From Acrocarpospora macrocephala (GTDB lineage: Bacteria; Actinomycetota; Actinomycetes; Streptosporangiales; Streptosporangiaceae): DNA of 64,000 nt. The stretch lies in the NCBI RefSeq assembly GCF_009687865.1, contig NZ_BLAE01000016.1, forward strand, positions 62,001-126,000, given 5' to 3'. The position numbers were made by a program, and so were the translations under genes. The notes under the pieces are model-generated. The model did no database searches and was not told the DNA's origin. It saw only the letters and a list, made by a program, of their open reading frames with translations. Positions within the stretch are counted from its first letter, which is position 1; each line of letters starts with the position of its first letter. Below, piece by piece: positions 1 to 64,000 of this stretch.

Positions 1-108
1 CCAGAGGAAGCCCCCGTTCACATGTTGTGATCTGGGGTTTCCTTTGTTTACCACCTAGCCTTATTCGCCTGCCTGCGGCGTTTTCGATCTCCGGTGTGCT
101 CGTATGGT

Positions 109-642
109 TGTGCCGCTCGGAAACTCGAACTTGGTGTGTGAGCTGGGGCTTTGGCAGCGGGTGCGCGAGCCCATCTGAGACGGTTGTGAGGTGTTGTTGT
201 CTCTCGCCTACATGATCGTGCGCTTTTTGATCCGCGATCGCGACAGCAAATTCACTGTCGCCTTCGACACGGTGTTCCAAGACGAGGGTGTCGAGGTCAT
301 CGTGACGCCTCCCGACGCTCCACGGGCGAACGCGATCTGCGAGCGCCTGGTGGGCACAATCCGCCGGGAACTGCTAGACCGGATGCTCATCTACAACCAG
401 GCGCACCCGCGTACGGTGCTGAACGAGTATGCCCGGCACTACAACTCCCATCGGCCGCATCAAGCGCTGCGGCAATGCCCGCCAGATGCCCCCTCGGACA
501 CGCCGCTAGCTGGCGTCCGCCTGGATGTACGGCGAGTGCGGCGCACCCCGGTCATCGGCGGCTTGATCAACCAGTACAGCAACGCTGCTTGACACGGAAG
601 AACGCCCAGCTCAAGCCCAGAATCCTAATTTCGAGCGGGACA
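109..642 (+). mobile_element. Internally deleted insertion sequence (DDE/rve family remnant)
   Basis: The left end TGTGCCGCTCGGAAA (from 109) matches in inverted orientation the right end TTTCGAGCGGGACA (to 642), giving imperfect terminal inverted repeats. The first 80 nt after the left end closely match the sequence that starts at 61580, so both are copies of one IS. Only about 530 bp remain; the reading frame joins the first residues of the transposase directly to its C-terminal half, so the middle has been deleted. No target duplication is evident. The right end abuts the remains of an FAD oxidase gene, which the element appears to have interrupted. Confidence 0.75.
191..592 (+). pseudogene. 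Transposase, internally deleted (N-terminal tip fused to C-terminal integrase core)
   Basis: The product begins MLLSLAYMI, identical to the start of the IS reading frame at 61662, and then jumps to FLIRDRDSKFTVAFDTVF, which belongs to the second half of the rve catalytic core. The second Asp region (RDRDSKF) and the final Glu region (PRANAICERLVG) are present, but the first catalytic Asp and the DNA-binding N-terminus are missing, so it cannot be an active transposase. The C-terminal part closely resembles the transposase ending at 7536 (RDRDAKYTAAFDTVF), so the two are relatives. Confidence 0.75.
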
Positions 643-916
643 GGCCCCGGAGACCGCCGTGCTCGCCGACGGGTTCAGCTGCCGTACCCAGATCCATCAG
701 CTCGACAGCGGCGGCCGGGAAGGCATGCACCTCGCCGAACTGCTCGCGGCCGGCCTCCGCCGGGATTCGCGGCAGCCTGGTGTCGTTCCCGAACGCGCGT
801 GCGCTCCCAGGCCTGCGCCGCCGGGCGCGTGTGCCCGCGCAGCAGTGATCGCCGGTGCCGGATGCGCTGTCACGGGAGTGTTGGCGGCTGTTGCCCGGGT
901 ACTGCGGCGGAAGTAA
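643..916 (+). pseudogene. C-terminal fragment of an FAD-linked / Fe-S oxidoreductase
   Basis: Directly after the IS right end an open frame reads ETAVLADGFSCRTQI followed by GGREGMHLAELLAAGL. This is the usual C-terminal end of actinobacterial FAD-linked oxidases fused to an Fe-S domain (D-lactate dehydrogenase / glycolate oxidase type). It then runs through an Ala-rich tail to a TAA stop at 914-916. Everything N-terminal is absent and replaced by the IS, so this is a gene end left by the insertion. The family assignment rests on one conserved motif. Confidence 0.55.
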
Positions 917-951
917 GTGGTGAATTGCTGAACCACGGGACGGGAGAGGTC

Positions 952-1969
952 ATGGGAGCCAAGAATCAGTCGCCTCAGGTCGTGGTCGTCACCGGGGCCA
1001 GCGGCGGCGTCGGCCGCGCGGTGGCCACGGCGTACGGCCAGCGCCACGCGAAGGTGGCCCTGCTCGCTCGGGGCGTCAAAGGTTTGTCCGCCGCGGCCGA
1101 CCAGGTACGCCAAGGCGGCGGCACGGCCCTGGAGATGCCGGTCGATGTGGCGGACTTCGACCAGGTCGACGCCGCCGCCGAGCAGGTGGAGGCCGAACTG
1201 GGTCCCATCGACGTCTGGGTGAACGTGGCGTTCACCTAGGTGTTCGCCCAATTCACCGATATCCGGCCGGAGGAGTATCGCCGGGTCACCGAGGTCACTT
1301 ACCTCGGCTACGTCCACGGCACCATGGCCGCGCTGAAACGCATGCGGCCACGGAACCGGGGGACCATCGTCCAGGTCGGCTCCGCGTTGGCCTATCGGGG
1401 CATTCCACTTCAGAGCGCCTACTGCGGCGCCAAACACGCCATCCAGGGCTTAACGAGGCGCTTCGCTGCGAACTGCTTCACGATCACAGCGGCGTCCACG
1501 TGACCCTGCCGCAACTGCCTGCGGTCAGCACGCCCCAGTTCTCCTGGGTGCTGTCCCGGCTGCCCCGCCAGGCCCAGCCGGTACCCCCGATCTACCAGCC
1601 TGAGGTCGCCGCGCGAGCCATACTGCACGCCGCGGACCACCCGCGACGCCGCGAATACTGGGTCGGCGCCAGCACCGTGGCGACCTGCTCGCCAACGCGG
1701 TCGCGCCCGGCCTGCTCGACCGTTACCTGGCCAGAACCGGATTCGCCGCCCAGCAGACCGACAAGCCCAAGGACCCTGGCCAGGCGGCCAATCTGTGGGA
1801 GCCCGCCGACGGTTCGGAAGGCCACGACTACGGCGCGCACGGCGTGTTCGATGACCGATCTTCCGACACGAGTCCGCAGCTGTGGGCCAGCTGGCACCAC
1901 GCGCTGGTGGCGTGCCTGGGCGGCGCGCTGGTCGCAGCGGGAGTCGTCCTGCGCAAACGCTCACGATAA
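952..1969 (+). pseudogene. Short-chain dehydrogenase/reductase, broken by a stop and two frameshifts
   Basis: The frame starts at ATG 952 and shows the Rossmann TGASGGVGRAVA motif, but a TAG at 1237-1239 interrupts it after NVAFT. The same frame continues (FAQFTDIRPEEY...GSALAYRGIPLQSAYCGAKHA), retaining the catalytic Ser and YxxxK. A one-base deletion near 1451 shifts the frame; the true continuation reads NEALRCELLHDHSGVHVTL and then QLPAV. A second one-base loss near 1694 shifts it again; the C-terminus reads LLANAVAPGLLDRYL up to VVLRKRSR and a TAA ending at 1969. Repaired, it would be a roughly 340-residue SDR of a type common in actinomycetes. Three independent lesions mean it is inactive and not under selection. 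Confidence 0.85.
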
Positions 1970-2145
1970 TGTGATCAGGGTTCACCGCAGTCGAATTTTG
2001 CGACAGCGAGTTCACTACCTCCGGGCTGGGGAGCGCCGTCCAGCCAGACACCCCGCTCTGGTGACCGACGGGCTCGAACGTCCGCCCCGGCATCTGGCAG
2101 CCGACGCCTGGTCGCGCTTCGTGGTGTCCAAGAATCGTTCCTCTT

Positions 2146-3375
2146 TCAGGCGCAGCTCTTCCGCTCAACCGCGCAAACCTTGACCTCTGGATATCTCGCC
2201 GACGCCCGATCGAGCAGGGGCTGCGGTGTGCCGCGCAAGTGCAGGTCGAGGAAAGCGGCCACGTACGCGCGGGTGATCTCCATCGACCGGGCGGCGGGCA
2301 GCGTCGCGCCGGTGTCCAGGCCCGCTTGCTCGCCCAGCAGGGAGATGTCGGTGAAGGAGGCGTGTTCGGCGCCGGCGACCACGAGCCAGCACTTCCATCC
2401 GGTGAGGTGCCGCCAGGCGGCCTCCCACGAGGCGGATTCCTGGCCGCCCGGGGTGCGCGTGGCTTGCGCGCCAAGGAGGAGGAAGGGCTTGCTCAACCCG
2501 CTCGCCGGCACGGGCACGATGGCCAGGCCGTCGATGTTCATGCCTGCCTTGATGCGGGGGTCTTTCAGCAGGGCCGCCACCGAGCTGGCGCCGCCCGCGG
2601 AGTGGCCGCCCATGGCCATCCTGTCCGGGTCGATGAGCCGGGACCCCTTCCACTTGGGGCGCGGGCCGGTCAGCTGGTCGAGGACGAAGGAGACGTCGTC
2701 GGCGCGGGTGGCGCCCACCTTGTCCCAGAAGGCCTGGTCGTGTGGCTGGACTTGGCAGGCCGTGCAGGTGACCACGCGGCCGCCGGGGAAGACGGTGGCG
2801 ATGTTCTCGTGCGTGTGGCTGATGGCGGCCACGACGTAGCCTCTGCTGGCCAGGTCTTCGGCGAGGCCGGTGAGCGAGCTACGCGTCTTCTCAAAGCCGG
2901 GGGAAAGGACGACCAGGGGCAGCGTGCGCGCCTTGCCCACCGGCGGCGCGTCGCTGAAGGCGTGGGTGCGCGTCCGGGCGAGCAGGTCGGCCGGGACGCC
3001 GGTGACACCGGCATTCTTCAGGGTGAGCTCCGACTCCTTGACGCTCATGTACGGCGCCGCCTGCCCGCCCGCCTTCGCGGCCGGGTACCACAGCGACACC
3101 ATGAGCTCCCTGGACTTCGAACCGGCATCCCAGGGGTCGGGGCGCGAGGTGTCGGTGAGGTGCAGCGAGGTGGTGCCGACCGGCTGGGAACCGGTCAAAT
3201 CCGGGAGCGAGAGCGCGCCGTCACGCGCCGTCTTGGGCGGTTCGGCGAGGGCGTCCGGAGAGGGATTGCGTGACGGTCGGTCCACGGCGGCGCTCCCGGC
3301 CGCGGGAGCCGACGCCGGCGCGCATGAGGTGATCGCCATGAGGAGCAATCCGGCCGCGATGGCCATATGACGCAT
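2146..3375 (-). CDS. Secreted lipoprotein alpha/beta hydrolase (PAF-acetylhydrolase-like)
   Basis: A 409-residue protein with an N-terminal lipoprotein signal (hydrophobic stretch ending LLMAITSC; lipobox Cys about residue 18), so it is probably anchored outside the membrane. The core is an alpha/beta hydrolase: PLVVLSPGFEKTRSS gives the oxyanion strand, GGHSAGGAS carries the nucleophile elbow with Ser about residue 259, NIDG is the likely acid, and AGAEHASFTD supplies the catalytic His. The arrangement matches bacterial relatives of platelet-activating-factor acetylhydrolase, which cleave short ester chains. It is transcribed away from the two-component genes starting at 3530; the 150-bp gap should hold both promoters. 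Substrate unknown. Confidence 0.8.
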   Translation of the reverse strand: MRHMAIAAGLLLMAITSCAPASAPAAGSAAVDRPSRNPSPDALAEPPKTARDGALSLPDLTGSQPVGTTSLHLTDTSRPDPWDAGSKSRELMVSLWYPAAKAGGQAAPYMSVKESELTLKNAGVTGVPADLLARTRTHAFSDAPPVGKARTLPLVVLSPGFEKTRSSLTGLAEDLASRGYVVAAISHTHENIATVFPGGRVVTCTACQVQPHDQAFWDKVGATRADDVSFVLDQLTGPRPKWKGSRLIDPDRMAMGGHSAGGASSVAALLKDPRIKAGMNIDGLAIVPVPASGLSKPFLLLGAQATRTPGGQESASWEAAWRHLTGWKCWLVVAGAEHASFTDISLLGEQAGLDTGATLPAARSMEITRAYVAAFLDLHLRGTPQPLLDRASARYPEVKVCAVERKSCA

Positions 3376-3529
3376 GAATTCGCCTTTCGAAGATGTACGG
3401 CGACGACGCTAGACGCGGCCGATGCCGTGCCGCGTCGGCCGTCGTGCCGATCTTCGCCGCCGGATCATCATTGCGATGTAGTCACGCAGGCCGACGCGGC
3501 CCTTATGGGACATACAGGACAATGCCTGG

Positions 3530-4789
3530 GTGGTAGCAAGATGGCTGGCTCTCGTGCGCCCCGACCAGTGGCGTCCTCGTCCGTCCAGGCGGGCGCTCAT
3601 GGCCGACCTGCTGGTGGCGCTCGTCTTGACCGCCCTGGCGGTAACGGCGGCCGCCTCCGCCCCGGAGGGTGCGCATCGGGTCCCGCTGGCCGAGTCCTTG
3701 CGGCTGCAACCCGTGATCGCCTCGCCTGCCGACGAAGCGCGCCCTGTCGTGCCAACACGGGAACCGTCGCAGGGCCCGCTCGTGCTGCTGGTGATCGCGA
3801 CCGCCCTGCCGCTGGCGGCGCGGCGGCTGAGCCCGCTCGGCGCTTTCTGGGTGGTGCTGCTCGCCGCATTGGCCACGCACGATGACGCGACATGGATCAC
3901 CGTGCTGGCATGTGCCATCGCCGCCTACAGCGCGATGGCGCACAGCCGGCACCTGGCCCTGGCAATGGGCGGGCTCGCGGTGGCGGCCGTGCTGGCGGGC
4001 GTGGCCTTCCATGACTCTGTCGGCAGCCTGCCGAACTGGCTGGGCCCGTTCACCGTCCTGCTGAGCGCCGGGGTCGTGGCCGGCGCGGTCCGCCTGTGGC
4101 GCCGGCGGCTGGACGAAGCCGGCCGTGCCCAGGAGGAGGCCACGCGCCGGGCCGTGGAGCTGGAGCGCTCCCGGATCGCGCGCGAGCTCCACGACATCGT
4201 CACCCACAACGTGAACGTGATGGTGATCCAGGCCGGAGCCGCACGCAAAGTGATGGACGCAGCGCCGGAACGGTCGAAGCAGGCCATGCTCGCGGTCGAG
4301 GCCAGCGGCCGGGCTGCCATGGCGGAGCTGCGTCACGTCATGGGCCTGCTGGCCGGTCCGGGCAGCGGTCCTGCGGAGATCTCGGACGACGGGCTGCAGC
4401 CGCAGCCGGGGCTCGACCAGCTGGACACGCTGATGGAGCGGGTGCGCGCGGCCGGGGTGCGGATCCAGGCGGACGTGGCGCAGCCGCCCGGCCCGCTGCC
4501 GCCAGGGGTGGAGATGGCCGCCTACCGGGTGGTGCAGGAGGCGCTGACCAACACCATGAAGCACGCGAACGGCGCGACGGCGTCCCTCGCGATCCGCTAC
4601 CCCGGGGAGTGGATGGAGATCGAGATCGCCGACACCGGCGGAACACACGCGCCGCGGGCAGGAGACGGGCAGGGCCGGGGACTGGCCGGACTACGGGAAA
4701 GACTGGCCATCTACGACGGCAGCCTGCGTGCCGGGCCTGCCGGCGATGGATACCTGGTCGCGGCACGTCTCCCGTGGACCACGACGTGA
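3530..4789 (+). CDS. Two-component sensor histidine kinase (NarL/HisKA_3 type)
   Basis: A 419-residue membrane kinase. The first 200 residues hold several hydrophobic segments (for example LLVALVLTALAVTAAA and LVLLVIATALPLAA). They are followed by the HisKA_3 box ERSRIARELHDIVTHNV with the phospho-accepting His near residue 221. The ATPase domain shows the N-box VVQEALTNTMKHA and the G-box GQGRGLAGLRERL. No large extracellular sensor domain is visible, so the signal is probably sensed in or near the membrane. The GTG start is used because the nearby ATG at 3541 is out of frame. Its stop overlaps the GTG of the response regulator, so the pair is translationally coupled. The target genes are unknown; the hydrolase at 2146-3375 is the nearest candidate. 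Confidence 0.88.
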   Translation: MVARWLALVRPDQWRPRPSRRALMADLLVALVLTALAVTAAASAPEGAHRVPLAESLRLQPVIASPADEARPVVPTREPSQGPLVLLVIATALPLAARRLSPLGAFWVVLLAALATHDDATWITVLACAIAAYSAMAHSRHLALAMGGLAVAAVLAGVAFHDSVGSLPNWLGPFTVLLSAGVVAGAVRLWRRRLDEAGRAQEEATRRAVELERSRIARELHDIVTHNVNVMVIQAGAARKVMDAAPERSKQAMLAVEASGRAAMAELRHVMGLLAGPGSGPAEISDDGLQPQPGLDQLDTLMERVRAAGVRIQADVAQPPGPLPPGVEMAAYRVVQEALTNTMKHANGATASLAIRYPGEWMEIEIADTGGTHAPRAGDGQGRGLAGLRERLAIYDGSLRAGPAGDGYLVAARLPWTTT

Positions 4790-5469
4790 GCGGGCCCCTG
4801 CGCGTGGTCATCGCCGACGACCAGGCGCTGGTGCGCAGCGGGTTCGGCATGATCCTCACCGCCGACGGCATCGAGGTGGCGGCTGAGGCGGCCAACGGCG
4901 CCCAAGCCGTCGCCGCCGTCCAGCGGACCGCCCCCGACGTGGTCCTGATGGACATCCGCATGCCCGAGATGGACGGCATCGAGGCTACCCGGCGGATCGT
5001 CGCGGCCGGCACCTGCGGGACGCGCGTCCTCATCCTGACCACCTACGACCTCGACCAGTACGTCTACGCCGCCCTTACCGCAGGCGCCAGCGGCTTCCTG
5101 CTCAAGGACGTCACCCCCGAGCAGCTCGTGGCGGCGGTCCGGGTGGTGCGCGCGGGCAACGCCCTGCTCGCCCCCGCCATCACCCGCCGCCTGGTCGAGC
5201 GCTTCGCCCGCCCTGACGAGGCGATCCACCGCGACCTGTCCGACCTGACACCCCGCGAGCTGGAGGTGCTGCGCCTGATGGCCACCGGGCTGAGCAACGC
5301 CGAGTTGGCCGAGCGGCTGGTCCTCAGCCCGGCCACAGTGAAGACCCACGTCGCGCGCATCCTGGGCAAGCTGGATCTCCGCGACCGCGTCCAGGCAGTG
5401 GTGCTCGCCTATGAAGTCGGGCTGGTCACCCCACGCTCGACGAGCCCTTCGGCTGTTGACCACGCCTGA
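4786..5469 (+). CDS. Two-component response regulator, NarL/LuxR family
   Basis: A 227-residue regulator. The receiver domain starts LRVVIADDQALVRSGF and carries the phosphorylation Asp in VVLMDIRMPEMDG at about residue 54, with the conserved Thr (LILTTYD) and Lys (FLLKDV). The C-terminal LuxR-type helix-turn-helix reads LTPRELEVLRLMATGLSN to VKTHVARILGKL. I place the start at GTG 4786, whose GTGA overlaps the kinase stop; an in-frame GTG at 4774 would add four residues. It is the cognate partner of the upstream kinase. Confidence 0.9.
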   Translation: MSGPLRVVIADDQALVRSGFGMILTADGIEVAAEAANGAQAVAAVQRTAPDVVLMDIRMPEMDGIEATRRIVAAGTCGTRVLILTTYDLDQYVYAALTAGASGFLLKDVTPEQLVAAVRVVRAGNALLAPAITRRLVERFARPDEAIHRDLSDLTPRELEVLRLMATGLSNAELAERLVLSPATVKTHVARILGKLDLRDRVQAVVLAYEVGLVTPRSTSPSAVDHA

Positions 5470-5515
5470 TGGCAGGGGGAGGATGGCGGGATAATCGTCG
5501 TTATCTGGCAAGATA

Positions 5516-5650
5516 GCGATCACAGACCGGGTGCGAGAGGACCTGGACCTGCGCCTGGACGACGAGCACGTGCGCATCTACGGTAGGGGGCAAGCGTGCG
5601 CACCGTGCTGCTGGACGACTGCGGCTACGTCGCCTTGCTCAAGCGTCTTC
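5516..5650 (+). pseudogene. Tyrosine recombinase (phage-type integrase) fragment
   Basis: Two short stretches in different frames resemble the start of the catalytic domain of actinomycete tyrosine recombinases: VREDLDLRLDDEHVRIYGRG, then after a frameshift VRTVLLDDCGYVALLKR. The normal protein continues for over 100 residues with the R-H-R-Y catalytic set, none of which is found here. It is a decayed scrap of an integrase from a past mobile element, next to other broken genes. Confidence 0.5.
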
Positions 5651-5739
5651 GTGTCTTCTTCGCCTCCGAAAGATTGTCGTCGTACTACACCGGAGAGGTC
5701 CTGGCCCCGGTCGGCGGTGAGACGATGTCGGGGTGTGGG

Positions 5740-6012
5740 TCACTCCCTGACCACGCGGACGCTGGACAATGAGGCGTCCATCGCGTCCGGGACGACCATC
5801 CCGGAGCAGACGCCCGTGCGCAGGTAGACCAGCACGTCCTCGGTGAACCGCTCGCCCGGCAGCGCGGCCGGGATGCCCGGCGGATACGGCGTGAGCATCT
5901 CCGCGGCGATCCGTCCTGCGGCCTTGTCGACCGGCACCTGCTCGGCCTCGGCGAAGAACGCCTCGCGCGGCGGCATGATCTGCTCCAGCCGGAGATTCCC
6001 GGCGATCCGCAC
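5740..6012 (-). pseudogene. C-terminal fragment of an Orn/Lys/Arg decarboxylase
   Basis: The 90-residue frame contains PREAFFAEAEQVPVDKAAGR, then AEMLTPYPPGIPAALPGERF and LRTGVCSGMVVPDAMDASL. This is the characteristic C-terminal domain of group III PLP-dependent ornithine/lysine/arginine decarboxylases, normally about 480 residues long. The PLP-binding core is missing and no upstream sequence restores it, so it is a 3' gene remnant. Its stop is intact. It lies back to back with the integrase scrap, consistent with deletion and insertion at this spot. Confidence 0.65.
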
Positions 6013-6329
6013 GCGCGCTGCCCTATCAGATTTCTTGAAGAGGTGAAGGAGGAGGAGAATCCTGCTGAGCGGGAAGAACGTCCCGACACAGATTAATGTT
6101 GGCGTTCCAGCCGTTTAGGCTGGCGTTCGGGGTCAGCCGCCCTAACCGGTCAAGGCGCTGACCGCCCTTTCCGTGTGCTCCTCCAACGAACCTAGCGGCT
6201 GAGCTTCCCCTCTTCCGGAGACTTCCGAACCAGGTCGGTGATGATCGGACCGAGCCCGTCCACTTCACCCATGCTGTGGGTTCAATAATAGGGTTTGGTG
6301 GTTGACCTGTGGGTTCCTGATGATGTCAG
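6013..6329. other. Intergenic stretch without recognisable gene
   Basis: About 320 bp between two remnants. I see only short shadow frames and no RNA or repeat. The repeated phrase CTGTGGGTTC at 6273 and 6308 might be an old element edge, but nothing supports this further. Confidence 0.4.
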
Positions 6330-6743
6330 TTGGCGATCTGGTCGGGTGGCCGGAGGACCGTGCACGTCTACTTCGGCAACAAGATCCACATGATGTACGA
6401 CGGCGAAACCGGGCTCCTCACCCACATTCTGCGCGCGAGATTCCCCACACCCCCGACCTGGCGGCTGCAGTGGCCCGACGCCCGGCTGGCCATCACGTCG
6501 ATCATCGCGGTCCCCGAGGCCCTCGACCCCGCGGACCAGACCGCGCTCCAAGCCATGATCGACACAAAGCGCCGCATTGTGTGGAATCTGCCCGACGAGG
6601 AGCTGCTGGGCCTTGAGATCCTCGCTTCAGGCGAGGAGGTCAACGCCGACGCGCGCTCCTTCCTGGAGTGGGCCCGCTGGTGCGACGAGTACGCCGCCCC
6701 CGAGGCAACGTGGCGGTTACGGGCACGGCCGCCCGAGCATTGA
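6330..6743 (+). CDS. Hypothetical protein, 137 residues
   Basis: I do not recognise this protein. The frame starts at TTG 6330 (a downstream ATG at 6391 is another possible start) and ends at TGA 6743. It is soluble, with a Trp/Pro-rich centre (PPTWRLQWPDARLA) and an acidic helical C-terminal half (LPDEELLGLEILASGEEV, SFLEWARWCDEY). No membrane segment or signal peptide is visible. It lies between two gene remnants and immediately before a truncated transposase, so it may itself be a piece of a longer gene. Codon use is GC-rich at third positions, which supports real or recent coding. Confidence 0.4.
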   Translation: MAIWSGGRRTVHVYFGNKIHMMYDGETGLLTHILRARFPTPPTWRLQWPDARLAITSIIAVPEALDPADQTALQAMIDTKRRIVWNLPDEELLGLEILASGEEVNADARSFLEWARWCDEYAAPEATWRLRARPPEH

Positions 6744-6777
6744 TCGGCAGCGCCCTTGATGACCTGCACTAGCTACG

Positions 6778-7536
6778 ATTCGCGCCCTGGTGGTGCGGAT
6801 GGCCCGTGAGAACCCGCTGTGGGGATACCGGCGGATCACCGGAGAATTAGCCGGCTTGGGTTACAGGGTCGCGCCCTCGACGGTGTGGGCGATCCTCAAA
6901 GCCGCGGGCATCGACCCCGCCCCGCAACGGTCCGGGCCGACCTGGGCGCAGTTCCTGGCCGCCCAGGCCAAGACCATCGTGGCGGCCGATTTCTTCCACG
7001 TAGACACCGCGTTCCTGCGCCGGCTGTACGTGCTGTTCGTCATCGAGCACGGCACCCGCCGGGTCCACCTGGCCGGCATCACCGCCCACCCGACCGGGGC
7101 CTGGGCCGCGCAGCAGGCCCGCAACCTGCTCATGAACCTCCAGGAACAGCCCGGCGCAGTGGCGTGGAAATTCCTGATACGCGACCGCGATGCCAAATAC
7201 ACAGCGGCCTTCGATACGGTGTTCACCGCGATCGGCATGCGCACGATCCGCACCCCGGTACGGGCACCGCGAGCCAACGCCATCGCCGAACGATGGATCT
7301 TGAGCGTCCGGCACGAATGCCTGGACCGAATACTGATCACCGGGCCACGACATCTGCACGCCGTCCTGACCGAATACATTGATCACCACAACGGCCACCG
7401 ACCGCACCGGTCGCTGAATCAAACACCGCCCAACGGGCGGGTAAGTTGCCCACCGGTTACCGATCTGGACACTGCGGGAGTGCTCCGCCGCGATCGTCTC
7501 GGCGGGCTGATCCACGAGTATTCCCAGGTCGCATAA
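6778..7536 (+). pseudogene. Transposase, 5'-truncated (integrase-core family)
   Basis: About 250 residues starting inside the conserved segment ARENPLWGYRRITGEL; the roughly 100-residue N-terminus that precedes this motif in relatives is absent. The whole catalytic core remains: VAADFFHVDT (first Asp), IRDRDAKY (second Asp) and APRANAIAERWI (Glu), ending HRPHRSLNQTPP and GGLIHEYSQVA. The upstream sequence does not continue the frame, so the copy is truncated. It belongs to the same broad family as the remnants at 109-642 and 61380-61980. Confidence 0.75.
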
Positions 7537-7567
7537 GGTGACACGATTCTCGGCACCTACAAGCCGC

Positions 7568-8278
7568 TCAGCGCCCCGGCTCCGTAGGGTCCTCCTTCGC
7601 GGCCATCACCACCGCGACTAGGTAGCCCACTCCGAAGGAGGCATCGGCGTAGAGGACTTTCGTGTCCGGCTCACGGTCACAGAATGTTCCGGCGAGAACC
7701 TGGAGCGCCGACCAACCCGTCACCATCAGTTCGCGGGCAAGCGTCTGATCCAGGCCATGCAGCGCGGTCAGATCCCCGGTGGATACCGCGCGTTGGATCT
7801 CAGCATCGAACGGAACAGCGCGTTCGTCGAGATAGCCGGGCGCCTTAAGAGTGCGCCGCGCTGTTCCGTCGGCCATGACGAGCAGACCGACACGTGCCGC
7901 AGAGGCACTGACCTCCGCCGCGAGCTCGACGCACGCCGACAGAGGCTCGTCATGGCCGACCGATTGCAACAGACGCGGTCCCGTGTAACCGCCTTCATCG
8001 AGGAGCAGCGCACCCAAGCCGACCGCGAGTGGAGCCGGGCGACCGACTCGCGGCCTCGGTGGCCCGCCGTAGGCGGATATATCCAGTTCAGCGTCCGCGG
8101 GCCAGGTCTGGGTGCGATCGGCGGAACCGACCACAGCGATCATGTCGGGTGCGGTTGCGATGAGCATCGCCACAGCTGTCGCACAGGCTTGGCGTAGCTC
8201 AACTGCCGCAGGGTCGGCGCCAGACAGGTCACGGACTAGCAGTGGCGGGCTTGGGCACAGCGCGGTGGAAACGATCAT
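7568..8278 (-). CDS. Class III extradiol dioxygenase B-subunit-like (LigB/MEMO fold) protein
   Basis: A 236-residue protein resembling the actinobacterial family annotated as having a class III extradiol ring-cleavage B-subunit-like domain. It opens MIVSTALCPSPPLLVRDLSG, where LigB-type folds place early His ligands, and has the glycine-rich FGVGYLVAVV near the end. Despite the fold name, a ring-cleaving role is not established for this family, and I see no reason to link it to the catabolic island. It lies 27 nt downstream of folP2 in the same direction and probably shares its transcript. Confidence 0.6.
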   Translation of the reverse strand: MIVSTALCPSPPLLVRDLSGADPAAVELRQACATAVAMLIATAPDMIAVVGSADRTQTWPADAELDISAYGGPPRPRVGRPAPLAVGLGALLLDEGGYTGPRLLQSVGHDEPLSACVELAAEVSASAARVGLLVMADGTARRTLKAPGYLDERAVPFDAEIQRAVSTGDLTALHGLDQTLARELMVTGWSALQVLAGTFCDREPDTKVLYADASFGVGYLVAVVMAAKEDPTEPGR

Positions 8279-8305
8279 CAGTGAGACTCCGTTGCGAGGC
8301 AGGGC

Positions 8306-9214
8306 TCATGCCAGGCCGCGGACGGTTCGGGCCGGCATCTTTTCCTGGCGTATGGCCGAAACCATGTCTAGGGCTTGGCGCGTCTGGCGGACGTGGTGGG
8401 CCCGGAACACCCGCGCGCCAAGCCAGGCGCAGACCGCTGTCGTCGCCAAGGTGCCCGGGAGCCGCTCGTCGATCGGAACGTCCAGTGTCTCGCCGACGAA
8501 GTCCTTGTTCGATAGCGAGACAAGCACCGGCCAGTTGGTCGCCACCATCTCGTCGAGTCGACGCGTGATCTCCAGCGAGTGCCACGTGTTCTTGCCGAAG
8601 TCGTGGGCCGGGTCGATGATGATCCGAGATGGGTCGACACCCGCCGCGACGGCACGGCGGGCCAGGGTGAGCGTTCGGTCGAGCACGTCAGCCATCACAT
8701 CCTCATAGGCCACTCGAAATGGCCGGGTTCGAGGAGGCAGTCCGCCGGCGTGGGCGCACAGCAATGCCGCGTCGAACTCTGCCGCTACCTCAGCCAGCCG
8801 GTCATCGCAGCCACCCCACGAGTCGTTCAGAAGGTCCGCGCCCACGGCGCAGACCTCACGGGCGACCTCGTGTCGCCAGGTGTCCACGCTGATAACGACG
8901 TCCGGGTAGGCGTCCCGGACAGCGGCTACGAACGGAACCGTCCTGCGGATCTCCTCGACGACGTCGACCTCGGCGCCGGGGGCGGCCGGAACTCCGCCGA
9001 TGTCGATGATGTCGGCGCCTTCCTTCATGACCGTGTGCACTCGTTCCATCGCCGCGTCCTCGTCCCACGTCGCGCCTCGATCGAAGAAGGAGTCCGGCGT
9101 CCGGTTCACGATCGCCATGACGAGGCGCTGGTGGACGTCGAAGGACCGGCGGCCGAGTCGAAGGACTCCCGGCCGACGGGGTTCACCATCGATGGCGCGG
9201 GGAAAAGCGCTCAC
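8306..9214 (-). CDS. folP2: Dihydropteroate synthase-like protein FolP2
   Basis: A 302-residue TIM-barrel protein of the dihydropteroate synthase family. VMAIVNRTPDSFFDRG matches the pterin-binding N-terminal signature, DIIDIGGVPAAPGA the second signature, and IIIDPAHDFGK the later one. It is adjacent to and overlaps gpgS, as in Mycobacterium tuberculosis (folP2-gpgS, Rv1207-Rv1208), where FolP2 is reported not to act as a true dihydropteroate synthase. I therefore infer the same FolP2 role, probably linked to methylglucose lipopolysaccharide metabolism rather than folate. The ATG overlaps the gpgS stop by 4 nt (ATGA), indicating coupling. Confidence 0.85.
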   Translation of the reverse strand: MSAFPRAIDGEPRRPGVLRLGRRSFDVHQRLVMAIVNRTPDSFFDRGATWDEDAAMERVHTVMKEGADIIDIGGVPAAPGAEVDVVEEIRRTVPFVAAVRDAYPDVVISVDTWRHEVAREVCAVGADLLNDSWGGCDDRLAEVAAEFDAALLCAHAGGLPPRTRPFRVAYEDVMADVLDRTLTLARRAVAAGVDPSRIIIDPAHDFGKNTWHSLEITRRLDEMVATNWPVLVSLSNKDFVGETLDVPIDERLPGTLATTAVCAWLGARVFRAHHVRQTRQALDMVSAIRQEKMPARTVRGLA

Positions 9215-10218
9215 TCAGATCTCCTGTCGCTGGCAGGCGCGGCGCCCGAGATCCCGGCGGCCGGGGGCCGCTCGTAGGTCGGCACCGGTCGGGTGTGTGG
9301 CCGCACCCAGTCCCCATCGGGTAGGAACTGCCGCAGCTCCGCCACGCCCGACGCCGCATCGGATGGAGTCCTTCGGGACTGCGCCACGTTCAGCAGCTCG
9401 GCCGCTGTCAGCGCAAGGTCGCGGTCGCTGCGGTGCCGGTGAGCGCGTGCCCCGAGGTGCACCTGCGCGATCGAGTCGAGACCGTGCAGGCAATGGGTGT
9501 CCACCAACGTGGACAGCTCGACCCCATAGCCGACCGGGATGCTCAGTGACTCCATGAGTCCGCGCCTGACCGCCCACTCACCGGCGAGCGGCTGAACCAC
9601 GCCGGTCAGCTCCGGCCAGTGGAGACTCAGCAGCGGGCGTGCAAGGAGTTCCGTCACCCGTCCGCCGTCAGGTGAGGTGGAGCCGTCGCTTCCGGTACGA
9701 ATGCGGGTATAGGCGGCGCGGACCAACATCGTCGCAGGGCTGGTCAGCAGCGGGCCGAGCAGCCCGGTCACAAAGTGCGGCCCCCACTCCGTGAGGTCGG
9801 CGTCGACAAAGACCAGCAGGTCACCGCTGGTCACGAAGAGTGACTTCCAGAGCGCTTCACCCTTGCCGTGATAGTCGCCTTGCTCGGGGAGGATCTCGCT
9901 CGCTCGATATACGGTCGCGCCAGCTCGCTCGGCATGAGTCGCCGTGGCGTCACTCGAGTTCGAATCGATGACGACAAGCTCGTCGAGCAATGGCGCGTCT
10001 TTCATGAGCGCCGCGCGCAGCCCGGCGACTATGTCAAAGATCGTGGCGGCTTCGTCACGTGCGGGAATGACCAGGCTGATGCGCGAATCCTGGCGGATCT
10101 TGTATTCGAGCAGCCGGGGTAGGGGCCAGTCCTGCCAACTCGAACTTCGGCTATGAAACCAATTCAATGCCCGATCATGCACCTGTCGGTCCTCGCAGTT
10201 GTCCAACGACATTGCCAT
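9211..10218 (-). CDS. gpgS: Glucosyl-3-phosphoglycerate synthase
   Basis: A 335-residue GT-A fold (GT81) glycosyltransferase that transfers glucose from NDP-glucose to 3-phosphoglycerate, the first step to glucosylglycerate and, in mycobacteria, methylglucose lipopolysaccharides. ISLVIPARDEAATI binds the sugar nucleotide, ELVVIDSNSSDATA follows, and LLVFVDADL holds the DxD metal motif. The segment GDYHGKGEALWKSL is typical of GpgS. The first ATG (10218) is taken; a second lies two codons on. It heads the gpgS-folP2-LigB-like transcript. This is ordinary chromosomal content and marks the left flank of the island. Confidence 0.88.
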   Translation of the reverse strand: MAMSLDNCEDRQVHDRALNWFHSRSSSWQDWPLPRLLEYKIRQDSRISLVIPARDEAATIFDIVAGLRAALMKDAPLLDELVVIDSNSSDATATHAERAGATVYRASEILPEQGDYHGKGEALWKSLFVTSGDLLVFVDADLTEWGPHFVTGLLGPLLTSPATMLVRAAYTRIRTGSDGSTSPDGGRVTELLARPLLSLHWPELTGVVQPLAGEWAVRRGLMESLSIPVGYGVELSTLVDTHCLHGLDSIAQVHLGARAHRHRSDRDLALTAAELLNVAQSRRTPSDAASGVAELRQFLPDGDWVRPHTRPVPTYERPPAAGISGAAPASDRRSE

Positions 10219-10550
10219 GAGCCCGCCACCTCACGGGCACCTCAGGCCCGGAACAAGAATATGAGAGCCGCCGTTCCACATCCCTCGGTGGCGGATCCGC
10301 GGCCCGCGTCGTTCTCTGTCACGGCAACAGCTCAATCGCCATCCGGGCGGTCACGAAACGCCCGCACCCTTCGCGTCCACCGACGCGACCAGCTCAAGGA
10401 CATTTTCCTGCTGAAACCGGCGGGCGAATCGATGGGGTCGAACCGGCTCCCTCGCAGCACTAGACCGCTGCAGAGAACCGCGAACCGGATGATCACGCGG
10501 TCGAGTTGCTGCACCTGCTTGGTCACAGCACTCATCTCTCCAGTCATTGT
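10219..10550. other. Boundary segment with gene scraps between gpgS and the catabolic island
   Basis: No complete gene is seen in these 330 bp. On the minus strand there is a possible 2-oxoacid oxidoreductase start (listed separately) and, further down, a short frame reading FARRFQQENVLELVAS and then VDAKGAGVS before a stop. This looks like the end of an unknown protein. The segment must also hold the gpgS promoter. It appears to be the breakpoint where the island was joined to the chromosome. Confidence 0.4.
10479..10535 (-). pseudogene. Possible N-terminal scrap of korA (2-oxoacid:ferredoxin oxidoreductase alpha)
   Basis: Nineteen residues from ATG 10535, ending KQVQQLDRVIIRFA, match the usual start of actinobacterial KorA, where GDSGDGMQLTGDRF normally follows. 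Here the sequence diverges right after RFA. The match is short, so the call is tentative, but it fits a truncated gene at the island edge. Confidence 0.35.
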
Positions 10551-11303
10551 TCAGACTCCCCCAGTCACCATCAGCCCGCCGTCCACGACGAGCAGGTGAC
10601 CGGTGATCCAGGCCGCTTCGTCTGAGGCGAGGAACGCCACGGCCGAGGCGACGTCCTCAGGTGTCCCGAACCGCCCCAGCGGATAGCGGGCGGCTGTCGT
10701 TTCCTCCTCCGCGTAGAGCGGCGCGGCGAAAGCGGTGCGCACGACAGCGGGCAACACGGCGTTGACGCGAATGCCCGGGGCGAGTTCGAGCGCGAGTTGC
10801 CCAGTGAGATAGGCCAGAGCGGCCTTACTGGCGCCATAGGCGCCCAGCCCGGCCGACGGACGCAGGCCAGCGGCCGAGGCGACGTTCACGATAGTGCCGC
10901 CGTGTTCCCCCAGCCAGGCTTCGTGAGCGGTACGGGCCCAGGTCAGCGCCGCGAGCACATTGACCTCGAAGATCTTGCGGACGGCGGCGAGGTCGACACC
11001 CTCCAGCGGGCCGAAGGCCGGGTTGATGCCGACGTTGCTGACCAGGACGTCGAGCCGGCCGAAGTACTCGATCGCGGTGGTGACCGCCGCGTGCGTGTAC
11101 TCGGGGTCGTCGGCCCTGCCGGTGATGCCCAGCGCGGTCGCGGGACCGCCGAGCTCGTCCACGGTGGCGGCGAGGCTGTCCGGTTTGCGGGCGGTGACGA
11201 CGACCCGGGCCCCCTCGGCCGCCAACCGCGCCGCGATGGCCCGGCCGATGCCGCGGCTCGCGCCGGTGACCAGCGCGACCCGGCCCGCGAAACGGGCGCT
11301 CAC
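10551..11303 (-). CDS. SDR-family NAD(P)-dependent oxidoreductase
   Basis: A 250-residue classical SDR. VALVTGASRGIGRAIA is the cofactor-binding motif, LVSNVGIN the NNAG-equivalent, NVASAAGL provides the Ser and YGASKAAL the YxxxK pair; the C-terminus ends WITGHLLVVDGG. The GTG start at 11303 overlaps the stop of the CoA-transferase (GTGA), so it is the last gene of the operon 16538-10551. Its likely job is oxidation of a hydroxyl group on a pathway intermediate, possibly a hydroxyacyl-CoA given the CoA-transferase beside it. Specificity cannot be read from sequence. It is the leftmost gene of the island. Confidence 0.85.
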   Translation of the reverse strand: MSARFAGRVALVTGASRGIGRAIAARLAAEGARVVVTARKPDSLAATVDELGGPATALGITGRADDPEYTHAAVTTAIEYFGRLDVLVSNVGINPAFGPLEGVDLAAVRKIFEVNVLAALTWARTAHEAWLGEHGGTIVNVASAAGLRPSAGLGAYGASKAALAYLTGQLALELAPGIRVNAVLPAVVRTAFAAPLYAEEETTAARYPLGRFGTPEDVASAVAFLASDEAAWITGHLLVVDGGLMVTGGV

Positions 11304-12442
11304 CACGGTTGTCCCGTCCCGAGTTCCCCCACGCGCGGCGCCGGCGTCGCCGGTCGGCGTTCGGCGCCGTGGAAGGTGCACGGGGAGTCGACGGATCTGG
11401 AGGTCGTCCCGTCGGCGCCGATCACGTCCACGAACACTCCCGCCGCCGCTGCGACGTCGTCGCACACCAGCTCCGCCAGCGACCGCACGGGTGCGAAGGT
11501 GATGTCGTGCTCCCGGAGCCGCCGTTCCCACGTCTCCAGCGACGACCGCCGGAAGATCTCGTCGAGTGTCTCGACGAGCGCGGTCGCGTGCTCCTTGAGC
11601 CGGGTGCTGTCACCGCCCGCGAAGCGGGGGTCGGAGTCCAGCCACATCGCATCGAGCGCACGCAGCAGCGCGGGCCAGTCCCGCTCGGGATTCATCACCT
11701 GGAGCCACAACCACCGCCCGTCGGCACACCGGTAGTTGTTCAACGTCGGATTCGCCGAAGCGGCCCGGTCGATGGTGCGCGGCGTGCCCCCCGCGAGCAC
11801 CTCGCTCAGGTCCGACGCAAGCAGCCACGCCCCCGTCGCGAGCAGGGAGGTCGAGACGTGCGCCCCCTTCCCGGAACGTTCCCGCGCGAATAGGGCGGCG
11901 GTGATCGCCCCGGCCAGGCTCATCCCGGACGCGCGGTCCCCCATGCCACCGGCGGCCTGAGGTGGTTCCCCATCGTCCCGGCTGAACATGTGGGCCATCC
12001 CCGAATAGGCCCAGAACGCCCCGTGGTCGTAACTGCGTTCGTCGGAGCCCGGGCCATACCCGGTGATCTGCCCATAGACCAGACGCGGGTGCGCGGCCAG
12101 CACCACCGGGGCGTCGAGGCCCAGGGCGCGCAGCGCGACGGGCCGCAGGTTCGTGACGAACACGTCGGCCTCCGACAGCAGGCGGAACATGGCCTCCCGG
12201 TCGGCGCTCTCGCCCAGGTTGAGGGCGACGCTGCGGCGCGACCTGTTGTGCACCTGGAAGCGAGGATTGGCCCCGCCGTCGTGAGCGCCGCGCCCCCGGG
12301 CCGGATCGCCGTCGGGGGGTTCCACCTTGACCACGTCGGCGCCCCAGTCGGCCAGTACGGTCGCGCAGGACGGCGCTGCGGCGAACCGGCCCAGTTCGAC
12401 CACCCGGATGCCCGTGAGAGGGGCCGGGTCTGCGTTGGACAT
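11300..12442 (-). CDS. Class III (CaiB/BaiF family) CoA-transferase
   Basis: A 380-residue protein with the family N-terminus GIRVVELGRFAAAPSCATVLADWGADVVKVE and the region GGMGDRASGMSLA, where the Asp forms the acyl-anhydride intermediate. Such enzymes move CoA between carboxylic acids and so activate a substrate without ATP. It sits 6 nt downstream of the ferredoxin gene and overlaps the SDR, so it is cotranscribed with the P450 system. A reasonable inference is that the acid made by oxidation is activated here. Two further CoA-transferases of this family lie at 47913-50269. Confidence 0.85.
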   Translation of the reverse strand: MSNADPAPLTGIRVVELGRFAAAPSCATVLADWGADVVKVEPPDGDPARGRGAHDGGANPRFQVHNRSRRSVALNLGESADREAMFRLLSEADVFVTNLRPVALRALGLDAPVVLAAHPRLVYGQITGYGPGSDERSYDHGAFWAYSGMAHMFSRDDGEPPQAAGGMGDRASGMSLAGAITAALFARERSGKGAHVSTSLLATGAWLLASDLSEVLAGGTPRTIDRAASANPTLNNYRCADGRWLWLQVMNPERDWPALLRALDAMWLDSDPRFAGGDSTRLKEHATALVETLDEIFRRSSLETWERRLREHDITFAPVRSLAELVCDDVAAAAGVFVDVIGADGTTSRSVDSPCTFHGAERRPATPAPRVGELGTGQPW

Positions 12443-12448
12443 CTGCCG

Positions 12449-12652
12449 CTACCCGCCTGTGTGATTGAGGGCGATGACGCCTGCGGGACAGATTGCGGCG
12501 GCCTCGCGCACCTGGTCCTCGTGCCCGGCAGGCACGGCCTCGTGCAGCAGGATGACCGTGCCGTCGTCGTCGTCCTGGTCGAAGACGTCGGGGGCGACGA
12601 GAGCGCAGCTTCCCGCGCCGACACACTTTCCGGCGTCCACTCTCACACGCAT
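12449..12652 (-). CDS. Small 3Fe-4S-type ferredoxin
   Basis: A 67-residue acidic ferredoxin, MRVRVDAGKCVGAGSCALVA, with later Cys in AAAICPAGVIAL. The spacing C-x5-C...C-P, with Gly at the fourth position, is that of the single-cluster ferredoxins that serve actinomycete P450s. It lies between a P450 gene and a CoA-transferase in one operon that also has a ferredoxin reductase at 13876-15045, so a complete NADH-reductase-ferredoxin-P450 chain is encoded together. Confidence 0.88.
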   Translation of the reverse strand: MRVRVDAGKCVGAGSCALVAPDVFDQDDDDGTVILLHEAVPAGHEDQVREAAAICPAGVIALNHTGG

Positions 12653-12682
12653 GGGATCACTTCCGTGTCTCGAAGGGATCGG

Positions 12683-13876
12683 TCACCAGGTGACCGGGAG
12701 GGCGCGTACTCCGTAAGTCACGGAGTCGTCCCGGAAGGACACTTCCGCCATCGGCACCGCCAGTCGCAGGGTGGGGATGCGGGTGAACAGGGTCGCGAAG
12801 ACCGCCTGTAGCTCCATCCGGGCGAGTTGCTGGCCGAGGCACTGGTGCACGCCGTAACCGAAGGCGAGGTGGTGGCGGGCGTCGCGGGTGATGTCGAGCC
12901 GGTCCGGCTCGGGGAAGTGCTCGGGGTCGCGGTTGGCGGCGGGGGTGAGCATGAACACGCCCTCCCCCGGCCGAATGGTGTGACCGCCGATCTCGACCTC
13001 GGCCGTCGCGACGCGGCGGGTGGAGAACGGAATGATCGTGAGGTAGCGCAGCAGTTCTTCCACCGCCCTGTCGGCGAGTGACGGGTCGCCGACCAGTGCG
13101 GCCTGCTGCCCGGGGTTCTCCAGCAGCGCCAAGGTGCCCAGGGAGATCATCGACGAGGTGGTCTCGTGTCCGGCGCTGATGAGCAGGCGGCCCATGTGCA
13201 CGATCTCCTCGTGGCTGAGCGCGCCGGTCCGGCCGTAGGTGACGATGAGGCGGCTGAGGATGTCGTCGCCCGGCTCGTTCTCCTTCTCGGTGACCAGTTT
13301 CTCCAAGTATCCGAGAAGGTCTCGGGTGGCGGCGCGGGTCTGCTCGGGGGTGGCGTTGAAGTTGATCCGGGCGCTGGCCCGGTCCTGGACGAACGCGTGG
13401 TCCTCCTCGGGCGCGCCGAGCAGCAGGGTGATGACCATCGACGGCAGGGCCAGGCCCAACGCGGGGACGAGGTCCAGCGGCGGCCCCTTCGTGAGCATGT
13501 CGTCGATGAGGCCGTCGATCATCTGCTGAACCCGGGGACTCAGCCGTTGCACGGCCTTGACGGTGAACTCCCGGGTGAGCATCTTCCGATAGTGGTCGTG
13601 GTCCGGGTTGTCCATCCGCAGGAAGGTGCGCTCCTCCAGAGCCGCCGCCCCGACTCCGGCGCTGAGTTGCGGGTAGCCGGGCATGCTGGGTACGGCGCTG
13701 AACCGTTCATCCCCCAGCAGCGCCTTGACGTACTCGTATTTGGTGATCAGCCAGACCTTGTCGCCGTTGTAGACCTCCGCGCGCGCCACCGGCTCATTGG
13801 CCTGGAGCCGGGCGTAGGTCTTGGGCGGGTGCATCGGGCACTCGCGGTCAAGGGGAAGTCTCGGCAGGGCGGACAT
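12683..13876 (-). CDS. Cytochrome P450 (operon with its own redox partners)
   Basis: About 397 residues, soluble bacterial class I P450. I-helix LISAGHETTSSM has the oxygen-activating Thr, EELLRYL the ExxR, and FGYGVHQCLGQQLA the haem Cys loop. The start is ATG 13876, with AAGGAG at a good distance; the in-frame ATG at 13879 overlaps the previous stop and is the alternative. It is followed by ferredoxin and preceded by ferredoxin reductase, so it is probably self-sufficient for electrons. It likely hydroxylates the pathway substrate or a side chain; substrate unknown. It is not closely alike to the other two P450s in the window, judged by eye. Confidence 0.9.
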   Translation of the reverse strand: MSALPRLPLDRECPMHPPKTYARLQANEPVARAEVYNGDKVWLITKYEYVKALLGDERFSAVPSMPGYPQLSAGVGAAALEERTFLRMDNPDHDHYRKMLTREFTVKAVQRLSPRVQQMIDGLIDDMLTKGPPLDLVPALGLALPSMVITLLLGAPEEDHAFVQDRASARINFNATPEQTRAATRDLLGYLEKLVTEKENEPGDDILSRLIVTYGRTGALSHEEIVHMGRLLISAGHETTSSMISLGTLALLENPGQQAALVGDPSLADRAVEELLRYLTIIPFSTRRVATAEVEIGGHTIRPGEGVFMLTPAANRDPEHFPEPDRLDITRDARHHLAFGYGVHQCLGQQLARMELQAVFATLFTRIPTLRLAVPMAEVSFRDDSVTYGVRALPVTW

Positions 13877-15045
13877 CATTTCTCCTTGGTCGAGAGGTGG
13901 GCCAGGGCGTCGGCCAGGGTCGGCGCGTCCCGCATGAACAGGCGAAGCCGCGCGACGGCCTTGCCTTCGCGTACGCCCACGACGCCGGTCAACCGGCCGT
14001 CGCGCGAGTAGCAGCCCAGCAGCGAACCCCGAGTTCCGTTCCGGAGCACCGTGACCTCGTCGTCGCGTCCGGGCAGCCCGATCGCCTGGAGGCGCACGCC
14101 GTACTGGTCGCTCCAGAAGTACGGGACCGGTTCGAGGGGTCGGTCGCCGGTGCCGAGGATGGTGTCGGCAACCACGGCGGCCTGGTCGGTCACGCTGGTC
14201 CAGTGCTCCATGCGGAGGTGGCGGGCGTGGGCCGGGTGCCACCAGCGGGCGACGTCTCCCAGGGCGTAGACATGAGGGATGTTGGTGCGGCCCCGGTCGT
14301 CGCAGACCACACCGCTGTCAAGGGTGAAGGGACCGCCTTCCAGCCAGCCGGTGGCCGGGATCGAGCCGGAGCCCTCGACCACGTGGTCGGCGGTCAGTTC
14401 GGTGCCGTCGGCCAGAGCCACCAGCCAGGTGCCGTCCGTGAGCCGGTTCGCCGAGACCACGGTCCGGCCGCAGAGCAGCCGGACTCCGTGGCTTCTGTGG
14501 AGATCGCTCAGGTACGCCCCCACAGCCGGCCCGAGGGCTCCCTCCGCCAGGTGGTCCAGCACCTCGACCACAGTGACCCCCAGGCCCATGGTCCGGGCGG
14601 TGGAGGCGACCTCGCAGCCGACGAATCCGCCCCCGATCACCAGCAGATGGCCGCCTTTGCGCAGGTCCTCGCGCAGGGCCACCGCGTCATCGAGGCCGCG
14701 GATCCGGTGCGCCTCCGCCGCCACCATGGGCAGGCGGCGGGCCTCGGCTCCGGTCGCCAGCACCAGGTCCGTGTACGCGATCCTCCGGCCGCTGTTCAGA
14801 AGCAGTTCGTTGCGGTCGGTGTCCACGGCCGTCGCGGGGTCGGCCAGGACGACGTCGGCGTCCGGTTCGCCCAGCCAGATGCCGTCCTCGTCGCCGCGCA
14901 GCAACTCCTTGGAGAGTCCCGGCCGGTTGTACGGCAGATGCGCCTCCGCGCCCACCACCGTCACCGGGCCGGTGTAGCCCCGCTGCCGCAGGGCCTCGGT
15001 CATCCGCAGGCCACCGGCGCCCCCGCCGGCGATCACGACGCTCAT
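13876..15045 (-). CDS. FAD-dependent ferredoxin reductase (pyridine nucleotide-disulfide family)
   Basis: A 389-residue protein with two dinucleotide-binding motifs: SVVIAGGGAGGLRMTEAL for FAD at the start and HLLVIGGGFVGCEVAST for NADH in the middle, plus the FAD-binding VYALGDVARW. Length and layout match rubredoxin/putidaredoxin-reductase-type enzymes that feed P450s or Rieske oxygenases. It sits directly before the P450 and ferredoxin genes, so electrons most likely go NADH to this protein, to the ferredoxin at 12449-12652, to the P450. Start and stop codons overlap with both neighbours. Confidence 0.88.
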   Translation of the reverse strand: MSVVIAGGGAGGLRMTEALRQRGYTGPVTVVGAEAHLPYNRPGLSKELLRGDEDGIWLGEPDADVVLADPATAVDTDRNELLLNSGRRIAYTDLVLATGAEARRLPMVAAEAHRIRGLDDAVALREDLRKGGHLLVIGGGFVGCEVASTARTMGLGVTVVEVLDHLAEGALGPAVGAYLSDLHRSHGVRLLCGRTVVSANRLTDGTWLVALADGTELTADHVVEGSGSIPATGWLEGGPFTLDSGVVCDDRGRTNIPHVYALGDVARWWHPAHARHLRMEHWTSVTDQAAVVADTILGTGDRPLEPVPYFWSDQYGVRLQAIGLPGRDDEVTVLRNGTRGSLLGCYSRDGRLTGVVGVREGKAVARLRLFMRDAPTLADALAHLSTKEK

Positions 15046-16538
15046 GCCCGCGTCCGTGTCGCCGCCGCGCGTCCGGCCAGGTAGCCGTACACGAGACCGG
15101 GACCCAGCGTCGAACCACTCCCGGGTGCGCCGTCGCCGAGGAAGGTGGCCGCGGCGTTCCCCACCGCGAACAGGCCGGGGATCGGACGTTCGGCACCGTC
15201 GAGGACACGGCCGGACGTGTCGGTCAGCGGGCCGCCGTTGGTGCCGGACAGGCCCGCATAAACGCGCGTGGCCTGCAGGGGTGGCCGTGTGAGGGGGGCC
15301 AGGCAGGCGGCGGGGCCCTGATTGTCGCCGTCTCCCCAGCTCTGGTCGAACTCGGTCGAGCCGCGCCCGAACTGCGAGTCGTGGAGTTCGGCGGCGTCGA
15401 CGTTGAACCGGGCGATGGTGTCGGCGAGGTCGACGCCGATGAGTTCGCCCAGCTCCGCTGGGGTGGCGGCGGTGAACCAACGGTCCTTGGCCGGGGGCCG
15501 GTCGCCGAAGCAGCGGGGGCCGTAGATGTCGAGGAAACGCTGGTCGATCACCAGCCAGGCCGGTAGGTCGGCCTGGGCCAAGGCCCGACCGAAGTCGTGG
15601 AAGTTCGCCCCCTCGTTGGCGAAGCGCCTGCCGTGCCGGTCGACGATGATCGAGCCGGGCAGGCAGCGGGCGGAGGAGGCGTCCTCGTACTTCGGGGTGC
15701 CCTCGCGGTCCTCGTCGTGGAGGCGGAGGAGGGCGTACCACTGGGCGGCGCCGGTCCAGGCGAGTTTGGCGCCGGCGGCCTCGGCGAGGCGGAGACCGTC
15801 GCCGGTGTTCTCGGGTGAACTCCACGCGGCCTCGACCTTGGGCAGGTACCGGTCGAGTAGGTCGCGGTTGTACTCGAAACCGCCCGTGGCCAGGATCACG
15901 CCGCCAGGGGCCGTGAGTGTGACCCCGTCCGCCACGACACCGGTGACCTCGCCTGACTCGACGACGAGTTCGGTGCCGCGGGCCTTGGTCAGCACCGTGA
16001 CCCCGGCCCGGAGGCAGGCGCGGAGCAGGTGACCGATGAGCGCGGTGCCGCCGCTCCATTCGGCGCCGTTGTCCAGGGCCCGGTACGGGCTGCGCCGGAT
16101 CTCCCCGGCCCGGTCGCCGAGGGTGGCCGGGTCGCAGGACTCGGGCGCGACGGCCCGGCTCTGCGAGGCGCCCGGGATCCCGGCGTTGTAGTCCTTCAGG
16201 CCGGTCGGCCGGAAGGGCACCGCGTGGCTTTCGAGGAAGTCGATGACCTCGGCGGCCCGCTGGAGGAACTCCCTGGCCCGCGCCTCGTCCAAGCCCTGCG
16301 GAGCTACCGCGCGCAGGTAGTCCAGCGCCGCGTCGAGGTCCTCGGTGACGCCCTTCTCCTTCATCTTCGCGCTGCCGGGCGCGTAGACGAGGCCCGTGGA
16401 GGTCGCGCTCGTGCCGCCGATGAAGGCGGTGCGCTCCAGCACCGTCACCCGGGCACCGCTCGACGACGCTGACAGCGCCGCGGCGAGCCCGGCCGCGCCG
16501 GACCCGAGGACGACGACATCCTGCTCGACTCGTTCCAC
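15042..16538 (-). CDS. FAD-binding oxidoreductase, KstD/fumarate-reductase flavoprotein family
   Basis: A 498-residue flavoprotein: VVVLGSGAAGLAAALSA binds FAD, FIGGTSATSTGLVYAPG follows, and the C-terminus GSGSTLGPGLVYGYLAGR is typical of the 3-ketosteroid dehydrogenase/fumarate reductase family, which remove or add hydrogen across a C-C bond next to a carbonyl. I choose GTG 16538 because AAAGGAG lies 8 nt upstream and a conserved operator ends 46 nt before it. The longer frame from ATG 16598 (TAATG overlap with the gene before) would add 20 residues unlike the family. First gene of the 16538-10551 operon. Confidence 0.82.
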   Translation of the reverse strand: MERVEQDVVVLGSGAAGLAAALSASSSGARVTVLERTAFIGGTSATSTGLVYAPGSAKMKEKGVTEDLDAALDYLRAVAPQGLDEARAREFLQRAAEVIDFLESHAVPFRPTGLKDYNAGIPGASQSRAVAPESCDPATLGDRAGEIRRSPYRALDNGAEWSGGTALIGHLLRACLRAGVTVLTKARGTELVVESGEVTGVVADGVTLTAPGGVILATGGFEYNRDLLDRYLPKVEAAWSSPENTGDGLRLAEAAGAKLAWTGAAQWYALLRLHDEDREGTPKYEDASSARCLPGSIIVDRHGRRFANEGANFHDFGRALAQADLPAWLVIDQRFLDIYGPRCFGDRPPAKDRWFTAATPAELGELIGVDLADTIARFNVDAAELHDSQFGRGSTEFDQSWGDGDNQGPAACLAPLTRPPLQATRVYAGLSGTNGGPLTDTSGRVLDGAERPIPGLFAVGNAAATFLGDGAPGSGSTLGPGLVYGYLAGRAAATRTRA

Positions 16539-16584
16539 CCTGTTCACTCCTTTCGCGGCCTTGTGCACACTGTCGGCGGCGGCG

Positions 16585-16601
16585 GTTACCTCAGGCATTA
16601 C
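16585..16601 (-). promoter_or_regulatory. Catabolic operator, site 1 (12-bp direct repeat)
   Basis: In the direction of transcription: GTAATGCCTGAGGTAAC, two RTAAY half-sites 12 bp apart, 46 nt before GTG 16538. It overlaps the end of the upstream flavoprotein gene and so suggests an internal promoter dividing the long leftward gene run in two. Confidence 0.65.
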
Positions 16602-17950
16602 CGGTCGGCCGCCGCCTGGCCCGCGAGCCGGCCGTAGACCAGGCAGCTCGTGATCGCGATGCCCTGGCCCGCATACTTGGCGCCCAAGGCGTTGCCGGTG
16701 ACCTCGCCGGCGGCGTACAGGCCGGGGATGGGGACGACGTCCCGCGCCAGCACCCGGCCGATGTGATCGATCTCCAGGCCGTGGCCGGTGATGAGCACCA
16801 CGGACGGCCGCAGCTCCGTCGCGTAGAAGGGCGGCTCGGCCACCGGCCTCAGGTGGTCGGCACTTTTGCCGTAGGCGTCGTCGTTCCCCTGGGCGCAGGC
16901 CTCGTTGTACGCCGCCACGGTGTGCCGCAGCGCCTCGACCGGCAGGCCGAGACCGGCTACGTCGTCGGCCTTGGTCACCCGGCCCGCGGCGATCTGGTCG
17001 GTCAGGGTCCGCGCCCAGGTGGTGGCCCCACGGGTCAGGCCGCCGACGGCGCTCGGCCAGTCGCGGACTCCGGCCTCGTCGAAGATCGCCCAGCAGCGTC
17101 CGCCACGCCCTCGCAGGACCTCACGGAATCCGGCCGGTGGCGCGGACTCGTCGACGAAACGGCGTCCGTGGTCATCGACCAGCAGGAGAGTGGGCGGCAG
17201 GTAAAGGTCCCCGACCGGGAAGGCGGGGTTCAGCCGGACCACCCCGCCACCACGGTCGGCGGTCGAGGCCCCCACGGCCTCGGCCATGCGCAGGCCGTCT
17301 CCCCGGCAGGTCAGCGCGGCGGGCGACCAGGCGTCGCCGTCCTGCCAGGCCGCGTCGGGGATGTAACGGTGGACGAGATCCCGCGCGTGAGCGAACCCAC
17401 CGGTGGCGAGCACGGTCGCCGACGCGGTGAAACGCTCGCCGCCCGCTTCGACGCCGACGACACGGCCGTGCTCGACGAGCAGCTTCTCCGCCCGGATACC
17501 GGTTCGAATGGCCACGTCCCGTTCCCGGCACGCCTTCAGCAGCGGCTCGACGATGCCCGCTCCCTGGCCCTCCGCCCGATGGGAACGAGGGAAGGGTTCC
17601 CGGCCCGCCCGGTACAGGCCGGCGACGGGGAACTGGACACCGTGACCGATGAGCCATTCGAGGGTGGGCGCGGCCTGGTGGCAGAGTTGCCGGGAGACGG
17701 CGTGGTCGATGTCCCAGTGGGAGACCGTGGTCAGGTGGTCGAAGAGACGCTCCGGACTGTCACCCGGAAACCCCGCAGCTTCCTGAACCGATGTTCCGGC
17801 CGCCATGAAACTGCCCGCCGACTGCGCTGTGGTGCCGCCCACCTGGTCGGCCGCCTCAATGACCAGCACCGACGAGGCGCCGTGTTCGCGGGCGCTCAAA
17901 GCTGCTGCCAGACCGGCACCTCCCCCGCCCAGGACGAGTACGGCGCTCAT
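16598..17950 (-). CDS. Second KstD/fumarate-reductase-like FAD oxidoreductase
   Basis: A 450-residue relative of the neighbouring gene product: VLVLGGGGAGLAAALSAREH (FAD), VGGTTAQSAGSFMAAG, ATVLATGGFAHA, and the C-terminal YAGQGIAITSCLVYGR. It is about 50 residues shorter than the product of 15042-16538. Tandem flavoproteins of this family occur where a ring or enoyl system is desaturated or reduced in separate steps; that is an inference here. The ATG overlaps the stop of the acyl-CoA synthetase gene by 4 nt. It closes the operon that starts at 24523. Confidence 0.82.
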   Translation of the reverse strand: MSAVLVLGGGGAGLAAALSAREHGASSVLVIEAADQVGGTTAQSAGSFMAAGTSVQEAAGFPGDSPERLFDHLTTVSHWDIDHAVSRQLCHQAAPTLEWLIGHGVQFPVAGLYRAGREPFPRSHRAEGQGAGIVEPLLKACRERDVAIRTGIRAEKLLVEHGRVVGVEAGGERFTASATVLATGGFAHARDLVHRYIPDAAWQDGDAWSPAALTCRGDGLRMAEAVGASTADRGGGVVRLNPAFPVGDLYLPPTLLLVDDHGRRFVDESAPPAGFREVLRGRGGRCWAIFDEAGVRDWPSAVGGLTRGATTWARTLTDQIAAGRVTKADDVAGLGLPVEALRHTVAAYNEACAQGNDDAYGKSADHLRPVAEPPFYATELRPSVVLITGHGLEIDHIGRVLARDVVPIPGLYAAGEVTGNALGAKYAGQGIAITSCLVYGRLAGQAAADR

Positions 17951-19506
17951 CGCCCGGCCACCGGGTACATCGCCCGGACCGCCCGCTTGTCGAACTTGCC
18001 CACCGACGTGAGCGGTACCGCGGCCACCCGGACGAAGTCATCGGGCAGCCACCACTTGGGGAAACGTGCCACAAGATGGGCGCGTAGCTCGTCGTCGGTC
18101 ACCTCGGCCGCCGGGACGATCACGGCGACTGGGCGTTCGGTCCACCGGGGATGCGGCACCCCTACGACACACGCCGACACGACGGCCGGGTGGTCCATGA
18201 GCGCGTTCTCCAGATCGACCGTGGAGATCCACTCGCCGCCACTCTTCACCAGGTCAGCGATCCGGTCCACGATCTTGACGTAACCTTCGGCATCCACATT
18301 CACGACGTCACCGGTGCGGTACCAGCCGTCCACGAAGGCGGTCGCACTCCGTGGATCGTCGCCGTAGCCCTCGGCCACCCACGGCCCCCGCAACCAGAGC
18401 TCACCGGGCGTCGCCCCATCGCGGGGCACCTCCGCCCCGGACTCGTCGCGAACCGACATGCGCAGGCCGGGGACGAGCGTGCCCTGGCGCAGCCGCCGGT
18501 CCGGTCCGCCGCGCAGGTGCGACTTGGTCCTCCCGACGAGCACGAGCGGCGTCGACTCGGTCATGCCGTAGGAGTGCACGAGCGGCACATCCAGCTCGTC
18601 GGCCAGGCCGAGCAGGGCGGGCGGCAGCGGCGCGCCACCGGACACCAGCATGCGCAGGTCCGGCAGGGGGATCCCGCGCAGGTGCTCCAGAACGCCGAAC
18701 CACACGGTCGGCACGGCCGCACCGAATGTGACCCGCTCCTCGACGATCAGCCGAGCCAGGTCCTCCGGGGACGGTGCCGGTCCTGGCAGCACGATCCCGG
18801 CGCCGAGCCAGACCGCCGCGAACGGGATGCCCCACGCGTTGACGTGGAACATCGGCACCACCGGCAGCACGGTGTCGGCCTCCGACAACGCCCAGGTGTC
18901 GGCCATCGCCAGCGCCATCGAGTGCAGGTAGATCGCGCGGTGCGAGTACACGACGGGCTTGGGCCGCCCGGTCGTCGCCGACGAGTAACAGGTCGCGGCC
19001 GGTTCCGTCTCCGCCAGTTCGGGCATCGGGAACGGCGTGTCCGGGGCGTCGCCGAGCAGCCGGTCGTAGAGCAGCCAACCCTCCCCCGCCTCCGGTGGAA
19101 GCTCATCGCCGAGCACCACCACAGAACGCACGTCCGGCGCGTCCCGAAGGGCCTGCGCGAGCAGCCCGGCCTGGTCCGGATCGACGAAGACGACCACATC
19201 CCCCGCGTGCCGGAGGATCTCGCCGATCTGCCCGCCGGTCAGCCGCAGGTTGACGGTGTGCAGCACGGCCCCGCTGGAGGGCACCGCGAAGTACAGCTCA
19301 AGGTGCCGGTGACCGTTCCAGGCCAGCGTGGCGACACGTTGCCCGCGCCGCACCCCCAGCCGGTCCAGCACGTGCGCGAGCCGATGGACCCGCGCGGTGA
19401 AGTCGGTGTACGTGATGCGCTCCGCACCGCTGACCACGACCCGGTCAGGGAACAGGTCGGCGGCCCGGTCGAGCAACCGCGTGACGGTCAACTGGTCGGC
19501 GTCCAT
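17947..19506 (-). CDS. AMP-forming acyl-CoA synthetase (ANL superfamily)
   Basis: A 519-residue adenylate-forming ligase. The ATP-binding loop reads YSSATTGRPKPVVYSH, the A5 motif YGMTESTP, and the hinge/A8 region GYVKIVDRIADLVKSGGEWIS. The catalytic Lys lies in the final GKFDKRAVR. It makes an acyl-CoA from a carboxylic acid, ATP and CoA in two steps. Medium- or aryl-acid substrates are common for this length. It follows the LLM oxidoreductase with one shared base (TGATG). In context it would activate an acid released by aldehyde oxidation or ring cleavage. Confidence 0.9.
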   Translation of the reverse strand: MDADQLTVTRLLDRAADLFPDRVVVSGAERITYTDFTARVHRLAHVLDRLGVRRGQRVATLAWNGHRHLELYFAVPSSGAVLHTVNLRLTGGQIGEILRHAGDVVVFVDPDQAGLLAQALRDAPDVRSVVVLGDELPPEAGEGWLLYDRLLGDAPDTPFPMPELAETEPAATCYSSATTGRPKPVVYSHRAIYLHSMALAMADTWALSEADTVLPVVPMFHVNAWGIPFAAVWLGAGIVLPGPAPSPEDLARLIVEERVTFGAAVPTVWFGVLEHLRGIPLPDLRMLVSGGAPLPPALLGLADELDVPLVHSYGMTESTPLVLVGRTKSHLRGGPDRRLRQGTLVPGLRMSVRDESGAEVPRDGATPGELWLRGPWVAEGYGDDPRSATAFVDGWYRTGDVVNVDAEGYVKIVDRIADLVKSGGEWISTVDLENALMDHPAVVSACVVGVPHPRWTERPVAVIVPAAEVTDDELRAHLVARFPKWWLPDDFVRVAAVPLTSVGKFDKRAVRAMYPVAGR

Positions 19507-20339
19507 CAGCCCTCCCGCAACGTGTCGTGGAGGGCCTTCGGCCCTTCGGGAACCGACCAGTCCACGTCCACGACCAGGTCGTGCACGCCGGCGTCCCGCA
19601 ACCCCGGGACGAGGGAGGCCACCCGCTCGGCCGGCCCGGCGACCCGCAGCACCAGCCGCCCGCCTCCGAGGGTGGCCGCGCCCTTCGCCAGCTGGTCCAG
19701 GTCGATCGCGTCAGCGTTCTGGAAGGCGAACCAGCCGTCACCCGCCTTCGCGGCACGGCGAAGGGCGGCGGCACTCATTCCGCCGACCACGATCGGGATG
19801 TCGTGCTCGGGCCGTGGCAGGCTGCCCAGCCCGGCGGGGAGGCCGAAGTGGCGTCCCTCGAAGGCATCCGGCGCCCCGGTCCAGATGCGGCGCATCACCT
19901 CGATGGCCTCGTCCATGCGCCGGCCCCGGGTCTCGAAGGGCACGCCGACCGGCTCGAACTCCTCGGCCAGCCAGCCCGCCCCCACCCCGAGCGTCACCCG
20001 CCCGCCGGACAACACGTCGATGCTGGCGAGCTGCTTGGCCAGAGTGACCGGCTCACGCAACGGCAGGACCAGCACGCCGATCCCGAGTTCGGCCCGCCGG
20101 GTGACGGCGGCGAGCTGGGCGAGGCAGACGATCGCGTCGTACCAGGGAGTGTCGGTCCGCGACGACGCCTTGCCGCTCGCCGAGAACGGGTAGCGCGACC
20201 GGGGGTCGGCGGGGATCACGATGTGGTCGCTGAGCCAGATGGAGTCGTACCCCGCCGCTTCGAGCTCGGCGGCCATGGCGGCGAGGCCCCGGTCCCGGAC
20301 GAGGGGCCCGAAGTTGGGGAGTTTGGCACCGATACGCAT
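19506..20339 (-). CDS. LLM-class (luciferase-like) F420-type oxidoreductase
   Basis: A 277-residue (beta/alpha)8 protein: MRIGAKLPNFGPL, YDSIWLSDHIVIP, LGIGVLVLPLREPVTLAKQ, and GGRVTLGVGAGWLAEEF. These motifs are typical of actinomycete F420-dependent LLM enzymes, which oxidise or reduce with F420 or act as flavin monooxygenases. I start at ATG 20339, 2 nt after the stop of the upstream VOC gene; the longer frame adds unrelated sequence. A second LLM gene lies at 35841-36821. Its cofactor (F420 or FMN) cannot be settled from sequence alone. Confidence 0.85.
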   Translation of the reverse strand: MRIGAKLPNFGPLVRDRGLAAMAAELEAAGYDSIWLSDHIVIPADPRSRYPFSASGKASSRTDTPWYDAIVCLAQLAAVTRRAELGIGVLVLPLREPVTLAKQLASIDVLSGGRVTLGVGAGWLAEEFEPVGVPFETRGRRMDEAIEVMRRIWTGAPDAFEGRHFGLPAGLGSLPRPEHDIPIVVGGMSAAALRRAAKAGDGWFAFQNADAIDLDQLAKGAATLGGGRLVLRVAGPAERVASLVPGLRDAGVHDLVVDVDWSVPEGPKALHDTLREG

Positions 20340-20341
20340 GA

Positions 20342-21265
20342 TCAGCTCTGCACGGCCAGGGCGGCGGCCCGGCTGCCGGGCCCGCCCTTGGTGGTCAGGG
20401 CGGGGGCCTCGCCCCGCTGGGGGAACGGCTTGGCCCACAGGTTCACCGTGGTCGGCCCCGGCTTGAGCATGCGCCCGTTGTAGGAGTCGTCGCCGATGAC
20501 CGCGTGGCCGGTGCAGAACTCGACGCCGCTGTCGCTGACCGGGTCGTGGGCATACACCGAGATGGAGCCGGAGGCGGCGTGTTTGACCAGGTCGTCGCCG
20601 AGGGCACCGGTCCGCTGGAGATGGGTGCGCAGGCGCATCAGCTCGTCGACGCTGCGTACCAGGACGCAGAAGTGGTCGAGGCCGGGCTCGCCCTTGGAGA
20701 AGGCCAGGGAGTGGTGGTAGCGGTTCCCGCTGCGCAGGAAAATCACCAGATCCAGCAGCTGGTCGGACCGACGGAAGCCGAGCGTCTCACGATAGAACGC
20801 CGCGTTCGCCACGACGTCGGGCACGCTGAGCACGGCGTGCAGGTTGCACGTGAATCCGACGTCAGGTTCGGCCGCCGACGCCGGGAGTTGCTGCATCTCC
20901 TCATAAAGGTCGATCTCCAGTCCCGCCGGGTCCCGGAAGTGCAGACCCCCGGTGACCTGGTCGTCGTCGGTTCCCACCCGGTCGTGGTAGGCGACGCCCG
21001 CCGCCGTCAGGCGCTCACGCACGATGTCGAGCGCGGCGGCCGAGGTGGCGCGGTAGCCGACCCGGAGCAGGCGGCTCTGGTCGCTCTGTTTCAGCCGGAG
21101 CCAGTGGTGGTTCTGGTCTCCGGTCAGGTAGACCACGCCGGGGCGTTCCTCTACGACCTCCAGGCGGATCACCTGCCGGTAGAACCACACGGCCGCGTCG
21201 AGGTCGTGTACCGCGAGGGACAGGTAGCCGAAGCCGTCCACCAGGTCCAGGTCCCGCTCGATCAT
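20342..21265 (-). CDS. Extradiol (type I, VOC fold) ring-cleavage dioxygenase
   Basis: A 307-residue two-domain vicinal-oxygen-chelate protein, the length of BphC/catechol 2,3-dioxygenase. The C-terminal domain keeps the metal triad: His143 in NLHAVLSVPD, His in YHHSLAF (184/185), and Glu249 in SGVEFCTG. The N-terminal VOC domain (GYLSLAVHDLDAAVWFY) lacks a full set, as is normal for type I enzymes. It should open a catechol-type ring next to the diol. It overlaps an SDR of possible diol-dehydrogenase role by 4 nt, which fits the classical order Rieske dioxygenase, diol dehydrogenase, extradiol enzyme. Confidence 0.82.
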   Translation of the reverse strand: MIERDLDLVDGFGYLSLAVHDLDAAVWFYRQVIRLEVVEERPGVVYLTGDQNHHWLRLKQSDQSRLLRVGYRATSAAALDIVRERLTAAGVAYHDRVGTDDDQVTGGLHFRDPAGLEIDLYEEMQQLPASAAEPDVGFTCNLHAVLSVPDVVANAAFYRETLGFRRSDQLLDLVIFLRSGNRYHHSLAFSKGEPGLDHFCVLVRSVDELMRLRTHLQRTGALGDDLVKHAASGSISVYAHDPVSDSGVEFCTGHAVIGDDSYNGRMLKPGPTTVNLWAKPFPQRGEAPALTTKGGPGSRAAALAVQS

Positions 21266-22095
21266 GTCGTTAGCCCTTCTCGTCGGTCCTCGCCGGGTTT
21301 GCGGCGCCAGTACAGGGCGGTGGATCCGCTGTCCACGCGCAGGTCGATGCCGGTGATCGCGAGTGCCGCGTCGGAGGCCAGGAACACCGCAGCCCGCCCG
21401 TAGTCGGACGGGGACGGCAACCTCCCCGTCGGCACCTGAGCCGCGGCCAGGCGCAGTTCGGCCACCAGGTCCTCACCCGGGCCCGGGACACCCCACTCCC
21501 GCGCGCGGGCGGCCCATTCGCCGACGTCGGTGGCGGTGGGAGTGAGGGAGTTGCAGCGGATGCCCAAGGGCGCCAGCTCGACGGCCAGGGAGCGGGTGTA
21601 GTTGAGCAAGCCACCCTTGGCGGTGCAGTAGCCGATGTTGTTGGGCTCGCCCTGGTGGGCCGCCGTCGAGAGCAGCGTGATGACCGAGCCCGGCCGGCCC
21701 ACCGCCACCAGGTCGTTGACGACCCGGCGGGTGAACAGGAAGGTGCCGTCGAGCATCACCGCGAGCTGGCTGCGCCACTGGCTCAGCGACATCTCCCTGA
21801 TGCCTTTGACGTTGTACTGGACGACACCGTTGACCAGGATCGCCGGCAACCCCACCTGCGACCTCACGGTGTCGAGCAGGTCCCCGACCGCCCTCTCGTC
21901 GGTCGCGTCGCAGCTCAGGGGCAGCGCCTGACCGCCACGGGCGACGATGTCGGCGGCGACGTGCCCGGCCATGACCGGGTCGCGGTCGACGCACACGACG
22001 GTGGCCCCGGCCGCGCCGAGTTCCAGCGCGATGCCCGCGCCGATGTTGGGGCTGGTACCCGTGACGACCGCGACCCGGCCGACCAGGTCGTTCAC
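21262..22095 (-). CDS. SDR-family oxidoreductase (possible cis-diol dehydrogenase)
   Basis: A 277-residue SDR: VAVVTGTSPNIGAGIALELG for cofactor, LVNGVVQYN, ITLLSTAAHQG with Ser, YCTAKGGLL with YxxxK. The Gly-motif variant TGTSPNIGAG is less usual. It sits between an aldehyde dehydrogenase and the extradiol dioxygenase with 4-nt overlaps on both sides (GTGA starts), so the three are made together. Rearomatising a cis-dihydrodiol to a catechol for the next enzyme is the natural inference, but SDR specificity cannot be read directly. Confidence 0.82.
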   Translation of the reverse strand: MNDLVGRVAVVTGTSPNIGAGIALELGAAGATVVCVDRDPVMAGHVAADIVARGGQALPLSCDATDERAVGDLLDTVRSQVGLPAILVNGVVQYNVKGIREMSLSQWRSQLAVMLDGTFLFTRRVVNDLVAVGRPGSVITLLSTAAHQGEPNNIGYCTAKGGLLNYTRSLAVELAPLGIRCNSLTPTATDVGEWAARAREWGVPGPGEDLVAELRLAAAQVPTGRLPSPSDYGRAAVFLASDAALAITGIDLRVDSGSTALYWRRKPGEDRREGLTT

Positions 22096-23528
22096 AGGGC
22101 CACCGACACGTACTTGATCTCCAGGTACTCGCCCATGACGTAGCGGCCGCCCTCGCGGCCGTACCCGGAGGTCTTCATGCCGCCGAACGGGGCCTGCGCG
22201 GTCGAGGGGGTGCCGTCGTTGACACCGACGACGCCGTATTCCAGCCGCTCCACGACCCGGGTGACCTGGCCGATGTCGCGGCCGAAGACGTAGGCGGCCA
22301 GGCCGTACGGGGAGTCGTTGGCCAGCTCCACGGCGGCGTCCACGTCGTCGACCGGGCTGATCCCGGCGACCGGGCCGAACGTCTCCTCTGAGCTGATCAG
22401 CATGTCCGGGCGGACCCCGGTCAGCACGGTCGGCGCGAAGAACCGGCCGCTGTGCCCCGGGCCGAGGTCGACGGTGCCGCCGCCGCAGGCGAGCGTAGCC
22501 CCCTTGGCGACGGCGTCGTCCACGTGTTCCTGGACCTTCTTGACCGCCTCGTCGTCGATGAGCGGGCCGATCTCCACGTCCTGATCGCCCCGGCCGACCC
22601 GCTGGGTGCGCACCGCCTCGACGTAGGCGGCGCAGAACTCCTCGTAGCGGGAGGCGACGACGTAGATGCGGTTGGCCGCGATACAGGACTGGCCGGTGTT
22701 GCGGAACTTGGCGCGCAAGGTGCCCGCCACGGCGACGTCGAGGTCGGCGTCATCCAGCACGAGCAGCGGAGCGTGGCCGCCGAGTTCGAGGGACAGCCGG
22801 GTCACGTTCCCGGCCGAGAGCCGGATGAGCTCCTGACCGACCTCGGTGGAGCCGGTGAAGGAGACCTTTCGCACCCTCGGGTCGGCGAAGATCGGCCCGG
22901 CCACGACCGGGCCGCTACCGGTTACGACGTTGAGGACCCCGGCGGGCACCCCCGCCTCCACCGCCAGCTCGCCCAGCGCGAGCGCGGTCAGCGGGGTCTG
23001 GGTGGCGGGTTTCACGATCATGGTGCAGCCTGTCGCCAGGGCGGGGCCCAGTTTGCGGGTAAGCATGGCGAGCGGGAAGTTCCACGGGGTGATGGCGGCG
23101 GTGACCCCGACCGGCTGGCGCAACACCGAGATGCGCTTGTCGGTGTTCCAGCTCGGCACGGACTCGCCGTAGACCCGCAGCCCTTCCTCGGCGGCCCAGG
23201 CGAGGAAGCCGTGACCGTACTCGACCTCGGCCCTGGCCTCGGCGAGGGGTTTGCCGTTCTCGCTGGTGATCAGGGCGGCCAGCCGGTCCCGCTGGTCGTC
23301 GACGAGGGCGGCCAAGCGGCGCAGCACCTTCGCCCGGTCGAGCGCGGAGAGCGCCCGCCAGGCCGGGAGCGCCCCGGCTGCCGCGCCGATGGCGTCCTGC
23401 ACGTCGAAGGCGGTGCATCTGGGGACTTCGGCGAGCACGGCGTCGGTCGCCGGGTCGGTCACCACGGTGCTGGCGCCGTCGGTGGCGTGCCGCCACGAGC
23501 CGCCGATCAAATTGAGCGTCTTGAACAT
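22092..23528 (-). CDS. NAD(P)-dependent aldehyde dehydrogenase (GabD-like)
   Basis: A 478-residue ALDH. ITPWNFPLAMLTRK is the cofactor loop, LELGGHAPLLV carries the general-base Glu, and FRNTGQSCIAANRIYV the catalytic Cys. The C-terminal FGGMKTSGYGREGG is typical of the succinate-semialdehyde/aromatic aldehyde branch. I start at ATG 23528; the longer upstream frame is a shadow of the next gene. It lies between the ornithine-cyclodeaminase-like gene and the SDR. It is the least similar of the four ALDHs here; the other three share a KDD...EEQFGP pattern. Confidence 0.9.
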   Translation of the reverse strand: MFKTLNLIGGSWRHATDGASTVVTDPATDAVLAEVPRCTAFDVQDAIGAAAGALPAWRALSALDRAKVLRRLAALVDDQRDRLAALITSENGKPLAEARAEVEYGHGFLAWAAEEGLRVYGESVPSWNTDKRISVLRQPVGVTAAITPWNFPLAMLTRKLGPALATGCTMIVKPATQTPLTALALGELAVEAGVPAGVLNVVTGSGPVVAGPIFADPRVRKVSFTGSTEVGQELIRLSAGNVTRLSLELGGHAPLLVLDDADLDVAVAGTLRAKFRNTGQSCIAANRIYVVASRYEEFCAAYVEAVRTQRVGRGDQDVEIGPLIDDEAVKKVQEHVDDAVAKGATLACGGGTVDLGPGHSGRFFAPTVLTGVRPDMLISSEETFGPVAGISPVDDVDAAVELANDSPYGLAAYVFGRDIGQVTRVVERLEYGVVGVNDGTPSTAQAPFGGMKTSGYGREGGRYVMGEYLEIKYVSVAL

Positions 23529-23530
23529 GG

Positions 23531-24523
23531 TCAGAACCTCTTCAGTTCGGCGACGTCGGGCACCGTGGTGCCGATGCCGCGCCGGACGGCCTCGGTGTAG
23601 ACGGCCATGCCTCCGACAAGGTCCTGCGCGGCCGTACCGACGGATTTGAACAGCAGGATTTCCCGGTCGTCGGTACGCGGCCGGGTCCTGCCGGTCACGA
23701 CGTCGACCAGCATGTGGGCCCGCGACCAGGCGGGATCCTCCGCGCGCAGCGCCATCACGTCGCCGGACTCCTCGGCCATGTGGTCGAGCCCGGTGTCCAC
23801 CACGACGGCGTCGGCGCGGTGGAAGGTTGCGGTGTCGAGCTCCCGAAGGAACGGACTCGTCGAACCGATCGACAGGATCGTCTGGCCGGGCTCGGCCCAC
23901 TCCCCCCGGTAGGCGACGGGCCCGCCGCTGCCGGTGTTGGTCGCCACCACCACGATGTCCACTCCCCGCACGGCGTCCGGGGCGCTGTCCACCGCGCGCA
24001 CGGACACCCCGGGCAACCGCCCGGCCATACGCTCGGCGAACCCGGTCCGCCGATCACGGGAGCGGCTGAACACCCGGACCTCACGCAACGGCCGGACCGC
24101 CGCCACCCCGAGCAGGTTGGTCTCCGCCTCCAGCCCAGACCCGATCAGCCCGACCGACACGCTGTCCGGGCGGCTGAGGTGCCGGGCCGCGACCCCGGTG
24201 GTGGCACCTGTGCGCGCCGCCGTCAGGTAGGCGCAGTCGACCAGGGCGAGGATCTGCCCGTCGTCGATGCGCGCCAGCTTCAGCAGATAACGCACGCCGT
24301 TCTCCATCGAGCCGTGGAACGACTTGAGGCCGAGAATGCCGCTCGCGGGAAGGATCACCGGCATCACCCGTAGGAAGTTCGACGAGGAGTGCAGGTTCAC
24401 CCGTGGTGGCATGATGGGGCCACCGGCGGCGTCCTCGCTGACAGAGGCCTTCTCGATGGCCTCGACGAGCAGCCCGATATCGCAGGCACTACGGACGTCG
24501 TGCTCACTGAGCAGCAGAGTCAC
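23531..24523 (-). CDS. Ornithine cyclodeaminase / mu-crystallin family protein
   Basis: A 330-residue protein of the OCD/mu-crystallin family: LLKLARIDDGQILALVDCAYLT, TAARTGATTGVAARHL, and the Rossmann segment VGLIGSGLEAETNL. Family members are ornithine cyclodeaminases, ketimine reductases or amino-acid dehydrogenases. An amino acid or imine step is unexpected in a ring-cleavage operon and may reflect a nitrogen-containing substrate. GTG 24523 is preceded by GGAGG at 6 nt. It is the first gene of the 24523-16598 operon and follows an operator copy. Confidence 0.8.
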   Translation of the reverse strand: MTLLLSEHDVRSACDIGLLVEAIEKASVSEDAAGGPIMPPRVNLHSSSNFLRVMPVILPASGILGLKSFHGSMENGVRYLLKLARIDDGQILALVDCAYLTAARTGATTGVAARHLSRPDSVSVGLIGSGLEAETNLLGVAAVRPLREVRVFSRSRDRRTGFAERMAGRLPGVSVRAVDSAPDAVRGVDIVVVATNTGSGGPVAYRGEWAEPGQTILSIGSTSPFLRELDTATFHRADAVVVDTGLDHMAEESGDVMALRAEDPAWSRAHMLVDVVTGRTRPRTDDREILLFKSVGTAAQDLVGGMAVYTEAVRRGIGTTVPDVAELKRF

Positions 24524-24572
24524 CTACAACCTCCAAGGTCAAGAAGTCCCGTGGCAATCGTCCCCAGAGCCC

Positions 24573-24589
24573 GTTACGCGGGGCGTGAT
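24573..24589 (-). promoter_or_regulatory. Catabolic operator, site 2 (degenerate)
   Basis: Reads ATCACGCCCCGCGTAAC in the direction of transcription, 49 nt before GTG 24523. The first half-site departs from RTAAY (ATCAC), but spacing, orientation and the following G are kept. This is the weakest of the thirteen copies. Confidence 0.45.
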
Positions 24590-24591
24590 CC

Positions 24592-26001
24592 TCAGTTCCT
24601 GGCCACGTAGCGCACCTGGATCTCGGTGAAGGACAGGTAGCCCCACATGCCCTTCTCCACCCCCAGGCCGCTGTGCTTCCAGCCGTGCGTCGGCTGCTGC
24701 GGACCGAGCGTCGCCCGGTGGGTGTTCACCCAGCTCAGACCCGACTCGAACCGCGCGGCCACCTCAGCGCCCGTGGCCAGATCGCCGGTCCACACCGACG
24801 CGCCGAGGCCGTAGTCGCCGACGTTGACATGCCGCATGACCTCTTCCAGCGAGGTGTACGGCACGACGGGCAGCACCGGCCCGAACTGCTCCTCGTCGAC
24901 CACCCGCATGCCGTCGCGGGCGTCGGCCAGGATCGTGGGGGCGTAGAAGTAGCCGGGGCGGTCCAGGCGGGCACCGCCGCTGACCACCCGGGCGCCGGAG
25001 GAGACCGCGTCCTCGACGAGGCGGGCGACCAGGTCGAGCTGGGCCGGGGTGGTGAGCGGGCCGAGGCGGCTGGCCGGGTCGGTGCCCGGCCCGACGACCA
25101 CCGTGTCCGCGAGCTCGGCCAGTCTTGCCACGACCTCGTCGTAGAGGGCTTCGGGGGCGTACAGCCGCTTGATCGCGACACAGGCCTGGCCGGTGCCCCG
25201 GAAGGCGGCCCAGAAGATCTTCTCTATCTGGGCGTCCAGGTCGACGTCGTCCAGCAGGATGGCGGGGTCGTTGCCGCCGAGTTCCAGGGTGATGCGTTTG
25301 AGCTGGTCGGCGGCGCCGGCCAAAACCCGTTTGCCGGTGGCGGTCGAGCCGGTGAGGGTGATCTTGCGCAGCCCGGGGTGGGCCGTCATCGCGGCGCCCA
25401 GGTCGTTGCCCCCGTTGATCACGTTGACCACGCCGGGCGGCAGCGCCTCGCGCAGGAGCACGCCGACGAGCAGCGCCGACAGCGGCGTGAACGGGGAGGG
25501 CTTGACCACCACGGTGCACCCGGCCGCCAGCGCGGGGCCGAGCTTGAGGCCCAGCACATACACCGGAGCGTTCCACGGGATGATCGCCCCGATCGGGCCG
25601 ATCGGGCGGTGCACGACCTCGACGCTCGCCTCCGCGTCGTCCTTCAGCACGGTGCGCGGCGCTTCCAGGGCCGCGTTGTAGCGGAGGAAGGCGGCCATTG
25701 ACCTGACCTCCCAGAGGCTCTCCGCCTGCGGTTTGCCGGTCTCTACCGCGACCACCCGCGCGATCGTGTCGGCGGCCGACTCGACGGCCGAGGCGGCCTT
25801 GGTCAACGCTTCGCGGCGAGCCGGTGGGGCGGCGGCCCAGGCCGGGAAGGCGCGGGCCGCCGCCTCGACGGCCTGGTCCAGGTGCTCAGCGTCCGCGATC
25901 GGGGCGTGCCCGATGACCTGCTCGGTCGCGGGGTCGAGTACGGGGTCACGCCGGTCGGTCCGGACATCGGCACCGTCGACGGTCATTGGGTGGTCGAACA
26001 T
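24592..26001 (-). CDS. Aldehyde dehydrogenase (branch 2)
   Basis: A 469-residue ALDH with IGAIIPWNAPVYVLGLK, LELGGNDPAILLDDVD (Glu) and GTGQACVAIKRLYA (catalytic Cys). The C-terminus [19 protein letters not shown] resembles the products of 28869-30317 and 45279-46679, so these three form a subfamily within the island, perhaps acting on successive or isomeric aldehydes. The ATG at 26001 has GGAG 7 nt upstream. It is the last gene after the zinc alcohol dehydrogenase (18-nt gap), a natural alcohol-to-aldehyde-to-acid pair. Confidence 0.9.
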   Translation of the reverse strand: MFDHPMTVDGADVRTDRRDPVLDPATEQVIGHAPIADAEHLDQAVEAAARAFPAWAAAPPARREALTKAASAVESAADTIARVVAVETGKPQAESLWEVRSMAAFLRYNAALEAPRTVLKDDAEASVEVVHRPIGPIGAIIPWNAPVYVLGLKLGPALAAGCTVVVKPSPFTPLSALLVGVLLREALPPGVVNVINGGNDLGAAMTAHPGLRKITLTGSTATGKRVLAGAADQLKRITLELGGNDPAILLDDVDLDAQIEKIFWAAFRGTGQACVAIKRLYAPEALYDEVVARLAELADTVVVGPGTDPASRLGPLTTPAQLDLVARLVEDAVSSGARVVSGGARLDRPGYFYAPTILADARDGMRVVDEEQFGPVLPVVPYTSLEEVMRHVNVGDYGLGASVWTGDLATGAEVAARFESGLSWVNTHRATLGPQQPTHGWKHSGLGVEKGMWGYLSFTEIQVRYVARN

Positions 26002-26018
26002 GCGGTGCTCCTGGCTGT

Positions 26019-27128
26019 TCACGAGTCGAAGGTGATTACACTGCGGGCGACCTCGGCGTGGTCGAGGGCCTCGAACGCCTCGGCGAACCCGGACAGAGGC
26101 AGCCGCTTGCCGATCAGCGGATCGAGGAGGAGACGGCCGGAGGAGTACAGCTCCGCCAGCCGTGGGATGTCGCGCTGCGGGATGTTGCTGCCGCCCCGGC
26201 AGCCGACTAGGCGGCGCTCCATCATCAACGCCTCCCGGCGGGCCGGGATGATCGCCCCGGGTGGGGGCGCGCCGACCATGACACACATGCCGCCGACCCG
26301 GGTCAGCCCGAGGCACTGTGCGACCAGATCGCCGTTGCCGACGACCTCGAAGGCGTAGTCGACACCGTCCGGGATGACGGCTCTGACCCCTTCCTCCAGA
26401 GAGGTCGAGGTGACGTCGATGACGTGCGTCGCACCCATCTGCTGGGCGAGAGTGAGCTTCGACGCCTGGGTGTCGGCGGCGATGATCGTGGTGGCACCGG
26501 CCAGCCTCGCCCCCTGGACGGCGTTGAGCCCGACTCCACCGCACCCGACGACCAGAGCTGTGTCGCCGACCGATACTCCGGCGGTGTTCACGACCGCCCC
26601 GAATCCGGTGGTCACCCCGCAGCCCACGAGGCACAAAGCGTGCAACGCGATGTCGGCGGGCACCCGGACAGCCTGTTCCGCGCGCACATTGGTGTACTCC
26701 GACAGCGTGCCCAGGCCCATGAGCGGGAAGAGTTGGTCCTCCCCGGATCGGAACCGGGTCATACCGTCGGAACGGACGCCCATCGTGTTGAGCCGGCGAG
26801 ACTCCCCGACACAGTGGTGGAAGTCGCCGCGCACGCACTGGCGGCACGCCCGGCACGGCACGTAGAGCGCCAGGACCACATGGTCCCCGGGGGCGAGCGT
26901 CGTCACCCCGGCGCCGACCTCCACAACCACGCCCGCGCCCTCGTGCCCGAGCACACTGGGGTACCTCGCGACCGCGCTGCGGCCGTGCACGGCATGTCCC
27001 TCTGACCCACACACCCCGGAGGCGGCGAGCCGTACCAACACTTCCCCGGGGCCAGGGTCTGCGACCGTGACCGTTTCCAGGACGGGTGCTCTTCCAGGTT
27101 CGCGCAGGATGAGCGCTGTTGACTGCAT
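26019..27128 (-). CDS. Zinc-dependent alcohol dehydrogenase (class III-like MDR)
   Basis: A 369-residue medium-chain dehydrogenase. Catalytic zinc ligands lie in SGVCGSEGHAVHG and LGHEGAGVVVEV; the four structural-zinc Cys are in PCRACRQCVRGDFHHC; the NAD-binding motif is ALVVGCGGVGLNAVQGA. The length and GCGVTTGFGAVVNTA segment match the class III/benzyl-alcohol-type enzymes. The ATG has GGAGG at a good distance. With the ALDH downstream it would oxidise a primary alcohol, such as a P450 product, to an acid. 132 nt without a motif separate it from the truncated homologue upstream. Confidence 0.9.
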   Translation of the reverse strand: MQSTALILREPGRAPVLETVTVADPGPGEVLVRLAASGVCGSEGHAVHGRSAVARYPSVLGHEGAGVVVEVGAGVTTLAPGDHVVLALYVPCRACRQCVRGDFHHCVGESRRLNTMGVRSDGMTRFRSGEDQLFPLMGLGTLSEYTNVRAEQAVRVPADIALHALCLVGCGVTTGFGAVVNTAGVSVGDTALVVGCGGVGLNAVQGARLAGATTIIAADTQASKLTLAQQMGATHVIDVTSTSLEEGVRAVIPDGVDYAFEVVGNGDLVAQCLGLTRVGGMCVMVGAPPPGAIIPARREALMMERRLVGCRGGSNIPQRDIPRLAELYSSGRLLLDPLIGKRLPLSGFAEAFEALDHAEVARSVITFDS

Positions 27129-27260
27129 GGGATCCTCCAGGTCGAAAGAACAGAGTGATGGCTGGCCTCGGCCCGCTCCCGATCGGCACCGCTCGTCGGG
27201 CGGCACGGCGGCGACGCGACCCTGCTGCGCGTGGCCAGGCTTTCCACGACAACCACCTGC

Positions 27261-27677
27261 TCACATCACGAGTACAGGCTTGACGATCCGCCCCGCGTTC
27301 ATGTCGTCCGCCGCCTGCTGGATCTGGTCGAAGGGATAGGTTTTGACAAGCTGTTCGACGGGGAACCGGCCGCGCCGCCATTGGCGCATCAGCATCGGCA
27401 GGAACGTCTGCGGCACCGCGTCACCCTCAACCAGGCCCCGCACCTTCCTGCCGATCAGCAACTGCATCAGGTCGGCCTCAAACGTGGTCCCCGCCGGTGC
27501 CGTGCCGATCAGCGCGAGCGAGCCCTCCGAGGTCAGCGCCATGAGGCGGCAGATGCCGGCGGCGCGGACCCGGACGAGGATCTCGTCCGGCCTCAGCGGG
27601 GGAAGCGTGATGTCGGTGAGGGCGAACGGTGCCCCACGTTCGGGCGTGACCGCGGCGATGGCCCGGGTTCCTTCCAT
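27261..27677 (-). CDS. Internally deleted zinc alcohol dehydrogenase (138 residues)
   Basis: The N-terminal 43 residues (FALTDITLPPLRPDEILVRV, RAAGIC) are those of an MDR alcohol dehydrogenase up to the first zinc Cys. The next residues (LMALTSEGSLALIGTAPAG) belong to the end of the Rossmann domain, and the remainder (YPFDQIQQAADDMNAGRIVK) is the normal C-terminus. About 230 residues, including the other zinc ligands and the NAD site, are missing, yet the frame is intact. It is either a deletion remnant still translated within the operon or a relic. A dehydrogenase activity is not expected. Confidence 0.7.
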   Translation of the reverse strand: MEGTRAIAAVTPERGAPFALTDITLPPLRPDEILVRVRAAGICRLMALTSEGSLALIGTAPAGTTFEADLMQLLIGRKVRGLVEGDAVPQTFLPMLMRQWRRGRFPVEQLVKTYPFDQIQQAADDMNAGRIVKPVLVM

Positions 27678-27690
27678 GGTGGCTCCCTGT

Positions 27691-28872
27691 TCACCAGATC
27701 ACGGGCAAGTTCAGCGGGCCACGGGTGTTGCCGACCTTCAACTTCACTTCGGCCTCAGGAGCCAGCGTGAATGTGGGGATGCGGTCCAGCAGTTCTTCCA
27801 GGGCGACGCGGATCTCCATCTTGGCGAGATGCTCGCCGATGCACCTGTGCCGGCCGGAGCCGAAGGCCAGATGCTGCCTGAGGTTGCCGCGGTCCGGATC
27901 GAACTGCTCCGGCTCGGGGAACACGGCGGGGTCGTGGTTGGCCGCCCCGTAGCAGAGCAGCAGCCGTGATCCTTGCGGAACGGGGCACCCGCTCAGCTCG
28001 GTGTCGACGACCGCGGATCGGGCCAGCCCGAACACGGGCGAGTCCAGGCGCAGCGACTCCTCGATCACGTGGTCGCGGAGCGCCCGGTCACCGGCGCGCA
28101 CGCGCGCCTGCAGGTCGGGGCGGGTGGCCAGCAGGCGCAACAGCGACCCGATGCCGTAGACCGTGGTGTCGAAGCCGGCCACGATGATGATCTGCACCAT
28201 CGAGAAGGCGATGGCCGGGTCTATGGGTTGCCCGTCGATCTTCGCGTGCACGATCGCGCTGGTGATGTCGTCCCTCGGCTGGGCGCGCCGGTCGTCCACC
28301 TCGCGCCGCAGGATGCGGCCCAGGTCGGCGACGGCCTGCTTGGCGGCCTCGGCGTCGCCTCGCTCGGTGGCGATCTGCGTCCGGCTCGTCGCGTCCTTGA
28401 GTTCCGGCCATGCGTCGGCCGGCATCCCGAGCAGCATGGCGATGGTGGCTGCCGGCACGGGGAGGGCCAGCGCCTTTAGCAGGTCCACGGACCCGTCGTG
28501 GCGGAAGCGCTCGATGTGCTCGACCACGACCCGCCGGACCTGATCCTCCATGCCGGCGACTCGCCGCAGCGTGAAGAACGGCTGGATGATCCTCCGGTAC
28601 GCGCCGTGCTCGGGTGGGTCCGACTCCAGCGGAAGAGAGCGCGTCGGCAGCTGCACCTTCGGGAGCGTGATGCCGCCGGTCGGCGTGAACCGGTGGTGGT
28701 CGTTGGCCGCGTCGGCGACGTCGGCGTGGCCCGTGACCGCGTAGAAGCCGCCGAAACGTGGGCTGTGCACGACTGAGCACTTCTCGCGGAGCTCGCCGAC
28801 GGTCGTGTAGACATCCGCCATGAACTCGGGGTCGGTGTGATCGAAGACGACTTTCGGCTCAGGGGCAGTCAC
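27691..28872 (-). CDS. Cytochrome P450 (second)
   Basis: A 393-residue bacterial P450: I-helix IIIVAGFDTTVYG (Asp where Glu is more usual before Thr-Thr), EESLRLD for ExxR, and FGSGRHRCIGEHLAKME for the haem Cys. DPPEHGAYRRIIQPFF is the C-helix motif. The start overlaps the stop of the upstream ALDH by 4 nt. No ferredoxin lies beside it, so electrons may come from the ferredoxin/reductase at 12449-15045 or from the NuoF-ferredoxin fusion at 30396-31892. It resembles the P450 at 43991-45169 in the DPPEHxAYRR and C-terminal segments. Confidence 0.9.
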   Translation of the reverse strand: MTAPEPKVVFDHTDPEFMADVYTTVGELREKCSVVHSPRFGGFYAVTGHADVADAANDHHRFTPTGGITLPKVQLPTRSLPLESDPPEHGAYRRIIQPFFTLRRVAGMEDQVRRVVVEHIERFRHDGSVDLLKALALPVPAATIAMLLGMPADAWPELKDATSRTQIATERGDAEAAKQAVADLGRILRREVDDRRAQPRDDITSAIVHAKIDGQPIDPAIAFSMVQIIIVAGFDTTVYGIGSLLRLLATRPDLQARVRAGDRALRDHVIEESLRLDSPVFGLARSAVVDTELSGCPVPQGSRLLLCYGAANHDPAVFPEPEQFDPDRGNLRQHLAFGSGRHRCIGEHLAKMEIRVALEELLDRIPTFTLAPEAEVKLKVGNTRGPLNLPVIW

Positions 28873-30317
28873 TGGCTCTCCTCAGTGGAAGTGTGCGAGG
28901 TGGCGGCCGCAAGGTCGACGTAGCGCAGGTGCGGGTCGGTGAACTCTTCCAGGCCCCACCGGCCGCCCTCGACACCGATGCCGCTCCACTTGACTCCGCT
29001 CAGGGTCTGCTCCGGCCCGATGCTCGCGAAGTGAGTGTTGATCCAGCTCGTACCCGCCTCCAGCCGATCCGCGATCGCCTCGGCCCGGGCGAGGTCGGCC
29101 GACCAGACGGAGGATCCGAGGCCGTACATGGTGCTGTTCGCCTGCTCGATCGCGTCGTGGACGTCGGTGTACCGGATCACCGGAATCACCGGTCCGAACT
29201 GTTCCTCGTCGACGACCCGCATCCCCTTTCCGACGCCCGTGACGACCGTTGGCGGGTAGTAATGCCCGCCGCGGACGTCGGGCGCCTGCCCGGAGATGAC
29301 CTGGCCGCCGGCGTCGTGGACCTCACGGACGAGCCCGGCGACGAACTCGTGTTGGGCCTTGTTGGCGATCGGGCCCATGACGGTACCCGGATCGAGACCG
29401 TCTCCGACGCGGACACCGCGGACTGACGCGACGAGCGCGTCGACGATCTCGTCGTGCCGGGACGCGGGCACGTAGATGCGTTTGGGGGCGATGCAGATCT
29501 GGCCGGCGTTCACGAGAGCGAGCGTGGCGACGCGTTCGGCGAACTGCTGGGCGTCCACGTCATCGAGCGCGATCACCGGGTCGTTGCCGCCGAGTTCCAG
29601 CGTGACGCGCTTCAGGTCGCGGGCGGCGGCGACCGCCACCTGCTTGCCGACCGCGATGGAGCCGGTGAACGTCACCTTGCGCACAGCCGGGTGCTCGGTG
29701 ACCCACCGGCCGAGGTCGCCCGAGCCGGTAAGCACCGCGAACACACCCGGCGGGAGAAGCTCACGCACCAGGTCGCCGAAGGTCAGGGCGGACACCGGGG
29801 AGTACGGCGACGGCTTAAGGATGACCGGGTTCCCGGCGGCCAGCGCGGGAGCGACCTTCGCCGCCATGAGAATGATCGGTCCGTTCCACGGCGTGATCGC
29901 GGCGACCGGGCCCACCGGCCGTCGCCGTAGCTCCAGCCGCACCTTGCCGTCGTCGCGGATGGTCGTCACGGGCAGGTCGAGGTCGGCGTAGTAGTCGAAG
30001 TACGCCGCCCCGCCTGCGACCTCCCGCATGGCATGCGCGAGAGGCTTGCCCATCTCGCAGGTGATCGCCCGCGCGAGGTCTTCCGCGTGAACCCGCATGA
30101 CGGCCGCGACCTCGTGGAGCGCCTTGGCGCGCAGCTCCCGATCGGTCCGCCACTCCGCCGGGATCCGCAAGGCCGCCGACATCGCCTGATCGACCTGGGT
30201 CGCAGACGCCTCCGGCACCTCGGCGAAGACCTCGCCCGTCGCGGGGTTACGGACCCCGAACGTGCCGACGCCCTCCGCCTGTCGCCCGTTGAGCGTCATG
30301 GTGTAGTTGATGGCCAC
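28869..30317 (-). CDS. Aldehyde dehydrogenase (branch 3)
   Basis: A 482-residue ALDH: VAAITPWNGPIILMAAK, LELGGNDPVIALDDVD (Glu), and NAGQICIAPKRIYVPASR (Cys). The C-terminus LSGVKWSGIGVEGGRWG matches its relatives at 24592 and 45279. I start at GTG 30317, which has AAGGAGG 4 nt upstream; ATG 30299 is a shorter option. It heads the operon containing the second P450 and the truncated dehydrogenase and is preceded by an operator. The ALDH-P450 pairing recurs divergently at 43991-46679. Confidence 0.88.
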   Translation of the reverse strand: MAINYTMTLNGRQAEGVGTFGVRNPATGEVFAEVPEASATQVDQAMSAALRIPAEWRTDRELRAKALHEVAAVMRVHAEDLARAITCEMGKPLAHAMREVAGGAAYFDYYADLDLPVTTIRDDGKVRLELRRRPVGPVAAITPWNGPIILMAAKVAPALAAGNPVILKPSPYSPVSALTFGDLVRELLPPGVFAVLTGSGDLGRWVTEHPAVRKVTFTGSIAVGKQVAVAAARDLKRVTLELGGNDPVIALDDVDAQQFAERVATLALVNAGQICIAPKRIYVPASRHDEIVDALVASVRGVRVGDGLDPGTVMGPIANKAQHEFVAGLVREVHDAGGQVISGQAPDVRGGHYYPPTVVTGVGKGMRVVDEEQFGPVIPVIRYTDVHDAIEQANSTMYGLGSSVWSADLARAEAIADRLEAGTSWINTHFASIGPEQTLSGVKWSGIGVEGGRWGLEEFTDPHLRYVDLAAATSHTSTEESQ

Positions 30318-30373
30318 CCTGCCTCCTTGCAGTTCCCGCAACGTGACATGTCCGGGAGCCTGGACGGCGCCGT

Positions 30374-30390
30374 GTTACGACGCCCGTTAT
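30374..30390 (-). promoter_or_regulatory. Catabolic operator, site 3
   Basis: ATAACGGGCGTCGTAAC in the direction of transcription; half-sites 12 bp apart, 56 nt before the GTG of the ALDH gene. It sits in the short gap after the NuoF-like gene stop, so it separates two operons read in the same direction. Confidence 0.68.
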
Positions 30391-30395
30391 CTTCG

Positions 30396-31892
30396 TCAGT
30401 GGCCGGCCACGCCGGCGCGGAGCTGCGGGCAGCCGTGGGCGAGGTGCGCCTTCACCTCGTGCTCGAAGTTCCGCAGCAGCGACAACGCCATCCGCGCTGC
30501 GCCGTCGGGGAGTCGGCACACGCCGCGGTCGAAGAGCGTGCTCATGAACTGTTCGAACTCCGGCAGGGAGATCTCACCGCTCGTGCCGTTCTCCAGAGCC
30601 CGCAGCGTGGCGGCCATGTCGGGCAGTCCGCGGGAGCAGGGAGGGCACTGGTCCGCGGTCTCTCCGGCGAAGTACTCGAGGATCTCGGCCGCGATCCGCA
30701 CTGGGCACTGCCCGGCGCCCAGCACCTGCACCGACTTCGTACCGAGCGCGGCCCCGAGACCGCGGAGCGAGGCGTTGTCGAGCCGGACGTCGAACTGCTC
30801 CGCCGTCACCAGCGCTCCGGCGTACCCGCCCACCAGGGCTGCCCGCGCCGCGGCGTAACCGGTCTCGGCGAGCAGCGCCCGCAGGGGGTAGCCAATCGGC
30901 CGCTCGGCGAGCTCGAACGGCCCGCCGAAGGGTCCGACGGTGTACAGCCCGGTACCCGGCTCGGTCGATGTGCCGACACAGCGGTACTCCTCCGGACCCA
31001 GCGCGGCCGCGAGGGCGACCCCGGCGAGGGTCTCCACGTTGTTCACCAGCGTCGGCCGGCCGTGCAGGCCGACTTCGCTCGGGAACGGCGGCCGAACGCG
31101 CGGTACGGGCCTGCCGTTCTCGATGAACCCGAGGAGAGCGGTCTCCTCGCCGGCGACATAACTCGGCGGGACCTCCACGAAGCGGATCTCCAGCTCGTCG
31201 AGCAGGCCCCGCGACGCCGCGTCTTCGGCGGTCGCGCGGAAGACGGCCGCCGCCTCCGTCGCCTCGGCGTCGATCGCCGCGACAGCGACCTCGGCCCCCA
31301 CCGCTCGTGCCGCCAGCCGCAGGCCGTCGAGGACGAGCGCGGGGCGGTTGCCCAGCAGATAGCGATCCTTTACGGTGCCGGGCTCCCGCTCCGAACCGTT
31401 GAGGACGACGACCGGCTTCTCCCGGCCGACCAGCTGCCACTTGGTGGCTGTGGCGAAGCCGGCGCCACCCTGGCCGCGCAGGTGCGCGGCGCGCACCATG
31501 TCGAGGATCCGGTCAGCCGGGAGATCGGCGAACCCTCCGCCCGTGATCCGCTCGTCGAGCGACTCGACGCGCTCGCCGATATGCAGCCGGTTCGGCGTCT
31601 CGGCGGCGGGCCGCACCGAGTCGTCCTCGACCTCGGTGGGCGCCGTAGAGGCTTGCACGATCTGCTCGGAGATCGCGTTGCGCGGGCATAGCGCGCCGGC
31701 CTCGAGCGCGCGGTTGCGCACGTCCGGGTTGGCGGCCGTGACGTCGGCGCCCGGCACCACGTATCCCAAGCCGTACCGATCGAGCTGAAAGACCTCGGGC
31801 GCGATGAGCACGCACACGCCCTGGCCGTCGCAGCGGGTGGCGTCGATCCGGAAGCGGATCTCCTGGTTGGTTTCCTGCAGACGTCGGTCCAT
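30396..31892 (-). CDS. Ferredoxin-NuoF fusion: NADH-oxidising electron-transfer flavoprotein
   Basis: A 498-residue two-part protein. Residues 10-75 form a single-cluster ferredoxin like those of P450 systems (Cys21, Cys27, Cys69; Gly25 where a fourth Cys could be). Residues 95-490 resemble the 51-kDa NuoF subunit of complex I: RGQGGAGFATATKW binds FMN and GRPTLVNNVETL follows. The C-terminal Fe-S site reads ETADQCPPCSRG with Cys416, Cys419 and a distal Cys459; the first Cys of the usual CxxCxxC is Ala413. No other complex I subunit is near. Next to the Rieske dioxygenase genes it is most likely the NADH reductase of that oxygenase, carrying its own ferredoxin. Confidence 0.8.
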   Translation of the reverse strand: MDRRLQETNQEIRFRIDATRCDGQGVCVLIAPEVFQLDRYGLGYVVPGADVTAANPDVRNRALEAGALCPRNAISEQIVQASTAPTEVEDDSVRPAAETPNRLHIGERVESLDERITGGGFADLPADRILDMVRAAHLRGQGGAGFATATKWQLVGREKPVVVLNGSEREPGTVKDRYLLGNRPALVLDGLRLAARAVGAEVAVAAIDAEATEAAAVFRATAEDAASRGLLDELEIRFVEVPPSYVAGEETALLGFIENGRPVPRVRPPFPSEVGLHGRPTLVNNVETLAGVALAAALGPEEYRCVGTSTEPGTGLYTVGPFGGPFELAERPIGYPLRALLAETGYAAARAALVGGYAGALVTAEQFDVRLDNASLRGLGAALGTKSVQVLGAGQCPVRIAAEILEYFAGETADQCPPCSRGLPDMAATLRALENGTSGEISLPEFEQFMSTLFDRGVCRLPDGAARMALSLLRNFEHEVKAHLAHGCPQLRAGVAGH

Positions 31893-31908
31893 GAAAACTG
31901 CCCCAGGC

Positions 31909-32421
31909 TCAGAGGACGATGCTTAGCGTGCCGTGGTCGTTCAACGTCTCCTGGTCGAGCTCGGCTCGCCGGAAGCGAATCTTGAACGTGTCGCCGGAGA
32001 CCACGAGCCGGTAGGTGTACTCACCGACGTAGACGTTGAGCTGGCGGCGGCTCCGGTAGATCGCGAAGTTGGCCTTCACCTCGAGTTCCTCCCCCCCGGC
32101 TTCCGAGACGCACCGGACGCGCACGTTCGTGATGAGGCGCCGGGTGCGCGACCACGGGAACTCGCGGTGCGCCTTGCGGCTGTTCAACCGCTTGACGCGG
32201 GCGCTGATCATGCTGCGGGTGTCGGAGATGAGCATGAGGGCGTCGGCGGGGCCTCCGTGCGGCCGGTCCGTGCTGGGCACTTCGTAGCGCGCGTCGGCGA
32301 TGAAGAGCTCGACCCAGGCGTCCAGCTGCCACGCGTCGAGCAACGCGGCCTCGTGGTAGAGGAAGTCCTCGACCGAGAGCCGCAGTTCAGCGGCTGACCG
32401 GAGGGAAAGCTGTGTGGTCAC
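31909..32421 (-). CDS. Ring-hydroxylating dioxygenase, beta (small) subunit
   Basis: A 170-residue protein with the SnoaL-like cone fold of Rieske oxygenase beta subunits: VEDFLYHEAALLDAWQLDAW, DARYEVP, and RLITNVRVRCVSEAGGEELE. The beta subunit is structural, and its presence marks the enzyme as a true two-subunit (alpha3beta3 type) dioxygenase of aromatic hydrocarbons or benzoates. Its start overlaps the alpha-subunit stop by 4 nt; the NuoF-like reductase follows after 16 nt. Confidence 0.9.
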   Translation of the reverse strand: MTTQLSLRSAAELRLSVEDFLYHEAALLDAWQLDAWVELFIADARYEVPSTDRPHGGPADALMLISDTRSMISARVKRLNSRKAHREFPWSRTRRLITNVRVRCVSEAGGEELEVKANFAIYRSRRQLNVYVGEYTYRLVVSGDTFKIRFRRAELDQETLNDHGTLSIVL

Positions 32422-33737
32422 GAGGCCGCCTCCATGGCCGCAGTGGCGGGTGCCTCAAGCGAGGTGACACGTTCCGCGAACTTGCCAGTGTCGAGCATCG
32501 AGACATACGCCCGCCAGAAGGTGCGGATCTGGATCTCGTCCTGGGGGTTCGGCGCGGTGGACATGCCGCGGGAGATGTCGCTCCATTCCGGCTCGTCCGC
32601 GCGGAAACCCTCCTGGCACGACTCCAGGGCCTCGACATCGTCGGGGCTCGCGAAACCGCCCGGTCCCAGGAACGTGAGGAAGCTGTCCAGGCGCCGCTGC
32701 AGGCGGGCGCTGCCGGACACCTCCTCCTTCGGGGCGAGCGCCCACGCCTCGAGCCGGTGCCGGTCGGCGGCCAGCGGCTCGATGCGGCGGATCGTGATCG
32801 CCGCGACATCGTTGATGATCAGATTTGGGAAGATCAGGAGGTTGCGGAACGTCCCGGCCATGCGGCGGGCCCGCTCCTCGCCGTGACGGGCGATCAGGTC
32901 GTCCAGGATCGCCTCAATGTCGGCCCGCGCATCGTCGCCGAAGAAGGGCTCCCAGTACGCGATCGGCCGAGCCCATGCGGCAAGGCTCTCCATGACCGCG
33001 TGGCCGTTGCCGAGATCGAGCCCACCACCGGTGTTGAGCGCGTTGCCGCGCTGGCCGCCGCCGCTGTCCTTGACGAAGTCGATGTAGGTCGCATGGACCG
33101 TCGGCGCGTGGTAGCCGTCCATGCTGTTCTCGACCATGAGCTTCCAGTTGGAGCCCACGCTGTACAGGTGCGACCCGTCGACGACGCGCATGCCGTCGCA
33201 GGCCTGGTCGAAGACGAGGTCGAGATACTCGGTCGCCGCGCCGAGATAGTCGACCAGGTCGGGCGCGTCGCGATCGAAGTTGACGAAGTACAGCCCGCGG
33301 TACCCGTCGACCCGCGCGGGGCCGCGCAGGTTGTAGTCCGCCTTCCGGAAGCCGCTGCTGTAGCCTTCGGCACCCGGCGTCACCAAAAGCCGGCCCGTGT
33401 TGTCGAAGCTCCAGGCATGGTAGAAGCACTGGAACACGCGCGTGTTGCCAGAGTCCTCCCGGCACAGCGTCGCGCCGCGGTGCGTGCAGGTGTTGTAGAA
33501 CACCCGGACCTCGCCACCGGAGTCACGCAGGAAGATCAACGGCCGCCCGGCCACGGTGCGCCGCACGTAGTCGCCGGGCTTCTCGATCTCCGACTCGTGG
33601 CCGACGTACAGCCAGCAGTGGTCGAAGATCCGTCGCTGCTCGTCCATGTACACCTCGGGCGAGGTCATCAGCGAGCGGTGGACACGGAAAACGCCGTTCT
33701 GCCGGTCGTCGATCAGCTTCTCGCTCGTGTAGCTCAT
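32418..33737 (-). CDS. Ring-hydroxylating dioxygenase, alpha (large, Rieske) subunit
   Basis: A 439-residue catalytic subunit. The Rieske 2Fe-2S ligands are Cys84 and His86 (CTHRGATLC) and Cys104 and His107 (CFYHAW). The mononuclear iron site is ENSMDGYHAPTVH with bridging Asp207, His210 and His215; the third ligand is Asp366 or Asp367 in GPGGFASPDDVEAL. The enzyme adds O2 to an aromatic ring to give a cis-dihydrodiol. Length and motifs fit the naphthalene/biphenyl/benzoate-type families; the substrate pocket cannot be assigned here. Operon order: hydratase-aldolase-like, hydrolase, alpha, beta, reductase. Confidence 0.92.
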   Translation of the reverse strand: MSYTSEKLIDDRQNGVFRVHRSLMTSPEVYMDEQRRIFDHCWLYVGHESEIEKPGDYVRRTVAGRPLIFLRDSGGEVRVFYNTCTHRGATLCREDSGNTRVFQCFYHAWSFDNTGRLLVTPGAEGYSSGFRKADYNLRGPARVDGYRGLYFVNFDRDAPDLVDYLGAATEYLDLVFDQACDGMRVVDGSHLYSVGSNWKLMVENSMDGYHAPTVHATYIDFVKDSGGGQRGNALNTGGGLDLGNGHAVMESLAAWARPIAYWEPFFGDDARADIEAILDDLIARHGEERARRMAGTFRNLLIFPNLIINDVAAITIRRIEPLAADRHRLEAWALAPKEEVSGSARLQRRLDSFLTFLGPGGFASPDDVEALESCQEGFRADEPEWSDISRGMSTAPNPQDEIQIRTFWRAYVSMLDTGKFAERVTSLEAPATAAMEAAS

Positions 33738-33810
33738 GGCGCCTCCACTGTGGCTCGGCTGTGGTCCTGCCCGTAGAGGGCCTGTGGGTCCATCACCCCT
33801 CCAGTTCCGC

Positions 33811-34770
33811 TTACTTCTGGTACCGGCGCATCGCCTTGTCGATCGAAGGGGGATCGAGCAGGTGGTCGGCGAACCAGGTCGCCGCCGCGGTCGCTGCCAG
33901 GTCGAGCGCGGTGAGGTTGCTGTAGAGGGTCATGTGCGAGGTCTTCGGCAGGACGACCAGCTCCTTGTCCCGCGTGGGGATGCGGTTGAACGCCTCGGTC
34001 TCCAGGTCCCACATGGTGATGTCGTCACCCTCCGCGATGATCATCATGGTCGGGGTGGCGACCAGGCGCGGCAGGAACGGGAAGACGTCGTACTCCAGCA
34101 ACATCTCCGTCGAGGCGATCGTGCTGCGGTGCTCGTGGCGCGGCGCCTGCTCCTTCTTGAGGTCCTCGAACACCACGCGGATCTCGTCGAAGGGCCAGGT
34201 GGACAGGCCCCGCGACGGGTCCTGGGACATCGGCAGGTAGCCGTACTCACCGGTCTGGAAGCGCTTGCGCCGGTCCTCCAGCAGCATGCTCTCCAGCGCG
34301 CGGTACCGCTCGCTGCCGTGCGCGCGCACCATCGTCTCGTAGCCCTGGACGACCGGGACGTTCGAGACGACCGCCTTCACCCGGGGGTCCACGGCGCCGA
34401 GGATCAGGACGTGGCCGCCGCTGTAGGAGATGCCCCAAGCCCCGATCCGGTCGGAGTCGACCTCGTCGCGGCCTTCCAGGTAGGTGATGGCGTTGCGGTA
34501 GTCCTCGATCTGGTCCCAGGGGTCGATGTGCTGGCGCGGCGTGCCCTCGCTGGCGCCCAGCCGCCGATAGTCGATCACCAGGGCCGCGACGCCCTTGGCG
34601 GCGAACGCCTCCGCGTACTGCGGCTGCCGCAGTTCCTTGACGTAGCACCAGCCGCCGGCCAGCACGACGGCCGGGTGCGGACCCGGCCCCTCTGGCAGGT
34701 ACAGGTCGCCGTGAACCGTGTCGCCGTGGCTGTTGAAGGTCACTACCTGCGTGGTCATCTGAAAACCCAT
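33811..34770 (-). CDS. Alpha/beta hydrolase (dienelactone-hydrolase-like)
   Basis: A 319-residue hydrolase: AVVLAGGWCYVKEL (oxyanion strand), IDYRRLGASEGTPR, GAWGISYSGGHVL (nucleophile Ser in GxSxG), EGDDIT (acid) and KTSHMTLY (His). It resembles the S15/dienelactone type rather than the classical meta-cleavage hydrolases, and the insert EQAPRHEHRSTIASTEM may be a lid. It lies between the hydratase-aldolase-like gene and the Rieske alpha gene. It may cleave a C-C bond or an ester/lactone formed after ring opening. A start at ATG 34758 is also possible. Confidence 0.8.
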   Translation of the reverse strand: MGFQMTTQVVTFNSHGDTVHGDLYLPEGPGPHPAVVLAGGWCYVKELRQPQYAEAFAAKGVAALVIDYRRLGASEGTPRQHIDPWDQIEDYRNAITYLEGRDEVDSDRIGAWGISYSGGHVLILGAVDPRVKAVVSNVPVVQGYETMVRAHGSERYRALESMLLEDRRKRFQTGEYGYLPMSQDPSRGLSTWPFDEIRVVFEDLKKEQAPRHEHRSTIASTEMLLEYDVFPFLPRLVATPTMMIIAEGDDITMWDLETEAFNRIPTRDKELVVLPKTSHMTLYSNLTALDLAATAAATWFADHLLDPPSIDKAMRRYQK

Positions 34771-34789
34771 CTCGCTCTACGTGAATCGG

Positions 34790-35803
34790 TCAGGCCGGGT
34801 TACGGCCGCGGAAGAACTCCTGGTCCGGAGCGTCGGTGACGCACACTCCGGCCTCGACGGCGGCCTTCCTGAAGGCGGCCATCTGGCTGCCGACGAGTCG
34901 CTGTGTGGGCATGCGCAGGGGCCCGCCGTTGAAGCCCGTCAGCCATGCCTGGTACTTCCACGCCATGCGGTGCACCGTGTTGGCGCCGCCGATGGCGGTC
35001 ACCACGTCGTTGGCCTTGCGGGCGGGGTGGACGCGCCAGAACAGCTCCATCGCGTCGTCGACCTTGCCCGCGTGGATCAGCCGGAGCATCTCGGGCACGG
35101 CGGGCCCGAGGCACTCGGTGTTCGACGTGGCGATGAGCTGGAGCGGAAGGACGCTGGCGAAGGGGATCGCGTGCTGCTCGATCGGCTGGGAGACGACGAC
35201 CCGCTCGCCGAGCCGGTACCACACCTCCGTGAAACCGATCATCGAGGGATAGCCGCCCTCCGCCTTGATCGCCACGACGTTGGGGCAGGCGTCGACGATG
35301 CGTTCGAGGAGCTGGACCGACATCCCCGCCGGGTGAATGCGCTCGAATCCCCAGAGCGGCACCTGGAAGAGCATGACCGCGAGGTCGGTGGCGTCGCAGA
35401 ACCGTTTGGTGTACTCGAAGATCTCTTCTTCGGCACACGGATAGAACGTCGCCGGGTAGGACAGCAGGACCATCTCCGCCCCGGCCTTGCCGGCCCGACG
35501 GACCATCTCGATGTTCTCGTCGAGCGTGTTGAACGAGGCGTGGTGCCACAACTGGAGCCGCCCCTGGGCCTCGTCTGCGGCCCAGCGGGTGAACCGGATG
35601 TACTCGTCCCTGGACGTGGCCGTCTCGGCGACGAGCAGGGCGCCGAGGAATCCGAGCTCGATGTCCCGGCGCACGTCGTGCCGCGTCGCCGCTTCGTTCA
35701 CGTCGGACAGGTCGGCGGTGAAGGTCGGAATGATCACGTTGACCACTCCGCGCAGTGCCTCACGGGCCCAGGCGCGGGCGGTGCCCTTGTCGTACTCAGT
35801 CAT
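34790..35803 (-). CDS. DHDPS-family class I aldolase (hydratase-aldolase-like)
   Basis: A 337-residue (beta/alpha)8 protein of the dihydrodipicolinate synthase superfamily, the length of trans-o-hydroxybenzylidenepyruvate hydratase-aldolase (NahE/PhdG, about 331 residues) of naphthalene and phenanthrene catabolism. Lys180 in VVAIKAEGGYP is the Schiff-base lysine. The conserved catalytic Tyr of the family (Y-N-x-P) is replaced by Phe146 (MLFQVP), so its chemistry may differ. Release of pyruvate and an aldehyde from a ring-cleavage product would fit the dioxygenase and ALDH genes around it. First gene of the dioxygenase operon; GAAGGA lies 8 nt before the ATG. Confidence 0.8.
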   Translation of the reverse strand: MTEYDKGTARAWAREALRGVVNVIIPTFTADLSDVNEAATRHDVRRDIELGFLGALLVAETATSRDEYIRFTRWAADEAQGRLQLWHHASFNTLDENIEMVRRAGKAGAEMVLLSYPATFYPCAEEEIFEYTKRFCDATDLAVMLFQVPLWGFERIHPAGMSVQLLERIVDACPNVVAIKAEGGYPSMIGFTEVWYRLGERVVVSQPIEQHAIPFASVLPLQLIATSNTECLGPAVPEMLRLIHAGKVDDAMELFWRVHPARKANDVVTAIGGANTVHRMAWKYQAWLTGFNGGPLRMPTQRLVGSQMAAFRKAAVEAGVCVTDAPDQEFFRGRNPA

Positions 35804-35827
35804 CGGTGGAATCCTTCTTGGCTGCCG

Positions 35828-35844
35828 GTTACGCCGGGCGTTAC
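35828..35844 (-). promoter_or_regulatory. Catabolic operator, site 4
   Basis: GTAACGCCCGGCGTAAC in the direction of transcription, a perfect repeat, only 24 nt before the ATG of the aldolase gene that heads the dioxygenase operon. It overlaps the stop codon of the LLM gene upstream. Confidence 0.72.
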
Positions 35845-36821
35845 CGGCTCGCGTTCAGGGCCGGCAGGACCTGGCCGAGGACGACGTCGAGTTGCTGGGG
35901 CTGACGCCACGAGGCGATCCGCAGCGTGACGTGGGAGACTCCTTGGCCGAACACCCGGCGCAGGTCATCCACGCACTGGTCGACTGTGCCCGCAGCGGTG
36001 ATCGTCGCCGTGGCGTCGGCGTCGAAGAAGCCCTCGCCGTAGTAGTGGTCGTAGAACCGGCGGGACTCCTCCAGGCAGGCCGCGCGATCGGTACCCACGT
36101 TGATGCTGTGGTAGGCGGCCAGCGGGAAGGAGTCCACGTCCCGGCCCTGCTCCTGGAGGAGCGGCGCCAGCTGGTCCCGGCAGTCCCGCAGGTACGTCGG
36201 GGTCAGGGCGATGGTGATGAAGCCGTCGGCCAATGTCGCGGCTCGGCGGAGCACCCGCTCGCCCCGCGGCCCGAGCGGTGGATTGGCGCTGAGCCAGATC
36301 GGGCAGTGCTCTTGAACCGGCGCGGGTTCGAGCTGGATGTCCTGATAACTGGCGAACTGTCCGTTGAAGGTGATCGGTTTGCCGGTCCAGAGGCGGCGTA
36401 CCAGAGGAATGAACTCCTCTACCCGTTTCACTCGGTCCTTGTCCGGGACACCGCCGAAGTTCCCGCCCTCCCGGGCGGAGGCGCCATCCCGCTTCTGGAG
36501 TCCGTTGCAGACCGCCAGCAGCATGCGTCCCTCGCTGAGCTGGTCCAGGGACGCCCACTGGAGGGCGAACAGCGCGGGGTCGCGTACCGGAAAACTCGCC
36601 ATGCAGCCCACGGCCAGCCGCACCCGTTCGGTCATGCCGGCGAGCACTCCCAGGCAGGCGATGGCTTCTGCACGGGCCTTGGAGGTGAGACTGTCACCCA
36701 CCCATATGGTGTCGACCAACCCAGACGCCTCCGCGACAGCGGCCATCTCCATGAGTTGCCGGTGAGTACCCACCCCGAAGAGTGCCCCACGCTGGGGAAT
36801 CGTCAGGCCGATTGAACGCAT
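35841..36821 (-). CDS. LLM-class F420-type oxidoreductase (second)
   Basis: A 326-residue LLM-family protein: RSIGLTIPQRGALFGVGT, VDTIWVGDSLTSKARAEA, VRLAVGCMASFPVRDPALF, and LSEGRMLLAVCNGLQ. It is about 50 residues longer than the first LLM protein and only distantly like it. ATG 36821 has GGAGG 8 nt upstream. It follows the substrate-binding lipoprotein gene by 100 nt in the same direction, so it may share that promoter. It could be an F420-dependent dehydrogenase/reductase or an FMN monooxygenase acting early on the imported compound. Confidence 0.82.
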   Translation of the reverse strand: MRSIGLTIPQRGALFGVGTHRQLMEMAAVAEASGLVDTIWVGDSLTSKARAEAIACLGVLAGMTERVRLAVGCMASFPVRDPALFALQWASLDQLSEGRMLLAVCNGLQKRDGASAREGGNFGGVPDKDRVKRVEEFIPLVRRLWTGKPITFNGQFASYQDIQLEPAPVQEHCPIWLSANPPLGPRGERVLRRAATLADGFITIALTPTYLRDCRDQLAPLLQEQGRDVDSFPLAAYHSINVGTDRAACLEESRRFYDHYYGEGFFDADATATITAAGTVDQCVDDLRRVFGQGVSHVTLRIASWRQPQQLDVVLGQVLPALNASR

Positions 36822-36921
36822 ATGACAGTCCTCCCTGATCGTCGCGGGCTGACCGGGCAGCCTGACGCGCAGAAGGTCCACAGCCCCGGTCGCCGCGCCG
36901 TGGCCGAGCGCGATTGGCTTG

Positions 36922-38010
36922 CTATGAGACGTGGAAGCCGAGGGCTTTGAGATACCGGAGGTCGTAGACCTGGTCCGGGGTCAGGTCCTGCTCGTACTGC
37001 AGCAGACCTCGGGCCCGGAAGAACATCTGAGCCTCGAGGTTCCGGGCGGCGGCGGTTTGGAACGTGGCGTCGAAGGCCGGCGGCTCCAGCGCGGCCAGCT
37101 TGCCCTTGTCCTGTTCGAGCGTCTTGGCCAGCGCGGTCAGAACCTTGTCGTCCTTGTGGTAGTCACCCTGGAGGTAGGTGGTGGTGGTCCGGGCCAGGGC
37201 CCGGACGAAGGCGACGCCGACGTCGGTCCGCCCCTGCATCTGCTGGGAGAACACCCAGCCGAACTGCGTTTGCGTCGGGTAGGCCCCCTTCAGGTATTCG
37301 CAGCAGTCGTCGTTCTCCAGAGCCACGTAGAACGGGGTCAGCAGCTGGGCGACCCCGGCTGCTCCGCTCTGCAGAGCCTGCGGCATCGCGGCCAGGTCGA
37401 ATCGCTCAATGATCAGGTCCGTCGGGGTGATCTCCTTGCCGCCCGGGAGGCCGGTGATGTACCTCCACAGTTCGTAAGAACTCGGACTGCCGTCTCCGGA
37501 CGAGGTGAGGATCTTCTTTCCCTTGAAACTCTCCGCTGAGCTCGGGTCCACGACTTTCCTGTTGACCCAGAATCCTTGCTGGCTTCCCTCCGGGCTGTAG
37601 GACCCCGGGAAAACCCACCGCAGCGGCGAACCCTGTCCGATCAGGTTCAAGGTCCCGGCGGTGAAGCTGGACGAGGTAACGTCGATCTTGCCCTGTGCCG
37701 TCAGCAGCAGGGACTCGTTCGGCGGGACGGACTGGATCTCGACGTCCAGGTTCTCCTTGTCGAACTCGCCCAATTCCTCGGCCAGCAGCATCTGCGCGTA
37801 AGACTCGGCCTTCGAAGTGATGCCGACGACAACCTTCTCCTTCTGAGGCAGCGGCGCCGGGGCGAGCGGATCGCCCGTCGCGGCGCTGATGGTCGGGGCG
37901 GCCTGACCGGCGGTGGTTCCCCCACCGCCACCGGTGCCGCACGCCGTCACGGCGAGCAGCCCTGCCATGAGCGTTCCGAGAAGACGCGTCGATCGTGGTC
38001 TATGGGGCAT
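36922..38010 (-). CDS. ABC importer substrate-binding lipoprotein (NMT1/SsuA type), copy 1
   Basis: A 362-residue secreted lipoprotein with signal LLGTLMAGLLAVTAC (lipobox Cys) followed by a Gly/Thr linker. VVVGITSKAESYAQMLLAEELG and KENLDVEIQSVPP are the usual start of NMT1/THI5-like periplasmic binding proteins for sulfonates, nitrate, pyrimidines or aromatic acids. Both this protein and the one at 46683-47786 contain a Cys-Cys pair (DDCCEYLKGAY here), unusual outside the cell. It probably delivers substrate to the permease/ATPase encoded at 53467-55121. ATG 38010 with GAGGAG upstream. Confidence 0.85.
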   Translation of the reverse strand: MPHRPRSTRLLGTLMAGLLAVTACGTGGGGGTTAGQAAPTISAATGDPLAPAPLPQKEKVVVGITSKAESYAQMLLAEELGEFDKENLDVEIQSVPPNESLLLTAQGKIDVTSSSFTAGTLNLIGQGSPLRWVFPGSYSPEGSQQGFWVNRKVVDPSSAESFKGKKILTSSGDGSPSSYELWRYITGLPGGKEITPTDLIIERFDLAAMPQALQSGAAGVAQLLTPFYVALENDDCCEYLKGAYPTQTQFGWVFSQQMQGRTDVGVAFVRALARTTTTYLQGDYHKDDKVLTALAKTLEQDKGKLAALEPPAFDATFQTAAARNLEAQMFFRARGLLQYEQDLTPDQVYDLRYLKALGFHVS

Positions 38011-38059
38011 GCCAACCAACTCCTCGTTCGGGAACCATGAAGAGTGTGTGAAATGTCTC

Positions 38060-38076
38060 GTTACGCCTGGCATTAA
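38060..38076 (-). promoter_or_regulatory. Catabolic operator, site 5 (leftward)
   Basis: TTAATGCCAGGCGTAAC in the direction of transcription, 49 nt before the ATG of the binding lipoprotein gene. The divergent promoter region also carries site 6 for the opposite direction. Confidence 0.65.
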
Positions 38077-38096
38077 CCCCAGCGAGCCTCGCGGCC

Positions 38097-38113
38097 GTAA
38101 CGGCGGCGGTAAT
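38097..38113 (+). promoter_or_regulatory. Catabolic operator, site 6 (rightward)
   Basis: GTAACGGCGGCGGTAAT on the plus strand, 54 nt before the ATG of the CoA-ligase gene at 38168. Its orientation is opposite to site 5, each copy facing its own gene. Confidence 0.7.
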
Positions 38114-38167
38114 CCCGGCCGGGACATCCTGCACGGACGAACCCCGTGCCAAGGAGGCCCTGCCGCC

Positions 38168-40243
38168 ATGTCGATCCGCCACGAGGACCCGCCAGAGCCG
38201 CCGCTCGAACTGATCTACCGGCCCCGGTCGATCGCGGTCGTGGGCGCGCACGAACAACGCGGCGGACTCGGCCGGATCACCCAGCAGGCGATCGACAAGG
38301 CACGCTCCGTCGGCGGCACCTTCCACCCGGTGAACCCCACCAAGACGCAGGTCCACGGGTACGACTGCGTGCCCGACCTGGCCTCGGTCGGCGTCCCGAT
38401 CGACGTGGCCGTCATCCTCACCGCCAACCCGATCGGCGTGATCGAGGACGCGGCGGACGCCGGGGTGAAGGTCGGCTTCTACGTCGTCTTCGCCAACGGC
38501 TTCTCCGAGGTCGGCACCGAGGAGGGCCGCGAGAAGGAGGAACGCCTGCTGCGCGCGGTACGCCGGGCGGGCTCCCGGCTGATCGGCCCCAACACCAACG
38601 GCAACGCCTGGGAGCCGCTGCTCCCGCTGCCCGGTAAGAAGATCGCGCTCGTCTCGCAGAGCGGGGTGCAGGGCCGTCCGCTCACCCAAGCGCAGGAACT
38701 AGGGGTGGCCCTGAGCTACTGGGCGCCGACCGGCAACGAGACCGACCTCGAATCCAGCGACTTCATCGAATGGTTCACCCAGGACCCCGGCACGGCCGTC
38801 GTCTGCGCCTACATCGAGGGTTTCCGGTCCGGCCAGAAGCTGCGCTCGGCGGCCATCGCGGCGGTCGAACGCGGCAAACCGATCGTGGCGGTGAAGATCG
38901 GCCGCAGCGTGGCCGGCAGCGCGATGGCCCAGTCGCACACCGGCCACCTGGCGGGTTCCGACGAGGTCTTCGACGCCTTCTTCGAGCAGTACGGCATCAC
39001 CCGCGTCGACGACCTCGACGAATGGGTCGAGGTGGCGACCGCGCTGGCCCGCTGCCCCGTACCGACCGCCGACGGCGTGGTCATCTCCAGCGTGTCCGGT
39101 GGCACCGCCGCGCACTTGGCGGACCTCGCGGCGGCGGCCGGGCTGCACCTGCCCGAGTTGTCGCCCGGGACGCGGGCCGCCCTGCACGAGATCATCCCGC
39201 GCGAGTTCAGCGTGTCGAACCCGGTCGACAACGGCGGCGGCATCATGCGGACCGGCGCCGGGCCGAAGATCTGGGAGTTGTGCCTGAACGACCCGCACAT
39301 CGGGTTGCTGCTCTCCCCGATCCCGGCCGCGAGCCCCGGGCTGACCGAGGCGGTCGGGGAGACGATCGTCGAAGTCGCCCGGCTGAGCAACAAGCCGATC
39401 CTCCCCATCTGGTCCGGCCCGTCGGCCGACCACCCGACCTACCGGTTGTTGTGGGAGGCGGGCCTACCGGTCTTCCGTAACTTCCGCAACGCCCTGGCCG
39501 CCGCGAAGTCCCTCCTGGGACATCCGGCGCGGAACGAGGAAACCCGCGAGGTCGTCCGGCTGGCCCGCTCGCTGCCGCCGCTGACGTCCTCCCCGGGTGC
39601 GGTCACCACGCTGGAGGAGAACGAGGCCACCGGCTGGCTGGAGAAACGGGGCCTGCGGTTCGCCCGCCACGAACTGGCCGCGAACGTGGACGAGGCCGTC
39701 GCGCGTGCGGAGGACATCGGTTTCCCGGTCGTACTCAAGGGACGCGGCGCCGCCCACAAGACCGAACGGGGCTTCGTCGTCACCGGTCTCACCGACGGCG
39801 CGGCGGTGCGCGCGGCGGCCGGGCGGCTGCTGGGCGACGGCGCCACCGGGCTGCTGGTCGCCAGGCAGGAGAGCGGCGGCGTGGAGTTGCTGGTCGGCAT
39901 CGCCCAGGACGACGTGCTCGGGCCGGTGATCGTGGTCGGGTCCGGCGGGGTGACCGCCGAGGCGGTGCGTGACGTCCAGCGCTCGGTGCTGCCGCTGACG
40001 GCGCAGCGCGCGCACACAATGATCTCCCGGCTGCGTATCGCGCCGCTGCTCGACGGATGGCGGGGAGCACCGCCCGTGGACCGCGAGGCCATCGTGGAGA
40101 CCCTGCTCCTGCTGAGCCGGATCGCGGCCGAGGGCGAGGTGGTCGAACTCGACGTCAACCCGCTGCTGGCCAGACCTGACGGAGCGATCGGGCTGGACGC
40201 GCTCGTCCGCCTGCGCGAGTCGGGTCGGGAGCAGGCGAGGTGA
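38168..40243 (+). CDS. ADP-forming acyl-CoA synthetase (fused alpha-beta acetate-CoA ligase family)
   Basis: A 691-residue protein with the CoA-binding N-terminal domain (YRPRSIAVVGAHEQRGGLG), the ligase-CoA domain (KKIALVSQSGVQG) and a C-terminal ATP-grasp domain (FPVVLKGRGAAHKTERG, VELLVGIAQDDVLGPV). The phospho-His site SQ-equivalent QSHTGHLAG carries His257, matching the known active-site His of ADP-forming acetyl-CoA synthetases. It forms or cleaves an acyl-CoA with ATP/ADP and phosphate. Start ATG 38168 with AAGGAGG upstream. Followed after 333 nt by the thiolase-like gene in the same direction. In related actinomycete clusters such ligases activate unusual acids. Confidence 0.87.
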   Translation: MSIRHEDPPEPPLELIYRPRSIAVVGAHEQRGGLGRITQQAIDKARSVGGTFHPVNPTKTQVHGYDCVPDLASVGVPIDVAVILTANPIGVIEDAADAGVKVGFYVVFANGFSEVGTEEGREKEERLLRAVRRAGSRLIGPNTNGNAWEPLLPLPGKKIALVSQSGVQGRPLTQAQELGVALSYWAPTGNETDLESSDFIEWFTQDPGTAVVCAYIEGFRSGQKLRSAAIAAVERGKPIVAVKIGRSVAGSAMAQSHTGHLAGSDEVFDAFFEQYGITRVDDLDEWVEVATALARCPVPTADGVVISSVSGGTAAHLADLAAAAGLHLPELSPGTRAALHEIIPREFSVSNPVDNGGGIMRTGAGPKIWELCLNDPHIGLLLSPIPAASPGLTEAVGETIVEVARLSNKPILPIWSGPSADHPTYRLLWEAGLPVFRNFRNALAAAKSLLGHPARNEETREVVRLARSLPPLTSSPGAVTTLEENEATGWLEKRGLRFARHELAANVDEAVARAEDIGFPVVLKGRGAAHKTERGFVVTGLTDGAAVRAAAGRLLGDGATGLLVARQESGGVELLVGIAQDDVLGPVIVVGSGGVTAEAVRDVQRSVLPLTAQRAHTMISRLRIAPLLDGWRGAPPVDREAIVETLLLLSRIAAEGEVVELDVNPLLARPDGAIGLDALVRLRESGREQAR

Positions 40244-40576
40244 TGATGTCTGACGGTAGGGCCCAGGGCCTTTGTTCCGCCTGGACGTGCGGTTCTCCCG
40301 CACCCAGCTCACCGACGCCGTTCACCGGCGGCATGCGGACGCGGCAGGCTTCACTTCACGTTACGGACCGCACAGTTGCACGCCCCCTCAAGAGACGCTC
40401 GACGCTGGGCTTCGACCCCGCCCGTTTCCAGACGAAGCCGCCAGCCTGCTACCGGGCTCCCTGACGACTACCCGGACCGGACTTCCACCGGCAAGCGACG
40501 ACGAGCTTACGCAACCGACCGTCAACCACTCATTCGATCAATCACCAATCACTACTGGACACGCAGGGGAAAAGGC
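40244..40576 (+). other. Intergenic region before the thiolase-like gene
   Basis: 333 bp without a convincing gene. A lone GTTAC at 40357 has no partner half-site 12 bp away, so I do not count it as an operator. The segment may hold a separate promoter or be read through from the ligase gene. Confidence 0.4.
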
Positions 40577-41710
40577 ATGAACCGGCAGGCGGCAATCGTC
40601 GGAATCGGCGCGTTCCCGTTCTCCAAAAGCAGCGGCACCTCGGAGTGGCGCATGGGCTCCCTGGCCGCGCTGGAGGCGCTCCGCGACGCGGGCCTGACCC
40701 CCAGGGACGTGGACGGGGTCTTCCGGTCGACCATGGAGGCGACCACCGAGTCGGCGATGGCCCGGGGCCTGGGCATTCCCGACGTTAGGGCCTTCGGCGC
40801 GGTCGACTACGGCGGCGGCGGCATCGTGCCGATGGTGTCCCACGCCGCGCTGGCCGTCGAGTCGGGTATGGCCGAGGTCGTGCTGACCTGGCGGGCCCGG
40901 GTGCGCAAGTCAGGCCCCAGGCCCTGGATGCAGCGCGGCTCCGGCGGCAGCAGCGACCAGCAGCACTACGAACGGGTCTTCGGCATCGCCCGCCCGGTCG
41001 ACTCGACCGCGATCCTGGCCCGGCTCTGGGCCGAGCGTTACAACTGGAAACCCGAGGACCTGGGGCGCATCGCCATCACGATCCGCGAGCACGCCCGCCG
41101 CAACCCGATGGCGATGATGCAGCGCGAGCTCACCATGGAGCAGTACCTCGGCTCGCGCATGATCGCCGACCCGCTGCGGCTGTTCGACTGCTGCCTGGAG
41201 TCCGACGGCGCGGTCGCCCTGGTGCTCACTACCGCCGAACGTGCCCGCGACCTGCGCCCCGACCCGGCCTACGTCACCGCCTACGCGATGGCCACCGGCC
41301 CCGACTCCTACAACATCAGCCAGTGGTACGGCGAACCCTTGGGCCGTACCCAGGGCTGGTACGCCGCCAGGGAACTCTGGCGCCGGACCGAGCTGCGCCC
41401 GGCCGACATCGACGCCATCCAGTGGTACGACGCCTTCACCCCTGAGGTCGCTATCAGCTTCGAGGAGTACGGCTTCTGCGGCGAAGGCGAGGTGATGGAG
41501 ATGCTCGCCGCCGGGGAGCACGCGCCCTACAACACGGCCGGGGGATGCATGTCCGAGGCATACCTCCACGGCATCAACCTGTTCAGCGAGGCCGTCCGGC
41601 AGGTGCGCGGCACCTCGACCGACCAGGTGGACGGCGCCGAACACGTCCTGGTGACCAGTGGAAACACCACGCCCAACGGAGCGATGATCCTTTCTGGGAG
41701 CCCCCGATGA
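40577..41710 (+). CDS. Thiolase-fold lipid-transfer-type protein without nucleophilic Cys (retro-aldolase-like)
   Basis: A 377-residue thiolase superfamily protein: RQAAIVGIGAFPFSKSSGTS at the start and QWYDAFTPEVAISFEEYG and HAPYNTAGGCMSEAYLHG near the end. At the place of the thiolase nucleophile it reads AVDYGGGGIVPMVSHAAL, with no Cys. This is the pattern of SCP2-thiolase-like enzymes such as Ltp2, which work as retro-aldolases on side-chain acyl-CoAs together with a DUF35 partner. That partner is encoded next (ATGA overlap). I infer a C-C cleavage releasing a short acyl-CoA. Confidence 0.82.
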   Translation: MNRQAAIVGIGAFPFSKSSGTSEWRMGSLAALEALRDAGLTPRDVDGVFRSTMEATTESAMARGLGIPDVRAFGAVDYGGGGIVPMVSHAALAVESGMAEVVLTWRARVRKSGPRPWMQRGSGGSSDQQHYERVFGIARPVDSTAILARLWAERYNWKPEDLGRIAITIREHARRNPMAMMQRELTMEQYLGSRMIADPLRLFDCCLESDGAVALVLTTAERARDLRPDPAYVTAYAMATGPDSYNISQWYGEPLGRTQGWYAARELWRRTELRPADIDAIQWYDAFTPEVAISFEEYGFCGEGEVMEMLAAGEHAPYNTAGGCMSEAYLHGINLFSEAVRQVRGTSTDQVDGAEHVLVTSGNTTPNGAMILSGSPR

Positions 41711-42135
41711 GCCTGTTCCCCGTACCCGCGCCGGACCAGATCGGCGAGCCGTTCTGGGCGGCGGTCGCCGAACGGCGGCTGACCGTGCAGCGCTGCCCGG
41801 CCTGCCGGGAGTGGACCTGGCAGCCCAAGCCCGTGTGCCCGGCCTGCGGCTCGCCGGACCTGACCTGGGAGGCGGTGAGCGGCCGGGCGACGGTCTGCTC
41901 GTGGACGACGCCCCGCCCGCCCGTGCTGCCCGCCTTCGAGTCACTGGTGCCGTTCGTGGTGCTGCTGGTCGAGCTCGACGAGGGGGTCAGGATGGTCGGG
42001 CAGCTCGTCGGCGACGCGGGTGACCTGTTGCGTACCGACGGAACTGACGTGACCTTCAGCATCGGCACCCGCGTCACCCTGCGCTGGCGTGACCAGGACG
42101 GCCAGTGGTTGCCGTCGTGGGCGGTGGACCGATGA
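41707..42135 (+). CDS. DUF35 (Zn-ribbon/OB-fold) partner of the thiolase-like protein
   Basis: A 142-residue protein with the rubredoxin-like zinc ribbon QRCPACREWTWQPKPVCPAC (two CPxC pairs) followed by an OB-fold (VCSWTTPRPPVLPAFESLVP). In steroid side-chain catabolism such proteins bind the thiolase-like subunit and hold the acyl-CoA. The start ATG overlaps the thiolase-like stop (ATGA), supporting complex formation. Confidence 0.88.
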   Translation: MSLFPVPAPDQIGEPFWAAVAERRLTVQRCPACREWTWQPKPVCPACGSPDLTWEAVSGRATVCSWTTPRPPVLPAFESLVPFVVLLVELDEGVRMVGQLVGDAGDLLRTDGTDVTFSIGTRVTLRWRDQDGQWLPSWAVDR

Positions 42136-42443
42136 TCCGCGCCGAACGGGTCTACGTCGTCGAACTGCGCCCGACCCCCGCGCGATACGAGAAGTCCGCC
42201 GAGTTCGAGCGCATCCTGCCCGCCCACCTGGACTGGGTCGCCCGGCGCCAGCACGACGGCGTGCTGCTGGCCACCGGGCCGTTCGTCGACGAGGAGACCG
42301 GTCAGAACACCGGCCACGGCCTGTTCCTGTTCCGGCTGCCGACGGCGGCGGAGGTGGCCGCCGTTGTGGCGGAGGATCCGCAGGTGATCGGCGGCTTCAA
42401 GGAGCCCGAGATCCGCCCGTGGCTGATGCGGACGATCCTGTGA
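42132..42443 (+). CDS. YCII-domain protein
   Basis: A 103-residue ferredoxin-like alpha/beta-barrel protein of the YCII family: YVVELRPTPARYEKSAEFER, LPAHLDWVARRQHDGVLLATGPF, and the GLFLFRLPTAAEVAAVV segment. The His-Asp pair in AHLDW is the usual active-site pair of this family, which contains dehydrochlorinase-like and isomerase-like members. ATGA overlaps on both sides couple it to DUF35 and the next gene. Its reaction is unknown; it may handle a pathway intermediate. Confidence 0.72.
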   Translation: MIRAERVYVVELRPTPARYEKSAEFERILPAHLDWVARRQHDGVLLATGPFVDEETGQNTGHGLFLFRLPTAAEVAAVVAEDPQVIGGFKEPEIRPWLMRTIL

Positions 42444-42991
42444 CCGCCCTGGAAGGATTGATCTTCACCCTCGTGGAGCCGCACCCGGGGCACCACGAGG
42501 AGTTCCTGGCCTGGTACCGGGACGACCACTTCTACGGCGGGGCGATGGCCGGACCGGGGGTCGTGGCCGGACGCCGCTGGAGCGCCCCGGGCCGGGGCAG
42601 CTTCCTCGGCACGTTCTTCCTCGCCGAGGGTTATCTGGAGGAGTACGAGCGCTGGTCCGCCACGACCCACCCGGACCTGGCCAGGCGGGGCCGGATGTTC
42701 GCCGCGCGCGACCACGTCCACCGGGGCCGCTACCGCCTGCGGGAGCCCGCGCCGCGCCGGGCCATCGCCGCGCTCGACACCCCCTACGAGGCACTTCTCG
42801 TCACCCTCTGGGCGGGAGAACCGCACCACCCCGCCGAGGGCCTGGCCCTGGCCTTCGAGCCGCACGGCAGCACCGTGTCCGAGCTGGTCCCCGCAGGCGA
42901 CCACCTGCTCCTGCTGACCTTCCTGAACTCCCCGCCCGAGCAGCCACCGGACGCCCTCTGGTCCCGCGTCTTCACCCCGTCGCGGGATTGA
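42440..42991 (+). CDS. EthD/dimeric alpha-beta barrel-like protein
   Basis: A 183-residue protein: GLIFTLVEPHPGHHEEFLAWYRDDHF, then FLGTFFLAEGYLEEYERW, and a second related half (PYEALLVTLWAGEPHH). The layout suggests two ferredoxin-like dimeric barrel units, as in EthD-type proteins found near P450 and ring-degradation genes. The GTG start overlaps the YCII stop (GTGA). The last 20 nt overlap the converging alcohol dehydrogenase gene. No catalytic residue can be named. Confidence 0.6.
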   Translation: MTALEGLIFTLVEPHPGHHEEFLAWYRDDHFYGGAMAGPGVVAGRRWSAPGRGSFLGTFFLAEGYLEEYERWSATTHPDLARRGRMFAARDHVHRGRYRLREPAPRRAIAALDTPYEALLVTLWAGEPHHPAEGLALAFEPHGSTVSELVPAGDHLLLLTFLNSPPEQPPDALWSRVFTPSRD

Positions 42992-43994
42992 GCACGGCCC
43001 GCCCGACGATCTCGCCCCGATCCAGGCGCCGGTAGACCTCCGGCGCCTGTTCGAGCGGGAACGTCTCCACCTCGGCCCCGATCAGACCGGCTCTGGCGAG
43101 TTCCACCACCTCATGCAGGTCCGGAATCGAGCCCATGCCGGTGACCGCCACCGAGCACTCCTTGGGGATCGAGGCGAAGGTCAGCGGCAGGGTGCCCATC
43201 GCGGCGCCGACCAGGGTCAGGTGACCGAAGATCCGGGCCGAGGCGGCGGCGAAGGCCAGCGTCGCATCGGTGCCCACGAAGTCGATGACCAGCGAGGCCC
43301 CTTCGCCCTTCGTCAGCTCACGGACACCCTCGATCGCGTCGGCTCCCGCGAGGAACGCGTCCGCGCCGAGACGACGGGCCAGCGCGAGTTTCCGCTCGTC
43401 GGTGTCCACGGCGATGATCCGGGCCGTGGTGATGGCCCGCGCGATTTGCACCGCCATGTGCCCCAGCCCGCCCACGCCGATGACCAGAACGGTGTGCCCC
43501 GGCCCTACGAGCACCGGCGACGAGCGCCGGACGGCGTGATAGGCGGTCAGGCCGGCATCCGCCAGCGGCCCGGCGGTGCGCGGATCGAGCCCGTCCAGCG
43601 GCACGAGATACCGCTCCGACGGTACGAGCTGGTATTCCGCCAGACCGCCGTCCGCGCCCATTCCGGCCATCGGGCCTCGGTCGACGCACCAGTGGTCGAG
43701 TCCCTGGCGGCAGCGTACGCACCGGCCGCACGCCCACGAGATGTAGACGAGCACGGGGTCACCGACCGCGAGCCGCCCGGCGCCGGGGCCGACCGCCGCC
43801 ACCCATCCGGCGGTCTCGTGGCCCAGGGTGAAGGGCACCGGGCCCCCGGCGGACCTGTTCATGATGGACAGATCCGAGTGGCACGCGCCGACCCCGCCGA
43901 CCCGGACCAGCACCTCGCTGGGTCCCGGTTCCGGTACCGGCACGTCGACCAGTTCGGGCGGCTTGCCCCACTCCAGCAGGCGGAACGCTCTCAC
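42972..43994 (-). CDS. Zinc-dependent alcohol dehydrogenase (MDR family)
   Basis: A 340-residue MDR dehydrogenase: [12 protein letters not shown] (zinc Cys), [13 protein letters not shown] (zinc His-Glu), four structural Cys in [15 protein letters not shown], and [19 protein letters not shown] for NAD. The GTG start overlaps the P450 stop (GTGA), so alcohol made by the P450 could be oxidised directly. The frame extends far upstream in antisense to the ALDH gene, but that extension is not coding. It converges on the gene ending at 42991. Confidence 0.9.
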
Positions 43995-45169
43995 GCGGCC
44001 CCCACGGGAAAGGTGACGCGCAGCGCGTGCATCTCGCGGTTCATGCCGGGGGTCCACTCCACCGCGTCGGGGTCGACGAGCCGGTAGTCCGGGATGCGCC
44101 GCAGGACCTCCTCGACGACGATCCGGATCTCCAGCCGGGCCAGGTGCTCGCCGAGGCACTTGTGGGCCCCGGCGCCGAACGCCAGATGGTGGTTGGTCCG
44201 GCGGTCCAGCTTGAAGTCGTCCGGGTCGTCGAACTTGCGGTCGTCCCGGTTCGCCGAACCCCAGAGCAGGCCGACCTTGTCGCCCTGGCTGAACCGGTGC
44301 CCGGCGAACTCGCAGTCGGTCCGTACCGTGCGGGCGAGCTGGATCTGCGGGGCGTCGTACCGCAATCCCTCCTCGACGGCGGCCGGGATCAGCTCGGGGT
44401 GCGCGATGAGGGCCGCCCGGACGGCGGGGTTGAGGCCGATGTGGCGCAGCAGGTTGGCGATGGCGTTGACCGTCGTCTCGTGACCGGCCACCCCGACCAG
44501 CGAGGCGATGCCGAGGATCCGTTCGTCCGGCAGCGGCGCGCCGTCCATCTCCTCGGCGACGAGGTGGCTGAGCAGGTCGTCCTTCGGGTCGGCGCGCTTG
44601 TCCCGCAGCAGGTCCGACAGGTAGCCGAACAACTCGGCGGAGGCTTCCTCGTTCGCCCCGTGCTCCTGCTCGCGTGAGCTCTTGATGAGCCTGGCCACCC
44701 AGGTACGCAGCAGCGTCCAGTCCTCCACCCGCATGCCCAGCAGATGGGCCACCACGACCGGCGGCACCGGCTCGGCGATCTCCTTGTAGAAGTCGGCCTC
44801 CCCCAGGCCGACGATGCCGTCGATGGCGCCGGTGATGACGTCGCGGATCACCCGCTCGAAGTTCGAGGCGGCGGCCGGGCGAAAGTACGGCAGCAACATC
44901 CTCCGGTACGCCGTGTGCTCCGGCGGGTCCACTTCGAGCGGAATGGCGGGAACGGGCCGCCCGAACGCCGGGATCGTCACCCCCTGGGCGGTGCTGAACA
45001 ACTCGTGGTTCATCGCCGCCCGGCGGACGTCGTCGTAGCGGGTCAGCGTGTAGTAGCCGCCGTACCGTTCGCTGTGCGCGACCGGGCTCGCGTCCCTGAC
45101 CTCCTTGAACGTCTCGTAGAGGCACTCGTGGATGTTCTCGTCGTTCACGTCGAGCCGCGGCAGCGTCAT
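43991..45169 (-). CDS. Cytochrome P450 (third)
   Basis: A 392-residue P450: [16 protein letters not shown] (I-helix, full AGxET), EEGLRYD (ExxR), [17 protein letters not shown] (haem Cys). ATG 45169 has GGAG 7 nt upstream. It is followed by an alcohol dehydrogenase and lies divergent to an aldehyde dehydrogenase, so P450, alcohol dehydrogenase and ALDH together could turn a methyl or methylene group into an acid. Electron donors must come from elsewhere in the island. Confidence 0.9.
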
Positions 45170-45224
45170 CGCCTGCTCCGTTCCGTGGAATCCGGCTTTC
45201 CGCCACCCACGGTGGCCGGGCCGC

Positions 45225-45241
45225 ATTACCGTCCCCGTTAA
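45225..45241 (-). promoter_or_regulatory. Catabolic operator, site 7 (leftward, shares a half-site)
   Basis: TTAACGGGGACGGTAAT in the direction of transcription, 55 nt before the ATG of the P450 gene. Its outer half-site is part of the palindrome GTTAAC (45237-45242) that also serves site 8. Confidence 0.65.
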
Positions 45242-45254
45242 CGCGGACCGTAAC
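45238..45254 (+). promoter_or_regulatory. Catabolic operator, site 8 (rightward, shares a half-site)
   Basis: TTAACGCGGACCGTAAC on the plus strand, 24 nt before ATG 45279 of the ALDH gene. Overlaps site 7 through the GTTAAC palindrome, making a three-half-site divergent operator. Confidence 0.65.
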
Positions 45255-45278
45255 GACGCGCCCGCGACCCTTGCCGGC

Positions 45279-46679
45279 ATGCGAGTTCCTGAGATGACGA
45301 TCGGCGGCGCCGCCGCGCCCGCGAAGGGGACGTTCGACGTCTACGCCCCCGCGACCGGGGAGGTGCTCGCCCGCCCGCCGGAGTGCACCCCCGACCAGGT
45401 CGAGGACGTCATGACCGCCATGACGGACGCCTTCCCCGGATGGGCACGCGCCGACCGGGGGCCCACCCTGCTGGCCGCCGCCGACGCCCTTGAGGCCCGC
45501 GCCGAAGAGGTCGCCGACGTCGTCGCACAGGAACTGGGCGCCCAGCGGGCGCAGGCCGCTTTCCAGGTCACGGGCCTGGCCGGGTTCTTCCGCTACTACG
45601 CGGACCTGGAGTTGCCCCGCGAGGTGCTCAAGGACGACGGGCAGGCTCTCGTCGAGGTCGTGCGTCGCCCGGTCGGCCCGGTCGTGGCCATCCCCCCGTG
45701 GAACGGGCCGCTCTACATGGCCGGGATGAAGGTGGCTCCGGCGCTGGCGGCGGGCAACCCGGTCGTGCTGAAGCCGTCGCCGTTCACTCCCCTGTCGAGC
45801 CTGCTGGTCGGCGAGATCCTGCGCGAGGTGTTCCCGCCCGGCGTGCTCAACGTGGTCAGCGGGGGCGCCAGTCTCGGCGGGCTGCTGACCGCGCATCCCG
45901 TACCCAGGAAAATCAGTTTCACCGGCTCGGTGGCCACCGGGCAGAAGGTCGCGATGGCCGCGGCGGCGGACCTCAAGCGGGTCACCCTCGAACTGGGCGG
46001 CAACGACGCGGCGGTACTGCTGGACGACATCGACGTCGCCGAGGTGGCCGCGTCGCTGTTCCGGGCGGGCTTCCACAACTGCGGCCAGGTGTGCGTGGCG
46101 CCCAAGCGCGTCTTCGCCCCCGCCTCCCGCTACGACGACCTGGTGGACGCGCTGTCCGCGCTGGCCCGCGCAGCGAAGGTCGGCGGACCCGGCGAGGAGG
46201 GGGTCACGGTCGGCCCGGTCCAGAACGCCGCCCAACTCGCCCACGTGGAGGCCCTGGCGGCCGACGCCGCCGCCAAGGGGGCCGTCCTGTCGGCGGGCGG
46301 CGGGCGGGTCGACCGGCCGGGATACTTCTTCGCGCCCGCCATCGTCTCCGGCGCCGTGGAGGGCATGCGGGTCGTCGACGAGGAGCAGTTCGGCCCGCTC
46401 ATGCCGGTCATCCGGTACGACGACCTGGAGGACGCGATCCGCCGGGCCAACGCCACCCCCTATGGCCTGGGCGCCTCGGCCTGGTCGGCGGACGTGGACC
46501 GGGCGGTCGCCGTCGCCGACCGGCTGGAGGCGGGACAGGTGTGGGTCAACACCCACTTCGCGACCCTCGGCCCGCCGCAGCCGGTCGTCGGGACCAAACA
46601 CAGCGGGCTCGGGGTCGAGAAGGGGCACTGGGGCCTTGCGTCGTTCACCGATGTCCGGGTCAGGTACGTGACCCGGTAG
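45279..46679 (+). CDS. Aldehyde dehydrogenase (branch 4)
   Basis: A 466-residue [37 protein letters not shown] (Glu), [18 protein letters not shown] (Cys), and [15 protein letters not shown] at the C-terminus. It is closest in pattern to the ALDHs at 24592 and 28869. ATG 45279 is used; ATG 45294 is possible. It stands alone on the plus strand, divergent from the P450 gene, and ends 3 nt before the stop of the converging binding-protein gene. Confidence 0.9.
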
Positions 46680-46682
46680 GTC

Positions 46683-47786
46683 CTACTTCCCGGCGAGCAC
46701 GTCCTGGATGTAGGTCGAGTCGAACATCTGCTCCACGGTGAAGTCGGTGTCGTACTTGAGCGTGTCGGGGATCTGACGGAAGTACTTCTGCACCTCGACC
46801 ACGCTCTCCTGGAGCGGGAACTCCGCGTCGAAGTACGGCGAGGGCAGTTTGGCGAGCTGGTCGTCGGCCATCTCCAGCGACTGGCTGAGCGCGGCCCTCA
46901 CCTCGGCGTTGTCCTTCAGGAAGTCCCCCTGGAGGTAGGTCCGGGTGGTCCGGGCCATCGCCCGCACGAACGCCCGCGCGGCGTCGTCGCCCTTCTCCTT
47001 CATGGTCGAGCCGAGCGTGTAGCCGAAGCCGGGGGTCAGCTCGTAGGCGCCGTCGAGGAACTGGCAGCAGGCGTCGCCGACCAACGCCTGCTGGAACGGG
47101 GTGATCACCTGGCCGACCAGGGCCGCGCCGTTCTTCACCGCGACCGCGATCTCACTGACCGCGAGGCTCTCGAACTGGAGCTCGTCCAGCGTCACCTGAT
47201 CGGCGCCGGGGAGTGTCTGGATGTACTTCCACAGGTACGAGGACGCGACGGTGGGCTTGCCGCCCGAGGTGTAGATCTTCACGCCCTTGAAGTCGGTGGC
47301 CTGGAGTTGCCCGTCGTCGCCCAGCAGCTTCTTGTTGATCCAGAAGCCGTGGCTGCTGCCCTCCCGCTGGCCGGAACCCGGGAAGATCCACTTCTGGTCG
47401 GGCTGCCCGGCCAGCACATTGAACGACCCGGCGGTGTACGACTGCTGGGCGATGTCCAGCTCGCCCTGGGTGACCAGCAGGATGATCTCCTGCGGCCCCA
47501 TCTCGGTGATCTGGACGTCGAGGTTCTCCTTCTCGAACTCGCCGAGCGCCTTGGCGACGTACACGGGCGCGAACGAGGCGGTCTTCGCGCCGAGCCCGAC
47601 CTTGAGCGTGACCCGCTCGGGGAGCGGCTTGGGCGCGAGCGGGCCCGACTCGGTGGCGGCGGTCGTCGGTGGGGCGGCCCGGGTGCCGCCATCCTCGGTG
47701 GCGCCCCCGCAGGACGCTAGCAGTAGTGCCGCGAGGCAGATCGTTCCCCCGATGGCCAGGCGGCCGGGTCTGGTGGTGTGTTTCAT
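46683..47786 (-). CDS. ABC importer substrate-binding lipoprotein (NMT1/SsuA type), copy 2
   Basis: A 367-residue lipoprotein: signal ICLAALLLASC (lipobox), a Thr/Ala linker, LKVGLGAKTASFAPVYVAKALG and KENLDVQITEMGP. It is clearly paralogous to the product of 36922-38010 and shares the segments ARTTRTYLQGDF and a Cys-Cys pair (GDACCQFLDGAYE). Two binding proteins with one permease/ATPase set suggest two related ligands, or a high/low affinity pair. ATG 47786 with AGGGAG upstream. Monocistronic. Confidence 0.85.
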   Translation of the reverse strand: MKHTTRPGRLAIGGTICLAALLLASCGGATEDGGTRAAPPTTAATESGPLAPKPLPERVTLKVGLGAKTASFAPVYVAKALGEFEKENLDVQITEMGPQEIILLVTQGELDIAQQSYTAGSFNVLAGQPDQKWIFPGSGQREGSSHGFWINKKLLGDDGQLQATDFKGVKIYTSGGKPTVASSYLWKYIQTLPGADQVTLDELQFESLAVSEIAVAVKNGAALVGQVITPFQQALVGDACCQFLDGAYELTPGFGYTLGSTMKEKGDDAARAFVRAMARTTRTYLQGDFLKDNAEVRAALSQSLEMADDQLAKLPSPYFDAEFPLQESVVEVQKYFRQIPDTLKYDTDFTVEQMFDSTYIQDVLAGK

Positions 47787-47844
47787 ACGCGCGTTCTCCC
47801 TACGACATGCCGGTTCGGCGTGCCGGAAAGGTCGCGCGCGCGTC

Positions 47845-47861
47845 GTTAACCGCGTCATTAC
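47845..47861 (-). promoter_or_regulatory. Catabolic operator, site 9 (leftward)
   Basis: GTAATGACGCGGTTAAC in the direction of transcription, 58 nt before the ATG of the second binding lipoprotein gene; paired with site 10 in the divergent region. Confidence 0.65.
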
Positions 47862-47871
47862 ACCTGCCGGG

Positions 47872-47888
47872 ATAACGGCCCGGCTAAT
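47872..47888 (+). promoter_or_regulatory. Catabolic operator, site 10 (rightward)
   Basis: ATAACGGCCCGGCTAAT on the plus strand, 24 nt before GTG 47913 of the CoA-transferase pair. The second half-site begins with C instead of a purine. Confidence 0.58.
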
Positions 47889-47912
47889 GCCCCGGAGGCG
47901 AGACTCGGGCGC

Positions 47913-49127
47913 GTGACGACCCCTGAAGACCGGCCGCTGGCCGGAGTGCGGATCCTGGCCCTCGAACAGATGCTCGCCCTGCCGGTCGCGACGCAGATCC
48001 TCGCCCGGCTTGGTGCGGACGTGGTGAAGATCGAACCACCGGGCGGCGACGGCGGCCGGGCCTCCAGGCCCACCGTCGCCGACCGGAGTGGCGCCCAGGT
48101 CGGCGCGACGTTCATCCGCGGCAACGCGGGCAAACGCAGCATCGTCGTCGACCTCAAACAGCCCGAGGGCGTCGCCCTGGTACACGCGCTGCTGCCCCGG
48201 TTCGACGTCTTCGCCGAGAACCTGCGGCCCGGCGTCGCCCGGCGGCTGGGAGTCGACCAGGAGACCGTCGCCAGCATCTCCCCGTCGACCCTCTACCTGT
48301 CGGTCTCCGGCTTCGGCAACTCCGGTTCCCCGTACGCCGCCTGGCCCGCCTTCGCGGCGGTCGGTGAGGCGATCGCGGGTCTGTACGAGTTGCGCCGCCC
48401 CGAGGGCGAACTCCCGAGAGTCGGCGCGGGCGGCGCGATCGGCGACCTGGCCACCGCGTTGTACGCCACCATCGGCATCCTGGCCGGCCTGCGGCAACGG
48501 GAACGTACGGGCATCGGCGGCTATGTCGACATCGCGATGGCCGACGCCGCGCTGGCGATGAACGACATGGGCCCCAACCTGTGGTCGATGAACGCCCCCG
48601 ACGTGGCCAAGGGCCGCAACATCGGCGTGCTCACCGCCTTCGCCGCGAAGGAGGGCCACTTCGTGGTCTCGGTGATCCGGGAGCACCTGTGGAAACGTTT
48701 CGCCGAGACGGTCGGCCACCCCGAGTGGCTGACCGACGAACGCCTGCGCACCCGCGCGGACTGGTCGGCCCGGGTGGACGACGTCATCCGGCCGGGAGTC
48801 GAGGCGTGGGCGGCCGACAAGTCCAAGCAGGAGGCCGCGTCCCTGCTGGCGGCGGCCGGGGTTCCGGCCGCGCCCAGCAACGAGGCCGCCGACGTCGCCG
48901 CCGACCCCCACTACGCGACGCGGTCGATGTTGCATCCCGTCCAGGGCCTGGCGACCGACGACGTGCTGGTCGTCGGTGATCCCGTCAAGTTCCTCGGTAC
49001 GGCCGAACCCGCCCCCGGCCCGCTCCCGGTCCTGGGCGAGCACACCGGGCAGATCCTGCGCGACGAACTGGGCCTAGCCCCCGAGGAGATCGAGCGCCTC
49101 GCCGAGACCGGGGTCGTGACATGCTGA
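47913..49127 (+). CDS. Class III CoA-transferase (CaiB/BaiF), second
   Basis: A 404-residue CoA-transferase: GVRILALEQMLALPVATQIL, LGADVVKIEPPGGDGG, NLRPGVARRLG, and GGAIGDLATALYAT with the catalytic Asp. The GTG start is followed by a second CoA-transferase gene that overlaps it by 7 nt; adjacent pairs of this family often form heteromers or act in sequence. It would activate an acid with CoA from another acyl-CoA. Confidence 0.86.
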   Translation: MTTPEDRPLAGVRILALEQMLALPVATQILARLGADVVKIEPPGGDGGRASRPTVADRSGAQVGATFIRGNAGKRSIVVDLKQPEGVALVHALLPRFDVFAENLRPGVARRLGVDQETVASISPSTLYLSVSGFGNSGSPYAAWPAFAAVGEAIAGLYELRRPEGELPRVGAGGAIGDLATALYATIGILAGLRQRERTGIGGYVDIAMADAALAMNDMGPNLWSMNAPDVAKGRNIGVLTAFAAKEGHFVVSVIREHLWKRFAETVGHPEWLTDERLRTRADWSARVDDVIRPGVEAWAADKSKQEAASLLAAAGVPAAPSNEAADVAADPHYATRSMLHPVQGLATDDVLVVGDPVKFLGTAEPAPGPLPVLGEHTGQILRDELGLAPEEIERLAETGVVTC

Positions 49128-50269
49128 CCGACCTCACGATCGTCGACTTCTCCACGCAGGGCCCCGGACCGCGCAGCACCCGGTTGCTGGCCGACTACGG
49201 CGCCCGCCTGATCAAGGTCCGCCCCACGAACGCCCGCAACCGCCTGCTGGAACCCCCGCCCTACTCCTACAGCGGCGACCGGGACGTCGAGCGCATCCGG
49301 ATCGACCTGAAGGACCCGGCGGGCCAGGCGGCGGCCCGCGACCTGGTCTGCCTGGCCGACGTGGTCGTGGAGAGTTTCCGGCCCGGCCGGGCCAGCCGCC
49401 TGGGCATCGGCTACGAGGACCTGTCGAAGGTGCGTCCCGGCCTGGTCTACTGCTCGGTCTCCGGCTACGGCCAGACCGGCCCCTACGCCGACCGGCCCGG
49501 CCACGACCTCAACTACCTCGGCATCGCCGGATACGTCGACGTCACCGGCAGAACGGCGGAAGGGGTGTCCGCGCTCCCCGGCGCCACCGTGGCGGACGGC
49601 GCGGGTGGCCTGTGCGCCGCCCTGGCCGTACTCGCGGCCGTGGTGCGCAGCCGCTCGACCGGAGAGGGCGCCTACCTCGACGTGTCGGTCACCGAGGCGG
49701 CGATCCGCATGACGGGCCTGTTCCTCGACGAACACCTCGCGACCGGCGCCGACATCTCTCCCGGCGGTCATCGCCTCACCGGCGGCCTGGCCTGCTACGA
49801 CGTCTACGCGGCCGGCGACGGCCAGATCACCGTGGCCGCCCTCGAACCCCACTTCTGGCGCCGGTTGTGCGAACTGCTCGCCCTCCCTGACCACCTGCTG
49901 ACCCGCCAGCGCGACCCGGAGGCGCAACCAGAGATCCGCGCCCTGCTCCGCGAGCGTTTCCGCACCGGGTCCCGGCGGCACTGGGTCGACCTGCTCGGCG
50001 CCGAGTGTTGTGTCGGTCCCGTCCACACCGTCGCGGAGGTCTTCGCCGACCCCCAGCTCCGCGGCAGGGGTCTCACCTGGCAGGTCCCCCGCGCCAACGG
50101 AGCGAGGGTCGAGCAGCTCGCCCCCAACCTGGCCGGAGGACCATCGAGCCCCCGGCCGGGAACGGTACTGCGGGACAAGTCGGAGACCGACACCGCAGCC
50201 CTGCTCAGCGAGGCGGGGCTGCTCGACCGGGACATCGAGACGCTGCGCTCGGCCGGCGTGGTGGAATGA
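49121..50269 (+). CDS. Class III CoA-transferase (CaiB/BaiF), third
   Basis: A 382-residue member of the family: [47 protein letters not shown], and [15 protein letters not shown] with the catalytic Asp. The N-terminal region before the Rossmann unit is short (MLTDL). It overlaps the preceding CoA-transferase gene. Its TGA stop (50267-50269) directly abuts the stop of the converging regulator gene with no base between. Confidence 0.86.
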
Positions 50270-53200
50270 TCACGCCTGCTCGTGTACGGCCAGAGCCGGG
50301 GACGACATGCTGAGCAGTTGCCGCGCGTACCCCGGCTCCAGCCCCAGCTCCTTGAGGGCGGCCGCCGCCCGCCGGTAGACCGCCAGGCACGAGCTCTCAC
50401 TCCCCACCGACCGCTCCACCGTCAGCAGCAACCGGTAGGCCGGGTCGCAGAACCGGTTGAGCGCGAGCAGCGCCTCGCACTCCTCCCTGGCCGCGATCGG
50501 GTCACCCTGCTCGATCAGCAGCGTGACCAGCTCCAGCCGGGCCTCCTCCTCCATGATCTCGATCTGCTGGCGGCGTTCCTCGGCCCACTGGAGGCTGGAA
50601 CTCTCCAGGTACCTGCCGTTGATCAGGGCGAGCGCCTCACCGAGCCGCTGAACCCGTTCCGGTCCCGGCACCACGCTCGTGGTGTGCAGCAGTTGCTCGA
50701 ACCGCACGTCCACCGCCTCGATCCACACGCCGTCCTGCACGGCGAGCTGGTTGCGGCCCTGGCGGACCAGGGCTATTCCCGTCGCCCGGGTGAACTTGTG
50801 GATGATCTGCCGGAAGTGGTTGCCGCCGTTGCGCTGGCTCGCCTCGGGAAAGAGCTCCTGCTGGAGTTTCGTACGGTCCACCCCGCGCGGATGCAGCGCC
50901 AGATACGCGGCCAACTCGATGATCTTGATGCGTCCGACGTTCAGCCGGTCACCGTTGAACAGGATGTCGCGCTCCAGCCCGAACGGCTGCACGCTCAGAT
51001 AGATCGGCTGGTCCGCACGCGGCTCACTGACCAGGCGGGTGAGCCCCACCGCCGACGCCGAGAAGAACAACCGGCGCCACCGGGTGTCGGCCGGGTCCCT
51101 GGCGATCTCCCGTTCGAGGATCGTGGGGAACATCCGGATCACTTCGAGCAGCCCGTTGAAACTGCCGATCAGCGACGCCGTGTGATAGGCCAGCTTGGCC
51201 ATCTCCCCGGATTCGTGCGTGTCCCCGGCCTGGTGCGCGGCCTCGCTCAGACAGGCCGCCGCCGCCGGAAGGAACAACCGCCGCTGCGCCGTCTGCATCG
51301 ACCGGACGGCCTCACGCAGGATCAACTGGGCCTCGCGGGTACGACCGGCCCGGAGGTAGGCGAGCCCGAGGAACGCCTGCGCCCATTCGAGGATCGCGGT
51401 CTCGCCCCGGTTCGACAGCCCGTTGATGACGCCGTCGAGCATCGCCACCGCGTCGTCGGCCCGGTCGAGGTTGAGCAGGATGTAGGCGGTGTAGACCTCG
51501 TACACGGCGGTCAGGGAGAAGTGGGTCTTGCGGCTGTCCTCGACCGCACGTCTGGCGGTCGCCAGCGCCTCGCCCATCCGTCCTTCCGACATGAGCATGA
51601 AGGACTCGATGAACCGCGACTGCGGCCGGGTACGCAGCTCCGGCGGCACCCGCCGCCACAGCGCCCTGGCCTTGGCCTGCTCGCCGCGCAACACCGGCGA
51701 GATGATCACGTTCGGGTTGATCACGGCCGTGTCGCCATCCTGCGGCACGAGCCGGTCCAGCTCCGACAACCGGCCCTGGAGGATCAGCCCCCAGGTGATG
51801 TGGCGTTCGACATCCGCCCAGTCCGACCCGAGGACCGGGGCCGCGGGCGTGACGCCGGTGGCGGCGTCGAGCATGAACGAAACCGCCTCGGCGCGGTAGT
51901 CACCCCGGTACTTGCGCAGCAGACGTTGCGCCACCCGCGGTTCGGCCTGCATAGCCCACGCGACCGTCGCCAAGAGCCCCGGGTCGGCGTCCGTGGCCTC
52001 ACGCAGCCCGCCGCGCTGGTCCAGCCGCCGGATCAGGTCGATGACGTGCTCGAAACGCCGGGTGCCGTGCAGCGCCCTGATCGAGGCGGCGAGCAGCAGC
52101 GGGTTGGCGAGCACGATGTCCGGCCCGAGCACCTCGACCCACCGGTGCAGCGTGGGCCAGTCGGCGCGGCCGTAGAGCGAGAAGGCCGCCTGGGCGGCGA
52201 CCTGACCGGCCGCGTCCATATCCCCGGAGCCGAGCAGCAACTCGGTCGCCTCCTCGAACCGGCCGACCGACGCGAGGTAGGTCGCGTACCGCCGTACGAC
52301 AAGCGGATGGCGCGCGGGCGCGCGGGCGAGAAGCTGCTCGGCCAGGAAGGTACGGAACAACGAGTGGTATGTGATCGCCGCGCCCGTCGACGTGGTGGCC
52401 GGCAGGTGCTGCGCCGACAACCAGTCCCACAGGGCGTGCCCCTCACCTCCGGCCAGGGCGGTCGCGACCTCGCGTGTCATCACCGCCGCCACCGAGGAGT
52501 CCAGCAGGAAAGCCCGCTCCCGCTCCGGGAGCCGGTCGAGCAGCTGGGTCCCGAGGTAGGCGACGAAGTCCTTCACCTCGGGCATGCCCGCGACCGTGGG
52601 AAACCCGGACCGCGCGCCCAGGATGACCCCGGCCGCCCAGCCTCCGGTCGCGTCGTGCAGCAGGTCCGCCTCGTCGGAGTGGCCCACGAGGTCGCGTACC
52701 TCGTCGCGGGTGAAGTTCAGCACCGACTCGGTGATGACCGACATCGAGCCCTCGATCAGCCCCCGGCGCAGCGGCCAGGCGACGTCGGTGCGGCTCAGCA
52801 ACATCACTTGCGTCTCGGCGGGGGCGTACTCCAGGAAGACACCCAGGGCGGAGGCGGCCTCCTCGGAGGCGTAGACGTGGCTGCACTCGTCGAGCACCAG
52901 CAGGCGGCGGTCGGGCGGCAGGCTGTCGCCCAGGATGGCGGCGACCTCGTCGGCCGTGTGGTCGGCGCGCAGCGCGTCCCGGACGGCTGTGGTCCTGGCG
53001 CCGTCCGCCCCGTCGAGGCAGGCGGCCAGCCCGACCAGGAGCCGGGGAGCCGAGCCGTCGCTTCGGTCGAGCGAGAGCCAGGCGAGGGGAATGTCACCGG
53101 CCCGCGCGTAGAGCTGGGCCTGAATGGTCTTGCCGGCCCCACCGGCCGCCACCACCGCGAGGCACCGGACATCGGCGAAACGCCCGCGATATTCGTCGTT

Positions 53201-53296
53201 CACCCGGGCTCGGGACACAGGGGCGGGAGGAACCCCTGGAGGAGCGAGCCGGTGATTGAGGATGAACTGGTCAGGATTAGAAGAAACCGACGTCAT
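50270..53296 (-). CDS. Large STAND ATPase transcription regulator with C-terminal BTAD (SARP-like) domain, 1
   Basis: A 1008-residue regulator. An N-terminal P-loop ATPase of the MalT/STAND kind (Walker A AAGGAGKT at 51-57, Walker B RLLVLDECSHV near 135) is followed by TPR-like helical repeats in the middle. Near residue 780 there is an OmpR-like winged helix (NVGRIKIIELAAYLALHP ... GGNHFRQIIHKF) and then a BTAD helical domain to the end, the DNA-binding pair of SARP regulators. Such proteins act as ligand- and ATP-controlled activators. Paralogue at 57699-60581. Its own upstream region (53297-53466) is unusually AT-rich and lacks the 12-bp repeat operator. Likely controls the island. Confidence 0.82.
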   Translation of the reverse strand: MTSVSSNPDQFILNHRLAPPGVPPAPVSRARVNDEYRGRFADVRCLAVVAAGGAGKTIQAQLYARAGDIPLAWLSLDRSDGSAPRLLVGLAACLDGADGARTTAVRDALRADHTADEVAAILGDSLPPDRRLLVLDECSHVYASEEAASALGVFLEYAPAETQVMLLSRTDVAWPLRRGLIEGSMSVITESVLNFTRDEVRDLVGHSDEADLLHDATGGWAAGVILGARSGFPTVAGMPEVKDFVAYLGTQLLDRLPERERAFLLDSSVAAVMTREVATALAGGEGHALWDWLSAQHLPATTSTGAAITYHSLFRTFLAEQLLARAPARHPLVVRRYATYLASVGRFEEATELLLGSGDMDAAGQVAAQAAFSLYGRADWPTLHRWVEVLGPDIVLANPLLLAASIRALHGTRRFEHVIDLIRRLDQRGGLREATDADPGLLATVAWAMQAEPRVAQRLLRKYRGDYRAEAVSFMLDAATGVTPAAPVLGSDWADVERHITWGLILQGRLSELDRLVPQDGDTAVINPNVIISPVLRGEQAKARALWRRVPPELRTRPQSRFIESFMLMSEGRMGEALATARRAVEDSRKTHFSLTAVYEVYTAYILLNLDRADDAVAMLDGVINGLSNRGETAILEWAQAFLGLAYLRAGRTREAQLILREAVRSMQTAQRRLFLPAAAACLSEAAHQAGDTHESGEMAKLAYHTASLIGSFNGLLEVIRMFPTILEREIARDPADTRWRRLFFSASAVGLTRLVSEPRADQPIYLSVQPFGLERDILFNGDRLNVGRIKIIELAAYLALHPRGVDRTKLQQELFPEASQRNGGNHFRQIIHKFTRATGIALVRQGRNQLAVQDGVWIEAVDVRFEQLLHTTSVVPGPERVQRLGEALALINGRYLESSSLQWAEERRQQIEIMEEEARLELVTLLIEQGDPIAAREECEALLALNRFCDPAYRLLLTVERSVGSESSCLAVYRRAAAALKELGLEPGYARQLLSMSSPALAVHEQA

Positions 53297-53466
53297 GCTT
53301 GCTCCTCATGGCCTGGGCAGGAGCCCTACGTCCTTTTCGGCCGCGAGTGGAGCGGTGACACCACGAGAAGAAACCGCCCCACCACCCCTCGTTTTAACAC
53401 ATATGACACACTTTAGACATATAAGAACGTATTGTGATGCTATCGTGTTATTTGTCGTACTTATCG

Positions 53467-54333
53467 TTAGCGCGGTTTCCACGGGACGAGTAGCCGCCCG
53501 ATCGCTTTGACGCCCATCTGGAAAATGACACCCATGAGCGCGGCCACGATGATGCCGACGTACATACGCTCGGTGTCGAAGACCTGCCAGGAACTCCAGA
53601 TCACGAATCCGAGTCCGTCGGACCCCTGGATCATCTCGATGGCGATGAGCACCAGCACGGCCGTTCCCGACCCCAGTCGCAGCGCGACGAAGATCTCCGG
53701 AAGCACGGCGGGCACGATCAGGTGCCGAAAGGTCTGCATTCGGGTGGCCCCGAACGAGCGGATGGGCTCGTGCATGGCGTCCGAGACTCCCAGCACGGCC
53801 GCGCTGGTGGAGATGCAGGTGATGAAGAAGACCGCCAGGGCGGTCATGATGATCTTCGGCGCCGGGCCGAGCCCGAACACCAGCAGCATGAACGGGAACA
53901 GTGCCAGCTTCGGCACGGTGTAGAGCGCCGAGATGATCGGTTCGAGGGCGACCCGGATGGACCGGACCGTTCCGAAGATCAGGCCGAGCGCCACTCCGGC
54001 GATCGCCCCGGCGAGGTACCCGGTCAGCAACCGCTGGACGGTGACCCCCAGGTGCTCGGGCAGCAGCCCTGACTGGATGGTCTCCCACGCCTTGGCGAAC
54101 ACGCTCGCGGGAGCGGGCCAGAACTGCTCGTCCAGCACCCCGAGCGCGGTGGTGAGCTGCCAGAGCGACAACACCAGCACGGGGGTGCCCCACCGGAGCA
54201 GGTTGTCCTTGATACGGCGTCGCCGGGCGAACCGGACCCGGTCCGTCTCGACGGCACCCGGAACACGTGTGACGACCTGCCCGCCGGAGGACGCCCGGAG
54301 GCCCACCGAAGGCGCGGTCTGGTTGATGCTCAT
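53467..54333 (-). CDS. ABC importer permease (SsuC/TauC type)
   Basis: A 288-residue inner-membrane protein with about six hydrophobic segments and the permease loop GVSDAMHEPIRSFGATRMQTF. The region ALYTVPKLALFPFMLLVFG is typical of nitrate/sulfonate/taurine importers. The N-terminal 45 residues are a cytoplasmic extension. It overlaps the ATPase gene (ATGA). It should form the import channel used by the two NMT1-type lipoproteins, which are encoded elsewhere in the island. Confidence 0.9.
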   Translation of the reverse strand: MSINQTAPSVGLRASSGGQVVTRVPGAVETDRVRFARRRRIKDNLLRWGTPVLVLSLWQLTTALGVLDEQFWPAPASVFAKAWETIQSGLLPEHLGVTVQRLLTGYLAGAIAGVALGLIFGTVRSIRVALEPIISALYTVPKLALFPFMLLVFGLGPAPKIIMTALAVFFITCISTSAAVLGVSDAMHEPIRSFGATRMQTFRHLIVPAVLPEIFVALRLGSGTAVLVLIAIEMIQGSDGLGFVIWSSWQVFDTERMYVGIIVAALMGVIFQMGVKAIGRLLVPWKPR

Positions 54334-55121
54334 GCGCCTGCCCTTTCCTGCTCCAGCACCATGTCCCTGACCTCCTGGCGCAACATCTTCCAGATCTCCG
54401 CCTCCAGGGCGGCGAACTCCTTGGTGCCCCGGAGCTCGGTGGAGCGGGGCCGGGGGAAGGGAACCACGAACTCCTCGATGACCGTGCCGGGCCGGGAACT
54501 CATGACCACGACCCGGTCGCCGAGCAGGATCGCCTCGTCGAGGTTGTGGGTCACGAACACCACCGTTCGGCGGTCCTGCTGCCAGAGGGCCAGCAGTTCC
54601 TCCTGCATGACCAGGCGGAGTTGCGCGTCGAGCGCGGCGAAGGGTTCGTCCATCAGCAGGATCTCCGGCTCGACCGCCATCGCCCGCGCGATCGAGACCC
54701 GCTGCCGCATGCCACCGGACAACGTGTGCGGATAGGCGGACCGGAAGTTCAGCAGTCCGAGCCGCTGCAACCACCCCTCGATCATGGGCTTGGCCTCCGC
54801 CTTGCCCACACCCTTGATGTCCAGCCCGAGCCGCACGTTGTCCTCGACGGTCTTCCACGGATAGATGCTGTAGTCCTGGAACACCACCGACATCAGGGTC
54901 GTGCGCAGATCCTCGTGCTGGAGCGTCACCTCGCCGGCCGTCGGGGGGATCAATCCGGCGATCACCCTGAGCAGGGTGGACTTCCCGCATCCGGAGGGCC
55001 CCACGACACACACGAACTCGCCGGAGCGGATGTTCAGGTCCATGGGGCCCAGCGCGGCGACGGCCGCGGGCCCCGTTCCGAAGACCCGCTCGACTCCATG
55101 TACTTGGATCTTGTCTGGCAT
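54330..55121 (-). CDS. ABC importer ATP-binding protein (SsuB/TauB type)
   Basis: A 263-residue ATPase: Walker A CVVGPSGCGKSTLLRV, signature LSGGMRQRVSIARA, Walker B ILLMDEPFAALD, and the switch His in VFVTHNLDEA. The N-terminal VHGVERVF and the Q-loop MSVVFQDYSIYPWK fit the nitrate/sulfonate/taurine group. First gene of the ATPase-permease operon, preceded by an operator copy located within the end of the MFS gene. Confidence 0.92.
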   Translation of the reverse strand: MPDKIQVHGVERVFGTGPAAVAALGPMDLNIRSGEFVCVVGPSGCGKSTLLRVIAGLIPPTAGEVTLQHEDLRTTLMSVVFQDYSIYPWKTVEDNVRLGLDIKGVGKAEAKPMIEGWLQRLGLLNFRSAYPHTLSGGMRQRVSIARAMAVEPEILLMDEPFAALDAQLRLVMQEELLALWQQDRRTVVFVTHNLDEAILLGDRVVVMSSRPGTVIEEFVVPFPRPRSTELRGTKEFAALEAEIWKMLRQEVRDMVLEQERAGA

Positions 55122-55157
55122 CTCGGTCGTTCCTCTCAGCTTGGGACCGATCTCACG

Positions 55158-56375
55158 TCACTTCTCATTACGGCGGCCGTTACCGCCCGGGCGGGAGGTG
55201 GCGATTCCCACGACACCGACCAGAAGCACCGCGGCGGCCCCGAGGCCGAACCCCCAGCGTGGGTCGGCCAGCTCCGCGAGCACGCCCATAATCGGCCCGC
55301 CGATCGGCGCGCTGCCGAGCATGACCACGAACCACAAGGCCGCGACCCGACCCCGCATACCCGGCTCCGAGGCGGCCTGGATGGTGCTCATCGCGGTCGT
55401 GGCCAGCACGGTCGTCATCGCACCCAGCACAGCCAGGGCGGCCACCGCCAGCGGAAGCGTCGGCGCGGCAGCGCAGAGCGCCAGCGCGAGGCCCATGAAG
55501 ACGGCACGCACCGCGATGGCCCGCCGCCCGGTCCGCAACACGCGGGTGCCCACCAGCCCTCCGGCGATGGCGCCCAGTCCCATGGCGGCGGTCATCATCC
55601 CGAGGGTCGCGGCGTCACCGTCGAAGGTGCGCTGAGCCAGCAACGGCAGCAGAACCTGATGCTGGTACGCCAGCACACTGATGACCGCCATCGATACGAG
55701 CGGCCACCGGATGGCGGGCGTACGCCACGCGTAACGCACCCCCGCCCGGATCTCCCCCGGCTGCGAATCGGCCCGGCCGGAGGACACCTCCACCAGCGTG
55801 ATGGCCCGGAGCGCCACCGCCATGAACAACCGGGTCCCGGCCGCCACGGCGAAACACCCCGTCGTCTCCCCCGACGCCGCGATCAGGGCTCCGGCCAGCG
55901 CTGGCCCGATCACCCGGGCCGAGTTGAAGGCCAGCGCGTTCAGTGAGTACGACCGGGGCAGCTTCTCCTCGTCGGCGAGTTCGGGCACCAGCGACATCCG
56001 CGCCGGATTCTCGACCGCTGTCACACACCCGAACACGAACGCGAGGCAGAAGGCCAGCGGGAGCGAGGCGTTCCCGGTGGCCGTCGCCCACCCGAGGCTC
56101 CCGGTACAGACGGCCCCCGCGACCTGCGCCGCCATCAGCACCCGCCGCTTGGGCAGCCGGTCGGCCAGCAACCCGGCGGCCGGCCCGAGCAGCAGCGCCG
56201 GCAGGAACTGGAGAGCGATCGCCGCCCCGATCGCCCGCCCGTCCCCCGACAGGGTCAGCACCAGCCACGCGAACGCGGTGGTGTGCGTCCAGAAGCCGGT
56301 AGTGGACACGGCGTGTCCCACCAGATAGATCCACAACCAGGTCCACGCCTTTCCGGACGGGACCGGCCCCGTCAC
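55158..56375 (-). CDS. MFS exporter (EntS-like)
   Basis: A 405-residue 12-helix transporter of the group that includes enterobactin exporter EntS: LVGHAVSTTGFWTHTTAFAW, LLADRLPKRRVL (loop 2-3 motif), ARMSLVPELADEEKLPRSY, FNSARVIGPALAGAL. The GTG start overlaps the stop of the amidohydrolase gene (GTGA). It may remove a toxic intermediate or an end product. The stop precedes the ABC ATPase gene; its 3' end contains operator site 11. Confidence 0.82.
   Translation of the reverse strand: MTGPVPSGKAWTWLWIYLVGHAVSTTGFWTHTTAFAWLVLTLSGDGRAIGAAIALQFLPALLLGPAAGLLADRLPKRRVLMAAQVAGAVCTGSLGWATATGNASLPLAFCLAFVFGCVTAVENPARMSLVPELADEEKLPRSYSLNALAFNSARVIGPALAGALIAASGETTGCFAVAAGTRLFMAVALRAITLVEVSSGRADSQPGEIRAGVRYAWRTPAIRWPLVSMAVISVLAYQHQVLLPLLAQRTFDGDAATLGMMTAAMGLGAIAGGLVGTRVLRTGRRAIAVRAVFMGLALALCAAAPTLPLAVAALAVLGAMTTVLATTAMSTIQAASEPGMRGRVAALWFVVMLGSAPIGGPIMGVLAELADPRWGFGLGAAAVLLVGVVGIATSRPGGNGRRNEK
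55167..55183 (-). promoter_or_regulatory. Catabolic operator, site 11
   Basis: GTAACGGCGGCCGTAAT in the direction of transcription, 45 nt before the ATG of the ABC ATPase gene. It lies inside the last codons of the MFS gene, so coding and control overlap. Confidence 0.68.
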
Positions 56376-57634
56376 CGACCCAGGATCGGCAGCGGACGGC
56401 CCGAGTCGTCGAGGTCGGTGTCCAGGTCCAGCCGCAACATCTTGATCGCGTTCCCCCGCACGATCTTGTAGATGACGTCCTGGGGCAGGTGCGCGAAGTG
56501 CTCCTCGGCGAGTTGCTTGGTGTCCGGCCAGGTCGAGTCGGTGTGCGGGTAGTCGACCTCGAAGGTCGCGTTGTCCACGCCGACCTGCTCGATCGCCCTG
56601 ATGCCGACGTCGTCCCGGAAGAAGCAGCCGTACACCTGACGGTAGTAGTAGGTCGACGGCGGCTCCGGGATGGAGTCACCCAGCCCGATCCAGGCCCGGT
56701 GCTGGTTCCACACGTCGTCCATGCGCATCAGGGCGTAGGGGATCCAGCCGATCTGGCTCTCGGAGTAGGCCAGCTTCAGGTCCGGATACCGGATCAGCAG
56801 ACCCGAGAAGATGTAGTCGGCCAGCGACGCCATCGCGTTGTTGAACGACAGGGAGATGCCCACCGCCGCCGGAGCGTCCTTCGAGGTGGCCGGCATCTTC
56901 GACGACGAGCCGACGTGCATGCACACGACGGTCTTCGTCTCGTGGCACGCCCGGAAGAACGGCTCCCAGTGCCCCGAGTGGATGCTCGGCAGCCCGAGGA
57001 AGGCCGGAATCTCACAGAAGGCGACTGCCGTGAACCCTCGCTCGGCGTTACGCCGCACCTCGGCCGCGGCCAGCTCGGCGTCCCACAGCGGCACCAGCCC
57101 GAGCGGGATCAGCCGTCCCCCGGACGGCCCGCACCACTCCTCGAACATCCAGTCGTTGTAGGCCTGGATACAGGCCAGCCCGAGTTCCTTGTCCTTGCCC
57201 TCCGCGAACGTCTGCCCGCAGAACCGCGGCATCGTCGGGAAGCACAGGGACGCCTCCATATGGTTCATGTCCATGTCCGCGAGACGCGCCGTCATGTCAT
57301 AACAACCAGGACGCACGTCCCCGAAGGTCACGGGCACGTTCTCCCGCAGGTCCAGCGGCAGCCCCGCCGAGGCGTTGATGCGCTTGAGCGGGATGGGCAC
57401 GCCTTCGTACATCCAGTAGTCCCCCAGCGTGCCGTCCTCACCGAAGTCGACCCGCCAGTCCTGACCGCTGACTCTCGTGATCTTGGTGATCTTGCCGCGG
57501 TGCACCCGCGGCGCCGTCTCCTGGAACTTCCTCGGCAGCCGGCCCTCGAACAGGTCGGCCGGCTCCATCACGTGATCGTCGACGCTGATGATCCGGGGGA
57601 TTTCGACCTTGGTTCCGTTCGCGTCGCTGGTCAT
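56372..57634 (-). CDS. Amidohydrolase-related decarboxylase/hydrolase (ACMSD-like, amidohydrolase_2)
   Basis: A 420-residue TIM-barrel protein. The metal-site start reads SVDDHVMEP (residues 18-25), the DxHxxE variant seen in this family instead of HxH; VCMHVGSS supplies a His and VDYPHTDSTWP the Asp. Characterised relatives include ACMSD and resorcylate/vanillate decarboxylases, which are nonoxidative. It heads the operon with the MFS exporter. A decarboxylation of an aromatic or dienoic acid, or hydrolysis of a ring product, would fit; the choice cannot be made from sequence. Confidence 0.82.
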   Translation of the reverse strand: MTSDANGTKVEIPRIISVDDHVMEPADLFEGRLPRKFQETAPRVHRGKITKITRVSGQDWRVDFGEDGTLGDYWMYEGVPIPLKRINASAGLPLDLRENVPVTFGDVRPGCYDMTARLADMDMNHMEASLCFPTMPRFCGQTFAEGKDKELGLACIQAYNDWMFEEWCGPSGGRLIPLGLVPLWDAELAAAEVRRNAERGFTAVAFCEIPAFLGLPSIHSGHWEPFFRACHETKTVVCMHVGSSSKMPATSKDAPAAVGISLSFNNAMASLADYIFSGLLIRYPDLKLAYSESQIGWIPYALMRMDDVWNQHRAWIGLGDSIPEPPSTYYYRQVYGCFFRDDVGIRAIEQVGVDNATFEVDYPHTDSTWPDTKQLAEEHFAHLPQDVIYKIVRGNAIKMLRLDLDTDLDDSGRPLPILGR

Positions 57635-57685
57635 CGCGTGTCCCTTCGCAACTGGTACAGATACCCGTCATCGTCGGGAGCCGCT

Positions 57686-57702
57686 GTTACCAGCGCCGTT
57701 AT
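57686..57702 (-). promoter_or_regulatory. Catabolic operator, site 12
   Basis: ATAACGGCGCTGGTAAC in the direction of transcription, 51 nt before the ATG of the amidohydrolase gene. Its outer end overlaps the stop codon of the second regulator gene. Confidence 0.68.
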
Positions 57703-60581
57703 GTGATCGAACCGCTCGCGCCGAGTTCCAGGAACCGCCGCGTGTCCCCAGGCCGCAGGCCCAGCTCCCCGAGGGCGCTCGCCGCTCGCCGGTAGGCCGT
57801 CTCCTCGGCACCGGCGGTTTTCTCTATGTACGCCAGGAGCCGGTAGGCCGGATCGCAGTACCGGTTGCGCCCGAGCACGTCCTCACTCTCCTGGCGCGCT
57901 TCCTCGAGACGACCACCCTCGATGAGCAACCGCACCACTTCGAGCTGGGCCTCCTCGCGTACCACCTCGAGATGTTCCCGGCGCTCTACGACCCAGGTTA
58001 GTTCGCTGCGGCCGAGGTACTGGCCCGTCACCAGGGACAGGGCCGCCTGGAGCTGGGGCAGCCGCGCGTTGACGTGCAGGCCCCGGGCGAAGGCGGCCTC
58101 CTGCTCGAACAACTGGTCGGCCGCGTAGATGGACGCGTCTCCGGGCACCTTGACCCAGCCGTCGTCGGTCGAGACCAGCCGGATGCCGGTGGCGTCGCGG
58201 AACTTGTGCATGATCTGGCGGAAGTGGTTGCCGCCCGTCCCCGCGTCGGCCTCGGGGAGCAGCAGGCGTTGCAACTCCGTGCGCACCACCCCGCCGGGAT
58301 GCAACGCCAGGCAGGCGACAAGTTCGATGACTTTGAGCCGGCCTACGCCCAGCGCGCGGCCGTCGAGCACCAGATCGGGCCTGCCGCCGAAGGTCTGGAC
58401 GTGCAACTCCACCATGGCGGGCCCCAGCCTGCGTCGTTTCGGGACGGCTGGCGCCGACGGGCAGACCACCAGACGGCGCCAGCGGGTGTCCTGACGATCG
58501 CGGGCCTGCTCCCGCCGCTGGATGTCGGGGTAACACCACGCGGCGCGTACCAGACCGAGGAAGAAACCGGTCGAGGACGCGACGTCGTAGGCCATCGCCG
58601 CCGCGCGGTGGGACGCATCGAGGTCACCGCACCGCGCGTGCGCCTCGGCGAGGCAGGCCGCCGCGAGCGGCAACTGGAGGTGGCGGCCCGCCCGGTGCAT
58701 GCCGTCGACCGCCTCGACCAGGAGGGCACGGGCCTTTTCGTTGCGGCCGGCCTCCAGATAGGACCAGCCGAGAAGCATGCGGCCCCACTCCAGGACGGCG
58801 GCGTCGTCGCCGCGGGCCCAGCGACGGACCCGATCCTCCAGGAGCGCCCGCGCCGACTCGGCGCGGTGATGCCTCATCAGCGCCATCGCGGTCATCGCCT
58901 CGTAATACGGCGTGAGGAAGGAACCCATCCGGCGTCCCTCGGCAACGGTGTCCTCCAGGAGTTCCAGGGCGTGGTCGCGGTCGCCTTCCGCGTAGACGAG
59001 CAGGCTCTCCGCGAAGCGGGCATGGGCGGTGACCCTGACCTCGTGGGGGATGCGCGACCACATCCGGCGGGCCAGGGGGAGTCGCCCGGTGTAGGCGTAG
59101 GCGAGGACGACGTCCGGGTTGTACAGGGGGCGGCCATCCCCCGGGGCCAGCCGGGTGATGTCGCCGATGCGTCCCTGGACGAACAATGCCCAGCTCAACG
59201 ACTGTTCGTGGAGGTCCCAGTCGTCGCCCTGCGGCGGTTCGGCCGGGGACTCGCCGCAGGACACCTCCACCAGGAACCGGACCGCCTCCTTGCGATGGTC
59301 ACCGCCGTGCAGGTCGAGTAGCCGAGTCGCCGCCGCCGCGTCCGGGAGCATCACCGCTGCAGCCGAGGCCACCAGCCCGGCGTCCTGCGCCAGCACCGCG
59401 GGCAGACGGCCTCCGGCCTCGACCGTCCGGACCAGAAAACGCGCCCGTGCGAACTGGTGGGCGGCGTTCAACGCGTGGATTCGCGCGCCCAGCAGGATGT
59501 TGCTCGCCCCGGTCGCGGCCTCTCCCAGAGCGTTGGTGAGTTTCTCCAGCGTGCGCCATTCGCGCCGGGCCTGCAGCTCTGGCACCGCCTGCTCGGCCAC
59601 GCGGACGGCCTCGGCCTGGTCGTTCTCGGCCAGGAGCAGTTCGACGGCCTCCACGGCCTGGCCCATCCAGCCGAGGTAGGTGGCGTAGCGGCGTACCAGC
59701 TCCGTGTGGTGTCCCGGCCGGCGGCTCAGCCGCTGGTAGCGCAGCGCGGCCCGCAGGACGGGCGTGAACGCCAGCTCGGCTCCTCTGACGTTGATCGTCG
59801 GGAGGTGCCGCCGGGTGAGCCGGTCCCAGGCGTCCTCCATCGGTTCACCGCACAACACCTCGGCCAGATGCGCGGTCGCCCTCGGGGCGACGGAGGCGGC
59901 CAGCAGGACCCGCTGCTCGTCCTCGGGGAGCTGGTCGAGCACCTCGGACGCCAGGTATTCCGCCACCGCGGCCTCCGCCTCGGCCGAGGCGGCCTGCGTG
60001 TGCAGCAGGACACCCAGCGCCCATCCGCCTGTGGCGCGGCTGATCTCCTCGGCCTGGGACGCGTCGCCGCCGCGTGCCGTGGCGAAGGTTCTGATCTCGT
60101 CGACCGACATGGCCAGGTCACTGTCGCGGATGGCAAGGTGTGTCAGCTCCTGGGGCGGCTCGTCGCGAGTTAGCAGTATGACCCGCCATCCCCTTCGGAC
60201 GGACATCCGGAGATCCGCGAGCAGGGTGAGCGTGGCGGGCTCACCGAAGAGGAGATGACAGTCGTCCACCACGATCAGGCCGGGCCCCTCCCCCTGGAGC
60301 GCCGCCGCGAACAGCTCGGCGACATACGCGGACGTGGGCCGTTCTGGCCCCAGCCGCACCCAGGACACCGGGGCCGTCGTCGAGCGCGCGAACGACTCGG
60401 CCTGGGCGGACTTGCCGGCGCCCGCACCGGCGACCACCCACAGGACCCCTCCGGTCTGGTTGAGCGACACCGCGAACAGCTCGTCCAGGCGGGGACGGGG
60501 GATCAGGCGCCCGGATACGAGTCGGGTCCCGAGGTCGGTCCCATGGTGAACTTTGACCAGGTTTCCTATGCTTTCTTTCAT
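57699..60581 (-). CDS. Large STAND ATPase transcription regulator with C-terminal BTAD (SARP-like) domain, 2
   Basis: A 960-residue paralogue of the regulator at 50270-53296. Walker A AGAGAGKS (51-58), Walker B GLIVVDDCHLLFG (about 100-112), central helical repeats, then the winged helix GVGRLKVIELVACLALHP ... GGNHFRQIMHKF and a BTAD domain ending near residue 950. The DNA-contact region is strikingly alike in the two proteins, so they may bind the same element, possibly with different ligands through the divergent ATPase/TPR parts. ATG 60581. No RTAAY repeat precedes it in its own direction; the divergent copy (site 13) faces the hydratase gene. Confidence 0.82.
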   Translation of the reverse strand: MKESIGNLVKVHHGTDLGTRLVSGRLIPRPRLDELFAVSLNQTGGVLWVVAGAGAGKSAQAESFARSTTAPVSWVRLGPERPTSAYVAELFAAALQGEGPGLIVVDDCHLLFGEPATLTLLADLRMSVRRGWRVILLTRDEPPQELTHLAIRDSDLAMSVDEIRTFATARGGDASQAEEISRATGGWALGVLLHTQAASAEAEAAVAEYLASEVLDQLPEDEQRVLLAASVAPRATAHLAEVLCGEPMEDAWDRLTRRHLPTINVRGAELAFTPVLRAALRYQRLSRRPGHHTELVRRYATYLGWMGQAVEAVELLLAENDQAEAVRVAEQAVPELQARREWRTLEKLTNALGEAATGASNILLGARIHALNAAHQFARARFLVRTVEAGGRLPAVLAQDAGLVASAAAVMLPDAAAATRLLDLHGGDHRKEAVRFLVEVSCGESPAEPPQGDDWDLHEQSLSWALFVQGRIGDITRLAPGDGRPLYNPDVVLAYAYTGRLPLARRMWSRIPHEVRVTAHARFAESLLVYAEGDRDHALELLEDTVAEGRRMGSFLTPYYEAMTAMALMRHHRAESARALLEDRVRRWARGDDAAVLEWGRMLLGWSYLEAGRNEKARALLVEAVDGMHRAGRHLQLPLAAACLAEAHARCGDLDASHRAAAMAYDVASSTGFFLGLVRAAWCYPDIQRREQARDRQDTRWRRLVVCPSAPAVPKRRRLGPAMVELHVQTFGGRPDLVLDGRALGVGRLKVIELVACLALHPGGVVRTELQRLLLPEADAGTGGNHFRQIMHKFRDATGIRLVSTDDGWVKVPGDASIYAADQLFEQEAAFARGLHVNARLPQLQAALSLVTGQYLGRSELTWVVERREHLEVVREEAQLEVVRLLIEGGRLEEARQESEDVLGRNRYCDPAYRLLAYIEKTAGAEETAYRRAASALGELGLRPGDTRRFLELGASGSIT

Positions 60582-60684
60582 ATTGCACCTAATAGACTAA
60601 TTGCTACAATCCGTCACTACTTGTGCACTAATCTGCCGCTCATGTTACCGACGCCACAATCTCCCCGACCACCCCCGAAGGGTG

Positions 60685-60701
60685 GTAACGCCGGTGGTAA
60701 C
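60685..60701 (+). promoter_or_regulatory. Catabolic operator, site 13
   Basis: GTAACGCCGGTGGTAAC on the plus strand, a perfect half-site repeat, 48 nt before TTG 60750 of the hydratase-like gene. It is the outermost copy at the right end of the island. Confidence 0.7.
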
Positions 60702-60749
60702 AACGCCGCACGAGCATTGCCCGTGATCCGCAGAGGAGCAGGAGGCGGC

Positions 60750-61352
60750 TTGACAGTCAGCGGCACGCGCGGCCTTTGGCCGCGAACCGGCATCGCCGGA
60801 TACGCATTGGCGATCGGGAGTCCCCACACCACCCGCCCCTTGATCGAAACGCTGGGCGAGGAGCTGTTCGTCAGCGACTGTGGCCGGGTCGACCTGGATT
60901 CACCGACGACCGTCCAGGTCGAGACCCATGTCGCCTTCCTTCTCGGCCAGGACCTCGGCGACTCGGCCGGTGTCCTGGAAGCAGCCGCGGCGATCTATCC
61001 GGCGCTCCGCATCACCGAACCGGCCGGCTCCGGCCGGGCCCCGCTCAGGACCCGCCACATCGTGCTGGGCAGCGCCTCCCGAACCCTGGCGCGGGTCGGC
61101 TTCGACGACATGCTGGTTACCGTCAAGAGCAACGGCGTCATCCTCGCGGCCGGAGAACCAGCCGACATGTGGCGTCCCCCGGTGGAAGCCCTGGCCTGGT
61201 TCGCCGCGGAACAGGCCCAGGACCGCAACGTCCTTCGACGCGGGACGGTGGTGTTGTCGGGTTCACTGCACACGCCCGTCGCCGCCCGGCCCGGCGACCA
61301 TGTCCGGGGGGACCTGATGGGGGTCGGCTCGGTGTGCGTCAGCCTGGGCTGA
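60750..61352 (+). CDS. FAH-family 2-keto-4-pentenoate hydratase-like protein, N-terminally short
   Basis: About 200 residues matching the C-terminal two thirds of 2-oxopent-4-enoate hydratase/4-oxalocrotonate decarboxylase proteins (normally about 260): VETHVAFLLGQDLGD, VKSNGVILAAGEPADMW, RNVLRRGTVVLSGSLHTPV and RPGDHVRGDLMGVGSVCVSL. The Glu-x-x-x-Ala-Phe metal region is present in modified form (VETHVAF). The start is TTG 60750 with AGGAGG upstream (or GTG 60723); in either case the usual N-terminal 60-70 residues are missing. It would hydrate a dienol from meta-cleavage. Whether the shortened protein is active is open. Confidence 0.7.
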   Translation: MTVSGTRGLWPRTGIAGYALAIGSPHTTRPLIETLGEELFVSDCGRVDLDSPTTVQVETHVAFLLGQDLGDSAGVLEAAAAIYPALRITEPAGSGRAPLRTRHIVLGSASRTLARVGFDDMLVTVKSNGVILAAGEPADMWRPPVEALAWFAAEQAQDRNVLRRGTVVLSGSLHTPVAARPGDHVRGDLMGVGSVCVSLG

Positions 61353-61379
61353 CCCCCGCCAGATCGCATCCGTGAACCC

Positions 61380-61579
61380 TGTCGGGCTCGAAAATCCGGG
61401 TTCGTCTTGTGACCTGCGGTTTTTGCACGATCAGGATGGTTGTCCTGGCAGGATCTCGGCTCGCGTTCGTCTCGTTGCTCTACCTGTCGATCATCCGAAT
61501 CGGACAGTTCCTTCTGCTGCGGTTGCGCACCGACACGAGTAAGGACGTCGAGATCATCGTCCTGCGCCATCAGCTTGCC
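61380..61579 (+). mobile_element. IS left-end remnant with transposase N-terminus, cut by a second IS
   Basis: Starts TGTCGGGCTCGAAAATCC, similar to the IS end at 61580. The frame from about 61439 reads SRLAFVSLLYLSIIRIGQFL, then LRLRTDTSKDVEIIVLRHQLA, the normal N-terminus of the integrase-core transposases common in actinomycetes. Exactly where LRRQ should follow, the sequence becomes the left end of another IS (61580). It is a nested insertion. Confidence 0.65.
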
Positions 61580-61980
61580 TGTGCCGCTCGAAAACGCAAA
61601 CTTGGGGTGTGAGCTGGGGCTTTGGAAGCCGGTACGTGAGTTGATCTGAAAGCCTTGCGAGGTGTTGCTGTCCCTTGCCTACATGATCATTCGGCGCATG
61701 TTCGAGTTGATCGTCGTGCTGGTTCGTTCCGAGCTGTCTAATGAAGCCGAGTTGCTGGTGCTGCGGCACGAGAACACCGTGCTGCGTCGTCAGGTGCTCC
61801 GTCCCCGCTACGAGCCCGCCGACCGGTTGTGGTTCTCAGCCCTGGCCCGGCTGATCCCTCGGGCCAACTGGGAGGTGGTGTTCCCGGTCACCCCGGCGAC
61901 GCTGCTGCGCTGGCATCGCCTGCTGGTCGCCAGGAAATGGACCTACCCCCACCGGCCGCGTCCCGGCCGTCCCCCAACAC
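61580..61980 (+). mobile_element. 3'-truncated IS, same element as at 109-642
   Basis: Left end TGTGCCGCTCGAAAACGCAAAC and the next 100 nt match the element at 109. The transposase frame from 61662 reads MLLSLAYMIIRRMFELIVVL, VLRHENTVLRRQVLRPRYEP, ATLLRWHRLLVARKWTYPH, and stops resembling the family after GRPPTP near 61980. Only the N-terminal third remains. The copy lies in the same orientation as the left copy, 61 kb away. Confidence 0.72.
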
Positions 61981-62218
61981 CAGAGCCCTGTCTGTCACGC
62001 CCCATCGGCGGCGGCGCGGCGAAAGCTGCACCCCTTACGTTCGGTGACAGATCACGACAACGCCGGGTGGGTTCGGTGCGCTCGTAGTGTGCTCGGATGT
62101 CGGGAACCTATCCGGCACGGGCGCGGACGAACCGGCATGAAAATCAGCGGAGTCAGGGACGAAACGGCACAACACGGGACGCCCAGACGGCCCTGCGGAC
62201 GGTTGATCACGTAGGGCC

Positions 62219-62265
62219 GCTGACTCTTAGTCAGCGGGTCCGGGGTTCGAGTCCCTGGCGGCGCG
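62219..62265 (+). tRNA. 3' half of a tRNA-Lys(CUU) gene, probable integration-site remnant
   Basis: The sequence contains a complete anticodon arm (GCTGA CTCTTAG TCAGC; anticodon CTT), variable loop GGGTC, T-arm CGGGG TTCGAGT CCCTG and a 3' acceptor strand GCGGCGC. The preceding 26 nt do not form a D-arm or the matching 5' acceptor GCGCCGC, so it is only the 3' half. Such halves are typical att sites left when an element integrates into a tRNA gene. Confidence 0.65.
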
Positions 62266-62270
62266 CCCCT

Positions 62271-62311
62271 AAAGAAGGCCCATGTCACCCCATGTGACGT
62301 GGGCTTTCTTT
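62271..62311 (+). terminator. Strong hairpin terminator after the tRNA half
   Basis: AAAGAAGGCCCATGTCAC (62271-62288) pairs with GTGACGTGGGCTTTCTTT (62294-62311): 18 pairs including two G-U, with a 5-nt loop, and T-rich sequence continues to 62315. Its position directly after the tRNA 3' end marks it as the original tRNA terminator. Confidence 0.8.
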
Positions 62312-62315
62312 ATTT

Positions 62316-63109
62316 GGAGCCCATCCTAACGGAGATCGTTAAGCTGATCGAATACCCCGATTTGTCCTCCGGTGTGCTCGCGGTGTGCTCGTGTGTCACG
62401 ATCTTGTAAGCGGCATGGTCGCGGAAAATCAGCTGGCCCGATCCCGCAGCGCAGAGCCGTGCCGTTTCGTGCCGCTTCATCCCTTGTTGTGGCCCACAGG
62501 TCCAGCAGCCAGGCGGGAGCTGAACAGCCGTTTGCACAGCCGAGCGTGGGGTTTGCCGCACGGCCACACCGAGAGCGTCGCTCCGGCGCCGTCCTCGTGG
62601 TCGCACGGGGCGTAGTCGTCCCGTACGGGTGGGCAGGCAGGAGGGCTGGAGCAGAGAAGATGATCGTTCATGGCGGATGGCCCACACAGGCGGCCACCGA
62701 TTCCACCGACACCAACCAAGACCGATCCAGCCGCCCATAAGGGACAAACGATCAATACGCTGAGCTGGGCTTTTTGTGGGCATGATCTGGGCAGATCCTG
62801 GGCGATGATCGCAAACATTGTCTACGACGCGTATGGGAAGCCATCGCGGACCAATGAGGAGCGGTCGCGCTGGGTCGTCCATAGGAAGCGGTTGGTTTAT
62901 GACAACCGGCGGATTCGGGTCGGCCTGGTTGATGTCTAGATTCGGGATAGGGAGCGGTTTGAGCATCACGTGGTTCATCTGGATCAGGCGGCGATGGCGC
63001 CGAGATCTTTCACCGCCATCCAAGGGAGCCGGTTACCGCGCAGGGGACACGACGCCGGGACGTGCGCAGGTGGGACAGGTGGGAGGCGCCGCTCCAGCAC
63101 GGCGAATGA
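62316..63109. other. Non-coding or decayed segment
   Basis: About 800 bp with only overlapping short frames on both strands, none resembling a known protein. It contains the 14-mer CTCCGGTGTGCTCG (62367-62380), which also occurs at 89-102 just outside the left IS. No RNA gene or repeat array is visible. Confidence 0.45.
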
Positions 63110-63245
63110 GCAATGACCTGCGGTGCTATCGCACGACTAGGCCGTTTATCAGGCAGGATCAGGTCTCGTATTCGCCTCGTTGACATCCATCGCGCTCGTT
63201 CGGGATCGGCCGGTTTCTGCTGCTGTGCCAGCGCAGCGACCCGGG
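63110..63245 (+). mobile_element. Highly degenerate IS left end
   Basis: Aligned by eye with the element at 61407-61530: both begin TGACCTGCGGT, share a GGCAGGATC block and then CTCGTTG, and later TTTCTGCTGC / CTTCTGCTGC. Insertions, deletions and substitutions have destroyed the frame. It is a third, older copy of the transposase N-terminal region. Confidence 0.45.
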
Positions 63246-63310
63246 ATGCATGTCGAGTCCGGTCTGCGTATCACCTGACCTGGTGCATCGAGCGCGGCCC
63301 TGAGGACTGA

Positions 63311-64000
63311 CGGCACGGGCTACTTCGAGAAGACGATCCGGCCCGCCCGACCCCGACGCCCACCGTAGAGCCGGCCCCCGAACCGCCCAGCGCCGAGGAG
63401 ATCGCGGCCACCGGCTGCCGTCCCGCCCACCGCGCACCCACGATCCGTCCGGTCGCTCCGAACGTCGCCGCTCAGGTCAACGCGGTCTGGCGGCGTATCG
63501 AACGGTGGCTCGCCCGCAAGGCGCCCGCAACCTATAAGAAGCTCGCACGCCCTGCCACTCAGCGGGCCATCGCCAAAGCCGAGGCGGCCATGGGGATGCG
63601 ATTCCCCGACGACCTGCGCGCCTCTCTGCTCCGTCACGACGGCGGCGGCTCTTGGGGCTTCGGCCCCGCCCCGTTCTATGAGCTGATGTCGGCCAAGTAC
63701 ATTCACTCGGACTGGAAGATGCTCTGCGGCATCGTCCTCGACGGGGCGTCCGGGGAGCTTGACACCAGTTGGTGGGACGGACACCTGATCCCCTTCGCCG
63801 CGGCTCACGACGGCGGCAACCTGTTCATCGACAGCCGTACGGGAAAGACCGGCGACTACTTCAACGAAACGGGCCTGACCTACGAAGGCGACGTGGTCTG
63901 GCCGTCCTACCTCGCGCTGCTCAAAGCGACGGCCCGATCGCTGGAGACCGGTAAGCCCATCCGAGGCTGGCGACCGGCCGTGGACAAGGGCGAGCTGAAC
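63311..64000 (+). CDS. SMI1/KNR4 (SUKH) family protein, start unclear, runs off the window
   Basis: An open frame without stop from 63311 to the window end. After a Pro-rich lead (PTPTPTVEPAPEPPSAEEIA) it shows the SUKH fold: VWRRIERWLARKAP, AEAAMGMRFPDDLRASLLRH, DGGGSWGF, and IPFAAAHDGGNLFIDSRTGK. No ATG or GTG precedes the domain in frame; the upstream DGTGYFEKTIRPARP lies in another frame, so the 5' part is probably truncated or frameshifted. SUKH proteins often are immunity proteins to contact-dependent toxins; no toxin gene is visible here. Confidence 0.55.

Follow-up and report, generated by a model that had tools for sequence, protein, structure and literature searches.

The window, a stretch of 64,000 nucleotides from Acrocarpospora macrocephala, carries a degradative gene island in which almost every operon is preceded by a short direct repeat (Table 1). 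The same island encodes two regulators with a probable MalT-like ATPase half.

Table 1. Putative operators with their -10 hexamers, target genes (assigned by position) and regulators in the window
Feature	Position	Strand	Target genes or description
Operator GTAAT-N7-GTAAC (16585-16601), -10 GACAGT (16569-16574)	16569..16601	-	leftward: FAD dehydrogenase, ferredoxin reductase, P450, CoA-transferase, SDR
Operator ATCAC-N7-GTAAC, -10 GACGAT	24557..24589	-	ornithine-cyclodeaminase-like, ALDH, SDR, glyoxalase, LLM, acyl-CoA ligase, FAD genes
Operator ATAAC-N7-GTAAC, -10 CAGGCT	30357..30390	-	ALDH / P450
Operator GTAAC-N7-GTAAC, -10 AAGGAT	35811..35844	-	DHDPS-family, hydrolase, ring-hydroxylating dioxygenase, NuoF-like
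Operator TTAAT-N7-GTAAC, -10 CACACT	38043..38076	-	gene 36922-38010, LLM gene 35841-36881
Operator GTAAC-N7-GTAAT, -10 CATCCT	38097..38130	+	acyl-CoA synthetase, thiolase-like, ChsH2/DUF35-like
Operator TTAAC-N7-GTAAT, -10 CACCGT	45209..45241	-	P450 43991-45169
Operator TTAAC-N7-GTAAC, -10 GACCCT	45238..45271	+	ALDH; start codon 24 nt downstream
Operator GTAAT-N7-TTAAC, -10 GACCTT	47828..47861	-	gene ~46683-47787, substrate-binding-protein-like by eye
Operator ATAAC-N7-CTAAT, -10 GAGACT	47872..47905	+	two class III CoA-transferases; start codon 24 nt downstream
Operator GTAAC-N7-GTAAT	55167..55183	-	ABC ATPase, permease (latter by eye)
Operator ATAAC-N7-GTAAC, -10 GACGAT	57670..57702	-	amidohydrolase, MFS genes
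Operator GTAAC-N7-GTAAC, -10 GAGCAT	60685..60717	+	small gene, TTG start near 60750
Regulator 1	50270..53296	-	probable MalT-like STAND ATPase + TPR, C-terminal SARP (winged helix + BTAD) domain
Regulator 2	57699..60581	-	paralogue of regulator 1, 37% identical
C-terminal SARP domain of regulator 2	57702..58439	-	AlphaFold2 model

The initial annotation had placed thirteen copies of RTAAYG-N6-RTAAY in this region, and each of its coordinates proved to hold a pair of TAAY-type half-sites whose starts are separated by 12 bp. Its consensus fits seven of the 13 sites exactly; the remaining six deviate by one base each (24573 reads ATCAC; 38060, 45225 and 45238 have T as first base; and in the second half-site 47845 reads TTAAC and 47872 CTAAT), so that NTAAYG-N6-NTAAY is the better consensus for the window. 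Other features that it had listed were seen again: a G directly follows the first half-site (13/13), every copy points the same way with respect to the gene behind it (13/13), and plausible start codons lie 24 nt away at three sites and 45-58 nt away at ten. TAAY, the G and the spacing are conserved and the spacer bases are variable; the back-to-back operators 45209..45241 (-) and 45238..45271 (+) have in common the palindromic half-site GTTAAC (45237-45242). The element is absent from the flanks, where neither the 32 kb on the left of the window nor the 9 kb on its right holds a 12-bp TAAY pair, and neither regulator gene has any of the 13 sites facing it; both absences are as previously described. 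No Pfam match was found in 60776-61352, behind operator 60685..60717, and a tRNA-like 3' end suspected near 62.2 kb is unsupported because ARAGORN found no tRNA gene.

Within the window, 12 direct TAAY pairs occur at spacing 12 versus 0 or 1 at every other spacing from 5 to 60, and in 100 Markov simulations spacing 12 had on average 0.08 pairs and at most 1. The exact pattern has 11 matches in the 12.1-Mb genome, seven of them inside the 44-kb island interval (~480-fold enrichment); the genome-wide scan, named beforehand as a possible refutation, thus left only four matches in the 12.06 Mb outside the island and the regulon claim survived it. These four (L008-L011) were treated as background because A-N3-T at nt 8-17 is present in none of them. 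Among 59 relatives, exact matches number 12 in one (G017, across 12 contigs) and up to nine in others, and the unusual feature is the concentration of the exact pattern in the island, not its genome total. In a background table of the full pattern, read by eye, no other genome of at least 5 Mb has more than three matches; some genomes of 1-2 Mb have up to seven, and there the reversed-pattern control is high too. G022 (L030) also has GTAACG repeats clustered at 12 bp; these were rejected as unrelated, lying inside an ORF beside ORFs that read as phage-like replication genes in translation. Exact-word enumeration returned TAAC at period 12 plus a -10 as its top result (p about 2e-35).

A weak -10 (nAnnnT) stands 10-11 nt past the second half-site at 12 of the 13 window sites, the sole site without A-N3-T at nt 12/13 being operator 55167..55183. 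This placement rule, derived on 19 sites, also fitted 23 of 25 new sites. It fails at eight of 49 tabulated sites, including the one in the window, two of the 25 new sites, three of six in the genome of L019 (two of four on the regulator's contig) and both stray sites in the genome of L020. The hexamers are poor, mostly [G/C]ANNNT, and an evident -35 is not apparent at promoters bearing the element; as nAnnnT follows the operator at a set distance, the element would therefore be the activator part of such promoters. Counted from the 5-mer half-site the gap to the hexamer is 10-11 nt, and from a 7-mer it is 8-9, in agreement with the rule that the 3' repeat lies ~8 bp from the -10 element in SARP promoters, as described in PMC10936776. 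Start codons were counted over 45 sites (the 49-site table less loci L053-L056), taking every ATG/GTG that opens at least 150 codons rather than annotated starts. Those lying ~24 nt downstream of the operator suggest leaderless mRNAs. At site 35828 (35811..35844, -), which has its start codon at 24 nt, the -10 AAGGAT doubles as a Shine-Dalgarno sequence.

A Walker A sequence is visible in the translations of the regulators, and the MalT model NCBIfam NF003420 scores 79.7 and 32.2 bits against them (cut-off 537). Neither protein has a GerE (LuxR-type HTH) match, and the C-terminus as modelled folds as a SARP instead. By sequence, the Pfam BTAD match is weak in regulator 2 (E 0.011 for the C-terminal segment), and a search of solved structures gave a weak EmbR match alone among ankyrin-like matches; it was the comparison of folds that settled the matter. 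In the AlphaFold2 model of the regulator 2 domain an OmpR-type winged helix is followed by an all-helical BTAD, the succession that defines a SARP, with GGNHFRQI in the third helix of the winged helix, and the fold matches AfsR in transcription complexes and also EmbR. The order of domains, ATPase first and SARP last, departs from the AfsR-type order of SARP, NOD/NB-ARC and TPR.

The claim that the element is tied to BTAD regulators gains backing from co-occurrence. The element, with its 12-bp period, was found near all six classified members of the STAND-TPR-SARP (C-terminal SARP) clade, in five genomes; the accompanying protein scan relied on two short peptide patterns and is not exhaustive. 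In the sister clade the repeat is absent at the 14 loci examined, save for one stray copy without a -10; these loci represent 15 of 22 sister-type matches (14 of 21 plus G263), and five of the other seven, including an unplaced partial match in G529, show no 12-bp pair in loci of 5-6 kb. At the clade loci the period is 12, with no enrichment at 11 or 22, and the regulators adjoining the repeats are only about 28-48% identical. On the contig of L020, only 7.4 kb long, three sites accompany the regulator; its other contents are a CoA-transferase gene, an incomplete third gene with a homologue in the island, and one or more additional ORFs. The distribution of the regulator is patchy: regulator 2 has only weak partial matches in the 59 relatives, where element matches are scattered, and the hits in G248 and G289 are partial matches to the ATPase part that the tree does not include (no 12-bp pair lies around that in G248). 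As two relatives are metagenome bins, contigs may be mis-assigned. From this co-occurrence we infer that one or both island regulators bind the 12-bp element, which appears to be the docking site of a little-known activator type, the same tag being used in distant bacteria.

The sister STAND-TPR-SARP clade shares the domain order of the island regulators but differs in its recognition helix, mostly SYLRQ, and in candidate repeats at 11/22 bp rather than 12. In one subclade (G263, G730, G541, G542 and G571) TAAC cores recur in repeats near the genes, of the type GTCAA-N6-YTAAC-N6-YTAAC with periods of 11 and 22 bp, a pattern recognized post hoc on few sites. TAAC-TAAC at 11 bp occurs as four pairs against a simulated mean of 0.13, and TCAA-TAAC at 22 bp five times against 0.07, both post hoc; in L091 three pairs of TAAY stand 11 bp apart, and the subclade does not keep A-N3-T throughout. 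The periods returned by word search over the 14 sister loci, mostly 9, 12, 21 and 24, were attributed to repeated codons and to coding sequence that the loci have in common.

Drawing on the computed sites and their spacing, the position of the -10, conservation across five genomes, clade co-occurrence and a predicted fold, we consider it highly probable that the element serves as operator in a promoter that depends on an activator, at which paired C-terminal SARP domains on 12-bp repeats would recruit RNA polymerase. Two SARP domains of the island STAND regulators would bind head-to-tail, one per NTAACG half-site. If the T of nAnnnT is numbered -7, the operator box would span about -39 to -16 and occupy the stretch in which a -35 would normally be read by sigma region 4, and the bound pair would offer a docking surface for sigma and RNA polymerase ('sigma adaptation', shown for AfsR), letting a poor -10 open. 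Transcription would then start about 23-25 nt past the operator, giving a leaderless mRNA where the start codon lies at 22-25 nt and a short leader at other genes. The N-terminal ATPase/TPR part may sense a pathway substrate and so license DNA binding. Because the period is 12 and not 11, the dimer geometry of AfsR would not transfer exactly.

An unlinked transcription factor or alternative sigma factor could use the element while the STAND-SARP proteins act elsewhere, an idea favored by the lack of sites facing the regulator genes. It is nevertheless improbable, since the element follows one regulator clade and not its sister, accompanies regulator and island homologues on the short L020 contig, is merely scattered in relatives with only weak partial regulator 2 matches, and keeps a distance to the -10 that fits published SARP promoters; moreover, the island ORFs scanned (26019-27677, 42089-43990, 46683-47787 and 53306-54330 left out) match no other DNA-binding family. 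That the regulators repress, with the element as an operator blocking the promoter, is very unlikely: repressors also bind the -35 region, which the box overlaps, but they need no fixed spacing, and the poor hexamers at a fixed 10-11 nt suit an activator that contacts polymerase, as does the predicted match of the regulator fold to AfsR within an activation complex. Functionless copies arising by chance or shared ancestry and spread with mobile DNA would fit the patchy distribution of the regulator, but conserved half-sites around a variable spacer, the divergence of the adjoining regulators and the enumeration p-value make this extraordinarily improbable.

Beyond the activator reading, we see about an even chance that these proteins form a separate, inverted-order SARP branch with its own code, NTAACG-N6-NTAAC-N10/11-nAnnnT, in which a 12-bp register (the sister branch keeps the TAAC core at 11 bp) demands a protomer arrangement other than that of AfsR; this would be a portable module of catabolic islands, often leaderless, with back-to-back promoters once sharing a half-site, and could find unknown degradation clusters from DNA alone. 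Such a SARP branch appears to run entire degradation islands via a precise, sequence-readable promoter code, which locates members of the regulon (one cluster lies on a different contig) and predicts transcription starts and leaderless genes. It also poses a structural question: how the SARP pair that spans 11-bp repeats in AfsR would adapt to 12, apparently within one family.

In the literature found, SARPs are treated as switches of antibiotic clusters; our searches returned no SARP with 12-bp repeats, no catabolic regulators named as SARPs and, among the matches listed for C-terminal SARP/BTAD, no domain arrangement like that of the island regulators. The initial annotation had called the 12-bp period a distinct type. 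This is fair as a variant, as the published repeat spacing is 11 or 22 bp in the account of PMC10936776, a common SARP feature from which the island departs, but PimR provides one 10-bp case (PMC5930380) and a review puts the permitted spacer at 4-15 nt (PMC10972967). The closest likeness is to AfsR and its afs box, in the predicted winged-helix and BTAD fold, in a single protein that also has ATPase and TPR parts, and in direct repeats that immediately precede a poor -10 (heptamer count puts the 3' repeat ~8-9 bp from it; box near -28); AfsR differs in its 11-bp period and N-terminal SARP domain, and the island in its catabolic targets and its half-site, NTAACG versus CGTT(T/C)ATCGNN as given in PMC10972967. 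The SARP-LAL regulators (PimR, SanG, PolR) likewise join a SARP domain to a LAL-type ATPase half and use direct heptamer repeats, but they are described as controlling antibiotic genes, and PimR has its SARP domain first and CGGCAAG repeats at 11 and 10 bp (PMC5930380). MalT and the LAL activators are STAND ATPases with a LuxR-type HTH; the N-terminal half of the island regulators probably resembles MalT (match below cut-off), but they have no LuxR/GerE match and carry a C-terminal SARP domain instead. Two further precedents are NpdR of Arthrobacter YC-RL1 (and CphR/CphS of strain A6), reported as BTAD regulators within aromatic-degradation clusters (PMC6193132), and DnrS of Thermus thermophilus, described as a large sensor-activator with a C-terminal BTAD in a mobile non-antibiotic cluster, although with an N-terminal GAF domain and a role in nitrate respiration (PMC5748679). 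Catabolic regulators with a BTAD, and BTADs placed at the C-terminus, are therefore already known, and the 12-bp system is, as far as sequence comparison can tell, a variant of SARP regulation.

All 13 positions proposed in the initial annotation proved to carry two TAAY-type half-sites, 12 bp apart from start to start. The consensus had been drawn too narrowly, as RTAAYG-N6-RTAAY fits 7 of the 13 sites whereas NTAAYG-N6-NTAAY fits 12, with site 24573 one further change (ATCAC) away; the remaining particulars were borne out, the base 3' of the first half-site being G in 13/13 and the operator-to-start-codon distance 24 nt at three sites and 45–58 nt at ten. Direct TAAY pairs occur in the window 12 times at spacing 12 and at most once at each other spacing from 5 to 60, and 100 Markov simulations of the window gave a mean of 0.08 pairs at spacing 12. 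By position the sites head 13 different transcription units, and there are three divergent operator pairs; as had been claimed, none of the sites faces either regulator gene, and the 12-bp TAAY pair is absent from the adjoining 32 kb on the left and 9 kb on the right. A scan of the whole 12.1-Mb genome, to whose contig 16 the window belongs, returned 11 matches to the exact pattern, seven of them inside the island (~480-fold enrichment within its interval), this total being in itself not unusual among 59 relatives compared (12 in G017, spread over 12 contigs, and up to 9 in the others). Because the operators 45225(-) and 45238(+) overlap and have a palindromic half-site in common, the P450 and ALDH promoters, which diverge here, may be mutually exclusive.

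When 84,980 species genomes were scanned with peptide patterns from both regulators, 392 candidate stretches came up, among them two relatives, one in a Mycobacterium (L019) and one in a Pseudonocardia (L020) metagenome bin; each locus has three period-12 copies and no direct TAAY pairs at other spacings from 5 to 30. Homologs of island genes were found in both, namely a DHDPS-family protein (62%) and an aldehyde dehydrogenase (64%) in the former and a CoA-transferase (58%) in the latter. A motif search of both genomes identified eight exact sites on a different contig in the Pseudonocardia bin (G427:C569, L051/L052), whose genes include homologs of a large part of the island with identities of up to 72%; this largely island-homologous catabolic cluster, located from the motif alone, has ten 12-bp sites. 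Among 390 genomes of the bin's family there were 24 regulator matches in 20 genomes, including two additional clade members, G752 and G746, whose loci have eight and seven spacing-12 sites, respectively, in catabolic clusters mostly just distantly similar to the island. The 12-bp GTAACG repeat arrays of G022:C3 are a mimic of the operator.

Reading of 19 sites (13 in the window and six from the two relatives) revealed A-N3-T, the core of a putative -10 hexamer, at a fixed distance from the operator. In a scan of all two-base combinations with gaps of 1–8 at positions 1–79, A-N3-T beginning at nt 12 or 13 ranked top both for the window (12/13, with p 6e-15 for the single test) and for the complete set of 19 sites (17/19), and second for the six relatives' sites alone (5/6). 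Sites outside this discovery set provided an independent test, in which 23/25 were positive versus 4% expected (G427:C569 9/10, G752 8/8, G746 6/7); in the Mycobacterium genome 3/6 sites have it, and it is absent at the expected place from two stray G427 sites and four stray home-genome sites. The combined pattern TAACGN7TAAYN{11,12}ANNNT has nine matches in the home genome, eight in the island. If the T of A-N3-T is -7, the half-sites lie at ~-39 to -35 and ~-27 to -23, or one base further upstream where the A is at nt 13. Downstream of 45 sites (10–79 nt) there are 55 possible ATG/GTG starts, 10 at 22–25 nt (five at exactly 24), 27 at 45–61 nt and 18 elsewhere; the first two classes lie where leaderless and led transcripts, respectively, would have their start codons. 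The hexamer at 35828 could just as well be a Shine-Dalgarno sequence.

In a tree of 24 proteins the clade of regulators with the 12-bp repeat nearby is monophyletic at 100/100, and helix 3 of its members' DNA-binding domain has GxN[HY]FRQI in common, at a position where the sister clade mostly has SYLRQ. The 12-bp element is missing from 14 examined sister-clade loci, except for one stray copy without a -10; G752, which has both kinds of regulator, has eight sites by its clade member and none by its sister protein. Sister-clade STAND-TPR-SARP regulators (L026, L090–L102) occur in ~18/390 sampled genomes of one family.

In one sister subclade (G263, G730, G541, G542, G571) we found, after the fact, four TAAC-TAAC pairs at 11 bp (simulated mean 0.13) and five TCAA-TAAC pairs at 22 bp (simulated mean 0.07), which in G730 form GTCAA-N6-YTAAC-N6-YTAAC triplets; neither repeat was found at the other examined sister loci. 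These repeats are candidates for an operator with the spacing classical for SARPs. The sites are few, most of them in G730, and found after the fact, but suggest that a TAAC core is read by a single protein family in an 11-bp as well as a 12-bp register.

By Pfam the island is catabolic, encoding FAD dehydrogenases, P450s, aldehyde dehydrogenases, a pair of ring-hydroxylating dioxygenase genes with a NuoF-like partner, a DHDPS-family enzyme, hydrolases, class III CoA-transferases, an acyl-CoA synthetase-like protein, a thiolase-like protein with a ChsH2/DUF35-like partner, and ABC and MFS transporters. The NuoF-like protein is perhaps an unusual reductase, and homologs of the dioxygenase alpha/beta/NuoF-like trio are also together in L051. 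The rve_3 ORF and transposase-like remnants may mark the island borders; the island proper probably starts near 10.5 kb rather than 16.6 kb, because the dihydropteroate-synthase-like and glycosyltransferase genes left of the catabolic genes look chromosomal.

Coordinates of features in the window and at other loci
Feature	Locus	Coordinates	Remark
Integrase-core (rve_3) ORF	window, left	6790-7536	
Dihydropteroate-synthase-like and glycosyltransferase genes	window	8306-10218	left of catabolic genes
Dioxygenase alpha and beta genes, then NuoF-like protein	window	30396-33737	NuoF-like protein with ferredoxin domain
Overlapping operators 45225(-) and 45238(+)	window	45225-45254	
Common half-site GTTAAC	window	45237-45242	
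Transposase-like remnants	window, right	~61460-62010	by eye only
11/22-bp TAAC-core repeats	L091	3110, 5136, 18316	
11/22-bp TAAC-core repeats	L026	5406	
11/22-bp TAAC-core repeats	L097, L101		
12-bp GTAACG repeat arrays	L030 (G022:C3)	6371-6660	within ORF of phage-like replication region

Our literature search found no published description of a 12-bp SARP operator nor, among the matches listed, of the STAND-TPR-SARP domain order. Earlier work describes a BTAD regulator of aromatic degradation, NpdR (PMC6193132), and a C-terminal BTAD in DnrS (PMC5748679), and the 12-bp period is not outside every published range because a review allows SARP spacers of 4–15 nt (PMC10972967). In the published account of the AfsR complex (PMC10936776), two side-by-side SARP domains occupy 11-bp repeats whose centre is at -29.5, and they take the place of a -35 element as the docking site of sigma region 4; SARP repeats are described there as 11 or 22 bp apart, with 8 bp between the final repeat and the -10. 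The island box, by comparison, is centred near -28 and ends 8–9 bp before a poor -10, counting the half-site as a heptamer. We infer SARP binding, activation, the transcription starts, ligand sensing and the acting paralogue; by this comparison, the simplest reading is that the island promoters would use the same mechanism as AfsR, shifted to a 12-bp register.
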